From Polytrichum commune (taxonomy: Eukaryota; Streptophyta; Polytrichopsida; Polytrichales; Polytrichaceae): a stretch of DNA of 64,000 nt. Below, in pieces: positions 1 to 64,000 of this stretch. The notes beneath the pieces are model-generated. The model ran no database searches. It worked only from the letters and a program-made list of their open reading frames with translations, and had not been told where the DNA came from. The stretch spans positions 66,626,033 to 66,690,032 of the forward strand of contig OX485804.1 of the NCBI GenBank assembly GCA_950295325.1, read 5' to 3'. The translations under genes were made by a program, and so were the position numbers. The stretch's first letter is position 1, and every line of letters begins with the position of its first letter.

Positions 1-1626
1 CGGCGAGTATTGGTGAAGCAACTGTCAATGCTTTGGCAGTTCATCAGCATTTGCTTCATATACTTCTTCACACTTGTTCAGAAAGAGGCACCGCATGCAT
101 GCGAGTTTTTGGAATTTTTGCAATGGAAAGAGGAAGAATTGATCAAAATGCAAACTATTCTTCGACAAGATGATGTATTGAATAAGCGACAATGCACAAA
201 GCTTGTTGCCAAGCTTTCTACAACCATGCATAGTATTATTGAGATGATCACATTCATCAAGCAATCCTTCGAAGTTAAGATGGTGGTGATGGAGTTACAT
301 CGTATCATACAAAAAGGGGGAGTATTGGTGAATGAATGTGGGAGTGGAGATTGGTGTTGTGCAACTCTTTTCCAAATAAACAACAAAGAGGCCTTTCGGG
401 AACTCGTGTCTGATTTGGAGTGTTGTTGGGAGGCAGTGCACGAGATATACTCGACAAACCATCCAAATCCACAAAACTACACAATGTGTACAGATTTGAA
501 TGTGGCTACTTTGAAGGAAGTTGAAGGCGATGAACAAGACTTGTTGAACAAACTTGAAAATGTGCTTGAGGACTCCAAAGAACACAAATTAGCAAAGCAT
601 TTGTGGAAGAGATTGAAATGTGACTTGCAACAAGTGAAAGGCGCAGAATTGGATGCTTTGGAAATACCTAAAGATTTTCCAAAACCTAGACTTGGGGAAC
701 TAATGGGTACGGGTGCATTTGGATCAGTGTACGAATCAAAATGGTTGGGATTGCCAAGTGCAACAAAAAAGTTGATTGTTCCAGAGGATTTGTCTGGTTT
801 TCGCAAAGAAGTTGGGATCTTGGCAGGCTTGAGCCACCCAAACCTCATCAAATACTTTTGTTGTGGAATAGACGAAGAATGTAAGGAGTTGTATTTGGTG
901 ATGGAGTTGATGGACATGAGTTTGACAAAAATGTTGGTGAAGCTCAATAAGACACTCCTACCATATGTTATTGCAATTGATGTTATGCTTCAAATTGGAA
1001 GTGGCATGTGGTATCTTCACGACATGCATGTTGCCCATCTTGACTTAAAGCCGGACAATGTGCTTTTAAGCTCCATGACCATTGATGGAGCAAAGGGTAC
1101 TAGGCCTTCTCATTATAATGTCAAATTGATTGATTATGGCACTTCTAAAATGGAAGTTCAAAGCAAACCGCAAAAACAAAAACATGATTGTATTGTTGGT
1201 ACACCAAGGTATATGGCACCTGAGCAAAGGGAAATAAACCTCACTCATATGGCATGTCTTTTCCAAGCGGATGTATGGTCTTTTGCTATGACATGTTCAG
1301 AGATCCTTTCCCGGAAGGTACCATTTCATCACACACATGATATGAGAGAAATTCTTCCAAAAATAAAGAAGGGTGAAAGGCCGGAGCTACCTATCAATTG
1401 TGGGGAGCTTACCGAATTGATCGAGGAATGTTGGAGAGAGGATCCCTTACAAAGGCCGACATTCTCGGATATTTGCAAGAGACTTATAGGCTTGAAGAAA
1501 ATGTTCATGAAGGGAACATATTTGAGTGATATGGTTCCGCAATTTGATGGAGTTAGGAATCTTTTTCCAAAGTTGTCAACAACGTTGAAAGGTTGCAAAG
1601 AAGAAACGAATCACAGTAGTCGGAAG
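1..1626 (+). CDS. Kinase exon of a kinase-NB-ARC-LRR (PNL) immune receptor, 5' partial
   Basis: The reading frame is open to the window edge, so the 5' end lies outside; the first ATG inside is at 28. About 220 residues of helical, cysteine-containing sequence precede a protein kinase domain. Kinase motifs visible are a glycine-rich loop GTGAFGSVY (about 700-725), HLDLKPDN (1036-1059, HRD changed to HLD), DYG in place of DFG (1132-1140), APE (1216-1224) and a DVWSF helix. The helical N-terminus may be a four-helix-bundle (MLKL/HeLo-like) domain; that is inference. The exon ends at 1626 in phase 0 before GTAAAT, and the next exon starts at 1784 after ATATAG, giving a 157-bp intron. The retained intron adds only a short run to a stop at 1683. 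A kinase fused ahead of NB-ARC-LRR defines the PNL class described in mosses. The likely role is intracellular pathogen sensing. HLD suggests a non-RD or weak kinase. Confidence 0.85.
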
Positions 1627-1783
1627 GTAAATGCCACTTCCATTACAGTGAGCTCACTATTTAAGTTGTTCTCAATTTATTAATTGCTTTGATTTATTAT
1701 TGTGGATGTTTGAAGTTGAACATATTTTTTTGGTGGTAAGATATAATAGAGTTTATTGATATATTTATGTGTTGTACATATAG

Positions 1784-2836
1784 GTGTTTGATGGAACATT
1801 ACTAAATGATCCAACGGTGGTTAGTCTTGAGAACAACCTTGCAAGGGTGAAAGATCGCCTCAAAGAAGTGAATACCTTGGGTATTGTGGGTATGGGTGGA
1901 ATAGGGAAGACCACATTGGCAAAGGCCATATTTGATGATGTGAAGTCCACATACGATGCATCATGTTTTGTGGGGCAATTGAAAAGTAGGAGTTTGCTTG
2001 ATATTCTACGTGAAATTTTATCAAAATTTGGCATGGACAAAGAAGCCAAGGATTTAGTACATGCGCACAACTTGATGGAAGAATTGTTGGACAAAAAGAA
2101 AGTCCTTTTGATCTTGGACGATATTAAGGATGAAGCTCAAGTGGATGACATTATACCAACGGTCATCTTAGACCGGAGCAAGGGTAGCACACTTATTATA
2201 ACAACTCGTGATTGGGGTGCAATTAGAAATCGTGTGAGGGCGGGTGGTACAAGGTTTGATGTGAGCAAGTTAGATGGTGTTGCGGCAAAAACTCTCTTCA
2301 ACATTCATTCTTCTTGGAAAGCATCTCAATTATTACCACAATTTAATGATATACACGACATAATTGTGGAAGCTTGCAAGGGCTTGCCTTTGAGTTTGAA
2401 AGTCATGGGGGCATACTTACGTGGAAAGGGAAAATTGCGAAGTTGGGAACGTGCATTGCAAAGGATGGAAAGGGGAAGAAATTTGGACGGGGAGGATGAT
2501 GAGATATGGAATACCTTGAGAGTAAGCTTCGATGATGGTTTAACTCAAGAAGAAAAAAATATGTTTTTGGACATAGCTTGCTTCTTCGGTAGAGATGTGC
2601 ATCCTAGTGGCATGTCAAAAGAAAGAGCCCTACGCATATGGACAGATAACAACATCCCTCCAATTTCCGCATTGGAGAATTTGGTCCATCGAGCATTGGT
2701 AACCATAGAACTTGATGGTGACGGTGATGAAATTTTGCAAATGCACGACCAACTGCGTGCCATGGGACAAATGATTGCTGAGAAGGAGTATGCGGGTACT
2801 CGAATTTGGAACACAAACGGACTTACAAGTTGCTCG
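1784..2836 (+). CDS. NB-ARC exon of the PNL receptor
   Basis: This exon is in frame with the kinase exon and encodes a complete NB-ARC nucleotide-switch module. Motifs in order are P-loop GMGGIGKTT (about 1889-1915), kinase-2 LLILDD (about 2105-2122), RNBS-B TLIITTRD (about 2190), GLPL within CKGLPLSLK (about 2376-2400), RNBS-D FLDIACFFG (about 2564-2590) and MHD (2741-2749). The kinase-2 motif ending in DD and the FLDIACFF motif are TIR-NLR-like rather than CC-NLR-like. After MHD comes the RIWN stretch that usually precedes the LRR. A donor GTATTT at 2837 keeps phase 0 into the next exon at 3076. NB-ARC domains bind ADP in the resting state and ATP when active. No disabling change is visible in this exon. 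Confidence 0.85.
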
Positions 2837-3075
2837 GTATTTTACTAACATTGTCTACATTAAGACATTCCCTTATGTATTATAATTGCAAATGATGCTT
2901 TAAAACTTTCGGCTTGATGGAAAACCTTCAATTTAGAATGACATTTTGGGTGGATATTTGGTAAATTTTTAGCATGTCATAGATGTTTAGCACAAACTCA
3001 TGTCAAGTACTAGTACTTTTATAAAAATTTACACAAGTTTAAGTTGTTAATACTTTCATGTATTATGGAAAACAG

Positions 3076-4284
3076 GATGTGGGAAAACTTCAAGGTTGTT
3101 TTTACTTTGGCAATGGAATAAACCACAACCTATCTCAGGTTCAACAAATCCAAGATGGTGGTCTCAGCAATCTTCGCTTATTGAGTTTTCATAGCGAAGA
3201 CAAAGAGATTTCACATGTCATCAGCAACATAGAGTGCATTTGTCCACTTGCTGCACACGCTTTGAGCTTGAAATGTTTTATGATAGACTTAGAACAATTT
3301 AGTCGGGGTGAGATGAGATTCCAAACTTGGGATGACATGCGTTTGGAGACTTGTGGAAATCTATTAACGACTGCACATCTTTGGAAATCTTTACTAAAGT
3401 TACAAGTATTGCAATTGCGACGATGTTCATTCTTGAATCAAATACCGAAAGAAATATTTTCAATAACCACTTTAATGGAATTAGATTTGGAAGGTTGTAC
3501 CAGCTTGACAACGATACCGGAAGGATTGGGGAACTTGAGTTCTTTGACAACTCTAGATTTGAAATCGTGTGAGAGCTTGACAACGATACCGGAGGGATTG
3601 GGGAACTTGAGTTCTTTGACCAACCTTCGTTTGAGCGACTGTACGAGCTTGAGAACGATTTCGGAGGGATTGGGGAACTTGAGTTCTTTGACTAGACTTC
3701 GTTTGAGTGGTTGTAGAAGCTTGACAACGATACCGGAGGGATTGGGGAACTTGAGTTCTTTGAAAACCCTGGATTTGAGCAACTGTACGAGCCTGACAAC
3801 GATACCAGAGGGATTGGGGAACTTGAGTTCTTTGACCACCCTTCGTTTGAGCAACTGTACGAGCTTGACAACGATACCGGAGGGATTGGGGAACTTGAGT
3901 TCTTTGACAACCCTTCGTTTGAGCGGTTGTAGAAATTTGTTAACGATACCGGAGGGATTGGGGAACTTGAGTTCTTTGACCAGCCTATATTTGACCGACT
4001 ATACGAGCTTGACAACGATACCGGAGGGATTGGGGAACTTGAGTTCTTTGACCAACCTGAATTTGAGCAACTGTACGAGCTTGACAACGATACCGGAGGG
4101 ATCGGGGAACTTGAGTTCTTTGAGAACCCTATATTTGGATAGGTGTACGAGCTTGACAACGATACCGGAGGGATTGGGGAACTTGAGTTCTTTGAAAACC
4201 CTATATTTGTATAGGTGTACGAGCTTGACAACGATACCGGAGGGATGGGGGAAGTTGAGATCTTGGGAAACACACTGGATTTGA
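3076..4284 (+). CDS. LRR exon of the PNL receptor, ending early at a frameshift
   Basis: The exon begins after AACAG (3071-3075), in phase with the NB-ARC exon, so the second intron is 239 bp. About 130 residues of linker and degenerate LRR are followed by eleven nearly identical 24-residue leucine-rich repeats of the form LTTLDLSNCTSLTTIPEGLG. The unit between about 4245 and 4270 carries two extra bases relative to every neighbour, so this frame runs into a stop at 4282-4284. The LRR would form the ligand or effector-recognition surface. Either the receptor ends here as a shorter protein, or the allele is a pseudogene; the intact repeats that continue in another frame favour the second reading. 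Confidence 0.75.
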   Translation, partial: DVGKLQGCFYFGNGINHNLSQVQQIQDGGLSNLRLLSFHSEDKEISHVISNIECICPLAAHALSLKCFMIDLEQFSRGEMRFQTWDDMRLETCGNLLTTAHLWKSLLKLQVLQLRRCSFLNQIPKEIFSITTLMELDLEGCTSLTTIPEGLGNLSSLTTLDLKSCESLTTIPEGLGNLSSLTNLRLSDCTSLRTISEGLGNLSSLTRLRLSGCRSLTTIPEGLGNLSSLKTLDLSNCTSLTTIPEGLGNLSSLTTLRLSNCTSLTTIPEGLGNLSSLTTLRLSGCRNLLTIPEGLGNLSSLTSLYLTDYTSLTTIPEGLGNLSSLTNLNLSNCTSLTTIPEGSGNLSSLRTLYLDRCTSLTTIPEGLGNLSSLKTLYLYRCTSLTTIPEGWGKLRSWETHWI

Positions 4285-4778
4285 GCAACTGTACGAGCTT
4301 GACAACGATACCGGAGGGATTGGGGAACTTGAGTTCTTTGACAACCCTAGATTTGGGTGGATGTACGAGCTTGGCAACGATACCGGAGGGATTGGGGAAC
4401 TGGAGTTCTTTGACCACCCTCGATTTGAGCAACTGTACGAGCTTGACAACGATACTGGAGGGATTGGGGATCTTGAGTTCTTTGACTAGCCTGGATTTGA
4501 GCAACTGTACGTGCTTGACAACGATACCAGAGGGATTGGGGAACTTGAGTTCTTTGACGAGCCTAAATTTGAGCGACTGTATGAGCTTGACAACGATAGC
4601 GGAGGGATTGGGGAACTTGAGTTATATGACCTGCCTAGATTTGAGGAACTGTACGAGTTTGAGAACAATACCGGAGGGATTGGGGAACTTGAGTTCTTTG
4701 ACCAGCCTAAATTTGAGCGACTGTACGAGCTTGACAACGATACCGGAGGGATTGGGAAACTTGAGTTCTTTGACAACC
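3469..4778 (+). repeat. 72-bp tandem repeat encoding LRR units (about 18 copies)
   Basis: About eighteen direct 72-bp units encode the LRRs. Conservation runs across the whole unit, including silent positions, with changes concentrated at the few residues between the conserved leucines. This looks like recent unequal crossing-over or gene conversion. The repeats create long open frames on the other strand and in other phases that are not genes. Confidence 0.9.
4275..4778 (+). pseudogene. Frame-shifted remainder of the LRR array, cut by an inserted element
   Basis: Seven more 24-residue LRR units plus the start of an eighth continue here in the frame displaced by the two-base insertion upstream. 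The last unit stops in mid-repeat at 4778, where unrelated sequence beginning TGTCACGG starts. The gene therefore has both a frameshift and a 3' truncation by a mobile element, and its natural C-terminus is not in the window. Confidence 0.7.
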
Positions 4779-5121
4779 TGTCACGGTATGCGGCGTCGAC
4801 GGCCGCACCTTATTCGTTGGGTTCATCCATTTAGATCTAGATGGATGAATTTAGATGTGGAGAGGAAGGCTCCTAAGTGAGGAGCCTCCTCCTTGGCTTG
4901 GCATTCTTGCCAAGTCAAATCTTGTGAGTGAGTGTGTGGAGAGAGCTTGTGTGAGGTGAAGATTGCATGTTTTTGCAATAAATCTTGAGTTCTTCTCCCC
5001 CTACGTACACTCTTGGATTCTCCCATGATGGAGTGAGAGATAGCTTGACTCATTGTGTGCATTTGAAGAGAGATTTAGAACTCTTATGAGTGTTTGACTC
5101 TCTTCCTTCTCACTTGGCAAG
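4779..5121 (+). mobile_element. LTR-like sequence that truncates the LRR gene
   Basis: It starts TGTCACGG at the LRR break. It shares blocks (CAAGTCAA...TTGTGAGTGAG...GAGAGAGCTTGT, and GGATTCTCC...GAGTGAGAGATAGCTTGACTC) with the reverse complement of the LTR-like sequences at 12183-12616 and 61451-61890. A plausible end is ACTTGGCA near 5121, by analogy with ACTTGACA in the 61-kb copy. I see no matching target duplication, so the right edge is uncertain. Confidence 0.5.
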
Positions 5122-5627
5122 AGTACTTCATTTTTGTATCTTTTTTCTTTTTTCTTCTTGAGTCTTGAGATTTAACGCGCAAAGGGGCGCGTGGGGGTAA
5201 GGAGCGACGAAGTTCCGGAATTTTGGATCGGAGAAAGCCGCAGATTGTTTAAGCAATAAGAAGAAAATTAATTTCTTGTGAATGTCACATCAAGTTGAAG
5301 TGTGGTGAGAAATCTTTCAATTTTATACGGAATTTCTTGGCATGAGTTGCCTACAAGGATGAATTTGTGAAGTGGGAGGTGAAGGGGGCATTCTTGATCC
5401 TCAAAAATGTTCGAATTTTAGACCAAAAAAAAAAAACCAAAAAAAGAGAGTCAGAGGCCGCAGCTGCTTCTGCTGTTCCTGTTGTTGCGGTTGTTGTTGC
5501 TGTGTGGCTACTGTGGCTGGCCGCTGGCCAGCGGCTTGATGCGGCTGCCTGCAGCTCGCAGCGGAAGGCCAGCAAGCAGGCAGGCTGCAGCCAGGGCAAG
5601 CAGCAGACCAAGGCCAACAGTCCAAAG
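5122..5627 (+). other. Probable retroelement internal fragment, no gene
   Basis: A pyrimidine-rich run, a poly-A tract (5426-5437) and a GC-rich, CTG/GCC-biased stretch (5455-5600) follow the LTR-like block. The arrangement, an LTR followed by A-rich and GC-rich sequence, is mirrored on the other strand at 60723-61890. The stretch is cut off by the TIR element starting at 5628. A 132-codon open frame across it is compositionally biased and not recognisable. Confidence 0.35.
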
Positions 5628-6773
5628 ACCCGGGTACGCAACTCCCATATTATACGCAGGGGGCATCGTATTAAAAACGGCTTAGATGACGGCTTTTGTA
5701 AAAATTATATCAAATTATGTCAAATTAAAATGATCGAAAAGTTGGGTGAAGACCAAATTAAATAAAATGAGATGAAAAAAAGTTGGATAAGGACCAAATT
5801 AAATAAAATGAGATGAAAAAAAATTGGGTTGCATATTTATTAAGAAAAAACTCCAACGTATATAAACAATTGAAACACCTAGTTTTTTAACCTTGAAGAG
5901 CGTCTAAGAGGGATATTCAATGTAGATGTCGGATTAGTATTCACAAATGATAGAGGGTCCTTTCGAGGTCTCCCTCTTTTGGAAGGAGTTGTGGCAATTA
6001 CAGGTGTAACATATTCCTCCTCCCTATCTCTACCTCCACTACATGACCCTCTACGCTTCATCTCACAATCCATGTGTTTGATTAAGCCAAGGATGACCCT
6101 CCCAAATGAGCACAAACACACTCCAAAGCGACGACACAAAGGCTCCAAAGCAAAGCCACACACTCCAAAGCAAAGGACACAAAGGCTCCAAAACCGAACA
6201 CAAAAGCTTCAAAGCGAATATATAGAAGCCTCAAACCCTAAGCCCTAACCCTAAACCGGGAACCCATGATATTTTGAAATGCCCCATGATACCCTTGAGT
6301 AGTCGGGGCACCATATGATATATATGGTCTTAAAAATACATACCTCAACTGTATCCTAACACAAATCATTAGTTTTCTATCCCAACAGTTAAACCAATAA
6401 GTTGCCTATACATAATTTCAAAAAATCCACACGAATATTTGCCTCCAATTAGAATTATAAGCCACAAATAGTTGCCTCCCATTAAAATTATAAGTCATTC
6501 ACAATGTTAAAATTTTATTAAAAAATCCAAAAAGTTGGGTAGTTTGACCTATGGTACATGTATTAAAAAAAATCATATAATTAGGTTTTTAATGCAATTA
6601 TATGCTTCAAAATATATTCATTTCCTATATATAATTACATTTTTGGATTCGTTGTTAGAAGGGCTACAATGGTTTCCTACATTAAAACAAATTTTATCAT
6701 TCAATATTGGATTAAAACGCATTATAAGTGATTATAATCAGGACCATATAATACGGGAGTTGCGTACCCGGGT
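5628..6773. mobile_element. Non-autonomous TIR transposon with a 6-bp target duplication
   Basis: The ends are inverted repeats starting ACCCGGGTACGCAACTCCC, with A or G at the next position and then TATTATA. They are flanked by CCAAAG on both sides (5622-5627 and 6774-6779). The 1146-bp interior is AT-rich, holds a short telomere-like CCCTAA run at about 6236-6258 and an AT-hook-encoding fragment, and has no transposase. Superfamily is uncertain. Confidence 0.7.
5879..6163 (-). pseudogene. Small open frame with an AT-hook, inside the TIR element
   Basis: The 94-codon frame encodes a basic tail with the core KRGRPRKDP, a canonical AT-hook that binds the minor groove of AT-rich DNA, followed by RRSSRLKN. 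The N-terminal half is cysteine-rich and unrecognised. It lies inside a transposon whose transposase is otherwise missing, so it is most simply a remnant of the transposon protein. Only the AT-hook is convincing. Confidence 0.35.
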
Positions 6774-6779
6774 CCAAAG

Positions 6780-7005
6780 ATTGCAACAAGCGTGCAAATA
6801 ACTAAACCTCAACACTGGGGATAGTGATCGGGAAGATTTTTTGTTTAGACGTAATCAATAGAGATCCGGGTGGTTGCAAGTCCAACCGGTTGTGTATTTT
6901 TATTTATTTATTTATTTATAATTAATCAATGCGTTAATGAATTAAAAACAGATTAATTGTTTTTATTTTTTATTCTAATTAGATTAATTAATTAGTTTAA
7001 CCCCA
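6780..7005. other. AT-rich spacer
   Basis: This is an AT-rich stretch with an ATTT run at about 6899-6918. It ends in the CCCCA target duplication of the next element (7001-7005). I see nothing coding. Confidence 0.5.
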
Positions 7006-8788
7006 TGTGAGGCCAAACCCACCACCCTTAAGCGTCCTAGTCCGGGTGATGGTTTTGAGAATCACATGTATTGTTTGTGTATTGAAAATGCTCCCTTCAC
7101 ACCCCAAGGCATTTATGTCATTTTGAATCACTTTGTTTATTAATGGTAGCCTCTTGACTTATGGCCGAATTGGCCTTCTCAAGGGTCCAACCGGCGGCCT
7201 TGGCAACACAAGCTCTCAAAGATATTCCTCTTTGGCCTTTGATTATCCTCTCCTTCACTTTTCCATTGCTAGGGTCTTCCACTTTCTCCATCGGCCTAAC
7301 CTCCTTCGTCTCGCCACCGCGGATGTCCTCCACCTTCTCCATTAGTAATCCAAGTGATTTATTTTGACCAATAGGTTCAAGTGTTGAAAAACACTTTTAT
7401 CAATGGTTCAAGTACCAAATACATTTAAAAGTCACACATGCCCTACCTAGCCTAATAAATCCAATACTTACCTAAGTCTTAATATATTCTAAAATAGTCT
7501 ATTGTGGTTCAAGGTTAATTTGTGGGGAGGTGACTAAGGTTTATATTTATTAACTCGTTAAGTGAAGGCCTAACAAGGCTTAGACCGGCTTGATCCAAGA
7601 CTCGGCTCAGCAGCAGCTTGTATGTAGCAACCGGCTTAACCAGCTGACCCTCGGCCCAGCAGCAGCTGAGTTGTATGTAGCAACCGGCTTAACCAGCTGA
7701 CCCTCGGCTCAGCAGCAGCTGTATGTAGCAACCGGCTAACCAGCTGACCCTCGGCTCAGCAGCAGCTGTATGTAGCAACCGGCTAACCAGCTGACCCTCG
7801 GCTCAGCAGCAGCTGTATGTAGCAACCGACTAACCAGCTGACCCTCGGCCAGCAGCAGCTGTATGTAGCAACCGACTAACCAGCTGACCCTCGGCCAGCA
7901 GCAGCTGTATGTAGCAACCGGCTAACCAGCTGACCCTCGGCTCAGCAGCAGCTGTATGTAGCAACCGGCTAACCAGCTGACCCTCGGCCAGCAGCAACTT
8001 GTATGTAGCAACCGGCTAACCAACTGACCCTCGGCCAGCAGCAGCTTGTATGTAGCAACCGGCTTAACCAACTGGCTCACTTAAATGACGCCACCTTAGG
8101 TGCTAATCAAGCATCCACTAATCCCTTTCTTCTTTGCACTTTGGCTAAATGAGCTAAACTAAACCACTAATGACTAAACTAATCTAACACACAACTACTC
8201 TAAGAGCTACTTACTTCACCCACCTTGTCCCAAGCGCTAAGAGCTCACACCCTTGAGAGACAATGAGGGAGAGAGCTTAACTAATTAAATTCACTAAAAC
8301 TAATAACCTACACACGTGGCTCAAGCTCTTAAGAGCTTGCTCCCTTGAGAGCGCTTGATGGAGAGAGAGGCAAATGAGAGAAAAAACACCTTAAGTAGCA
8401 AAGAGGGAGAGAGGGAGAGAGAGGTGAGGATAGGGTGAGAGGATTAGCACCTCCAATCACAATCCTTTAACCCTCTCCTCCAAAGTAGGGACTAATCCCC
8501 ATCCACCAAGCTTCCTTCTTCCTAAACTAACAAAGTGGATCCAAAAGTGGGCATTTAACCCGCGGAGCTCACCTTGCTTCACCTTACCCCCTACTCACAT
8601 AATCAAGGCATCCTCTTATTGAAATCAAACCTTGAAATAACTACACAACACATTCTAATGCCTAAACTTAAATCCACACCACACTTCACTATTTTTATGT
8701 TTTGTGAATAATCATAACACCTCAAAGTCAAACTAAAATTGGTTTTGAAGAGTTAATCACCACATGTGGGCACCATTTTGGGCTCACA
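7006..8788. mobile_element. Solo-LTR-like element (TGTGAG...CTCACA), TSD CCCCA
   Basis: It begins TGTGAGGCCAAACC and ends TTTTGGGCTCACA, with the 5-bp duplication CCCCA at 7001-7005 and 8789-8793. TG...CA ends, a 5-bp TSD and the absence of any protein gene fit a solo LTR. Its first 60 bases match the start of the element at 18338 and the reverse complement of the end of the element at 29818-32771. The interior carries a 47-bp tandem array. Confidence 0.7.
7603..8075. repeat. 47-bp tandem repeat, about 10 copies
   Basis: Units read roughly CAGCAGCAGCTGTATGTAG, CAACCGGCTAACC, then AGCTGACCCTCGG. Small variants include CGGCTTAACC and CAACTGACC. The array lies within the LTR-like element and has no coding continuity. 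Confidence 0.85.
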
Positions 8789-8793
8789 CCCCA

Positions 8794-9182
8794 AAAACCT
8801 AGGAGGATTATGGAAGGATTTATTTCCACCAAATACTCAAATCTGTTAACCCAAAAGCAGTCACACCACAATTAATCTCACCTGAAAATTTTCATAGACA
8901 GACTCACAAAACAGCTTTGAATTCTTTCTCATTCTATTCCTAGAAAATGGGTGGTCACATGAAAACAGGGAACCCATAACCCCAAAAACCAAGGAGAGCT
9001 AGCTGGTGGGTGGGGTGTAGAAGAATTTTCCACCAAAAACTCAAAAATCCCAGGATGGATAAGACGCTATGATACAGATGTGTGCATAATCAAGATTCAC
9101 AATCCGAATCTCTCAAATTCCACACTGACTGGACATTTTTTTTGATAAACCACCCACCCACCCACCCACCCACCCACCCACC

Positions 9183-9214
<32 letters not shown>

Positions 9215-11085
9215 TACACACACACCAGTTCTGGTTGCAAGAAGCTGGCCGAGGTGCACACTTCCCTGCCACGAAGACGATGAAGCCGAGCTTAGTAGTG
9301 CACAAGCTTTCAGTGAAGAAATTGAAGGATTTTTTTGCGCAACGGTGCAAAGGAGGCACGCAGGAGCGAGGATTGAGAGGTGCGTGGCTCTTGCAGTGCG
9401 AAACAGGAGGTTGAAGAAGAATGTGCCACCACAGATGCGGCCCTCGCCATAGCCACCATCATCGTTCCTTACTCCTACCAATTTGTGCTTCTCAAATCTG
9501 GCAGGCAGGCAGCAATTCCACCCCAACTTTTCGACTCTGTGAATGATCCCAGTGCGCCAGGTTAACGTACGCAAGGATTTGTTGATTCCAAAACGCCCTG
9601 GCTCCTTGGCAATCTCGGCACTGCGAGCGACGAGCTCCGACGACGATGTAGAGGATTTCGATTCGGAGGAGGCTAACCCTAACCCTCTAGGGCGACGTGA
9701 CCGCCTCAGAGGGCGGCATTTCGGGAAAGGCCTATAGTCCCTCCTCCTCGACAAGCAGTTAACCTCCTCATCTTCACTTTCTCTCTCTTCATTCTATCCC
9801 TACACCTCCACCTACTTCCCCGCAACTACTACAAATGTGAAGTACATGTGTAGTTTAACCCTAGTGTTAACATCTAAAAGTTGAAATGTACATGTTTAGA
9901 ACATGCCCAAAAATTGTAGTTGAACCTTTAAAGGTTGAGCACTTCATAGTACATCACAAAGGACATAAGCCATCTCCGACTTTAGGTCGTCAATGAAATT
10001 GAAAGGACAATTCAACACATCATCTTTCTTTGGATTTTGCATGCAAAAGTTACAAGGATTTAAAGTTTTATTGTTAGACTACTCAAAACCGTTAACCGAA
10101 CCTAATGTAAAGGTGGTAGACATTCTCAAAATATGTATACATATCTAATGTGTAAGACTATAGGTTATTGGTTTTAGCACCTTTTTGTTTGTTGAGTTCC
10201 TATTGAAAACTTGATTCATTGAGGTAGAAGTGCCTATCATGGATACTTTGAGCATTATTTTCCACTATCAAAGCAAAGAGATTATCAAAATTGATTAATT
10301 TTTATGGTTATGAGCACAACGACATTAAGATCACATGAGTCAAAGCATGTATAATTCCCATAGAAGAATTTAAAGTCACAAAATATCATGTAACCCAAGG
10401 TTGTTGATTTGATAGGGAGGGATAGTAATTGGACACATCCCAACTTGCCTAGAGTTGAATTAAGATAGTACAATGTCTAGTGTTGAAGTCTCTTTTCACA
10501 CATTCCGTACTAGACAAAGACTAGAACATATGTATGGGCCTTCTAACCAATGAAGGGATGGTAGCCACCCATTCTTCGAACACATCCAAACACAATTCTT
10601 TGAGACCAACTCAACCCGAATAAACAAACTCACGCAACTACTATAAACCAATGATTAGATGACACTAGAACAATGGCAAACCGCCTACACTACTCTTGAC
10701 AACCTTATATCTAATATTTCAATTACAATCCTAAAACACATGCAGTGAACCACCGATACCAACACTTCCAAACAAAATAGCTAAACAAGGGGGTTGTTTT
10801 CCCCAAAAAAAACTGCCAAAAATGTGGAAAAAAACACCTCTCAATTTACCAGATCGCCCGGAAAACAATATGCATAGTTAAAAACAACCATAACACGCAA
10901 AATCACCGTAGTCAACCACACTCATACTATCATACCACCTCCCCCAAACCCCTCACTTCCACTAGACCCACAAATATAAATAATACCCAAGAAAACAACA
11001 CATGTCCAAATGAAGCTCATAGAATCACCTAAAAAAAATTTAAAAGCTATATCAAAATATCAACAAGTATATGACAAAAGCCAAA
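8794..11085. other. 2.3 kb without a recognisable gene
   Basis: The stretch contains a CCCA microsatellite (about 9151-9192) running into a CA repeat (about 9192-9225). It also has a GC-richer patch at 9230-9740 with short open frames of 60 to 110 codons but no recognisable domain, then AT-rich sequence to 11085. One frame (9543-9737) has an acidic run followed by an RGR-type basic run but no start context or homologue that I recognise. Confidence 0.4.
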
Positions 11086-11770
11086 AACATTATATTCGTT
11101 AATTTGAGATTTTTAAGCATTTTGAGACATTTACATGTATAAGAACATAAGATAAATCCAAAAAATATTGGGGATTGGCATGTGAAACTCAAACACGCAC
11201 ATTTAAGATTGGCGATACAATCACAAATGAAGGGTACAACAAAAATAAGAACCCAAATTAAGACGGTTTCAGTAGGACAACCAAAACCGGACACAACATT
11301 GAAGGAGAAACGAGATATTCATATAAAGGAAAATAGAAAATACAAGGTTTGGTCTAAGAAAGTAAGTAGAAAGCAAGTGCTACATAACCATTATTGGATA
11401 GTGCAACCTAAACTAAGCCTACTTATGTATAATGTCTATGCTAATGTTCCTTCATGGCTTTGGCTGTCGTTTCCTTTGCTCGCATCACCTCCACATTCCA
11501 GAAATCTCTGCTCCATGGTTGTAGCCAAGGTCGGGACGAGGGCCCATCATGATACATATAGGAGGCAAATGAGAACCCAAATTATAGGAAGACAAATTTG
11601 AATGGGATGCCATTTGGGAAGAAGATTGCCTCCCACTTCTACACATTGCATGGAAACGCTTCAATTCGATGGATAGGGCGCCTTTGGAATGGGTTGGTAT
11701 CGGATTGGACTCAACCTATAAATGGACAAAACAAGGGAGAGAGGGGAGGGGGGGGGGGGGAGGAGGAAGA

Positions 11771-12130
11771 TCAAAACCGAGGTTGAACAAAAAGAGTGGA
11801 TAAACGTGGGAAGGGAAACTGAGAGGGGGAGTCCTCGCCACAATCGCGTGCACGGGTGACCCCTTTGAGTGGGGATGGGGATGGTGAGGGGTGGAAGATT
11901 TGCGGAAGTTTGGGCAGAGGGTTTTCCACGACCCCAGTGTCAAGGGGCTCCTTGGAGTAATCGATTGTGGATGTCGCGTCATAGAAGAGGCTTTGCAAGT
12001 TGGAGTCGATCACGGCTTGGACCGAATCCTCGCAAAATTGGTGGACAAGAAAGGAACCAAAACGCGGGGAGGAGGTGTCGTGTAAACTAAGATCGTTAAA
12101 CACAACAGATCGAGTGTCGTCGTCAACATC
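11771..12130 (-). pseudogene. Second copy of the ParB/HAD gene's C-terminal exon
   Basis: The minus-strand frame contains FYDATSTIDYSKEP, a valine-rich turn and PSPSPLKG. These match the exon at 52574-52927 of the main element (YDAASTIDYSKEP and SPSPLKG). Amino-acid conservation despite nucleotide divergence shows that this exon was under coding constraint in the family. The frame is interrupted by a G-run (about 11749-11760) and by the LTR insertion to its right. Confidence 0.6.
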
Positions 12131-12182
12131 AATTAGCAAAATAAAATAGCAAACTAAAATGCTAAACAACCACCTCTTCAAG
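12076..12182. repeat. 107-bp direct repeat, left copy
   Basis: It appears identical by eye to 12617-12723 and flanks a 434-bp LTR-like sequence. It overlaps the second-copy exon. Confidence 0.85.
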
Positions 12183-12616
12183 ATGAGGGTTTCTCTCTTT
12201 AAGCTCAAGAAACTAAGAAGTCTCCTTACAAAGCTTAAGAAACTCTGAAATTCACACACAAGAGTCAAGCTATCTCTCACACCACAAAGGGAGAATCCAA
12301 GAGTGCAAGTGATGGAGAAAGAATGCAAAGGCTTTACTCATGATCTACTACACCATAGCCATAAGATAGCAACAACAAGCTCTCTCTCTCTCAAAACACA
12401 CTCACAAGACTTGACTTGACAACAATGGCAAGTCAAGAGGCCTTCCTCTCCATACAACCCCAATCCTAAGTGGAGTTCATCCATGGAGTGGATGAATAAC
12501 TAACTAGGACTCCCAATGGAGTCCATTACTCATCCAAACACACATGGACTCCTAATGGAGTCCATTTACTCCTAAATTGACGTGACTTAGCCCCCGATGT
12601 CACCTCACGTGACAGC
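12183..12616 (-). mobile_element. LTR-like insertion flanked by 107-bp direct repeats
   Basis: It is close to identical, across most of its length, to 61451-61890 (for example ATGAGGGTTTCTCTC at the left and CACGTGACA near the right). On the minus strand it starts TGTCACGTGAGG. The left end lacks the TGTCAAGT bases of the 61-kb copy, so it is slightly truncated there. Confidence 0.7.
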
Positions 12617-12723
12617 TGTCGTGTAAACTAAGATCGTTAAACACAACAGATCGAGTGTCGTCGTCAACATCAATTAGCAAAATAAAATAGCAAACTAAAA
12701 TGCTAAACAACCACCTCTTCAAG
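12617..12723. repeat. 107-bp direct repeat, right copy
   Basis: It appears identical by eye to 12076-12182. It is far longer than the 4-6 bp duplications LTR integrases make. Confidence 0.85.
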
Positions 12724-13048
12724 TGCCCCCACTAGCAGATAAGGAACCCCTCCAATCGGCTAGGAACAAACACACTCATCACTAGAGTTGTTGAACATGA
12801 TGAAGTTGTTGCTACATCTATACATATTCAATTGGGTAGTGGTAATCTAAGGGATTAAACTCATGATTGAGAAAGTAATCCAAGAACTGTAGGCTGGGTG
12901 CAATTTGAGCCCCATCCTTAATCGCCTTCAACAATTTATGTTGAATTCTTGGATAACTCTTTCAATGTGATTTTCAATCCCATAAAATTTCCAACCAACT
13001 AAATAACAACTTCACCACTAAAACATGTGGTAAACATCCACAAAATCC
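12724..13048. other. Non-coding junction between the second element copy and the DNMT-gypsy
   Basis: I see no domain, LTR edge or repeat. It could hold the 3' end of the gypsy element or the interior of the second copy. Confidence 0.35.
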
Positions 13049-13201
13049 TCAATCATGACCATTAACGGCCACGGAATGAGAGGCTTTCCGACAACAAGGA
13101 CAAACCCAATTGCCAGAAGGAAGAGTCAAAAGGGGAGGTGTCAAACATACCATGTGCCATCCACGTTGACATTGGTCGCACAATAACATTGTTGCAGCTC
13201 A
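13049..13201 (-). pseudogene. PHD finger at the C-terminus of the DNMT-gypsy polyprotein
   Basis: Reading on in frame past the TGA at 13199-13201, the polyprotein continues to a stop at 13049-13051. The ligands begin just upstream with CYVC, then CDQC, HMVC and CPCC, with a tryptophan two residues before the last pair. This is the Cys4-His-Cys3 pattern of a PHD finger, which in other proteins reads histone H3 tails. In chromoviruses this end of integrase usually carries a chromodomain; here a PHD finger occupies the same place, presumably to steer integration. The TGA fits decay of CGA. Confidence 0.75.
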
Positions 13202-14656
13202 TTTCTTCTCTCCACAAACATAACAAGGCAGACCCTGTGGTACAACCGCCAACTCGGGATGCACAGAGCCGTCGATGGGAAGGTGACATGGAGCACAATT
13301 CTTTGAATGCTCCCGACATTCCCGTCCATCCTTGCCTTCAAGCAATAATATACCACTTGGCAAGACATCTTTTACCCGCAAAATCGTGCGCCCAGCCTTG
13401 ACATCCAATGTCGTAGGCGCCTCCCGTTGCAAGTAAACATAATCCCCCTTGGAAAATCTACGAACCTGAGGTCGATAAGCTCCACTGCGGATCCGGGCAT
13501 ACCGTAATGTGTCACGATGTTGAGCAATATTTAAGTTCTCCATGGCCATAGACATAGCCTTTTGGAAGAACGTTGCGCGGTCATGAAGACATTGAGCCCA
13601 AACATCTGGATCATCCAAGTTTACCACGGGAGCCAATTTCTCTTGCACCGAGCTAGGTAAAATTGGTTCCCGTCCATACAAGAGTTGGTATGGACTATAG
13701 GATGCCAAAGATGCTTGCCTGCTGAAACGGTAACCCATTGCTATCCATGGTAACATCAAGTCCCAATCGCGATGGTTTCCATGAAGCAATCCATACTTCC
13801 GCAGACCGCGCTTAACCGTCTGAACAACTCGTTCAGCTAAACCATCTGCCTCAGGGTGATCTCTGGAAGTTGTACGATGATCAATCAAAGCCTTGGTACA
13901 CAAAGCCTCGAAAGATCCAAGAAATTCTCTCCCTTGATCCGTCAACACCTCTGCAGGTGCTCCAAACCGTGCCAAAACTCGATCAAGAAATGTCATAGCC
14001 GCCAATTCTGAGGAATTTTGGGGAAGAGCCACGAGTTCAATCCACTTACTAAAATGTTCCACCATCACAAGCACATACTTGGAACCACGTGGAGTGATAG
14101 TAAGCGGTCCGGAAAAATCCAAAGACCAACGATATCCCAAGCCCATAATAGGTAAAAGCTGAAGTTGAGGTGACAAAGTATTAAAACTTGACCTGACCCG
14201 GTCACATACTTCACACCGAGAAACATAAGTGGCAACCTGTTAATACATACCAGTCCACCAATATTGGTTGCGCAACATAGAGTGCGTCCTTCGCACTCCA
14301 AAATGTCCAAGCTCCTCGTGCACTTGCCGCACCAAAGAAGCTCTTTGATCTGGCCTTAGAACGATGCGCCTCGTTCCGTTCGGCCACACACGAAATAACA
14401 AGCTGTTTGCCCAACGAAACCTTGTTATCCGGTGACTAACTCTATCTCGCTCCATAGCAGATAGTCCAAGAGGAAATATCCCTTGTTGAAGTTTGTGCAA
14501 GACCGCCTGGTCTTCCCACACATCACTAACAACGAGAGATTTATCAACCTCCTCATCATGTTCCTCTACAAGGATCTCAGCAGCCAATCCCGACATCATT
14601 GTGAGATATGTGGCAGCATGCCAACCCGGCACTGCCTCACGATCACAATCTCCATG
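13199..14656 (-). pseudogene. Integrase of the DNMT-gypsy element
   Basis: The frame continues from RNase H. A zinc-binding region (HEELGHFGVRRTH, about 14300-14340, and CEVC near 14215) is followed by the integrase core. The core Asp lies in WSLDFSGP, the second Asp in LTDQGREF, and the Glu in ADGLAERVVQ, giving a complete D-D-E set. A single TAA at 14240-14242 interrupts the zinc domain and a TGA at 14657-14659 separates it from RNase H; otherwise the whole span stays in one frame. The downstream region is basic and leads into the PHD finger. Integrase would insert the cDNA copy. Confidence 0.85.
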
Positions 14657-16401
14657 TCACCTGGCTCCAGTTAAATCCTCATCTGAAGGACTTGGATTGC
14701 GAGACAATCCGTCTGCATCCAAGTTGGCAATTCCTGCTCGGTGAACAACTTCAAAATCATATTCCTGAAGTAACAATGCCCACCTAGCAAGTTTCCCGGT
14801 GAGCTTATCTGATTCCATAAGCCATTTTAAAGGCTGATGATCAGTCACCAAAGTAAACTTTTGCCCATACAAATAAGGTCGAAAATGTGCAATGGCCCAA
14901 ACGGCCGCCAAGGCCTCGCCTTCATAAGAAGAATAATTAGATTCAGCACTATTATTGCTTCTAGATGCATAAGCCACCACATATTCCTTTCCCTCTTCAT
15001 CTTTCTGTGTCAATACCGCTCCCAATTCCACTGCACTCCAATCCGTGTGCAATTGAAAAGCTCTAGACACATCTGGGCGTCGAAGCACTGGCGCTGAACC
15101 GAGCCTCTGCTTCAATGTATCAAATGCCTGTTGTTGTTCCCGACTCCAAATCCATGGTTGGTCTTTCCCCGTGAGAATGGTGAGAGGTTTGGCAATCAAA
15201 CTAAAGTTTTTGACAAACCTCCTATAATAATTTGCCAATCCTAGAAATGCACGAAGCCGTGGGACATCACTAGGTGCGGGAATTTTGTGCAAAGCGTCCA
15301 CCTTCGCCTGTTGCACACCAAGACCGCTAGGAACAACCATGTGGCCCAAATAGGGCAATTGATCATGGAAAAAATTACATTTACCATGATGTAAACGGAG
15401 TCCCCACCGTTGAAGTCGTTCAAATACCGCTTGCAAATGTCTCACATGATCATGTGGACTATTACTAAAGATGATAACATCATCAATGTAACATCTAGCA
15501 AATGGCAAACCAGCCAATAATTGGTCCATCACCCGCTGAAATTCAGCTGGTGCATTCTTGAGACCAAATGGCAGAAATTTCCAATGATAAAGTTGATCCT
15601 TGTCATCTTTATCAATTCCCCAAAATGCGGTCTTCACCCGATCACCCAACAACAAAGGTAATTGGTGATAACCAGACCTCAAATCCAGAGTGCTGAAGAT
15701 TCTAGAAAATCCCAGTGCATCAAACAACTCCTCCGGCATCGGCATTGGATATCGATCCGACTTGGTCTTGCGGTTGACTGGACGATAATCACCACACATC
15801 CGTTTTTCCGTCCAGTTGCCAAAGATATCCTTCTTTGACGGCATAACCGTGGCACAAGCATACTCTCCATTGGAGAGTTCAATCAATTCCGCTGCCAATA
15901 ATTCTTGACATCGAGTTTGAACACCCAACCTTTCAGAGGTACTAAGTCTGTACGGCCGTCTGAAAATAGGGTGGTCGTCCTCGAGTTGAATACGAACATG
16001 TTTACCTTTATATCCTTCAAGATCATGAAGACTAAAGGCAAAACAATTACGGTAAGAGCGAATAAATGCCCGTACCTTTCGTGCTTCGGCACCAGTAAGC
16101 TTTGGCCCCACTTCAATTGGCCAATCGTCAAACTCCGTGGTTTCCTTTTTCATAGAAGGATTGCCACTTGGTGCCAGCACAGCCTGTGATTGCTAGTCCG
16201 TGGAGAGGGCAACACCTTTGCCCCCATCATCTGCACTTGAATCCAAATGCGTATCCTCTCCACTACAATCAGTTTGTGTAGCTAAATAGCTACCCACATA
16301 TGAAGTATCACCAAGAAATAGAAGTAGAAACATTTTATGGGCCTCCAACTTCCCAAACTCTTGGGCCAAAGCCGAAAAAACACGTTGGGCTCGAAGCTCT
16401 T
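14657..16401 (-). pseudogene. Reverse transcriptase and RNase H of the DNMT-gypsy element
   Basis: The main open frame (16180 down to 14657) encodes a Ty3/gypsy RT with the palm motif YIDDVIIFS, the FLGLANYYRRFV connection and RNase H (motifs LHTDWSAVELGAVL, YEGEALAAVWA and VTDHQPLKW). The first RNase H acidic motif is slightly altered from the usual TDAS. The frame is open further upstream except for a TAG at 16193-16195, reaching the insertion point at 16401. The continuation, with one TSD copy retained, lies at 54106 and upstream in the same frame. It is an inactive, decayed copy of a once intact element. Confidence 0.9.
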
Positions 16402-16425
16402 AACACTATATTCGTTAAATTGAGA
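16402..16425 (+). repeat. Left terminal inverted repeat of the giant element (24 bp)
   Basis: It is identical to the reverse complement of 54079-54102. The next bases diverge (CTTTCTCTAG here versus TTTTTTGGGC at the other end), although GTCTCAAAT and ATTTTGAGAC blocks follow at both ends. Confidence 0.9.
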
Positions 16426-16932
16426 CTTTCTCTAGTCTCAAATTAATATGTGGATCAAACAACATTCCGTGTTCCGAAACTATATTGCGAACAATCTCAA
16501 ATATATTATATGTTCTAATATCCCAAATCTATTATGTGTGGACATAAGCACATATGGTAGAGCACTCAACACCAACTTCATCAACAAAAACACTTTGGGT
16601 AGAGCACTCCAAACTAGTTTCACCCAAGAAACATATAAAATGATTTCTATTAATAGCATGGTCAATAAAATATAGACATTGCAACATACAAAGTGCATGC
16701 AATAAATGCATTTTTCTTCAATGGAAAATTTAGTCCCAAACTTAATAAAAAAATGAACTTCACAATTGTATTGAAATATAGTAAATGGATATTCATCCAA
16801 CCCCAAACAATATAGCATTCGCAAGTTCTACCCAAACTTTGCCCCAAGTTTGAGGAGCACACATATGAGTAATATATATTCGTCGAATTACAGTTTACAC
16901 TATAATCATGCTAACACAATCCTACCAACTTC
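16426..16932. other. Left subterminal region of the giant element, non-coding
   Basis: This AT-rich stretch of about 500 bp lies between the TIR and the 3' end of the DUF7869-like gene, and presumably holds its 3' UTR. A small direct duplication of a GTAGAGCACTC block occurs at about 16556 and 16598. I see no gene. Confidence 0.5.
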
Positions 16933-18337
16933 TCATTCAACGTGGGTTGCTTCTTCTCCGATCCGAGCAAGGTTGTCTTTTGCAAAAGTTATGTACTTTT
17001 GAGGGATGGACACTGATCCACTATGATTTTTCCGTGGTTTCCATGCTATGAATATGGAATCTGTATCTACCCAAGATGGACCGTGCTCAGAATCCACCTT
17101 CCACCGAAAGTGTTGGTTTGTATCCCAGCCTGTATAATGCCGAACAACATCTTCATTCCGTGCTGTCGGTCGGTAGTACTCCACTTGTATTTGTCGAAAA
17201 TGAGGGCTGGAAGATACAAAATTTGGATTGGACAAAGCTCTTGCCACCCACACTGGCTTTGCATATGTCTCATCTCCAGGACGCAAAATGAGCATATAAC
17301 CTTCATGACAATCCACTGCAATGCGGAAAGATGGTGGCGGACGACTACTAGCAGGCCCAACGTAATGGTCGTCCATATCAAACTCCTCACGAACCTCTCC
17401 ATTACTCAAAAGACTAGCCTCCGAAGCTTGTACATCGATACGAGTTTGTGGCCAAAATCCGTGCCTCAAAGTATGAGGGCTATCTTGGTGGAGATCTGCC
17501 AAGGCCGCACGAACACGTGTCCAATAATGTATCCAACTCCCATAACGATGCCAACATGATCCGCCAACATCCGCTATCTTCAAACTCTCCCAATATTGAA
17601 TGAAGCCTGATATACCTTTCAAAATATCCTCCAAATTCTTCATGGCTATTGGCTTGCAAGGCCTAGGCTCTCCATCCGGTAACATGGTCTTCCCATCCGC
17701 ATCCACGCACCACACAAGGAGACCCTCTGGCGGGCTCCAGTCTTGTGTCGTGCACAACAACTTGTATTGCATGGCCGGGACACCATCGTCACGCATGTAG
17801 AACCAGAATTGTTGTGCCTTCGTATGGCCAATCAATCGATGAGCTCCACTTCGAATATAAGGTTCTATAAATGCCTTGAAGTCTGGCACCTCCTCAATCA
17901 TATGGGGGATGACGGGAACGTTCTCCAAATCCATGTACGACTTCATCAATAACGGGATTGTAGGAAAATCCTCCTCCCGCAACTTTATGCTCCACCGTCC
18001 AAATGATGCATCAATATCGTCGTGCGTGTGGCCTACCAATAGGAAGGACACAAAAACCTCCTTGAAAATGCCTTTCGCAACCAACAACGACCAATATGCA
18101 AATACATATCTACTTTTATTGTCCTTGGCACAATTGTCCAATTGGACACGCAAAGTGGGGGGCAACTTCTTGGCTATCACCGGTTCACTGGGTGGTTCGG
18201 GCAACGAATACAAGCATACATCTTTTCCATCCATCACTGCTTCATATAAAGGTGTTGAACCCGTGTTTTCAAATAACAATCCTGAAGAATAGGCTGGCGG
18301 TTTCTCTAAATCACGCAAAAGCCTTGCAAATGACCCT

Positions 18338-20008
18338 TGTGAGGCCAAACCCCCCACCCTTAAGCGTCCGTAGTCCGAGTAGTGGGTTTGGGCTCACATT
18401 CATCCGCGGTATTGGATTTGGACTTGGATGAGTCCATAGTGCAAGGTTCACCCTTCAAGTGGTCTTGGATTTAACTAGCTCCTTCATAAACCCAGCTCCT
18501 TCATAAACCCAGCTCCTTCATGAACCCAGCTCCTTAGCTTCTAACTAAACAAACTCAGGTCCTTCATAAACCCAGCTCTTTACTTTCTAACTAAACAAAC
18601 CCAGCTCCTTCATAAACCCAGCTCTTTACTTTCTAACTAAACAAACCCAGCTCCTTCATAAACCCAGCTCCTTCATGAACCCAGCTCCTTAGCTTCTAAC
18701 TAAACAAACCCAGGTCCTTCATAAACCCAGCTCTTTACTTTCTAACTAAACAAACCCAGCTCCTTCATAAACCCAGCTCCTTCATGAACCCACAACTTTG
18801 TAGTTGTAATCCCCAACTACCTCACTAATTATTCAAGCCCTTAACTAATCTTCCTACCTAATTTCCCTAATTCTACTAACAACCCCTTTCTAATCACACA
18901 ATTCTTCTCTAATCCTAAAATCCTAAAATCCTAGAGAGGAGAGGGGGAGAGAGAATTTCCTAACTTCACTAAGACTAACTAATCCACACAAGTATATTTT
19001 TGCACTCATCACAACATCAAGTGCTCAACTCTTAAACATGGAACTTGCAACCACGTGTATTCAAAACATGAACTTTAAGTACCACAAATTGGAATCATGA
19101 ATTAACTTTAAAATCCTTCACGTCAACACTAATTCTACCAAGAGGTCAAGCCCTCTTCAAGGCTAACAAGCCTTGGCTCTCAAACTAAAAACTAAGCACA
19201 CACATGTGCTCCAATATGGCTTCCCACACCCACACTTATAACTCGTGGGGTGCCTTGGAGCACAAAGGAAAGAGAGGATGAGTGAGGGAAGAATGAGGGA
19301 TTATATAGTAAGCTTGAGGGGGTGAGCACCCTCAAGGCTCACGATAAGCCCTTGAGATTTCCTCCTACTTAGTAGGCGCCAATCCTATCTTCTAAGCCTT
19401 CCTCCCTCAAATGATCAACAAGGATCCTAATTCGAACATTTAACTAGCCTTGGCTTTCTACCTACCACACTTTACCAAACTTGGGATGCTTCAACCCAAA
19501 CTTAGCCTCCTTCGCTTTCCGCCGCCATAACTTTCTCCCCTTACTTTCCCAAATCGTCGCTCACCACTCAATTCAAACCACGATGCTTAACTCGTGATTT
19601 GATTGGTGCTTTGAGAATTTGCTTATCCTCCACCTTGCATTCTTCCTTGGGCCTTCCCCATTAAGTGGCCATGATGAGGTGGTCCACTTGTGCGCTCCAT
19701 GTGATCCTCCATTCATCCCAATTCGAAAGCACTTGCCTCTTGAGTCACTTTGGTTGTCTCCATCCATTTGTACTAGCCTACTCACTAACTACTCAATCCA
19801 AGTTCTCCTTACCTATCCTCATTCACTCAAATCCTTCCGAAGGTAAAAACACAATAACAACTCACATCCTAGCCTCTTACAACATGGTACTTCTAAGACT
19901 AACATTTCACTCTTTTTATATTTTTGTGAAGTAACATGCTACTTCAAAGTGCATCAACTAACGTTTCAAGGGTCTAAGACTAAATGTGGGCACCCTTTTG
20001 GGCTCACA
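18338..20008. mobile_element. Solo-LTR-like element in the DUF7869-like gene, TSD ACCCT
   Basis: It begins TGTGAGGCCAAACC and ends TTTTGGGCTCACA, with ACCCT at 18333-18337 and 20009-20013. Both ends match the element at 7006-8788, so the two are the same family (1671 versus 1783 bp). Excision of it plus one TSD restores the coding frame of the host exon. Confidence 0.8.
18470..18795. repeat. Tandem repeat within the LTR-like element
   Basis: Units are built from AACCCAGCTCCTTCATAAA alternating with a TTTCTAACTAAACA-type spacer. The 7006-8788 sibling has a different tandem array in a similar position, so the arrays turn over quickly. Confidence 0.8.
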
Positions 20009-21883
20009 ACCCTATCGTGTGGTTTGAATCTGCTGGATACAAATCAAGAGCATAATGGGCAAACTTGACATCACCGTGTCCATGTGCAATCATTCCTACA
20101 ATGCCAACCCAAAGTGATTAGTACCTATGTATGTCTAAATCGTTTTGAATGAATCAATGTTCTCAAGTACATCACGGAATAAAATACAACAATATTTAGG
20201 GTATGTCATAACATTGTTTCGAAGATCACCTGTAACCGATACAGGCAACTTAAAAAACCCATCCGTGGCCTTGATTCGTTTTGCAAAACATGGGGAGGCT
20301 GTCTTGGCATGGTCCATTTTGTCATGGATGACCGTAAGAACTTCCAAGGGCCTGGAGATGGACAAAGCTCTATTTGTGTAGTAATCATTACGGTGTGCCT
20401 CTTGAATGTTTACGTGCTTGAAATAGTTCAATTGATGCACCGCAAACGACTCGGTACCCATCGTGTGTGCATCCCGAAGGCGCTTCAACTTCTCGCAATT
20501 AGAGCACCTTGCAAATTTGTCCCCTCGTCTTTTTGTAATGTATTCGCTAAAGTTTGCTTTCTTGATTGCACTCAATTTTGACGATGAAATTGGCTCCAAC
20601 CCAATCTTCTCGCCAACTGCATTTACATCCAACAATATGTCATCCATTTTGTGCCTGTGGGAAGAACTTTCTCCACAACCTTTTCACCAGTTGTGATTGT
20701 GCGTGTTTTGTGCGGCATTGCATCGGCAAGCGGGACAATGATGGTTGCTAGAGTGGCCGTTGCTTGCCTTGTTGCTTTCCTAGGTTTCTTTAAACCCACG
20801 TTCCCATGGTGACGGGACCGGCGGCCTTCCTTGGCATAAGCAGCTTGTCTATAAAAGTCCGCTTTCGACACACCATGAATGGTGTACCATGCCTTGCAAC
20901 ACACGTCTATGCTCTCAATGGTGATGACCTTGCGACCCGCCCCATTCACATGTATCGCCCTATGCACATCAAGTTTTTTGGTGGATCTTAGACGGAAATC
21001 ACCAAGCCACATTTCTTCGCGGATGGCCTTCAATTTATCCCGGGGAAACAATTGGCAACAACGATGCACACAACAATCCTTTGTGGCAACTTCTCTAATG
21101 GACTCCTCCCCGAGCAACCTTTGACGTTTACAATCAGTTGCAGACGGAGCAGGACGTGCCAATGTATCGTACTATCTTTGACCCTTGCGTGGCCGCATGT
21201 TTGATTGCTGCTCTTTTTCGATTTGCAAGTGTCGTTGCTCATGTTCACACAAACTAACTCCATCAATCGTGACATTCCTCAATGGCCACCTCCGGAGGGA
21301 GAACCTATGAGTGGGATCCACCTCGGAATGAACGAACGACTCCAATATGACAACCCCAACGTCCTCGGTGCCAAACGGGTTTTCATCAATGCAATCTTGT
21401 GGATGGGTGTTGTGACAAATCCCCTCTGCCACAACAACTCCACTGTCATTAAGAAGTACCACCTCCAAATTCACCCATGAAGCCCTTGAGAGTCCCGTAC
21501 ATTCAGTAATGGGACATTGCGGTACGGAAGGCGAAGGTATATCCAAATGATCTTCATCTGCACTGTCAGCCAAAGTATCCTCCCCGACAATGTCTATCTC
21601 ATCCTCAGATGCAGATGGCGAAGTGGCCATATCTTTAGATGACCAATCCCCTCTTTCACTAAACCCATTCATTCTGCCTACACACATGAACATTGAACCT
21701 TATCAAGAAACCACAAAAATTGTAGGTTCCAATCGAATAATACAAAAACCATCTTATATAAAAAATATTGCAAATACTCAGTGTTCATACATGTTCGTAT
21801 GACTGCTATGCCATTGGCTCTGTAAAGGTTTGGGTTGGCCAGTGGACACACTATCATTTAGAGCCCATCCACACGGTGGGTCT

Positions 21884-23092
21884 GGGTTTGGGTCGACCTA
21901 CCCAAACCTTGTGGCACGATGGGATCATGGTCATCCAGACTCCATCCAAACAGTGGGGATAAATTGGGTCGAGCGACCCAAACGTTTTCGCAAGATGGGT
22001 TCAGGCTCATCACAGAGAGCACCCACACAGCGGGGATGGATTGGGTAGACCGTCCCAAATTATGTAAGGGCACTGGGATGGGTCAAACCTAGTACATGCC
22101 CACTGTGGGATAAGGTTTGGGTCGACCGACCCAAACCTTATGGGGCAGGAAGGGCTCAAAGTCCACCCTAGTACCTGCCTCACGTGGGGTGGGTTTGGGT
22201 CGACCGACCCAAACCTTCAGGGGCAGGATGGGCTCCGTGTGCACCCTAGTACCTGCCTCATGTGAAGGTGGGTTTGGGTCGACCGACCCAAACCTTCAGG
22301 GGCAGGATGGGCTCCGTGTGCACCCTAGTACCTGCCTCATGTGAAGGTGGGTTTGGGTCGACCGACCCAAACCTTCAGGGGTAGGATGGACTCCGTGTCC
22401 ACCCTAGTACCTGCCTCATGAGGGTATAGGTTTGGGTCGACCGACCCAAACATTGAGGGGCAGGATGGACTCCGTGTCCATCCTAGTACCTGCCTCATGA
22501 GAGTATAGGTTTGGGTCGACCGACCCAAACATTGAGGGGCAGGATGGGCTCAGTGTGCACCCTAGTACCTGCCCCATGTGAGGGTGGGTTTGGGTCGACC
22601 GACCCAAACCTTGAGGGGCAAGATGGACTCCGTGTCCACCCTAGTACCTGCCTCATGAGGGTATAGGTTTGGGTCGACCGACCCAAACCTTGAGGGCCAG
22701 GATGGGCTCCTTGTCCACTCTAGACCCTGCCTCACGAGGGGATAGGTTTGGGTCGACCGACCCAAACCTTGAGGGCCAGGATGGGCTCCTTGTCCACTCT
22801 AGATCCTGCCTCACGAGGGGATAGGTTTGGGTCGACCGACCCAAACATTGAGGGGCAGCATGGGCTCCGTGCGCACCCTAGTACTTGCCCCATGTGAGGG
22901 TGGGTTTGGGTCGACCGACCCAAACATTGAGGGGCAGGTTGGACTCCGTGTCCACCCTAGTACCTGCCTCATGAGAGTAAAGGTTTGGGTCGACCGACCC
23001 AAACCTTGAGGGGCAAGATGGACTCCTCAGATGATCAGGGTCAGGCTGAAACCCGCCCACACTAGCGGAGGGGTTTGGGTCGACCGACCCAA
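21884..23092. repeat. Array of about 16 palindromes in 79-bp tandem units
   Basis: The half-site GTTTGGGTCG and its reverse complement surround a 2-bp centre, almost always AC here. Twelve or so units from about 22112 to 23000 recur every 79 bp, with a GC-rich spacer of the type GGGGCAGGATGGGCTCC. The first few units (21884-22060) are degenerate. The array lies upstream of the DUF7869-like gene and between the two divergent genes, where a shared regulatory region or transposase-binding array would be expected. Confidence 0.9.
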
Positions 23093-23099
23093 ACCTGAT

Positions 23100-26000
23100 A
23101 AGAGTCGCACTAAAACCCTCAAAATCCGGCGGATAATGCGGCGGATAATCCGAAATGTGTTGATTTTGAGCTCATTGCAAAGTTCACGGTGGGCTTCCAT
23201 GCTGTGGATAGGTGCTCATGAACGTGCATGCTGTGGATAAGTGCTAATGAACGGAAGCATGCACGAACCTTGAAGTATAGCTCCGACTAAGAGTTCTCTC
23301 CACGAATTCAAGAGTGGGAGAAGAGCAAAAAAGGACTGAATTTTGGGGGGTGCGTCCCTTTATACTATCCACCTCCGTTTCTCGGACTTCCTCATTGGAT
23401 GCCTTTCCCGCCTTGTTCTCATATTTTGATTATTTCAAAACCTCCTAACATAATTCCCCGTTTTTTGTTTATAGTGGAAAATGCGCATCTATCAATGCCC
23501 CTCTGATACCCCAGCCGTCATATGACTTAGTCTATGATATTTAATCTTTTTTTTTTTGTCTTTTGTGGATATGACATACGCCGTTGGGAGGAAGGGTGGC
23601 GGCCACATTCATTTTTTCAAGTGTCATGACGGTATATTTTAACCAATATTTTAACTCCATTCAATGCTTTCAAGTGTAAACCTATTTAGGTGGGGTTTGG
23701 GCCATTTGGAGGCTGCAATTATGAAAGGGTTTCCAAGGCTTGAGGCCATTGTCGTGATGAATAAAATTATTTATTTGTCTCCCATAAACCCTAAACCCTA
23801 GAACATTGCTCTATTATCTCGCATGCAAGTGTGGCAATGAGGAACGTATGTGGACGTTGTTAAAGGGATACTAACTACCAATGTGGCGTTTTAGTTCAAT
23901 CTATTAATGATATTTGAATCCATCTTGAAGTTCACTTCAAGTTTACTAATGTGTGGCCTTCGTGGCTCTTCGTGGCGCCAACCATCAAATGACATTGCTA
24001 ATTCCGTGATGAAATAACTACACAAAATATGGGGTGTGTGTTTCATTATATTTAGTGTTGTTACCACTCTACTATGCTCAACATTAATTTTTAAATCTTT
24101 GACAATTATTGTTACACATAAATGTGTCGCTTACCTTCTACTTTCACGTAAATTTTTTCTTTTCACATCCTTCCTAACACTAATTGCAAACATGTAAATT
24201 CCACATATTACCATAGATGATACTTATTGTGAGAGTTTACATTTTATGTCACTAACTTTCATATGGTTATTGATATTTAGTGCATGCGCTTGTATATAGG
24301 GTACCAAACACTAGATATCATATTTTGTGTAGTTGGGTTTTGTAACTTAAGTTATTTGTGATTTGACCTGTCAAAAAAATGTAGTTAACTTTATTTGTTT
24401 AAAAAAATGTTTGACGAAAAATGTAGTGTTGTAGTGTCCCTACAATAAATAACATATTTAGAGTTTGATACAATAAATACGAACGCATCTACTCAATACT
24501 AATACCACTATGAAAGTAAGTAACATCAAATGTAAACTCAAACACTCAATATTATCTATGGTAATATGTTGAAGTTACATGTTTGAATATAGTGTTAGTA
24601 AGGATATGAAAAAAAAATGATAAAGAAAGATCTCCAATATATCTTCCAATATCCTATAACAATATTTGTCAAAAAAATTAAAATTATTGTTGATGGGGGT
24701 AGACTGTCTCATTTTATGTGCCTATGACATGCACCATTGGGAAGAAAATGATATTTGATAAGTGATTTTGAGAACCCATCCTCCACAACTTCACATTGAT
24801 GCATTGCATACAAATTAAATTATGTACTTCCAGGATATTACTCTACTTGGACTCAAATATTATGGTTTATTTCAAATAATATCTTGACAATATATGTGGG
24901 AACATTATGAAACTTCATATAGCCGAAGCCACCAAATACAATAATTTTATGTCATTATGAAGACTTTCACATGAGGACTTATACATTGAAAACAAGGAAT
25001 TGATCACATGACAAATTTGAATAAATTGGCCAACTTTCAATTTGCAACAATAAAATGAGAAAAGCTTTAAAAGAACATGTGACGTTTGTAATGTGTGCAC
25101 ACAACGTTGATCCATTGTCCAACATACAAGTGTGGCAATGGATAACCTATGTGAAAGGCATTAATGGGAATTCCATCACGAATAGGACTTTTTAGTTCAC
25201 TCTTTCAAGGATGTTTGAAACTATCATGAAGTCCATTTGAAATCTAGTATGAAGATCATATATACTATAATCAAGTTATTATACTCTTCTTTTTAGACAG
25301 ACATTGTTATAACTTAATATTGGTTGACATGATCGTGAGCACATATGATTAGGATGTTGTCAAGACAATATACATTTGTATTGGAAACTACAAGCACTAA
25401 GGCCCTGTCATTTAACCTTATGTGCCATTCATTTAAGGCTTGCGGTGTGTAGGGTTTAGGGTTTAGGGTTTAGGTTGGAGGGATCATCGAACATCAAGCT
25501 TAATGCTTAAATGGCTTCATATGATGTTGAACTCCATGGGGTTGCAGTAGATAAATTTGTAATCTTTGTGTATCTCCCATGTACTTCAAATGTCAACTTC
25601 TATGTACTGATATAAATGTTGAATTTAATGCTACTTGGGTGGGTAATATCCATTGTAGGCTAGAGCCTTATCTTCTACGAACTTGGGTTATAGAAATTAC
25701 AATAGAGAGCACTAAACCCTTGACCATGTAAATTGTCACCATATTTTAATTGTTGCACCGTGCAATTGCATTGAGGATTGCAATATACTTATGAAATACT
25801 CCTCTTAGACTTTGTATCGCTCTCATCTTACTCCATATGACTACAATATTCAAATACTAAAACAAATAATGGATTCATTCTATGATGTAAGCAATTCCAA
25901 CGCGGGACCATTGAATTGAACACCATTAAAATCAGAGTTGGTGATGGTGTTAATTATGTGCAATACCTTAGGCTATGTTGCTTTTCGATTTTTGGGCTAA

Positions 26001-26299
26001 GCCGCTATAGATAGCGGCTTAGAAGGCCGGGGCCGGGCTTTGGCGGGCAGGAGGCCGGGTGGCCGCTAGGCGCCAAGTGTGCACCCCAGAAGCCTCGGGT
26101 AGCCACCATCACCAATAAGGTGTTGACACATGGCAGGGTGGCTGCCCGCGAGGCTTGTGAGCCGTAGATGGGCTCGGGGCGCTCCCATGGCCCAGATTGG
26201 GTCCCATGGCGACCCTTCGCTTTGTCTATTTAACTCCCTCCGCGCCAAGCTCCCTCCTTCCTCTCCCTCATTTCTCACCTTGTCGTGAAGCGGCGCCTC
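23100..26299. other. Central intergenic region of the giant element, AT-rich
   Basis: About 3.2 kb without a gene. It holds a short telomere-like run of three TTTAGGG units (about 25449-25473), an ACCCTAAACCCTA run (about 23788) and a GC-rich block (26020-26220) with the palindromic AAGCCGCTATAGATAGCGGCTT (22 bp, spanning about 25994-26015). No open frame above 70 codons looks real. Confidence 0.5.
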
Positions 26300-27198
26300 C
26301 GCCTAACGCCGCTTCCCACATTCTCTCTCTCATTCCTTTCCACCTCTCTGATTCTTGTAACCCTCTTCTCTCATTCTCTCTTTTTCTTGTAAGGGTTTAG
26401 GAGTGATTGTAGAGTGTGTTTAGGGGTTGGGGAAGTGTTTTTGTGTAGAAATATGCGCATTGAGTGATTTCAGGGTGTGTATGTTGATTAGGAGTGTTGT
26501 TTTGTTTAAAAATACAAGCATTGAGTGATTTCAGAGTGTGTTTGTTGGTTAGGACTGCAAGCGGCGCCTTTCGACTTACACTCATTCTCTCATTCTCTCA
26601 TTCTCTCATTCTCTCATTCTCTCATACTCTCCTTCTCTCTTCTCTCATTCTTCTCGCCGTCTCTCATTCTCTCTTCTTCTTGTAAGGGTTTAGGAGTGAT
26701 TGTAGTAGGGTAGTGTTTTTGTGTAAAAGTATCCGCATTGAGTGATTTCATAGTGTGTTTGTTGTTTAGGAGTGTTGTTTTGTTTAAAAATACGAGCATT
26801 GAGTGATTTCAGAGTGTGTTTTTGTTTTAAAGTGCGCCGTTGTAGTGATTTCAGAGTGCTTTTGTTGTTTTGAAGTGTGTGTGAGTTGTTTGTGAAATCT
26901 AGTGAGTGGAATTCTAGTGAGTGTTAGTGATATCTGAGTGTTCAGGTGTAATCAGATTCTAAGAATCAGATTCGCAAAACCTATTCGCAAAACAACATCA
27001 GATTGGCAGAGCTTGCATCAAGGTAACTTATCTCATTCAACATAACCTGCTTCTTAGCCTTTAGGGTCTTCATGCATATACAATGCATAAGCATTGTATA
27101 TGCAGCGTAAAACATTATGGGTGAATATTGAAACACTACGGTTTCGGTAGACGCCCGAAACCTCTATATAAAACCCCAAACCCATAAAGAATTAACTG
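26300..27198 (+). promoter_or_regulatory. Probable promoter and 5' leader of the ParB/MTase/HAD gene
   Basis: Pyrimidine-rich CTCATT runs at 26316-26390 and 26570-26670 resemble plant core-promoter or 5'-leader pyrimidine patches. Between and after them a unit with GCATTGAGTGATTTCA recurs at least four times (about 26456-26815). A TATATAAAA sequence lies at about 27163. CTTACAG directly precedes the ATG at 27763, so a spliced leader is likely. The exact start site cannot be told. Confidence 0.35.
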
Positions 27199-27371
27199 GA
27201 CCGACCCAAACTCTGCAGCTGGTTGGGTTCGAACGACCCAAAACCTGCAGCCGGTTTGGGTCGCTCGACCCAAACTCTGCAGCTGGTTTGGGTCGCTCGA
27301 CCCAAACTCTGCAGCTGGTTTGGGTCGCTCGACCGAAACTATGCAGCTGGTTTGGGTCGCTCGACCCAAAC
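27199..27371. repeat. Palindrome cluster, centre CT, 32-bp period
   Basis: Full sites start at 27254, 27286, 27318 (one mismatch) and 27350, spaced by a CTCTGCAGCTG-type linker. A variant with centre AA is at about 27222. All four full sites share centre CT. Confidence 0.85.
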
Positions 27372-27629
27372 TCTGCAACCTACAAATCCAATATCCCAAG
27401 ATAAACATCCTTCCCACCATCAACAAGAAATTATATTCAAATGGCTATAATTTGAAATCGTCTGATATTTGCTGGCATGTCCACATACGTCCAGCGCGGC
27501 TCTAGAAGGTCACCAAAAATTGCTCTCATGTTGGATAATTTGACCACTACACAATATTCAATATATTCATATTCTTAAGACCCGAACTCTACCAATAATT
27601 CTTATACGATTAGGCTATTCGAGGCTTGG

Positions 27630-27737
27630 GTTTGGGTCGGTCGACCCAAACCTATTCATGATGGCCAGTAGAGCACCCTTCAATTCGCACTGATGTTCAA
27701 TCCAAGTTGAAAAACTTTGGGTCGATCGACCTAAACT
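27630..27737. repeat. Two isolated palindromes just upstream of the ParB-gene start
   Basis: One exact site with centre GT is at 27630-27651. A second with centre AT and one mismatch is at about 27715-27737, ending 25 bases before the ATG. Confidence 0.8.
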
Positions 27738-27762
27738 AACAATTTTGTTTCTGGACTTACAG

Positions 27763-29112
27763 ATGGCCACTAAAAAGAGACCTGGAGAGAGGTGGTTCAT
27801 GCTCGCCCCAGACCACCTTTGGGAGGAGTACGAAACTCCACAGGACGACTCATACGTCCCAAAGGATGGGATTGTTCTTGCGTGGTCCGTTCAGGTTGTG
27901 AAAGCCTCCCAGTACAAGCTCTTGTTCGTGGTGAAAGTGGGGACCCACGAGCAACACACCTGGGCAACGCTGACGGGATGGGAGGTTGCTTCCGTCCAAG
28001 CTCTCGGGGAGCACGTTGACGTTATTCTAGAGAACTCCGCAGTGCAGAACGTGCATATGTTCATGCACCAATTCTCCGAGGCTTTCGACCCCCTATACGC
28101 CAAGGAGACGTGCGTTGACCCGGAGATAATAAAACCGGAGACCATCTTCATAGATGGCACTGTATCGAACACCAAGGTCGCTAGCAGGTTCACAAAACTG
28201 AAACAAGCGATCACGGTTTTGAATAAAGCGTTGCAAAGCAAACCAAAAACGCAACAACCTGTCAGGCGGAAGGCCAAGACAGAAGAAGGAGCAGGTTCCT
28301 CCAGACCCCAATCTGTGAGGATTCCGCTGGCGGTTCCGGCAGATTCTAGAAGACCGAGCACTACCTCGACTCCGGCTGACAGCGAGACGCCAACTCCTTC
28401 AGGAAGCCGGCTGACGACCCCCTCCGGGAGCCGGCAGACGACCCCGTCGAAAAGGGCAAGAGAGTCATCAGTCATGACCACCGAGCCAGTTTCGCCAGAG
28501 TTGCGGATGCCCAAGCCTGGCCAAGAGGTTGATGCTGGGGAAATTCAAAAAATCAACGACAATTTTGAGACGAAATGCCTCCATTGCTTCTTCATGGGCA
28601 GGGACTTCAAGTTCGAGGTGAACATTGCACAATGCCACCTTGCGCCACCTGAAAAGTGTGTCCGAGCCAAGGAGGATGCCTATGTCGACTGGATGGTCGC
28701 TCAAATCTTGGGAGGGCAGTTCAAGGACGACAGGCAGACAATTGTCGTGATGCCCCAGGGGCTAAAAAGAATGCCTACGGCTGATATGTGGCCGGCGATT
28801 TCTAAAGGAGATTTCTGGCTGATTGACGGCCAGCACAGTGTAGAGGCCTCCAAAAAAATCCAGCTGATGACTGAATGGGACGACCCCAACAACCAGAAGG
28901 AGAAGCTGAAGGTATGGAAGGCACTGGTGGTTTGGTCGGACAACGAGACCGTCCTCAGTGACATCTCCAGGTTTTTCAACATGGGGAATAAAAAGAGGGC
29001 GTATCAGGCATCCTGGATTAGGAATATAATGGCCTCGAGGGATGTGTGGGAGTTCTACGGCAGGCCGCCCAAGGAAAGGGAGAATGCAAAAGACAAGAAC
29101 CCAAAATGGGAG
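27763..29112 (+). CDS. Exon 1 of the ParB/MTase/HAD gene: ParB-like domain
   Basis: The ATG at 27763 follows CTTACAG. The exon encodes 450 residues and ends in phase 0 at a consensus donor (GAG, then GTGAGTAAG). An N-terminal region of about 165 residues (unrecognised) precedes a Ser/Thr/Pro-rich linker (about residues 170-245) and a globular part with KGDFWLIDGQHSVEASKKI at about residues 348-366. That is the IDGxxRxEAxKxL signature of ParB/Srx-fold nuclease-like domains, with the usual Arg replaced by Ser. In phages and bacteria ParB-like domains are often fused to DNA methylases, the arrangement seen here in the next exons. Its biochemical role in this element is unknown. The exon is free of stops. 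Confidence 0.7.
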
Positions 29113-29120
29113 GTGAGTAA

Positions 29121-29414
29121 GTTTGGGTCGATCGACCCAAACTCTTGTATTGTTTTATTTTCTTCCCAAGTTTTGTAGTTTGGGTCGATCGACCCAAACT
29201 CTTGGATTCATCAGATTTAAAGTTTGGGTCGATTGACCCAAACTATTGGCATGTTTTATAGTCTTCATCAGATTTAAAGTTTGGGTCGATCGACCCAAAC
29301 TATTGGCATGTTTTATAGTCTTCATCAGATTTAAAGTTTGGGTCGATCGACCCAAACTATTGGCATGTCTTATAGTCTTCATCAGATTTAAAGTTTGGGT
29401 CGATCGACCCAAAC
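29121..29414. repeat. Six palindromes filling intron 1, centre AT
   Basis: Sites start at 29121, 29178, 29222, 29279, 29336 and 29393. The third has centre AT with a one-base mismatch (GATTGAC). The last four follow a 57-58 bp period with a linker of the type TATTGGCATGTTTTATAG. The first site begins 8 bases after the GT of the intron. Confidence 0.9.
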
Positions 29415-29506
29415 TATTGGCATGTCTTAAACTGCTGTTCCATTTTTTTCATGATGTGTTCTCTAACATATGTTCTTGACTTCATGTTCAAGACTTCAAA
29501 TACCAG

Positions 29507-29817
29507 ATGATCAATAAATTCTCCTCTATTGACAACGCTAGCCACAAGCAAAAAAAATATAACGAGCTAAGAGGAGAAATCTACTTGATCACAGCGTCCG
29601 ACTCCGTGTGGACAAAATGGAAGACTGTCTTCGAAAAACACGAGACGGGAGACCTCATCGATCCCGACACCGGTATTCTGTACAACCAGACTGCGCGCTT
29701 CAAGCAAATGAAGCCACTAGTGAGGGAGTTCTTTAGAGCTCTTCAAGGTCTCTCGGAGACAGAGGTGGGAAAGGCGGCGTCCCACATCCTCCACGTGGAG
29801 CCGACGGCAAAGAGATG
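29507..29817 (+). CDS. Exon 2, first part, of the ParB/MTase/HAD gene
   Basis: The acceptor TACCAG (29501-29506) leads into an exon that begins with a Met codon. This first 311 bp encodes a lysine-rich helical segment (ITASDSVWTKWKTVF, GLSETEVGKAASHI). The coding run is broken at 29817 by a 2954-bp element and resumes at 32777. With one AGATG copy kept, the two parts make one 1317-bp exon (439 codons) with no frame change. Confidence 0.7.
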
Positions 29818-32771
29818 TGTGAGCGAAAAATCTCACTCACATGTAAATACCGAAAAATTAATCGAAAAAAAGGTTAATAAGGGTAAAGGGTTAATAAGAA
29901 TAAAAGGAGGGGTCATGACGATGACCGTTATTTATTGAATGATATTTACACGAATAGCTCAGGAGGATGGGTAAGCGCCGGTCGGTTGGGTACTAATTTC
30001 ATGCCTAGGATTCACTAGCCAAGTCATGTGTAAGACACTAAACGGTCAAACGAACTCAATGGGAATCGAACCCGGACCGCTTAAGTGTCGTACAACTTCC
30101 CTCTCTCAACCAACTGAGGAAACATGACTTGGTGGCCACAACCACAACGATTCACAACTTATACCATAACATGAGCGTGATTACTTGGTAACAATGATGG
30201 TGGATTACTTTGTCTTATCTATCTATCTATCTATCCATCTATCTATCTATGAGTTTTAATTATCTATGAGGCTAGGGGGAGAGGAAGTCAATGGAAGAAA
30301 AAGGAAGTGGGGTTGCAAGAGGGAGAGGCCAAGGGAAAAGGTCTCAACCCGTTTTTTCCTCGGGCGGCCCGAAAGATGCCGGGCAACCCGGGAAAAAAGG
30401 TAGAGGTTGGAGGGGTATCGGGAGGTAGGAGGTAGAGAGCTCATTATGCATGTTTAGAGGTAGAGGAGGAGGGAGAAGGTGAGAGGGCGAAGCCCTGCTC
30501 CGTTGAGTATAATGCATGTTGGTGAGTAGAGAAGAGAGAGAGGAGCTAGGAGGGCGAAGCCCTGCCAAAATGGTGAGAGAGTGGGAGAGGGGGTCACAGG
30601 GAAGTGTTGTCCCGGATGGAAGAGAAGAGATCACTGTGGGGTGAGGATCATCATGGCATGTGGGAAGGCCTAGTGTCCTTGGTAAGTAGCAGTACAGAGT
30701 CGAGCACGGAGGCACACCAACTTCCAGATGGGATCCCTGGCCTCGGTTCAATGGTCTCTGCTGTCTGTGGATGCCGCCAGAGGAGGAGCTGGAAGGGATG
30801 ATGATGGGGTTTGTAAGAGGGCGGCACCGGAATGAGATCAGAGATGAGCAACGGGATCCACTCCATGATCAGGCACGACCAACGAGGAGAAAGGGGAGCA
30901 CTCAGGGTGACAGGTTCTTTTGGGAATGGCTCTATAGCCATTCTGCACACTAACCCCTTTCAAGTTTTGAACGTCAAGCACACCCAATCCATACGAACAC
31001 AGTAACCACAATAAACTTGTGCCGATTGCTATGTCTTCATGTCGCGTAACGTAGGTAGATCCGAGTAGGCTGAGCTGGTAGGCTAGTGGATTGCATGGGA
31101 TGCATTGCGCACTCTAGACAAAGTGAAGAGGGAAATGGGTATTAGTGGGTTGCTTCTGTGGGGGTCTCGCAATGGCCTGTGTTGATCGTTGGAGCCTGCA
31201 CAGAATGAGGACGTGCTTGACGGAATGTGATTGGAATAGAAGTGGGTCGCAAGTGTTGGAACTTAGGTGGGAATCCACAGGAGGAAAACGAAGTATGGGG
31301 GCAAGTGGAGGCCAGTAGGGTAGCGAGTCGCTTGTTCCTTTAAACGCCGCCCCCGTGCCGGTCCACTTCGGCAGCGCAGAGGCAACAAGATTCGATTGAT
31401 AGCGAAGTAGCGGGGCATACCCGGAGCAAGGGGGTTAGAGAGAGCGGATACCACTAGTAGGAGGAATTTTCTTGAGTATGGCTTAATTTTAGTGATCCGT
31501 TGAGAAGATCGCGAGAGGTCGTGGAGGTCATGGAGGCCGGCACTACGGTGCAGAGAAATCGCCTAGGTCCCAAAGTGATGAAGGAGCGCATCTGTGCCGA
31601 CCGGCGCTTCCGATCCTCCGTTCCAGTGCCTCGTAGGTCCCAAGGGCATTAGAAGGGTCCCCCATTCTCTTCCGTTGGCGTGAGGTAAGGCGACCGAGCT
31701 CATCGCGGGTCAAGACAATTTGCATAAACGACTCACTCCGTGGTGGTTGCTAATCAAACTTAGGAAATCAGAGTCGTATAAGGGTTTGGAGAACTGAGAA
31801 GTCTCATTTCTTCTCTTCATCGTCAGGTGACATTCTGGGGGGGAATATGCAAGAAGGGGTTTCGCAATCAAATGACCCAAGGTTGTACTCGGTGCGGGAA
31901 ATGAGTCCCGCTTAACTCAGCATGGATAGCTGGTGAAGAAGTACACACAGCTCGCCTAATTCGGTGTCTCCTCCCAGGGATTGTTTTGATGGTGTTAGGA
32001 TTGGGTGTTTCACTGATGTGGGAGTGGGTTTTGGTGGCCACTGATAGGAATCGGGATCTTCCGGTGAATCCAAACGAAGCGGGTGAACGTGGATTTTGAT
32101 GGGAGAGACTGTAGGAACGCTCTCTCAACGAATTGGGAGCCACAGGTGGAGTCTTCCCGGGTTCACTCAGCACGGTTGCAAGGGCAGGACTAGGCCAGGA
32201 AGGTGCACTTCGAGCGGGGCTTCAGGTGAACCATGGAGCGGGGGCCAAGCAGGGCGAAGGACATCAGGTGCAACACTGCGATGACTTCTCAGAGGCTGAG
32301 CGGCAGTGGCATCACTTCCAACACTAATGCAGCTGCCAGGACATGGGTTGATACTAAGGGCGGACCAACGGCCAACCATTCCTCTGTGAGGCATTAGTTA
32401 AGTAGTGGCTAGTGCCAAACTAACTTAGATAAGGCTCAAGTCAGTTGTGAGTAGGAAGCAATAGAAGGAATGACATCGCAGAAGGTAAGGGTAGAATTGG
32501 TACTGGAGTTAGATTCCCCTCTAGTGGGGGAATGGAGCAATTAGGACAGGGTGTGGAATGAACTCAATGGATTAGGCGAAAATTGATAGGTTATGGACAA
32601 AGAGCATTTGTGAATGCTTGTTTGGTTAATAAGTAAAGAAAGGTGTTATATACACCACTTCTTCCAAACACCTCCCCCTTGCTTGCACTTGTGACTTGAA
32701 GATTGAATGTAGCTCATGATCCCTCACCCGGACTAGGACGCAATTGAAGGGTGAGGGGGATTTGGCTCACA
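29818..32771. mobile_element. LTR-like element in exon 2, TSD AGATG
   Basis: It begins TGTGAGCGAAAAATCTCAC and ends GGATTTGGCTCACA, with AGATG at 29813-29817 and 32772-32776. The last 50 bases match the reverse complement of the first 50 of the 7006-8788 element (shared CACCCGGACTAGGACGC). It is therefore a larger relative in the opposite orientation. It contains a tRNA-like segment, an ATCT microsatellite (about 30216-30250) and no recognisable protein gene. Confidence 0.75.
30046..30122 (-). other. tRNA-like segment (A and B box) inside the LTR-like element
   Basis: On the minus strand TCAGTTGGTTGAGAG resembles a Pol III A box (tRNA D-arm), and GGGTTCGATTCCC, about 40 bases on, matches the B box/T-arm. 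The acceptor stem does not pair convincingly. A tRNA relic or SINE head is more likely than a working tRNA gene. Confidence 0.45.
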
Positions 32772-32776
32772 AGATG

Positions 32777-33782
32777 CTGGGTTCACCCAAAGATCGTCTT
32801 CACGAAGCCAAAGATCTTCGTCCCTTCATGCTACACCTTGAAGGAATGGACGGAGAACAGGAAGAAGAAGACGACCATTGTCCAAGAGCTGCACAAGCTG
32901 GTGCCCGAGGAGAAGCTCATCGTGGACGGAGAGGTTGACGAGGCGCACTGGAGGGCATTCAAAGCCGAGTACAAGTTCACCAGTGCGTCCATGGCGGCAC
33001 TCATGAGGGAGGCGGGAGACGACTTCCTCAGGTCCAAGTTCGTGAAGGGGGGGAGGAACCGGGCGCTTCCCGAACACTCCGCGCGTGCCTTCTCCAACTT
33101 TATAAAGGAGAAGAAGATCGTCAGGTTCGAGGGCGAAGCTCACTTCAACTTGGTCTCCCTCGAACCTCTAAAGATCCAAGGTTGGCCGGGCTCTGAGTCC
33201 AGGATGGCGATCAGGACTGCAGCTGGGGACCGCTTCCCCTTCGGAATGATAGACTTCAGGAACATTCTTGGAGCCTCATTCGAGGGGACAATGAGCACCC
33301 CGTTTTACGAGCCGTTCTTCACCAAGTTCGTGGACTACGCCAGCCCCAAATTCAGGGAGGTCGACGTCTGGTTGTGGATTGTCGAGGACAGGAGGGCGAA
33401 GCAGGTGTACGAGATCGTGCGTAAATTGCAACCAGAGTACGCCGTCTCAAAATCTCATTACGTTGCTGCACCGGCGGAGGGGGCGTACAGCTCATTGAAA
33501 GACAAGAAGACGAAGATAGTCTGTGTGCTGTGCTTGTACTTCGTGTACAAAGCTGAGCTGCTGAAGGTGCCAAACCATCCTATAGCCCGGATGGAAAAGC
33601 TTTTCCAAGTCCCAGAAGGGTTGGGCACCAGCAGGAGCTTGTACGACGAGGCGAAGTACGCCAACTACCCCGCGGATGAGCTGAGGATGGATTTTTACCT
33701 GCGGATGATGAGGACCCTCACGAAGAGGGGGGACTTCATCTTCAACGTCTTTGGGGGCTCCAAACCGATTTTTGCAGCAATG
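32777..33782 (+). CDS. Exon 2, second part: N4/N6 DNA-methylase-like region
   Basis: This in-frame continuation of exon 2 ends in phase 0 at ATG, then GTAAGA. Near its end lies RGDFIFNVFGGSKPIFAAM, which resembles the FGGSGTT motif I (SAM-binding) of the N-4/N-6 DNA methylase family. In that permuted class the catalytic DPPY motif lies upstream. The equivalent place here (FGMIDFRNILG, about 33240-33270) has no DPPY, and other landmarks such as WLWIVEDRR and YSSLKDKKTKIVCVLCLYFVY keep the alternating strand-helix look of a methylase. I infer a methylase-like domain that may have lost catalysis. A distant family match by eye only. Confidence 0.55.
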
Positions 33783-33815
33783 GTAAGAAACTAACCTCGT
33801 CGATCTATATGCCTG

Positions 33816-34050
33816 GTTTGGGTCGAGCGACCCAAACTATGGGCATGCTTGGTTTGGGTCGCTCGACCCAAACTAGGGGCAGACACAGTTTGGGTCGTTC
33901 GACCCAAACTAGAGCAGGCACAGTTTGGGTCGCTCGACCCAAACTAGGGGCAGACACAGTTTGGGTCGTTCGACCCAAACTAGAGCAGGCACAGTTTGGG
34001 TCGTTCGACCCAAACTAGAGCAGGCACAGTTTGGGTCGCTCGACCCAAAC
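33816..34050. repeat. Seven palindromes filling intron 2, mixed centres
   Basis: Sites start at 33816, 33852, 33888, 33923, 33959, 33994 and 34029, with a 35-36 bp period. Centres are AG, CT, TT, CT, TT, TT and CT. The linker is AGGGGCAGACACA or AGAGCAGGCACA. Confidence 0.9.
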
Positions 34051-34132
34051 TAAGTATTCTTGTTTTGTTTTGGGTGTTATTTTTGCTTATTCTTCATTTG
34101 TGATCCTAATATTATTGATTTGGATTGTGCAG

Positions 34133-35596
34133 ATGTCTGGGTTGAACATCTACTCCTATGTGGAGGATACCGATGTTCAATTCTACAGGACCCAGAAGGC
34201 TCTGGCGAAGAGAATGGACATCCTCGACTGGATTCCCGGATCCTACGTCGAAGAGATCGTCGAGGGGGGCGAGAACCCGTTGGATATGGCCAGGCGAATC
34301 AACCCAGGCGAATTCGTCATGCAGGCCCCCGTTCAAATGCCAGAACCCCTCACCGGATTGCATCCGGGCAATCCGTCCGTGGAGGCAGGTGGCGAGGTTG
34401 CGGAGGAGGAAGAGGAGGAGGAGGAGGAGGAGAAAGTGGAAGGAGAGGTGGAGGAAGGGGCAACAGGATTCACTCAAGAATCCGCGGCCCCTCAGCGGAA
34501 GAAGGCCATGCGGGCTGCCACGCCGCAGAGCAAGCTAGTGCCCGTCCTCACGGTGGCCGACGCGAAGGACATGTATTCGAGGGACGCGACGGCCACCTTC
34601 AGGGAGCGGCGAATGCTGAAGGGGAAGAAATTATACAGCGACTATGCGGTGGAGGAGACGATCGCCATAAGCTCCGAGGACGAGGACGACATGGAGCTCG
34701 CGAAGAGGCTGAGGTCGGATCCTGCCTCCCCCACAGCGTTCGCCGGGATGGTGAGGGTGAAACCCGAGGTCCTCACCGTGGAGGAGGCCAACGCGAAGAT
34801 GCTCCGGGACGAGGAGCAACGCATCCGATTGCAGAAGGCCGCCGCCGAGGAGCCCTCAGTCCGCAACGAAGTCGCGGAGTTGAGGGCTCTCCTGTTGGAG
34901 CAGGAGCGGCAAAGGGCGATGGCCCCACCTCCGTCCCAAGCGGACCTGATCACGCAAGTGATCCAGGGCATGCTGGCGCAGGGATTGGTGATGGCTCCCC
35001 CGAGTTCATTCCCTCACTTGCCAGCAGGCTTCCCTCCACAGGATATCCGCCCGCGGCCGGCTACGCAGCAGTCCTTCAGCTTCGCGCATTTGCTGCAGCC
35101 GCACGCCCGCCCTTACGCGCCCGTCCAGCAGGTGGACGACCCCAACCTTTGGCGCGTCCCCGGAGCTTCCAGCCCGTTGGCACCCCCGCCGCTCCGGCCT
35201 CCCATCCTCTTGCCCCCACACCACCAGCGGGACGACCCCCACATGTTTGGGTCGGCCGACCCAAACAGTGCCGACGTTGCAACTTCCCAGAGCGACGCTC
35301 GCCAAGCAACAGGGTTTGGGTCGGCCGACCCAAACCCCGTCCCCGATCAGACCCTGGTGGACGAGCCCATGTTAGATGTTGAAGGCCCGCAAGGGCCTGG
35401 TGATACCTCTACTCCTAACCCAGTCGATGAACCAATGCATGATGCGCATGCGGAGGTTGGGTTGGGACAAAGGCCTGACAATCAGCCTTTGCATGAGCAG
35501 GTTGAGGCTGAAGTCGTCGTCGGAGGCGGCGGTGACAGAGGTGGGGCAGCGCACGCGGTGACGGCATCCACGTCGTCAAGGCGCGACCAAGGCGAG
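34133..35596 (+). CDS. Exon 3: end of methylase-like fold, coiled coil and Pro-rich linker
   Basis: The acceptor ATTGTGCAG leads directly to a Met codon; the exon is 488 codons, phase 0 at both ends, with donor GTAATG. The first 30 residues (LNIYSYVEDTDVQFYRTQKAL) resemble the strand and acidic residue after motif I of DNA methylases. A Glu-rich run (34403-34440), a heptad-like helix EEQRIRLQKAAAEEPSVRNE with a Leu-rich continuation (about 34800-34920) and a long Pro-rich segment follow. Two copies of the palindrome (35245-35266 and 35314-35335) are translated in frame as FGSADPN. Composition is much more GC-rich than the flanking introns. Confidence 0.7.
35245..35335. repeat. Two palindromes inside coding sequence, centre GC
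   Basis: Exact sites are at 35245-35266 and 35314-35335, both with centre GC and both read as FGSADPN in the protein. The 22-bp length alone would shift the frame, so the insertions must have brought compensating bases. Confidence 0.9.
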
Positions 35597-36112
35597 GTAA
35601 TGCACTGACCCCACTCAGTTTGGGTCGGTCGACCCAAACTCCCTGGGTCTTTGTCTTCTTGCCTTGGTCGTGTCCCCTAGCTACCCTAAACTCACGCACA
35701 CGTCGCGCCCCCCGGCACTCGCGCCCTTCGCCACATCCCCCCGACCATTCATTCGTCCACATACCCCCCGGCTTGCGACGAAGTCTTCATCACGGCGGCC
35801 CGTCTCTTCAATTTTTGCTAGATGTAGAAGTAGGCTAGTTTGAACGCATCGTTCAACGCGGCTCCCCCCCAATCAAGATATACATAGAGCATTGTATACA
35901 ATATAATCACCAATTTTTACTCCTATATACTTGTATCTTGTGTTTGGATGTATGTTGTATGCTCTTGCCTCTCTTGTGTCCCTTGTTGCACCCCCTCCAA
36001 AATGAATCAAATGGTTTTGTGTTTGCACCGAGAACACTCGTTTCTTTAAATGCTTCGTTTGGACATAGCATGACATGAGTCGCCCACCGTTTTCTCTCGA
36101 TCGTATCCGCAG
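35597..36112. other. Intron 3 with one palindrome, centre GT
   Basis: The intron runs from GTAATG to ATCCGCAG. An exact palindrome with centre GT lies at 35618-35639, 21 bases after the donor. The rest is a C-rich then AT-rich spacer. Confidence 0.65.
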
Positions 36113-36799
36113 GGCTCGGAGCATAGCGTAGCGGCTCCCCGACGCTCTTCTCCAAGGAGCGGAGAGGGCAGCGCGGCGGCGCCCCCGATTTTACCCGTCC
36201 CGCCCCCGCGGCCGAAGAAACAATTCCTGGTGTTAGACCTGAACGGGGTCCTCGTCCAATGCGTTCATTGCCCTAGGACCCCCACGGTGCCCTTTTGCAA
36301 GCCCGAGGATGCTAATTACGACGGGCCGCCCACATTCATAAAGAGCAAGCTAGTTCACCTCCGCCCGTGGTTTCGGACCTTCCTCCAGATGGCCCAACAA
36401 CGATGGTGGGTGGTCGTGTGGAGCTCCATGACGGCCGAGAACACCAATGCCGTCGTGGAGTTCATCTTCAAGGGCATCGAGCCCCCTTGCATGGTCCTAG
36501 CACAGGAAGCCTGTAGAATATTGTACACACCGGACGGCAAAGTCGTCAAAAAACCAAACAACCCCGCTTCCCCCCAATACCTCAAGGTCTTGAAGCCCAT
36601 TTTTTGGGACCAGCGTCCGTCATTGATAGGCGTCCCCTACGACGTCCGCCCCACCCGCGAGAACACGCTCATGGTGGACGACAACGCCGCAAAGAACATG
36701 TTGAACCCGACGGCCAACCTCATAGTTTGCCCTACGTGGACGGTCGAGAAGGTCCGGGACCGATTTTTGTTAGACCTTGGCAAATACCTCCAGGCGCTC
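36113..36799 (+). CDS. Exon 4, first part: FCP1/NIF-like HAD phosphatase domain
   Basis: After a Ser/Pro-rich start, the HAD motif I reads FLVLDLNGVLV (about 36218-36250). In FCP1/SCP phosphatases this is DLDGTLV, with two essential aspartates; here the second is Asn. The domain goes on with HLRPWFRTFLQM, the motif II strand VVVWSS, and motif III MVDDNAAKNM (about 36673-36702). A plant branch of HAD proteins carries the same DLNG signature, from memory. The substitution casts doubt on phosphatase activity. The exon is split at 36799 by a 15.5-kb nest of retrotransposons and resumes at 52289, with CGCTC duplicated. Confidence 0.8.
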
Positions 36800-37771
36800 T
36801 GTCGCAACCCTTGCTAGCCCCCTTAGCAATCTTGCCAATTTTCGTTTCTACCAAAGGTTACGAGCGCTAACCCTTCGCATACCGCCATGCTAATGGTTAG
36901 CTCCTCCTACCCCGGACCTTATAGTTCATAGGAGGGAACCAACCCTCCTACTTTGGTTTCGGGACTCACCTCTTAATCGGTAACCCATTCCTAGATGTGG
37001 ACTTCCATCCATGGAAGTCCAATCCCATGTTGATCATCGCATTGCCGGAGCAACACTACAACAACCCGAACCATACTAGGCAACTATGGCCTCACAATGG
37101 GCCAATGCCCATGGAGGCCTTGCCGTTCGGCCTCGGGTGGGTGAGGCCACACCACCTCACCCATATAAGCCTCTAGGACTCTACGCGGGGCCCCTACCCC
37201 ACCGTCAACCAACCTCTTGTCTCTCTACCAAGAGTTGGGGCCAAGTGGACACTTTCCCTTAGCCGCTGGGCCTAGAAGCCCCTAGCAGCTTCAGACCATC
37301 ATAACTTCCTTGTATGATGTCTGATTCTACCAAGCGACCACTCCATCTTCATCTACGCTTCACGTAGATGCCGATGGACTCCTCACTTGCCCTATTCAGG
37401 CAAGTATTGACCAAGTTATGCCTGTTTGAACCTTGGCAGTCCCGGGAATCACTCCCAGGCACTGCTGTACCAGGGCGCTGTCCCGGGACAGCGCCCCACT
37501 CAAATGGCCATAATTCCTAGCTCACACCTCCGATTGAGGTGATCTTGAGCATTCTAGAATCACCACGCTATGAGCTACGCATAGCTCATGGCCTTACCCT
37601 TGTGCCTCCTAGTCTTCGTGGGTGGGAGGCGTTCCCAACGCCCGGGGCCCTCACCCACACTAGGATCACTTGGGCCCTCTCACCAACGGCGCCACAAGTC
37701 CCGGGTGTCACTCCGGGGTCCCCCTTGTGCCCATGGTGTTTCGGGCACTCCTCATGGAGAGGTGCGCGACA
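36800..37771 (-). repeat. 3' LTR of the outer element
   Basis: It contains several strong hairpins, including a 22-bp perfect palindrome centred at CCCGGG (about 37471-37492), stems around GGACTTCCAT (about 37000-37020) and an ATGAGCTA hairpin (about 37570-37590). Confidence 0.95.
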
Positions 37772-38398
37772 CTCACCCCCACCAAACGGAGCCGATGCCC
37801 TCATCGACTATACTCGTAGTCGGCACACCAATTCTCAAGTTGCCATCCTCTATGGTGCGGCATTGTGTTTACCTTAGGGCGCGACCCCCACAATGCATCT
37901 TCAAATTTGGCATAGTCGCAAAGGTGTCGTTCCTAGGTGGTCCGTTAGCGACCTTGGATCTCTCCTCCAAGGACCTAACCTACACTAGACCCACCTACTT
38001 TGGGACTCACTTGGATTGCCCCTCCTTTGGGGCCTCCCCCGTTAGGCTCTACTAGCCTAACATGACACATCTAGGCGAGACCTCAACGCTTCCACTAAGT
38101 TGTCTCGGTTGCAACTCCGAGATGGCTTTCCATTGTTAAGCCACGCCTCGATCGCACGGGGGTGATGCCAAGTCCCGCCCGACTCGGTTCCCACTTTGCT
38201 CTTTCGAGACATGGGTTCATGACTCCCATGCGCCAACTCTCGTTAGCTCGCGGGTAGCACTTTTATGAGCACGCGCCATCACCTTGTCCCCGCCCGGACA
38301 AGCCCACAACTAAGAAGTTTCTTGGTTTTATCCAAGGCCCCTCCAAGCCATGGCCCCAATTACTCGGCTTACCCAACCTAGTTTGGCATGTCTATTCC

Positions 38399-39371
38399 TG
38401 TCGCAACCCTTGCTAGGTCCCTTAATAATCTTGCCAATTTTCGTTTCTACCAAAGGTTACGAGCGCTAACCCTTCGCATTCCGCCATGCTAATGGATAGC
38501 TCCTCTTACCCCGGACCAATAGTTCATAGGAGGGAACCAACCCTCCTACTTTGCTTTCGGGACTCACCCCTTAATCGGTAACCCATTTCCCCAATGTGGA
38601 CTTCCATCCATGGAAGTCCAATCCTATGTTGATCATCGCGTTGCCGGAGCAACACTACAACAACCCGAACCATACTAGGCAACTATGGCCTCACAATGGG
38701 CCAATGCCCATGGAGGCCGTGCCGTTCGGCCTCGGGTGGGTGAGGCCACACCACCTCACCCATATAAGCCTCTAGGACTTCACGCGGGGCCCCTACCCCA
38801 CCGTCAACCAACCTCTTGTCTCTCTACCAAGAGTTGGGGCCAAGTGGACATTTTCCCTTAGCCGCTGGGCCTAGAACCCCCCCAGCAGCTTCAGACCATC
38901 ATAACTTCCTTGTATGATGTCTGATTCCAGCAACCAACCACTCCATCTTCATCAACGCTTCACGTAGATGCGGATGGACTCCTCACTTGCCCCATTCGGG
39001 CAAGTGGTGAGGAAGTTATGCCTGTTTGAACCTTGGCAGTCCCGGGAATCACTCCCAGGCACTGCTGTAGCAGGGCGCTGTCCCGGGACAGCGCCCCACT
39101 CAAATGGCCATAACTCCTAGCTCACACCTCGGATTGAGGTGTTCTTGAGCATTCTAGAATCACCACGCCATGAACTACGCATAGCTCATGGCCTCACCCT
39201 CATGCCTCCTAGTCTTTGTGGGTGGGAGGCGTTCCCAACGCCCGGGGCCCTCACCCACACTAGGATCACTTGGGCCCTCTCACCAACGGCGCCACAAGTC
39301 CCGGGTGTCACTCCGGGGTCCCCCTTGTGCCCATGGTGTTTCGGGCACTCCTCATGGAGAGGTGCGCGACA
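38399..39371 (-). mobile_element. Solo LTR of the same family inside the outer element, TSD ATTCC
   Basis: It is 973 bp, with the same TGTCGCAACC...GTGCGCGACA ends, and ATTCC at 38394-38398 and 39372-39376. The uninterrupted version of the site exists in the inner element near 49735. Confidence 0.95.
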
Positions 39372-39539
39372 ATTCCCCCTCTTCTATTAACCAAGCACAA
39401 GTACAAGACTAGGAACTCATCTCATACTTTTCTCTTTGCACCACTAAAGTTTGGACTTTATTCCCTCAAGCCAAAGAACAAGTGCATGTTGTGGAGCAAT
39501 TAACCTCGAAGCTATGTTTGCTACTAGAGTCTCTCCCCC

Positions 39540-40800
39540 ACTAAAGGAGATTGATGTCCTCATCAATGCCTACGCTTCTTTTTATTGGAATATCTAGCCT
39601 TAGTTTCTTCAAAGTGCTTCACCAATTCATTGGTGTTGACCATGTCTCTTGCCGCCACCCAAGCGGTATCTTTCTCATGGTATCCTCACCATTTCACCAA
39701 GTACTCCTTTGTACTTTTTCTTTCCTTTTCACTTGGGCTTCCTACACTTGAGGATGCCCTCTTACCTCATGTTCCAAATGACCTCCACAAGGTCAGGACA
39801 TGGCCTAATCACTTGCTTGTGATCGGGCCACAAGGTGTCGTCCTAAAATGACTTTCGTAATGAGACATGAAATGTCGGATGCACTTTGATTTCCGGCGGT
39901 AATTCCAACTTATATATGTCCTTGACCACTTGTTCCACAATGGGAAACGGAGCTCCAATTTTGGACATGAACTTTGGAGTGAGGCCTTCCGGCTAAGTGA
40001 AGTTGTTCACATTCAACAACACCTTTTGGCCTACCTCATTCTCCACTTCGCATCTTCCGGCATTGACTTGCACTCCATAGCACCTTCGGGCTTTCTCCAC
40101 CAACAACTTGGTCATCTCCAAGACTTGTTCACGCTTCTTGGCCAAGTCCTCACCATCTTGGTTGAACTCTAGTGTTGAATGTGCCCCCTCGAGAGCTAGG
40201 TTAATAGGTTGGAGCGCATCCACTCCATAAGCCACCACGAAAGACCACCCCTTGGTAGCCAAGTGCGTGGCTACATTGCAATTACACTCCGCTCGACCCA
40301 CATAGTCCGTCCAATCTCCTTGGTCCGCCCCCACCAAGTTCCTCAAGTATTGCTTCAAGACTCCATTCACACGCTCCGATTTCCCATTCATTTGGGAATG
40401 CAAGGTCGTGCTAAACCTTAGTTTCATTCCGACCTCCTTAGAGAAATGCATTGAAAATGCACTTGTGAACTTTGGATCTTGATCCCACACAATCACTCTT
40501 GGCAACCCATGGTGCCTCAACCATCCTTTGAGAAAAGGCTATGCGGTCTCCAACGCGGTGGCGGTTCCCACAATCGGCACCATGTGTGCCCACTTGGGAA
40601 ACCGCTCTACCATCAACAAGATGGCATCATACCCATGTGACTCTGGCAAACTTGTGATCAAGTCCATGCACATACCATGCCATGGCGCCAACGGGATAGG
40701 CAACGGTTGCAAGAAACCACCTTGGTTTTGGTTAGAGGCTCGGTTAACTTGGCACTTCATCCAAGCCTTCACAAAGTGGGCTATATCTTCCTTTATGCAC
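39540..40800 (-). pseudogene. Integrase and decayed chromodomain of the outer element
   Basis: The frame from 40520 contains IVWDQDPKF (second catalytic Asp) and NGKSERVNGVL (Glu). MCMDLITSLPESHGYDAI upstream supplies the first Asp, across a frame break near 40530. After integrase, at about 39550-39860, translated pieces in shifted frames match a chromodomain (cf. GGILKCRK and KYKEYLVKW-type strings). This marks it as a Ty3/gypsy chromovirus unrelated to the DNMT-PHD element. Confidence 0.75.
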
Positions 40801-41228
40801 CGCCAATGGTACCCTCATGACACCATTCTATGGCGGCTTTTTGTTTCTCCTCTATGGCCGGCAATAGGACTATCATATTCTTCCTTCAAAACCGATAGCC
40901 TCAACTTGCCTTGTGGCACATACACCCAACTTTGCTTGCACTTGAACAATCCGTTCACCAACTTAACCTCTTTGAGCACCTTGCTCTTGCGAAGCTCACC
41001 TAAAAGCTTTTGTGCTTTGGGGTAGTTAATTTACCCCTCCTGTATCTTGCATCACAAGTTTCCTTTGCCGGCACACATTAGCCACAAGGTTTGGATGGTT
41101 CTCATTGCTTGGAACTCATCCGGTCTACGTCGCGCATCCGGCACCACATTTCCACGGTCCGGTTTGTGGATCAAATCCACCTTCATAAGCGCCAAACTAT
41201 CATGCCACCGCAATGACTTGGCGCTCAC

Positions 41229-42600
41229 TTGCGCTTGTATGTCAAAATTCTCTTAGGACACATTGTCCATGTAGACCTTTGCTTTGTGCGACCCCAAATA
41301 GTGTCGCCACATCTTCAAGCAATGCACTACGGCAAAGAAGTTCTTTGTCATGAGTTGGTTGTCTTCTTTGACAACCATCGAGCTTCATGCTCCCATAGGC
41401 AATGGCCATCCATCTTACCCATAATCCACCATTGGCAAAGGCACTCACCCCCGTATGCACCTCAAAAGGTTTGTCAAGCTCCGCGAACTTGAGCACGGGC
41501 GGCGAAGAGAACTTGGTGTTAAGCTCCCCAAAGATTCGTGACAAACATCATCCCACTCTTGGGATAGCCATTTCTTCCACAAGTCGCACAAGGTGGGACA
41601 ACCATCGAGCTTCATGCTCTCATATGCAATGGCCATCCATCTTGCCTCAACATCGCCAATGGTAAAGTCACTCGCCCCCGTATGCACCTCAAAAGGTTTG
41701 TCAAAATCCACGAACTTGAGCACAGGCGGCGAAGAGAACTTGCTCTTAAGCTCCTCAAAGACTTGGTGGCAAGGCTCATCCCACTCTTGGGATAGCCATT
41801 TCTTGCACAAGTTGGACAAGGTCGGACAACCATCGAGCTTCATGCTCTTATATGCAATGGCCATTTTTTATTTTTATTTTTATTTTTTTTACATCAACAT
41901 CCGCCAATGGTAAAGTCACTCGCCCCCGTATGCACCTCAAAAGGTATGTCAAACTCCGCGAACTTGAGCACGGGCGGCAACGAGAACTTGGTCTTAAGCT
42001 CCTCAAAGACTTGGTGGCAAGGCTCATCCCACTCTTGGGATAGCCATTTCTTGCACAAGTTGGACAAGGTCGGACAACCCTCGAGCTTCATGCTCTTATA
42101 TGCAATGGCCATCCATTTTGCCTCAACATCCGCCAATGATAAAGTCACTCGCCCCCGTATGCACCTCAAAAGGTTTGTCAAATTCCACGAACTTGAGCAC
42201 GGGCGGTGAAGAGAACTTGCTCTTAAGCTTCCCAAAGGCTTTGTGGCAAGGCTCATCCCATTCTTGGGATAACCATTTCTTGCACAAGTCGGACAAGGTT
42301 CGACAACCATGAAGCTTAATGCTCCCATAAGCAATGGTCATCCATCTTGGATCAACATCCGCCAATGGTAAAGTCTTTTGCCTCCATGTGCATCTCAAAA
42401 TGCTTATGAAAACCCGGAAACTTAACCACATCTTGTGAAGAGAACTTGCTCTTGAGCTCCCCAAAGTCTTGGTGACAATGTTCATCCCACTCTTGGGATA
42501 GTCATTTTCCTCAATAAGTTGAATAAGGTCCTAGCAACCTTTAATAACTCTCGAATGAAGTGGTGGTAGTAGTTGGCTAGGCCAACAAATGACCTAAGCC
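41229..42600 (-). pseudogene. RNase H region of the outer element with five tandem copies of its N-terminal part
   Basis: A segment with SSPPVLKF and FEVHTGASDF (RNase H start) recurs at about 227-243 bp spacing, marked by TCCCACTCTTGGGATAGCC at about 41545, 41785, 42027, 42260 and 42487. The outermost copy joins the connection sequence VGLANYYHHFI (about 42570). No copy keeps an undamaged frame through the whole RNase H. Confidence 0.75.
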
Positions 42601-42699
42601 ATTTTTGAATGAAGGGCCAATTCTCCTTTCGGATTGCCTTGACATTCTTCATGTTCGTCCACCAACTTCCTTTGTCACCACATACCTCAAGAACTCAAT

Positions 42700-44010
42700 C
42701 TCTCGTTGAGAAAAATTATTTTTCACTCCTTGGCGGTAACTTTTTGGGCAACACATTGGTGAATACATCCTTGTATCTCACCAACATCCCACCAATGTGG
42801 TTTGGGGGAGGCCCATCTTTCCTAGCCTCCCCATACGTTCCTTGGAGTTGCTCCAATTGAACCACGACCATTATGTTTTCTATTTTTCATTTGGTCCATT
42901 AAGACCAAATTCAACTTGGGTCCTCCTACCATAGGAGTCCTTGTCAATTTGAACATCAATTCTTTGCCATTGTGACACATCATAATGCACCGCAAGCACA
43001 CCGGCTTGCACCTCACATCTATCATGTGAGTTTGAAAGAAGGCGGCCTTCACAATGACATGCATTTCATCTATTTCACATGGTGTGAAATTTTGACAAAA
43101 ATCAAATGTCCCACATTCAAAGGTTACATGCATCGCGGCCTCCTTTGTCTCATGCGGTTCGCCCTTTCCAAACCGCACCTTGGTGGGCTTGCCCGCTCTA
43201 TCAATCGGCAAGCCCCAACTCCCTTGTGAGTTTTGGGCTCAAGAAGGAATGGCTTGCCTCTTTGTCAACGCATGAGACATTTCTCCCATTCATTTGAGCC
43301 TCAAGGTACAAAAGACTTGGCCTCAGCTTAAGGCTACTAGCCTTGGCCAGAATGCCATCGTCTTACATTCGGTCCGCGGCACAAGCATTATTTGGCGTGG
43401 TACCTATCTCCCCTCAACGTCCATTGTTGTAAGGCACCGCCAAATTTCTTATTGGGGTCATCGGCCTTAATCCTCGTGGCAATTTTGATGATCCCCGCCA
43501 CAACCTCAATAAACTTTTGGAAATTTGAACTTGGTATTCACCACCCGCTTTTGAAACCCACCTAAAATGATGTATTTGTTAGAAAACCCGTTCATCTAAG
43601 ATGTACAATTCATTTGGGTGTGAAATTCGCGCATATACGCCTTAAGAAGCCCGGACGCCTCATTTCCACCAAATTCATTCCAACATCAATACCTTCCAAG
43701 CATTTCGAATTGGAATTTCAATCCAACATTAATGCCCTCCAAGGTTTTGGGTGCATTCGGTATTCTAGGCCCCAAATGCTTTTTGAGGTGTGCGGGAGCC
43801 CTTTCAAAGGACTCCACCATTTTCCTTACCGAATCCACCATCATGCCCACCATTGTCATTAGAATCAATGGTATGGTCAAATTCCATTTACACATGATCT
43901 TTGTTCCAATTTGAGCCTCACAACCTTTTGGAAACCCCGGGTCACCATCATAACCCGCTTATTTCATAGCCATGCTTCCCTCAAAGTGCTAGCTCAAAAA
44001 TTGGAACCCT
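42700..44010 (-). pseudogene. Gag and protease remnants of the outer element; RT palm absent
   Basis: The frame 43211-42822 corresponds to the protease/pre-RT region (EIDEMHVIVKAAFF, CKPVCLRCIMMCHN). It is followed by HIGGMLVRYKDVF, the usual start of gypsy RT, after which the sequence passes within about 150 bp to the RT C-terminal connection. The central palm with YxDD is missing. Gag-like fragments at 43614-43895 are unrecognised. Confidence 0.6.
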
Positions 44011-44048
44011 GCTCTGATACCACGTGTTGCAACCCTTGCTAGCCCCCT

Positions 44049-45021
44049 TGTCGCGCACCTCTCCATGAGGAGTGCCCGAAACACCATGGGCACAAGGGGG
44101 ACCCCGGAGTGACACCCGGGACTTGTGGCGCCGTTGGTGAGAGGGCCCAAGTGATCCTAGTGTGGGTGAGGGCCCCGGGCGTTGGGAACGCCTCCCACCC
44201 ACGAAGACTAGGAGGCACAAGGGTAAGGCCACGAGCTATGCGTAGCTCATGGCGTGGTGATTCTAGAAAGCTCAAGAACACCTCAATCGGAGGTGTGAGC
44301 TAGGAGTTATGGCCATTTGAGTGGGGCGCTGTCCCGGGACAGCGCCCTGGTACAGCAGTGCCTGGGAGTGATTCCCGGGACTGCCAAGGTTCAAACAGGC
44401 ATAACTTCCTCAAGACTTGCCCGAATGGGGCAAGTGAGGAGTCCATCGGCATCTACGTGAAGCGTAGATGAAGATGGAGTGGTTGGTTGTTATGATCAGA
44501 CATCATACAAGGAAGTTATGATGGTCTGAAGCTGCTAGTGGGTTCTAGGCCCAGCAGCTAAAGGAAAATGTCCACTTGGCCCCAACTCTTGGTAGAGAGA
44601 CAAGAGGTTGGTTGACGGTGGGGTAGGGGCCCCGCGTGAAGTCCTAGAGGCTTATATGGGTGAGGTGGTGTGGCCTCACCCACCCGAGGCCGAACGGCAA
44701 GGCCTCCATGGGCTTTGGCCTATTGTGAGGCCATAGTTGCCTAGTATGGTTCGGGTTGTTGTAGTGTTGCTCCGGCAACGCGATGATCAACATAGGATTG
44801 GACTTCCATGGATGGAAGTCCACATTGGGGAAATGGGTTACCGATTAAGGGGTGAGTCCCGAAAGCAAAGTAGGAGGGTTGGTTCCCTCCTATGAACTAT
44901 TGGTCCGGGGTAAGAGGAGCTAACCATTAGCATGGCGGAATGCGAAGGGTTAGCGACTCGTAACCTTTGCTAGAATTGAAAATTGGCAAGATTATTAAGG
45001 GACCTAGCAAGGGTTGCGACA
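44049..45021 (+). repeat. 5' LTR of the inner element
   Basis: It starts TGTCGCGCACC and ends GGTTGCGACA. It carries the same hairpin set as the other family LTRs. Confidence 0.97.
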
Positions 45022-45061
45022 CTTGGTATCAGAGCAGGGTTCCAAGTTTTGAGCTCGCACT

Positions 45062-46630
45062 TTGAGGGAAACATGGCTATCAAAAATGCGGGTTATGATG
45101 GTGAGCCCGGGGTTTCCAAAAGGTTGTGAGGCTCAAATTGGAACAAGGATCATGTGCAAGTGGAATTTGACCATACCATTGGTTCTAATGACAATGGTGG
45201 GCATGAGGGTGGATTTGGTAAGGAAAATGGAGGAGTGCTTTGAAAAGGGCTCCCGCAAACCTCAAAAAAACATTTGGGGCCTAGAATACCGAATGCACCC
45301 AAAACCTTGGAGGGTATTAATGTTGGATTGAAATTCAATTCGAGATGCTTCGAAGGTTCGGATGTTGAAATGAACTTGGTGCTAATTAGGCACCCATGGC
45401 CTCTTAAGGCCTATGTGCGCTATTCAAATGCACAAATGAAGGATACACCTAAAACGGACGAGCTTTCTAAGAAATGCATCGTTTTAGGTGGGGTTTTAAA
45501 AGCGGGTGGTGGATGCCTTGTTTAAGTCCCCAAGGCTTCTTGAGGACATGGTGGGGACCATCAAGTTTGCAAGAGCATTGAAGCCGATGGTCCCAAAGAG
45601 AAGTTTGGCGGCGCATCACCACAAGTGGCTTTAGCCAAAGTAGGTCCCAAAGAAATGAGTGCAAATTGTTTGGTCCATTTTACTTAGGCAAAACATGTTG
45701 GTGCCGCAGATGGAATGTTGAAAGGTGGCTTTATGCTTCCAAAGCAAATCATACTTGTGCCGCGGACAGAATGTTGGGAGGTGGGTTTGTCCTACCAAGG
45801 CAATTCATGTTCGTGCCGCGGACGGAGTGTGGGAAGGTGGCTTTGTGCTACCAAGGCAAAACATGTTTGTTTTGCGGACAAACTATTAGAAATTGGTTTT
45901 GTGGCACCAAACCAATTTGTCCCGCGCACGAAATGTTTGAAGTTGGCTTTGCGGACCAAGCCAAGCCAAGTTGCCGAGGACCAAATGTAAGACGATGGCA
46001 TTGTGGCCAAGGCTAGTAGCCTTAAGCCGAGGCCAAGTCTTTTGTACCTTGAGGCTCAAATGAATGGGAGATATGTCTCATGAGTTGACAAAGAGGCAAT
46101 GGACTCTTTCATGAGCCCAAAACTCACAAGGGAGTTGGGGCTTGCCAATTGATAGAGCGGGCAAGCCCACCAAGGTGCGGTTTGGAAAGGGCGAACCGCA
46201 TGAAACAAAGGAGGCCGCGATGCATGTAACCTTTCAATGTGGGACATTGGATTTTTGTCAAAATTTCACACCAAGTGAAATAGATGAAATGCATGTCATT
46301 GTGAAGGCCGCCTTCTTTGAAACTCACATGATAGATGTGAGGTGCAAGCCGGGTGTTTGCAATGCATTATGATGTGTCATAATAGCAAAGAATTGAAGTT
46401 CAAATTGACAAGGACTCCTATGGTAGGAGGACCCAAGTTGAATTTGGTCTTAATGGACCAAATGCAAAATATAAACATAATTGTCGTGGTTCAATTGGAG
46501 CAACTCCAAAGAACGTATGGGGAGGCGAGGAAAGATGGGCCTCCCCCAAATCACATTGGTGGGATGTTGGTGAGATACAAGGATGTATTCACCAATGTGT
46601 TGCCCAAAAACATTACCGCCAAGGAGTGAA
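45062..46630 (+). pseudogene. Gag, repeat-rich and protease region of the inner element
   Basis: The open frame at 45062-45525 is interrupted and unrecognised but mirrors the outer element. At about 45690-45985 a roughly 60-bp unit repeats about five times, built on GTGCCGCGGAC, an AATGTTG block and GTGGCTTTGTG. The 46142-46629 frames match the protease/pre-RT region and end with HIGGMLVRYKDVF. Several stops are present. Confidence 0.6.
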
Positions 46631-46639
46631 AAATAACTT

Positions 46640-47870
46640 TGCTCAACGAGAGATTGAGTTCTTGAGGTATGTGGTGACAAAGGACGTTGGTGGATGAACA
46701 TGAAGAATGTCAAAGCAATCCAAAAGGAGAATTGGCCCTTCATTCAAAAAAAATGCTTAGGTCATTTGTTGGCCTAGCCAACTACTACCACCACTTCATT
46801 CAAGAGTTTTTGAAGGTTGCTAGGACCTTAATCAACTTATTGAGGAAAATGGCTATCCCAAGAGTGGGATGAGCCTTGTCACCAAGCCTTTGGGGAGCTC
46901 AAGAGCAAGTTCTCTTCACAAGATGTGGTTAAGTTTCCAGATTTTCGTAAGCATTTTGAGGTGCACATGGAGGCGAAGGACTTTACCATTGGCGGATGTT
47001 GATCCAAGATGGATGACCATTGCTTATGGAAGCATTAACCTCCATGGTTGTTGAACCTTGTCCGGCGTGTGCAAGAAATGGTTATCCCAAGAGTGGGATG
47101 AGCCTTGCCACAAAGCCTTCGGGAAGCTTAAGACCAAGTTCTCTTCGCCGCCCGTGCTCAAGTTCGTGGAGTTGGCAAACCTTTGAGGTGCATACGGGGG
47201 CGGGTGACTTTACCATTGGCGGATGTTAAGGCAAAATGGATGGCCATTGCATATAAGAGCATGAAGCTTGATGGTTGTTCAACCTTGTCCAACTTGTGCA
47301 AGAAATGGCTATCCCAAGAGTGGGATGAGCCTTGCCACCAAGTCTTTGAGGAGCTTAAGACCAAGTTCTATTCGCCACCCGTGCTCAAGTTTTTGGAGTT
47401 TGACAAACCTTTTGAGGTGCATACGGGGGCGAGTGACTTTACCATTGGTGGATGTTGATGCACGATGAATGACCATTGTATATGGGAGCATGAAGCTCGA
47501 TGGTTGTCCGACCTTGTGTGACTCGTGAAAGAAATGGCTATCCCAAGAATGGGATGAGCCTTGTCACCAAGTCTTTGGGGAGCTTAAGAGCAAGTTCTCT
47601 TCGCCGCCCGTGCTCAAGTTCGCGGAGCTTGACAAACCTTTTGAGATGCATACGGGGGTGAATGACTTTGCCAATGGTGGATTTTGTGTAAGATGGATGG
47701 CCTTTGCATATGGGAGCATGAAGCTCGATGGTTGTCAAAGAAGACAACCAACTCATGACAAAGAACTTCTTTGCCGTAGTGCATTGCTTGAAGATGTGGC
47801 GACATTATATGGGGTCGCACAAAGCAAAGGTCTACATGGACAATGTGTCCTAAAAGTATTTTGACATACA
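46640..47870 (+). pseudogene. RNase H region of the inner element, four tandem copies; RT palm absent
   Basis: After the RT start the sequence goes straight to VGLANYYHHFIQEF (about 46770-46810). Then come four copies of the RNase H N-terminal segment, marked by ATCCCAAGAGTGGGATGAGC near 46855, 47081, 47308 and 47535 (about 227 bp apart). The YxDD-containing part is missing, exactly as in the outer element. Confidence 0.75.
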
Positions 47871-48099
47871 AGCATAAGTGAACGCCAAGTCATTGCGGAG
47901 GCATGATAGTTTGGCGCTTATGAAGGTGGATTTAATCCACAAACCGGACCGTGGAAATGTGGTGCCGGATGCGCGAAGTAGACCGGAAGAGTTCCAAGCA
48001 ATGAGAACCATCCAAACCTTGTGGCTAATGTGTGCCGGCAAAGGAAACTTGTGATGCAAGATACGGGAGGGGTAAATTAACTACCCCAAAGCACAAAAG

Positions 48100-49120
48100 C
48101 TTTTAGGTGAGCTTCGCAAGAGCAAGGTGCTCAAAGAGGTTAAGTTGGTGGACGGATTGTTCAAGTGCAAACAAAGTCGGGTATATGTGCCACAAGGCAA
48201 GTTGAGGCTATCGGTTTTGAAGGAGGAATATGATAGTCCTATTGCCGGCCATAGAGGAGAAAGAAAAAACCGCCATAGAATGGTGTCAAAGAGGTACCAT
48301 TGGCGGTGCATAAAGGAAGATATAGCCCACTTTGTGAAGGCTTGAATCAAAGTGCAAAGTGAACCGAGCCTCTTACCAAAAGCAAGGCGGCTTCTTGCAA
48401 CCGTTGCCTATCCCGTTGGCGCCATGGCATGGTATGTGCATGGACTTGATCACAAGTTTGCCGGAGTCACATGGGTATGATGCCATCTTGTTGATGGTAG
48501 AGCGGTTTGCCAAGTGGGCACACATGGTGCCGATTGTGGGAACCGCCACCGCGTTGGAGACCGCATAGCCTTTTCTCAAAGGATGGTTGAGGCACCACGG
48601 GTTGCCAAGAGTGATTGTGTGGGATCAAGATCCAAAGTTCACAAGTGCATTTTCAATGCATTTCTCTAAGGAGGTCGGAATGAAACTAAGGTTTAGCACG
48701 ACCTTGCATTCCCAAATGAATGGGAAATCGGAACGTGTGAATGGAGTCTTGAAGCAATACTTGAGGAACTTGGTGGGGGCGGACCAAGGAGATTGGGCGG
48801 ACTATGTGGGTCGAGCGGAGTGTAATTGCAATGTAGCCACGCACTTGGCTACCAAGGGGTGGTCTTTGGTGGTGGCTTATGGAGTGGATGCGCTCCAACC
48901 TATTAACCTAGCTCTCGAGGGGGCACATTCAACACTAGAGTTCAACCAAGATGGTGAGGACTTGGCCAAGAATGTAAACAAGTCTTGGAGATGACCAAGT
49001 TGTTGGTGGAGAAAACCCGAAGGTGCTACGGAGTGCAAGTCAATGCCGGAAGACGCGAAGTGGAGAATGAGGTGGGCCAAAAGGTGTTGTTGAATGTGAA
49101 CAACTTCACTTAGCCGGAAG
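48100..49120 (+). pseudogene. Integrase of the inner element
   Basis: The zinc-binding part includes YVPQGKLRLSVLKEEY and AGHRGERKN. The core has MCMDLITSLPESHGYDAI, IVWDQDPKF and NGKSERVNGVL (D-D-E all present). Breaks occur near 48345 and 48566. Confidence 0.8.
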
Positions 49121-49199
49121 GCCTCACTCCAAAGTTCATGTCCAAAATTGGAGCTCCGTTTCCCATTGTGGAACAAGTGGTCAAGGACATATATAAGTT

Positions 49200-49545
49200 G
49201 GAATTACCGCCGGAGATCAAAGTGCATCCGACATTTCATGTCTCATTACGAAAGTCATTTTAGGACGACACCTTGTGGCCCGATCACAAGCAAGTGATTA
49301 GGCCACCTCCCCACCTTGTGGAGGTCATTTGGAACATGAGGTAAGAGGGCATCCTCAAGTGTAGGAAGCCCAAGTGAAAAGGAAAGAAAAAATACAAAGG
49401 AGTACTTGGTGAAATGGTGAGGATACCATGAGAAAGAAACCGCTTGGGTGGCGGCAAGAGACATGGTCAACACCAATGAATTGGTGAAGCACTTTGGAGA
49501 AACTAAGGCTAAGGATTCCAATAAAATGAAGCGTAGGCATTGATG
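49200..49545 (+). pseudogene. Chromodomain remnant of the inner element
   Basis: The translated frame, with many TGA and TAA codons, still shows HPTFHVSLRKSF followed by GILKCRKPK, KKYKGVLGEMV and an AARDMVN-type helix. This pattern is a chromovirus chromodomain. Most stops fit G-to-A change of TGG or CGA codons. Confidence 0.65.
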
Positions 49546-50357
49546 AGGACATCAATCTCCTTTAGTGGGGGAGAGACGCTAGTAGCACACTTAGCTTCGA
49601 GGTTAATTACTCCACAACATTAACTTGTTCTTTGGCTTGAGGGAATAAAGTCCAAACTTTAGTGGTGCAAAGAGAAAAGTATGAGATGAGGTCCTAGTCT
49701 TGTACTTGTGCTTGGTTAATGGAAGAGGGGGAATAGATATGCCAAACTAGGTTGGGTAAGCCGAGTAATTGGGGGCCATGGCTTGGAGGGGCCTTGGATA
49801 AAACCAAGAAACTTCTTAGTTGTGGGCTTGTCCGGGCGGGGACAAGGTGATGGCGCGTGCTCATAAAAGTGCTACCCGCGAGCTAATGAAAGTTGGCGCA
49901 TGGGAGTCATGAACCCATGTCTCGAAAGAGCAAAGTGGGAACCGAGTCGGGCGGGACTTGGCATCACCCCCGTGCGATCGAGGCGTGGCTTAACAATGGA
50001 AAGTCATCTCGGAGTTGCAACCGAGACAACTTAGTGGAAGCGTTGAGGTCTCGCCTAGATGTGTCACGTTAGGCTAGTGGAGCCTAACGGGGGAGGCCCC
50101 AAAGGAGGGGCAACCCAAGTGAGTCCTAAAGTAGGTGGGTCTAGTATAGGTTAGGTCCTTGGATGAGAGATCCAAGGTCGCTAACGGACCACCTAGGAAC
50201 GACACCTTTGGGCCTATGCCAAATTTGAAGATGCATTGTGGGGGTCGCGCCCTAAGGTAAACACAATGCCGCACCATAGAGGATGGCAACTTGAGAATTG
50301 GTGTGCCGACTACGAGTATAGTCGATGAGGGCATCGACTCCGTTTGGTGGGGGTGAG

Positions 50358-51330
50358 TGTCGCGCACCTCTCCATGAGGAGTGCCCGAAACACCATGGGC
50401 ACAAGGGGGACCCCGGAGTGACACCCGGGACTTGTGGCGCCGTTGGTGAGAGGGCCCAAGTGATCCTAGTGTGGGTGAGGGCCCCGGGCGTTGGGAACGC
50501 CTCCCACCCACGAAGACTAGGAGGCACAAGGGTAAGGCCACGAGCTATGCGTAGCTCATGGCGTGGTGATTCTAGAAAGCTCAAGAACACCTCAATCGGA
50601 GGTGTGAGCTAGGAGTTATGGCCATTTGAGTGGGGCGCTGTCCCGGGACAGCGCCCTGGTACAGCAGTGCCTGGGAGTGATTCCCGGGACTGCCAAGGTT
50701 CAAACAGGCATAACTTCCTCAAGACTTGCCCGAATGGGGCAAGTGAGGAGTCCATCGGCATCTACGTGAAGCGTAGATGAAGATGGAGTGGTTGGTTGTT
50801 ATGATCAGACATCATACAAGGAAGTTATGATGGTCTGAAGCTGCTAGTGGGTTCTAGGCCCAGCAGCTAAAGGAAAATGTCCACTTGGCCCCAACTCTTG
50901 GTAGAGAGACAAGAGGTTGGTTGACGGTGGGGTAGGGGCCCCGCGTGAAGTCCTAGAGGCTTATATGGGTGAGGTGGTGTGGCCTCACCCACCCGAGGCC
51001 GAACGGCAAGGCCTCCATGGGCTTTGGCCTATTGTGAGGCCATAGTTGCCTAGTATGGTTCGGGTTGTTGTAGTGTTGCTCCGGCAACGCGATGATCAAC
51101 ATAGGATTGGACTTCCATGGATGGAAGTCCACATTGGGGAAATGGGTTACCGATTAAGGGGTGAGTCCCGAAAGCAAAGTAGGAGGGTTGGTTCCCTCCT
51201 ATGAACTATTGGTCCGGGGTAAGAGGAGCTAACCATTAGCATGGCGGAATGCGAAGGGTTAGCGACTCGTAACCTTTGCTAGAATTGAAAATTGGCAAGA
51301 TTATTAAGGGACCTAGCAAGGGTTGCGACA
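50358..51330 (+). repeat. 3' LTR of the inner element
   Basis: It is 973 bp and appears identical to the 5' LTR wherever compared. Confidence 0.97.
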
Positions 51331-51335
51331 CCCCT

Positions 51336-52283
51336 TAGCAATCTTGCCAATTTTCGTTTCTAGCAAAGGTTACGAGCGCTAACCCTTCGCATACCGCCAT
51401 GCTAATGGTTAGCTCCTCCTACCCCGGACCTTATAGTTCATAGGAGGGAACCAACCCTCCTACTTTGGTTTCGGGACTCACCTCTTAATCGGTAACCCAT
51501 TCCTAGATGTGGACTTCCATCCATGGAAGTCCAATCCCATGTTGATCATCGCATTGCCGGAGCAACACTACAACAACCCGAACCATACTAGGCAACTATG
51601 GCCTCACAATGGGCCAATGCCCATGGAGGCCTTGCCGTTCGGCCTCGGGTGGGTGAGGCCACACCACCTCACCCATATAAGCCTCTAGGACTCTACGCGG
51701 GGCCCCTACCCCACCGTCAACCAACCTCTTGTCTCTCTACCAAGAGTTGGGGCCAAGTGGACACTTTCCCTTAGCCGCTGGGCCTAGAAGCCCCTAGCAG
51801 CTTCAGACCATCATAACTTCCTTGTATGATGTCTGATTCTACCAAGCGACCACTCCATCTTCATCTACGCTTCACGTAGATGCCGATGGACTCCTCACTT
51901 GCCCTATTCAGGCAAGTATTGACCAAGTTATGCCTGTTTGAACCTTGGCAGTCCCGGGAATCACTCCCAGGCACTGCTGTACCAGGGCGCTGTCCCGGGA
52001 CAGCGCCCCACTCAAATGGCCATAATTCCTAGCTCACACCTCCGATTGAGGTGATCTTGAGCATTCTAGAATCACCACGCTATGAGCTACGCATAGCTCA
52101 TGGCCTTACCCTTGTGCCTCCTAGTCTTCGTGGGTGGGAGGCGTTCCCAACGCCCGGGGCCCTCACCCACACTAGGATCACTTGGGCCCTCTCACCAACG
52201 GCGCCACAAGTCCCGGGTGTCACTCCGGGGTCCCCCTTGTGCCCATGGTGTTTCGGGCACTCCTCATGGAGAGGTGCGCGACA
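51336..52283 (-). repeat. Main part of the outer element's 5' LTR
   Basis: It continues the 24 bases at 44025-44048 after the inner insertion and ends GTGCGCGACA. Confidence 0.95.
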
Positions 52284-52288
52284 CGCTC

Positions 52289-52414
52289 TGCGGAAGCGGA
52301 CTGCCCGTAAACAATTTTGTTAGGAACAATCCGATAGGCGAGAGATACTTGGATCCACGAGACCATTTGTACAGAGAGTTGTTATCTCACGCGAAATTTA
52401 ACAAGCTCATTTGA
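52289..52414 (+). CDS. Exon 4, second part: HAD C-terminal segment
   Basis: With one CGCTC copy retained this continues the HAD exon without a frame change, adding GSGLPVNNFVRNNPIGERY and ending KFNKLI before a TGA at 52412-52414. A donor GTAAAC in phase 0 lies shortly after the junction (about 52300) and could instead splice to the exon at 52574. Which of the two is used cannot be decided by eye. Confidence 0.65.
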   Translation, partial: CGSGLPVNNFVRNNPIGERYLDPRDHLYRELLSHAKFNKLI

Positions 52415-52573
52415 GACACTACGTGTGTTTGTATGTGTATGTATGTATGTGTGTGTGTGTGTGTGTGCGCCCGTTCATTTTGTGTAATATATGCATCATA
52501 TGTATCTTGATTTTCACGCGCTCTATCAAACCCTCCTCCCTTGGGTTTTGTTTTGTTTCCTTTTTTGCTCCAG

Positions 52574-52927
52574 CGTTTGGAGCCCTCGATTGACATCGTC
52601 AGCGAGTCAGAGTTGGGGAGCTTCTTCTACGAGACCGTTTACGATGCCGCGTCAACCATTGACTACTCCAAGGAGCCTATTGACGCCGGCGTCGTCGATA
52701 GCCCCCCACCCAAGCAAATCTTCCGGCGATCTGCGTCCCCGTCGCCGCTCAAAGGCATAAATCGCAAATGTGTCCGGACATCCCCCTCTCGGCCCGGCGG
52801 CAGTAGTACACCTCAACGGCGGCTGCGGATGGACGCTCGGCCAACGAAGAGTAGAACCCTTCCTATTCCTTTGCGGGACGCATTGCCCCTCCTCGCCGAC
52901 TCCGACGGGAACGCCCCTGGTGACAAG
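52574..52927 (+). CDS. Exon 5 of the ParB/MTase/HAD gene
   Basis: The acceptor GCTCCAG and donor GTGAAA bound a 118-codon exon, phase 0 at both ends. It encodes an acidic start, the segment YDAASTIDYSKEP conserved in the second copy at 11.8-12.1 kb, and a basic Ser/Pro-rich tail. No domain is recognised. A CA/TG microsatellite (52440-52467) lies in the preceding intron. Confidence 0.6.
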
Positions 52928-53058
52928 GTGAAACCCCCTCCCCCCCAACATGGTTAACCGCGCATTACAATCATCCCGCACTTAAAAAATGAACGTGTGA
53001 CACGTTTGGGTCTTCCTCCCTAAACTAACACGTGTGTTCTTGCATTCACGCGTTGCAG

Positions 53059-53190
53059 GTTGCTCCCGCCCGTAAACCTATGTGGGATGATCCGTCCGTC
53101 GAGTTGGAGCGTTTCTACTCAATGACCAGAAATGCAAGACAGTCCACTTCATCGTATTCGAATTCTTCGTCGTATAATTCGGGCGGCTGA
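53059..53190 (+). CDS. Last exon of the ParB/MTase/HAD gene
   Basis: The acceptor CGTTGCAG opens a frame of 43 residues ending SSSYNSGG and TGA at 53188-53190. It has an acidic MWDDPSVELERFYSM segment and a Ser-rich tail. An alternative 3' exon starting after ATTTTCAG (53259) would read into an EAK-rich helix. Confidence 0.55.
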   Translation, partial: VAPARKPMWDDPSVELERFYSMTRNARQSTSSYSNSSSYNSGG

Positions 53191-54078
53191 CGGAATCCAA
53201 AATGTGTTATTGTTGGCAGTCACCCCAAGAATGGCTATAGTCGCGGGGCGGAGATTTTCAGGAATGTTGAAGCAATGCGAGCAAAAGAAGCCGCAGCAAA
53301 AGAAAAAGAGGCAAAAGAAAAAGAGGCAAAAGAAAAAAAAGCAAAAGAAAATGAAGCAAAAGAAAAAGAGGTAGTCTCCGAGGCTAGATAGTCCATAGTA
53401 GGCGTAGGGTTGTAGGCCATAGGCAAGAACATTTTGGGTCGCACTATCCAATGGATGTGTGGTGTTAGCATGCTATGCATTTTACGTGCCATACTTTGTA
53501 TGTTTTTTTTTGCAATAATATAAGTGTCACATGATTTTGCCTTCAATATGGTCTAAGGTTTGGAGTGCCTTATTGTGTGCATTAATATGAATGTTTTAAT
53601 ATTTCCCCTTCAATAAGATCTATGGTTTGGATTGCCCTACCTAAACCATATCCATACAAGCTCTCATATTTTGTGTGCATTAATATGAATGTTTTAAGAT
53701 TTTCCCTTCAATAAGATCTATGGTTTGGATTGCCCTACCTAAACCATATTCATACAAGCTCTCATATTTTGTGTGCATTAATATGAATGTTTTAAGATTT
53801 TCCCTTCAATAAGATCTATGGTTTGGATTGCCCTACCTAAACCATATTCATACAAGCTCTCATATTTTGTGTGCATTAATATGAATGTTTTAAGATGTCC
53901 CCTTCAATTTGGTCTAAGGTTTCGATTGCCCACCCTAAACCATCACAAATATGAGTTATTAATGGGGTTCTTGGTCTAAACACCCGCTTCAAAGTGTTTG
54001 CATCTTACAACTTTCACCAATATGTGTTCCATTTATCCTTGTTCTTATTTCTATGAATGTCTCAAAATGCCCAAAAAA
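53191..54078. other. Right subterminal region of the giant element
   Basis: It holds an EAK-encoding repeat (about 53280-53375, units of GCAAAAGAAAAAGAG) that in one frame gives a charged single-helix-type sequence ending at a stop near 53391. A 98-bp tandem array and a palindrome half-site near 53430 follow. Confidence 0.55.
53575..53940. repeat. 98-bp subterminal tandem repeat, about 3.7 copies
   Basis: The marker GTGTGCATTAATATGAATG recurs at 53575, 53673, 53771 and 53869. Each unit contains ATGGTTTGGATTGCC and the near-complementary CCTACCTAAACCAT, a diverged inverted pair that recalls the palindrome family. Confidence 0.85.
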
Positions 54079-54102
54079 TCTCAATTTAACGAATATAGTG
54101 TT
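54079..54102 (-). repeat. Right terminal inverted repeat of the giant element (24 bp)
   Basis: It is the perfect reverse complement of 16402-16425, followed by the TCTT duplication at 54103-54106. Confidence 0.9.
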
Positions 54103-55230
54103 TCTTCCGCAACCTGAAGTTTCAAAGGAAATAATCCCTCGGTGTCATTGACCTCAATGTGATCCTTGGATTGCGGCTCCATTGCCCCCTGACCATTGTT
54201 CTCTGCCCTCAGAGTAAGCAATTGTTCATCCATACGTTGTTGAGCAGCAAGACAAATTCCAATTATCCACACAATGCTATTAAGATCCATAGCTTGCCCC
54301 AATAGGAAACGTCTCTGACCTTCCTGAAGCCCGTGAGCAGCCGTGGTACCTGTAAGAAAACCCATGGCGCGTTCCCGCTCATCTGCCGTAGGCTCCTCAT
54401 AAGTTTGGAATTTTGTATCCCAAACCATGCCAGGTCCACGAGATCGAAATGCAAAAGACTGTGGATATGTCACAAAAGTAGGTAGTGCACATCTCGGAAT
54501 TTCCATCTTGTTAATTAATGCAAATGGCAAGGTGTCATCCTTGGTAACTGCCAAGGAAACACGATGATCATCTAAAATGTCATCCACCTTGCGATCCATA
54601 AGGCGGGGAATGCGGGCAATCGCCACTGAAAGCACCCGAGGTGATACCAAGTTGGTCCAAAACCAACGAGGCCGATGAGCAAAGGATCCCAAAGATGCAG
54701 CATCCAGAAATGTTGGAGTACCCAGAATTTGGTTAATGTACTCACCATCCTTCACCACTTTGTGCCAGGTATCACCCAATAATGGTACATTTTCGAAAAT
54801 GTACCCTGGCGGAGTTGATTGGTGGGTAAACTACCATTGCGTCAATCGCATCAAATCCGCAAACAAACTAGACCGAGGATCATCCAATCCCTGGCCAGTT
54901 CCTGCCCGCGAATGGCCTTGACAAGGCCATCCTGCAATAATCAAATCCACGTGGCCCAACCTTCTCAAATCCTCATCACTAATCATAGTGACATCTTAAG
55001 GAAGTTGACCACAACATCCATGAATGGCAGAGGCTGACAATTGTGCGGGGTATCTCAACAACAATTGTTGGATGTGGTGTCGGACGGCTCTGTTGGCTGC
55101 ATACCCATTGTCCACATGAATATATCGCCAAACTGTAATTCCAGCTTCCAACACTGCCGCCAAACCTGTGCCAATGCCTCCAAAGATCTCCACAAGGATA
55201 ATACCTTCAGGTGATGGTTGCCAACGAATG
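54103..55230 (-). pseudogene. Cytosine-5 DNA methyltransferase domain of the gypsy element
   Basis: In the same frame as the upstream protease the sequence shows motif I VEIFGGIGTGLAAVLEAG (about 55150-55205), motif IV GWPCQGHSRAG with the catalytic Pro-Cys (about 54920-54950), motif VI FENVP (about 54785-54800), motif VIII-like RPRWFWTNL (about 54650) and a motif X-like RRFLLGQAMDLNSIV (about 54285-54330). The order and the RPRWFWTNL string are nearest to DNMT3/DRM-type enzymes. Stops are only a TAA (54996-54998) and a TAG (54831-54833). The domain sits between protease and RT in one polyprotein. Retroelement-borne cytosine methyltransferases have been reported from some algae and dinoflagellates; one with a PHD finger is new to me. 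The likely role is self-methylation of the element or target chromatin. Confidence 0.85.
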
Positions 55231-57023
55231 GGTTGAGCAAAAGAAAATGAGGATGAAGTTGGAGGTGCCTTTCCAAGCTCCAAATCCGCTACAATGTGTC
55301 GACAATGGTCGGATAACTCCTTAGGAGTTCGCCATGGTGGAGGTGGATCCTTGAAATATCGAGCAGGAATTTGAAAAGATGGTAAAAATTGTTGTTCTAC
55401 CGCATTACAAGTGTAGTCCATTGTTTCCTCCAATAAAACTGGAGCACAAGGCAAATCTGCAACTGAACCGCTGCAACCAAACATTGCCTCCGCAACCATA
55501 GTCATAGAAGTAGCTGCAAATGCTACAGGAATAAATACCTTCCTGCCATCTCCAGAAGACCATTCTGGTCTAATCCATGCCTCTTCAGTCCAATTATCCA
55601 AACCAAAGCCAAGTGGATAAAGAGCTTGTTGACCAACAAGTATATCATAGTTGGTAGCATTAGTAACAACACACTTCATTGACAAATGAGTGTAGGTAGG
55701 TCCTGCCCCCACATTAAAAATCAAACGTAGAGGTGTCTTGGTGTAACTTGTTGCACGTTCAGTGCCCCCTACTGAAGTCACAATTGTGAATGGACAAGGA
55801 TCTAAGTTTGCTGGCGTCAATCCAAGACTGTCAGCAAGTCCTTTGCCAATCATAACCGGTTGAGCACCGGAATCCATCATAACTCTCAGTGGTGTAGCAC
55901 GAATAGTAGGCATATCCGTGCGTGAAACGACAAACAAAGATTTGTCGTTCATCAGCCGTACAACTCTAGGTTGCAAATTATGCCGCTCGCGAGCAGGCCT
56001 TGCAGAAATATCTGTAAGATATGCTGCTCCCACTGCATAATTCGAAAAGGACGTGTCCATTGCTGAAATTGTTGATGGAGGAATGTCAGTGTGCTTACCA
56101 AAAGCAATGATCGCCGCATCCGCAAGGCTCGCTCGCAAATTGGCTAAGTCCTCCACCTCCTCAGCCACAGGTACGTCAACAACAGCTTGGGATACTTGAA
56201 GGGATGGCAAATCCGCCTTACCTTCTAACATTCTCCCAGCTAAATGGAAAACTCCAGCAGGCTTGAAATCCGAAGCCATCAACTCCGAACCCGAGAAAAT
56301 TGGCATATGGAGAATTTTATATGCCAATGTCTGCGTAACATCCTTCGAGATGGAATCCCCATCTCTCAAAGGTACAGGGTTTTTAGCCCCAACAACAGTG
56401 GTGTCTACCAATCCAAATGAGAGAGGTAAACGTGCTTGACCAACTTGATCCGCTGGTCCGGCATGGCGAGGATGTGACACCTCGTTGCTACCACCACTTG
56501 TAGAAGCCACCGCATTTGCCAATGTTTGTGATCGAGTAGAAGCCGCAGCCACCACCTCTCCAGATGCCCCAAACATATACATGTCCGCACCCGAGGTGCC
56601 ACCACCTGCATGCGGCTCAGAAATTTGAGCGAAAGATGCAGAAGATTTGAGCTTTTGCTCAAGCTCTGCCACCTTAGCCTCAAGACTCTGCTTCCTTAGA
56701 GATTTGCCAGTGACATAATTGGCAGGCCGCATCTCAGGATGAAGTTGGAAACAATGATCCACATCGTGAATAGTGCCACCACAATGGTTACATTTCAATT
56801 GTCTCTTCTTAGAATTGTCCCCTGCCTTTACTGGTTCTATCTTTTGCTTTAATTTTCCCAACGGCTGGGTTTTCTTCTTCTTAGGACAATTGGGATCATT
56901 CTTCGAATGACCAGCTTCTTTACAACCCCAACAGTGCAAAATCTTTTGCTCCTTAACGGTTTGAGTCTCAGCTAAACTACTAGTAGCTGTGACAATTCTT
57001 CTTGATTTCGTACTCTCTGTCAT
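55231..57023 (-). pseudogene. Zinc knuckles and protease of the DNMT-gypsy element
   Basis: The frame opens with an ATG just after the gag stop. A CX2CX4HX6C knuckle (CWGCKEAGHSKNDPNC) and a canonical CX2CX4HX4C knuckle (CNHCGGTIHDVDHC) lie at 56770-56950, followed by a coiled-coil stretch. The aspartic protease has MMDSGAQPVMIG (about 55860) and YDILVGQQ (about 55640). It is fully open for 600 residues, unlike the downstream part. Confidence 0.85.
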
Positions 57024-58025
57024 CTAAGATACCATGTCTGTGGCATCGTGTTGACAGAGAGCCCGATCACATCTCTCAACCACGGCAAACGCTTGTGCAA
57101 GCGTAGCTCTGCCTTCGTAGTCAAGGATAATCCGAGGTGATGCCAACTCAAGTAGCCGCTTGTCAATCTTAGACAAAAATATTTTGACAAGCTGACTCTC
57201 AACAAAAACACCTCCCGACTCAACAGCAAAGCGTGCGAGTCGCGTATACATGGTCCGTGGAGTGTCATCCTTCTCTCGGCGGAAATCCTGAATGCGCTGC
57301 ATCTGGTCTCGCCGAAATCCACCATACTCCACCTCCAAATGTGCGACAAATTCAGCAAGGGGATTAAATGGAGGTGGTGGACCAACAACCGTCAATGTTG
57401 CCTGTGTAGCACGTGCCATCCGTGAAAGGGTAGCCGTGCTACTGCCAGCCACCATTGGCCCAAATGCCAGTTCTTGGTCCTTAGACTCCTCCGGTGGATC
57501 CTCCTCCTTTAATGTGGGTGGAGCTAAGGTGGCAATCGCCCCATCTTTAAGGGCTGAAATAAGCTCAACCCGGGCCTCCCAATACTGCTCCACCTCCCGA
57601 AGTTGTCGCTGATGACCCTCTGTCCAGCGTTCGTAAGTTTGGAGTGCCTCATACTCCAAATGCTGAGGCAGAAGTTCAAAGGCATACCAATCATTGAAAT
57701 TGGAAGACCTTTGGCGTTTCTCCTTAATCCAGGTACGAAACCGGAGTTTCCAATCAGGCAAGGAAATGCCCCCAGCTCGACCTGAGAACCGATCACGCAC
57801 TGAATTGTGGCGATCGTCCTCCATTTCGTCGAACGTGCCAACACTCCAAATCCGAAGCCTACTAGTAGTGTCCAACGCCGAAATAGGCTCAAAAGCCTCG
57901 TTGGTATGTACCTCTGGCTCAAGATTTGTGGTATGCACGTCCTCCAAGTAATCTGGTGATGGAGATCGATAATATCGGCTCCTAGTTTGCACCATTGATG
58001 GACGCCGTGGGTCGTTCCTTTGCAA
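57024..58025 (-). CDS. Gag of the DNMT-gypsy element
   Basis: A 333-residue frame starts with an ATG at 58025. The central part carries a retrotransposon-gag-like helical core (WTEGHQRQLREVEQYWEAR ... VAHLEVEYGGFRRDQMQRI) ending in the typical LASPRIILDYEGRATLAQAF helices. It ends in a TAG (57024-57026) directly followed in the same frame by an ATG that opens the protease part, so gag and pol are one frame separated by a single stop. Confidence 0.75.
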   Translation of the reverse strand: MQRNDPRRPSMVQTRSRYYRSPSPDYLEDVHTTNLEPEVHTNEAFEPISALDTTSRLRIWSVGTFDEMEDDRHNSVRDRFSGRAGGISLPDWKLRFRTWIKEKRQRSSNFNDWYAFELLPQHLEYEALQTYERWTEGHQRQLREVEQYWEARVELISALKDGAIATLAPPTLKEEDPPEESKDQELAFGPMVAGSSTATLSRMARATQATLTVVGPPPPFNPLAEFVAHLEVEYGGFRRDQMQRIQDFRREKDDTPRTMYTRLARFAVESGGVFVESQLVKIFLSKIDKRLLELASPRIILDYEGRATLAQAFAVVERCDRALCQHDATDMVS

Positions 58026-60270
58026 GATTAGCTAAGAAGACTCACGATGCACATCACGTAAATTTATATTCGCTTGAGAACTACCGTGCCTCATTAATAT
58101 GCTCGGTTCCCGAATTAACAATCCCTCTCTTCTCCTTATGATATGAATATATTATTGGAGTGAACACAATCTCATTATCTTAATTCTCACTATCAAAGTA
58201 AGGCATCATCGATAATAAGAACCGTTAGATTTAGAGAATGTTTCAAGAGGTGTATAATATGCGTAATAACAATATAGTTTTAATAAGTTGTATGAATACT
58301 TAAGATTCGTAGTTCATAACATCAATCATATAAATGATAGTAATATTATAATAATGAAGAAGATATAATATTCTTAAGTCTTCCTTTTTAAGCTCAAATG
58401 TTACTACTTATAATATTATAACTTGACAAATATTCATATGGTAGTTATAAGTTCATAAACACTTCATTAATTGTTTTGCAATGTCACGTTTAACTTCAAA
58501 GTGTTTCTTGATAACGAGAAGTAAACCTATCGCTCTTGAGTTTTGCTCAAGAGAGAGAGAGATCTTCTCTTGAATAGATAATCCTTCAATTTGTAATGAC
58601 ATCCAACAACTCACAAAGAATCTTAAAGTAAGAAGCTTCAATAACAATTGTAGTAAGTAGATTATCTTATATCAATATTACTTCATTCATATGTATTCAA
58701 ACTTTGATGTGAATTAATGTCTTCATCATTCTTGTCAATCATAAGTTCAACAATCAATATGTAGTATAATATGTGTAATACTTATAAGTCGATTATGTAG
58801 TTATAATAATAAGTTCCTCCTCTTTTGAAGGAGTTTGTATTCGTTAAGAGGTTTCACTTTAATCATTCATGCATTATAATTCTTCAAGTATATAATCACA
58901 TGTATATTTATAATTTCCTTTTTGAGGAGATCAATGATAAGTTCCGCTTTGAGAGATAATCTTGCTTCCTTCACTCGAGTTGTAGAAATTGATAATTGCT
59001 TTCTCAAATCGATCTCTCTTCAAGTTCCATTGATTCTCCAAAATGTCTTGAGCGCTTTGTTCTCACCCTCACACTAATCTTTTGAGTTCTTTCTCAAAAG
59101 AGTCTACTCAATCTATTCTACTCTCGGTTGCTCAATCACTCAAGTTCCAAGTACCGCTTGACAAACTTGTAAGACAATTTGAGAGAGAGATAGAAATGTC
59201 ACACACACATTTGTGGGAAAATATATTGTATTGCAAAAGTGCTCCGAGAGGAGAGGTACAAAGAAACTCAAGTGTTTTTGACACTCAAATTTAAGATAAC
59301 TTCGTTGTGTAGAAAATGAGGTAATAGTCTCCTAAATTGCTTCCCTTATATAGTCTTTTCTTCCTATCCAAAATCTATACTAAGAGTGGTTGTTAACTTC
59401 CACTTTCCTAGATACTACTATCTTTGATATATGTAGATGATTCCTATCCTAAACGGTTACAACCGTTTCATCACCTTAATGTTCATAATTCCAAGATTTC
59501 CCTAACTCCTTGTTGTGGCTACATTCTAAATTCTTTTTGGAGATCAATCAAATCTTCATGTTGATTGATTAATGATCATGATAGTAGAATGTACCATATT
59601 CCTATATTCCCCTTAATGTCTTCATAATGTCTCCTTGAGTTTAATATCTAAAATTCCCATATATTCCATAATCGTGCTTCCTAAAAATCCTACATTCTAC
59701 CTATTCCATAATCATGCTTCCTTGGATATTCATTCATCCTCAAAATCTTACATACTATGCTAATAGAATGTAATACATACTTCCTAATAACCCTATATAC
59801 CCTTATATACCTCTTACATAAGTCCTTTCATCCTTATATAATAGTTCTCCTTCCTAAATTCTAAGTTTTCCTTTGCTAACCCGCTGGGTACCCATTGCCG
59901 TGGGTAATAGGACCTATAACCGCGCGTAAGGTGTGTAAAGCCGTGGCAGTGGACCCTATTACCGTGGCCGACCTTCGGAGAGCTCTCTTCGGTGTTCTTC
60001 TTCGGCATTCTTCCTTGGCATTCTTCCTCTTCCTCTCCGGAGTTGTTTGATGTCGTTATGTGCTCTATCTTGCTTCTTTCTCTTCCATAATGTTGCTACT
60101 CAACAACCATAAAATAATCACTTGAGTACCTGCAACTATCTACAAGGTAATGGCAACCTGCACCTGTTGCGGGCTATCTAAATGGCAATCCCTTGCCAAA
60201 TGCCAAGTGTTTATGCCCCCAGAATTCCAAAATTGTGCAAAGGTTTCGAGATTGGTAATTAAAATTAAAA
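58026..60270. other. AT-rich region upstream of the DNMT-gypsy gag
   Basis: It probably includes the leader and 5' LTR of the gypsy element, but I could not find TG...CA edges or a primer-binding site. An inverted-type cluster of GGGTAATAGGACC and its near complement lies at 59900-59965. No gene is visible. Confidence 0.4.
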
Positions 60271-60271
60271 A

Positions 60272-60705
60272 TCAGCGTTGAAAATGCTAATTTCCAAGGT
60301 GATTATGGACTCTAATCAACAAACTAATTGCACCAATGGACTCCTAGGAAGATTTCACACAAATTAGGCTCAAATTTCACTCCGTTCGGAGTTAATTTGC
60401 TCCCAAAAACAAAAATCAGCGTTGAAAATGCTAATTTCCAAGGTGATTATGGACTCCAATCAACAAACTAATTGCACCAACGGAGTTCTAGGAAGATTTC
60501 ACACAAATTAGGCTCAAATTTCACTCCGTTCGGAGTTAATTTGCTCCCAAAAACAAAAATCAGCGTTGAAATTAACAATTTCAGCAATGATTTTGAATTC
60601 CAATCAACAATCCAATTACACCATTGGATTCCTTGGCAAATTTCACACAAGATAGGCTCAAATTTCACTCCAATCGGAGCTAGTATGCCCCCAAATTTGA
60701 ACCTC
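60272..60705. repeat. About 144-bp tandem repeat, three copies
   Basis: Units start AATCAGCGTTGAAAATGC and contain TTTCACTCCGTTCGGAGTTA. They begin near 60273, 60416 and 60559; the third is more diverged. Confidence 0.85.
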
Positions 60706-60722
60706 AAAGTTTGTGAAAACTA

Positions 60723-61120
60723 AATGCCAAGTTTGAAAGGTGAAAGTAAAAAAATGTAAAAATAAAAATAAAAATAAAAATAATGTTTATATATTTTTTT
60801 AAAAACAAAAAAAACAAAAAACAAACAAAAAACAAAAACAAAAACAACAAAAGCAAAAATAAATAAAAATAAAAATAAAAATAAAAAGAAAAGGGGGGCT
60901 TACCTGGCCCCAGCAGGGCCTGGCTGGCGCCCGCCCGCCTGGCAGCCCGGCCCGGCCTGTGCCGCCTGCCCCCGGCCCGGCCTGCACACGCCCGCCCGGC
61001 CCGGCTTGCGCCGCCCGCCCCCGGCCCGGCCTGCGCACGCCCGCCCGGTTTTCGCCTGGAGCTCCAGGAGCTCCAGGAGGGTCCGGTGAGCTCCGGATCC
61101 GTCCGGAGCTCAAAAAAAAT
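60723..61120. repeat. A-rich tract followed by GC-rich repeat
   Basis: 60745-60895 is a run of AAAAAT and AAAAAC units. 60900-61060 is a GCCCGGCCCGGCCTGC-type repeat. The abrupt composition switch, next to an LTR on the right, mirrors 5122-5627. Confidence 0.7.
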
Positions 61121-61450
61121 AAAAAAAATAAATCGGATTTTTTCTCATTGTTGTTTTATTTTATTGTTATGTTTGTTTTAAAAGAACAAAAATTAAACTT
61201 TGCTTCCACAATTCGCAAGCAAGAAAGATGTGACTTGAGATTCCATTTGGTCTCAAGATTCAACCATGAACAATTCAAGAAAACACAAAGAGACACCACA
61301 AGAGAAATGTGAAGATTTTTCTCAAAATCTTCTTGAGGGTTGTAAGGAATTGCAAACTAAGCTTTCATACACTTGTATCACTCATTTGCTCCCACTACTG
61401 GACCATTCTAGCTCAAAAATACAACCAAAAATGAAAAATAAGCCCATTGT
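61121..61450. other. Internal side of the 61-kb LTR element, non-coding
   Basis: AT-rich sequence of 330 bp. No primer-binding site of the usual tRNA-iMet type is seen next to the LTR. Confidence 0.35.
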
Positions 61451-61890
61451 TGTCAAGTATGAGGGTTTCTCTCTCTAAGCTCAAGAAACTAAGAAGTCTC
61501 CTTACAAAGCTTAAGAAACTCTGAAATTCACACACAAGAGTCAAGCTATCTCTCACTCCACAAAGGGAGAATCCAAGAGTACAAGTGATGGAGAAAGAAT
61601 GCAAAGGCTTTACTCATGATCTACTACACCATAGCCATAAGATAGCAACAACAAGCTCTCTCTCTCTCAAAACACACTCACAAGACTTGACTTGACAACA
61701 ATGGCAAGTCAAGAGGCCTTCCTCTCCATACAACCCCAATCCTAAGTGGAGTTCATCCATGGAGTGGATGAATAACTAACTAGGACTCCCAATGGAGTCC
61801 ATTACTCATCCAAACACACATGGACTCCTAATGGAGTCCATTTACTCCTAAATTGACGTGACTTAGCCCCCGATGTCACCTCACGTGACA
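61451..61890 (-). mobile_element. LTR (TGTCAAGT...CACGTGACA), sibling of 12183-12616
   Basis: The ends are TG...CA with a TGTCA/TGACA inverted pair. It is nearly identical to 12183-12616 over more than 400 bp and shares blocks with 4779-5121. Flanks (ATTGT and GAGGG) do not match, so it is probably one LTR of a longer, partly lost element. Confidence 0.7.
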
Positions 61891-62109
61891 GAGGGGAGAA
61901 GGGCGGGGGAGGGGGGAGATATGTGAAACCAAAATACATTCATAGGACAATCACACATGGCCACAAAATTAGCTCAAATAAGTTTATTATATTTTGAGTG
62001 TGCAACTCTCTATACATGTAGTCCTTTGGTTACATGTATATCTCTACTCTTTGGTTACTCCATACAAATTGGGGGACATGGAACCCACTCCCAATGAGCG
62101 CCTAAAAAT

Positions 62110-62730
62110 ATATGATGAAATCCATCAAAAATCAGTCCTAGACTTTCTCGACCGTCCATGTGGGGCATACTATGTAGTTGGAGGTGTAGCTCAAAATGTT
62201 CTTGAAAGGGTTGTCATCCACCATGAAGATGTTGTCACAGGTGGGCCGCAAAACATAAGGGCACCCTATCATGATGGGGCGTTGGTCCCAAAATATGGGT
62301 TTCAACACCTTCAAGAATTGGTTGACGGCGGGGTTATTTGGCTTCTTAACCATTCATGGTCAGGGGTCAACAACGTCTTGCACAATTCAAGGCCTAGGAC
62401 CATGCAAGGGGGCTTGATCCCCCTTCAAGATCAACTCTACAGATGTTCTCCAATTTTATGGAGTTCTAGATGGACACCCACCATTTGGATTGGGCACTTT
62501 GAAGGAAACCGCGGAGTCAAGGCCAAAGGTAGATGAGTTTGCTCTTGATGTATGTCAAGAGCCCGCCATTCATGTTCTTGGGCATAGAGAAGGGGATTGT
62601 CGGGGCCCTCGGACAATGCACTATTGGACCATGATCCCATTGAGGTCTAGAACCATGATTCATCATGGGAGGGGTGGGCAAAATTGGGCAAGCGGCCATG
62701 CCGTGCTCCATGCGATGAGGAAACAAACAA
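62110..62730 (-). pseudogene. Third copy of the HAD exon, decayed
   Basis: Minus-strand frames include VHCPRAPTIPF, TYIKSKLIYLWP, VKKPNNPAVNQFLKVLKPIF, FMVDDNPFKNI and YIVCPTWTVEKV. These match exon 4 of the giant element residue for residue over long stretches. Several frameshifts and stops separate the pieces and motif I is lost. It shows that the large element, or at least its HAD gene, is a multi-copy family here. Confidence 0.75.
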
Positions 62731-63594
62731 GGGGAGCAATGACGCTATGCTCCATGCCTTGTGGAGACAAGCAAGTGGGTTCACAACTATATTATGCTAG
62801 GTCCACTTCACACATTATTCAAGCAAATTTTATAATGTGGGAAAAACAAAACCATGCAAAGGAGGATGGAAGCCAATTGTCACACAAAGCAACTTGAGAG
62901 CAAACAATACATAAACACACACACACTCTCATGGGAGCAAACACAGTTAGGTTTGCGAAAAAATGCTCCGGTATACTAAAACCATAATTTTTTCGGTCAA
63001 ACGCCTAAAAGTAGTAGCAAAATGTTGTTTAAAATGGATTTTTCTTCATGATGCCCTCTATTTTGTGTTAGGTAATCAAAAATAAAATATCAAGATGAGA
63101 TCTATAAAACTTATCAATAATAGTACCGCTCGAGAGGTAATGGTTGAATTTAGTTTTGGATGTGGATTTCATGACCTTAAATATTTTGAGGTTGGATTTT
63201 TTTCCTTCATATTCCTTGAATTCATTATAAACTTAAGGCCAACATTACAAAAATTTATCAAAAAACAAAAATTTAATGTAAATTTATCATGATTTAAACA
63301 ATTTTTAAACAATTATGTGCTCAATATATCTACTTCCACACTACTTGCACCATCTTCTAGAATAATATGTAGATTTTTTTGAATTTTTTTGGTCAACACA
63401 AAATGCTTGGCTTTGTAGATCAATGTGTTTTTCAAGAAATCTCAATTTTTTCCTTCACAAAATTCAAAGTTAGTCTATAATTTTGAATCACTTTCACTTA
63501 AATCTATGCATGGTAATATAGTTGTGTACTTGACCATGCAAGGGAGGAGGGAAGCCAATTGTCACACAAGGCAATTTGAGAGCAAGCAAAACAT

Positions 63595-63628
<34 letters not shown>

Positions 63629-64000
63629 CACACACACACACACAATGAAGGCAAAATGAACGTTTTATTAGTTGAGGTCACCTTTTGGTCTATAGGTTTC
63701 TTCAACGTTAGATGGTGTAACCCGCTCTTGATTGGTCTACACATATCTTATGACTTAGGGGATTACCTCGGTTCCTTAAAATCTTGATGGTGTTGAATCC
63801 TTATCATCTTAAAGTGTTATTACATTTGTCAATTTATGAGATCTTCATATTCTAATATGGCTAAGAATGTCATTAGAATTCCATGACCTAAACTATATCT
63901 CTATGCAAACACTATGGGTTTACCTTCTAAAATCCTAATATGTTGAATTTATGACTAAGGAAGTTCTTTTAATTTTCTTGGAAATCCACATGGATTAGGT
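62731..64000. other. No gene recognised
   Basis: AT-rich. A CATGCAA(A)GGAGGA...AGCCAATTGTCACACAA block occurs twice (about 62853-62887 and 63534-63570), hinting at a diverged duplication. An AT repeat runs into an AC repeat at about 63594-63644. Confidence 0.45.

Follow-up and report, generated by a model that had tools for sequence, protein, structure and literature searches.

The Sola superfamily has been described, in the available text of PMC10741241 and PMC9033089, as having 4-bp target-site duplications (TSDs), terminal inverted repeats (TIRs) of 11-1124 bp, a DDD transposase and sizes of 2-9 kb, with some elements above 15 kb. Sola1 in particular was reported from Physcomitrium/Physcomitrella (PMC9033089). 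Sola-type elements can gain accessory genes. This is the case for the Sola2-Fanzor elements of dictyostelids which, according to the part of PMC3627910 at hand, carry Fanzor1, have AT-rich 4-bp TSDs and TIRs of 12-13 or 21 bp, and in one family encode an 888-aa transposase. A second, DNA-related gene is also found in fungal DNA transposons that encode a TET/JBP dioxygenase and belong to other superfamilies (PMC12730594, in the portion available). Here, we examine a 64,000-nucleotide stretch of the genome of Polytrichum commune (the window), which contains a transposon that we term E1. We consider, with a probability of roughly 78%, that E1 belongs to a multi-copy family of cut-and-paste elements of about 17-18 kb, most likely of the Sola superfamily and Sola1-like. 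With Sola2-Fanzor it shares the 4-bp TSD, the probable Sola type, an added putative accessory gene and the likeness of its candidate transposase, but this second gene is of the ParB/HAD kind, and TSDs and TIRs differ; it likewise differs from the fungal elements in superfamily and cargo.

The perfect 24-bp inverted ends and the TCTT duplication announced by a preliminary description of this DNA are both there (Table 1). The two TIRs match at all 24 bases and the identity breaks at base 25; allowing up to 3 mismatches, the TIR has 3 matches in the window, against a mean of 0.00 in dinucleotide shuffles of the window. E1 lies within a retroelement, and its removal was said to repair the interrupted gypsy polyprotein in frame. 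The repair is in frame. When the flanks are joined, the retroelement ORF runs from 54830 through the junction to its stop over 310 codons, versus 249 with E1 in place, and it is in frame with the RT ORF further downstream, but a stop lies between the two. This host retroelement also seems to have a DNMT-like region, read from motifs by eye and without a Pfam match. In this it resembles KnitGypsy-Dnmt3 of Klebsormidium, as far as the accessible description goes (PMC5890265), with which it shares the gypsy and DNMT-like combination and repeats without the ordinary LTR arrangement; the by-eye reading of the DNMT region is the difference, and the likeness concerns the host retroelement only.

The family is well represented in the genome of the window. 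The best 40 of 933 candidate left ends, the window's own copy included, are 99-100% identical. We sought the far end for 11 copies and found it in 8, at 14.8-19.7 kb, while no right end was seen in the other 3. Six of the 8 paired copies have identical 4-bp duplications, whose sequence varies from copy to copy, and 2 lack a perfect one. Gene 2 is present in 9 of the 11 copies, and both genes occur together in one complete sister copy. Apart from the exceptions just given, neither of the two outcomes named beforehand as contrary to a transposon, the absence of any other such locus or TIR pairs without duplications, was observed. The right ends are less alike than the left ends (86-99% identity) and most copies read are broken, which speaks against a young family.

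Table 1. Features of E1 and of the related element E2 in the window (positions in the window).
Feature	Position	Strand	Remarks
Left TSD of E1, TCTT	16398..16401	.	
Left TIR AACACTATATTCGTTAAATTGAGA	16402..16425	+	End common to 40/40 scored genomic matches, 99-100%
Gene 1, candidate DUF7869 transposase	16933..21663	-	PF25273, E=2.6e-37
Gene 1 pieces	21663-21175, 21171-about 20640, about 20640-20230, 20095-20009, 18332-16933	-	
Gene 1 intron	20229-20096	-	Intron and start codon placed by eye
LTR-type insertion in gene 1 (TGTGAG..CTCACA)	18338..20008	-	5-bp TSD AGGGT; empty site in sister copy L004
Dyad array 1, 5' region of gene 1	21887..23093	.	79-bp period, 13 perfect dyads, all with central AC
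Dyad array 2, 5' region of gene 2	27223..27735	.	32-bp period plus singles
Gene 2 exon 1, ParB/sulfiredoxin-type domain, motif GDFWLIDGQHSVEA	27763..29112	+	
Gene 2 intron 1, dyad array 3	29113..29506	+	57-bp period, central AT
Gene 2 exon 2	29507..29817	+	Joined to exon 3 in 7/7 sister copies matching across the junction
LTR-type insertion in gene 2	29818..32771	.	5-bp TSD AGATG; sister-copy alignment
Gene 2 exon 3, conserved region	32777..33781	+	The 'methylase-like' part of the preliminary description
Gene 2 intron 3, dyad array 4	33782..34132	+	35/36-bp period
Gene 2 exon 4, low-complexity	34133..35596	+	Two dyads within coding sequence (FGSADPN)
Gene 2 exon 5, NIF/FCP-type HAD domain, first part	36113..36799	+	
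Gypsy-type retroelement nest	36800..52283	.	5-bp TSD CGCTC
Gene 2 exon 5, end	52289..52414	+	Continues 36113..36799
Further exons, gene 2 or a third gene	52575..53391	+	Partly conserved in E2
Right subterminal degenerate dyads	53005..53943	.	Three in a 98-bp tandem array
Right TIR	54079..54102	-	Identity to left TIR; shuffle control
Right TSD of E1, TCTT	54103..54106	.	
E2 TIR end and 3' part	11086..12072	+	TIR 22/24; right border presumed at retroelement start
E2 continuation past the retroelement	61892..64000	-	Runs off the window

E1 had been called giant, a term that does not hold. Of its 37,701 bp, 20,109 belong to three LTR-type insertions that came later and interrupt both genes, and the native element, once these are subtracted, measures about 17.6 kb. 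The largest insertion, the retroelement nest, is missing from E2 and from all 8 sister copies that match across its junction. The empty sites in sister copies come from alignment, an exact-string test having given none. Scans for tRNA genes and Rfam families gave no hit.

The two genes are transcribed divergently, towards the ends of the element, as first described, and gene 1 does carry the DUF7869 domain, listed in Pfam as 'of unknown function'. Both copies of gene 1 that were read are broken; the one in E1 has an in-frame TAG at 21172-21174 and a frameshift near 20640. Its protein is predicted, from topology and the best structural matches, to adopt an RNase H-like fold, in which the near-invariant aspartates D430, D552 and D594 presumably form the catalytic triad; a Foldseek search of PDB gave no match at E<=0.001. 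Because of this predicted fold and these aspartates, the structure prediction proposed earlier makes DUF7869 very probably a transposase, of the RNase H-type DDD kind, which would pair both 24-bp ends, excise the element and insert it at a target opened by cuts staggered by 4 bases. The many copies with shared ends support mobility in this reading. Alternatively, DUF7869 could be a passenger and a different protein could mobilise E1, an idea consistent with catalysis being a prediction and with the broken state of gene 1 in both copies. The predicted fold and conserved aspartates make this very improbable, as do the nine ORFs scanned, which hold no other transposase domain, and the numbers of homologues (at least 111 for DUF7869 versus at least 15 for gene 2, obtained with different queries and genomic context aside). 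DUF7869 homologues were found in mosses, bivalves, a coral, a nemertean and a sea urchin. If the domain is a DDD transposase, its multiplicity would be explained, and many annotated 'genes' would become transposons.

The superfamily, at first left unassigned, can be narrowed down. CACTA/En-Spm elements resemble E1, since they are two-gene plant transposons whose own protein binds repeated subterminal motifs, but they end in CACTA/G and have a 3-bp TSD, whereas E1 has AACAC and 4 bp. The TSDs of hAT elements are 8 bp long. Those of Mutator (7-12 bp) and Tc1/mariner (TA) do not correspond to 4 bp either (PMC10741241, in the part available), and these four superfamilies were rejected. So was Ginger, with its rve transposase: searches for the gypsy-integrase-like rve domain, at E up to 1 in the pieces of gene 1 and at E up to 0.1 in four homologues, gave no match. 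The lack of an assignment was probably wrong, as the features fit Sola as portrayed in the accessible text of PMC10741241 and PMC9033089. The 4-bp TSDs (TCTT and those of the six copies above, with two exceptions), the 24-bp TIRs, the predicted DDD fold with its presumed triad, sizes above 15 kb (the native core and most of the range of the 8 copies) and the moss relatives all agree, and on these described traits the family is most likely Sola. What these descriptions do not mention, in the text available, is a ParB/Srx-like and HAD second gene or element-wide 20-bp dyads. E1 could also be a cut-and-paste element of an unnamed superfamily, its DUF7869 transposase unrelated to Sola. This is a minority view that deserves weight, since DUF7869 is mentioned nowhere in the literature searched and the comparison covers described traits; against it, every Sola trait examined was found, and DUF7869 has relatives in Physcomitrium, from which Sola1 is reported. 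Most likely, E1 is an addition to the Sola group, which has been little studied, and not the first of a new group. A large plant element that is so abundant, and whose ends are well kept, offers a testable system for Sola transposition.

Gene 2 has the ParB-like and HAD domains first attributed to it. The former shows a ParB-N/Srx fold with a D-G-x-H motif, and 4 of 18 gene-2 members touch a PHROG ParB family (E 0.03 at best). Only the strict peptide pattern was used; the loose one (14/15) was drawn up post hoc. The NIF/HAD domain is clear (PF03031, E=1.8e-14), but a phosphatase-type activity is uncertain, as the motif reads DLNGV by eye. The methylase reading found no support: neither hmmscan of aligned members against Pfam (18, 9 and 6), PHROGs (18) and NCBIfam (6), nor PDB profile searches, gave a convincing match, and the structural model is poor there. 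Gene 2 may, speculatively, be an accessory and, if other transposons with cargo are a guide, perhaps a regulator or anti-silencing factor; a chance passenger is disfavoured because 9 of 11 copies carry the gene, as does the old member E2. The ParB/Srx-like fold could hint at partition, and thus at the remnant of an integrated virus or plasmid. This is hardly credible and largely refuted: several copies have fixed ends and 4-bp duplications, and the nine scanned ORFs have no replication or capsid domain. Viral origin was also rejected by searches of viral contigs (with TIR, dyad, gene 2 and DUF7869), phages (gene 2) and BFVD (E<=0.001), which returned no relative.

The transposon family also has its own repeated motif. 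Dozens of 20-bp dyads, TTTGGGTCG-NN-CGACCCAAA, are found, and they occur in this family only. Between different arrays the spacers are no more alike than shuffles, so one array did not give rise to the others by copying. With presumed transcript limits, 37 of 45 dyads lie in 5' regions (16 and 7) and introns (6, 7 and 1), and 6 in subterminal or 3' regions. In L001, a relative with a different dyad and an intact DUF7869 ORF of 944 residues, the dyads flank the DUF7869 gene on both sides. The dyads may, as a weaker inference, be sites at which a dimeric protein of the element binds, the transposase being the most likely on account of L001. They could instead act in transcripts, forming RNA hairpins or serving as signals for splicing or silencing. 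This possibility is the less probable one, though it is in line with the mostly transcribed location of the 37 dyads and with the ability of every dyad to fold on itself; the 6 dyads in subterminal or 3' positions and the two flanks of the L001 gene do not suit it. A more doubtful proposal is a parS-like clustering, in which the ParB/Srx protein of gene 2 would load at the dyads and spread on or bridge E1. Such clustering might help a 17-kb element to keep its ends together, to amplify or to escape silencing, and the dyad and its reader would change jointly, giving each lineage its own dyad. If so, a eukaryotic transposon would have domesticated a ParB-DNA system. The family is also a testable system in which to study the roles of ParB-type domains in eukaryotes and the evolution of dyad arrays alongside their binding protein.

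The window holds a second family member, E2, which the preliminary description overlooked. Its end is 81% identical to the right end of E1 over 90 bp, and its continuation beyond the retroelement contains a decayed HAD exon (62003-62764) with 66% identity to that of E1. E2 is an older, decayed relative of E1. Elsewhere in the genome, an additional TIR-like end lies near the right end of copy L005.

The terminal inverted repeat (TIR) element E1 (16402-54102) belongs to a mobile family, as shown by its exact ends, mostly accompanied by 4-bp duplications, its many copies and its conserved second gene. The edges given in the preliminary description were confirmed: the two TIRs are identical at 24/24 bases, and TCTT flanks each side. 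E1 interrupts the ORF of a host retroelement, and the in-frame repair claimed upon its removal held as well, the joined flanks giving a single frame that runs from 54830 across the junction until it stops at codon 310, and that is shared with the RT ORF beyond. Because 20,109 of its 37,701 bp consist of three later LTR-type insertions, all with TG..CA ends and 5-bp duplications, the native element measures about 17.6 kb. E1 carries two divergent genes: gene 2 encodes a ParB/Srx-like and NIF/HAD protein, and gene 1 a DUF7869 protein, which we strongly infer to be the transposase of the family (probability of roughly 0.93).

The genome (408 Mb in 64 contigs) was searched with the first 299 bases of E1. 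Among 933 first-look candidates the best 40 were scored, the window's own included, and all 40 matched over the full length at 99-100%. In the 28 left ends inspected (the window copy, the seven loci L003-L009 and twenty short stretches), the TIR always lies at the expected base, and the flanks are all different. The far end was sought for 11 copies, in the DNA that lies 10-30 kb away from their left ends, or 14.7-34.7 kb away in the case of L003, and the right TIR is present in 8 of them, with lengths of 16,964, 17,604, 19,476, 19,734, 14,787, 17,506, 17,672 and 17,919 bp; it was not found in the stretches fetched for L006, L007 and L008. Six of these eight copies are flanked by identical 4-bp duplications (TTAT, ATTA, TGGA, ATAG, TGTT and ATTT), one has a one-base mismatch (ATTC/ATTA) and one has unmatched 4-mers (TTCT/GTTA); given a background agreement of 0.0045, six or more would be expected by chance with a probability of about 2e-13. 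Exons of gene 2 are matched in 9/11 copies, at 74-99% protein identity with exon 3 left out, and the DNA fetched for L006 and L007 contained no such match at E<=1e-20. The prediction that other loci would carry the same TIR pairs, duplications and genes is thus borne out, with both genes seen together in the complete copy L004, save that two of the eight lack a perfect duplication. The copies' right ends match that of E1 at 86-99% identity, so the age of the family cannot be read from the 99% of the best left ends alone.

All copies that match across an insertion junction are empty at that site. L004 (17,604 bp, ATTA/ATTA) has its genes in the same divergent order as E1, together with 44 dyads (20-bp inverted-repeat motifs), 31 of them perfect. 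Gene 1 of the window has a stop and a frameshift that L004 lacks, but L004 is damaged in its own way, its gene 1 being interrupted at least twice and its gene 2 containing breaks. Only L005 among the nine gene-2 copies is open across all four exons tested. The 257-bp element adjoining L003, with E1-related TIRs, is likely a non-autonomous derivative, that is, a MITE of the family.

The superfamily had been left unassigned in the preliminary description. Sola is described as having a DDD transposase, a 4-bp duplication, TIRs of 11-1124 bp, very variable ends and a size of 2-9 kb, sometimes above 15 kb, and as occurring in the moss Physcomitrella and being seemingly uncommon in flowering plants (PMC10741241); a Physcomitrella Sola1 is listed in PMC9033089. 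Every trait tested was found in E1, and the placement rests on these described traits. We therefore consider it quite likely that E1 falls in Sola, and it is filed as Sola-like, probably Sola1, without being a proven member. A second gene in such an element is not new in kind, since an additional Fanzor gene has been described in Sola2 elements (PMC3627910). Neither a ParB/HAD gene nor dyad arrays were found described for such an element in the literature searched, which is no proof of their absence from print.

The perfect dyads of E1, TTTGGGTCG-NN-CGACCCAAA, number 32. At up to 4 mismatches, 45 are found in the core (E1 without insertions), 1 in the insertions and none in the flanks, against about 0.25 expected. 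Allowing up to 5 mismatches, the counts are 46, 4 and 5, and two of the five flanking ones belong to E2, an older relative of E1. The 45 lie in the 5' regions of gene 1 (16) and gene 2 (7), in introns (14), in exon 4 (2) and subterminally (6). They form arrays with periods of 79, 32, 57 and 35/36 bp, whose spacers are no more similar between arrays than shuffles; the 9-bp arms are constant, and the central pair is array-specific (AC; CT/GT; AT; CT/TT/AG; GC/GT). Among gene-2 homologues, dyad-coded peptides appear where the reading enters intron 1 or intron 3, with a single case in exon 4; under a strict pattern they occur in 9 of 15 homologues against 0.01 expected from shuffles, and in none of 111 DUF7869 proteins. 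The contig L001, filed under a cyanobacterial MAG, yet holding plant-like DNA, carries an intact DUF7869 gene together with dyads of its own. The motif differs, TTTAGCTCGA-N-TCGAGCTAAA, and when up to 6 mismatches are allowed it has 10 sites (0.04 expected), all outside the gene and flanking both of its sides; therefore, the layout is conserved while the sequence changes symmetrically. Such a change would be as expected for a dimer's putative binding site co-changing with its protein, and the other reading, in which the dyads act as an RNA hairpin, seems to us less likely.

Features of the window and of related loci (window positions unless a locus is named)
Feature	Position	Context	Duplication	Empty sister copies
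Insertion 1	18338-20008	in gene 1	AGGGT	1 (L004, sole one fetched there)
Insertion 2	29818-32771	in gene 2	AGATG	7
Insertion 3	36800-52283	15.5-kb nest of gypsy-type elements in HAD exon of gene 2	CGCTC	8
Perfect dyads	22.1-35.7 kb	E1		
Exons past HAD stop	52575-53391	E1		
E2 TIR	11086-11109	2 mismatches		
E2 dyads	11267, 11393	<=5 mismatches		
E2 pieces	between 11458 and 11983	match E1 3' exons		
Host retroelement	12073-61891	within E2		
Its repeats	12178-12615, 61453-61891	99% identical		
E2 HAD exon, decayed	62003-62764	far side of retroelement		
Tandem array	3493-4778	inside long ORFs		
257-bp element	L010 5358-5614	adjoins L003	TGGT	
Plant-like DNA	L001 1-4327			

The TIR of E2 has no counterpart in shuffles, and the DNA past it is 81% identical to the right end of E1 over 90 bp. 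The HAD exon of E2 aligns along the entire E1 exon (66%, 530/809 columns) and is uninterrupted at the point of the 15.5-kb nest. Since it lies beyond the retroelement, the window is nested: E2, then the retroelement, then E1, then the three insertions. E2, whose other end falls beyond the window, points to the HAD gene and the right end having long moved together. The exons past the HAD stop, with a terminal KEKEAKEKE repeat, are partly kept in E2 and may represent a third gene or an alternative end of gene 2.

As side observations, the nest is large and inverted, with arms of up to 1.4 kb at 97%. The host retroelement recalls KnitGypsy-Dnmt3 (PMC5890265) by DNMT-like motifs seen by eye (GGIGTGLAAV and FENVP), for which no Pfam DNMT match was found, and by repeats that look split, with 438-bp repeats towards either end and two copies of a 110-bp unit close to the left one. 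The tandem array has a 72-bp unit in about 18 copies.
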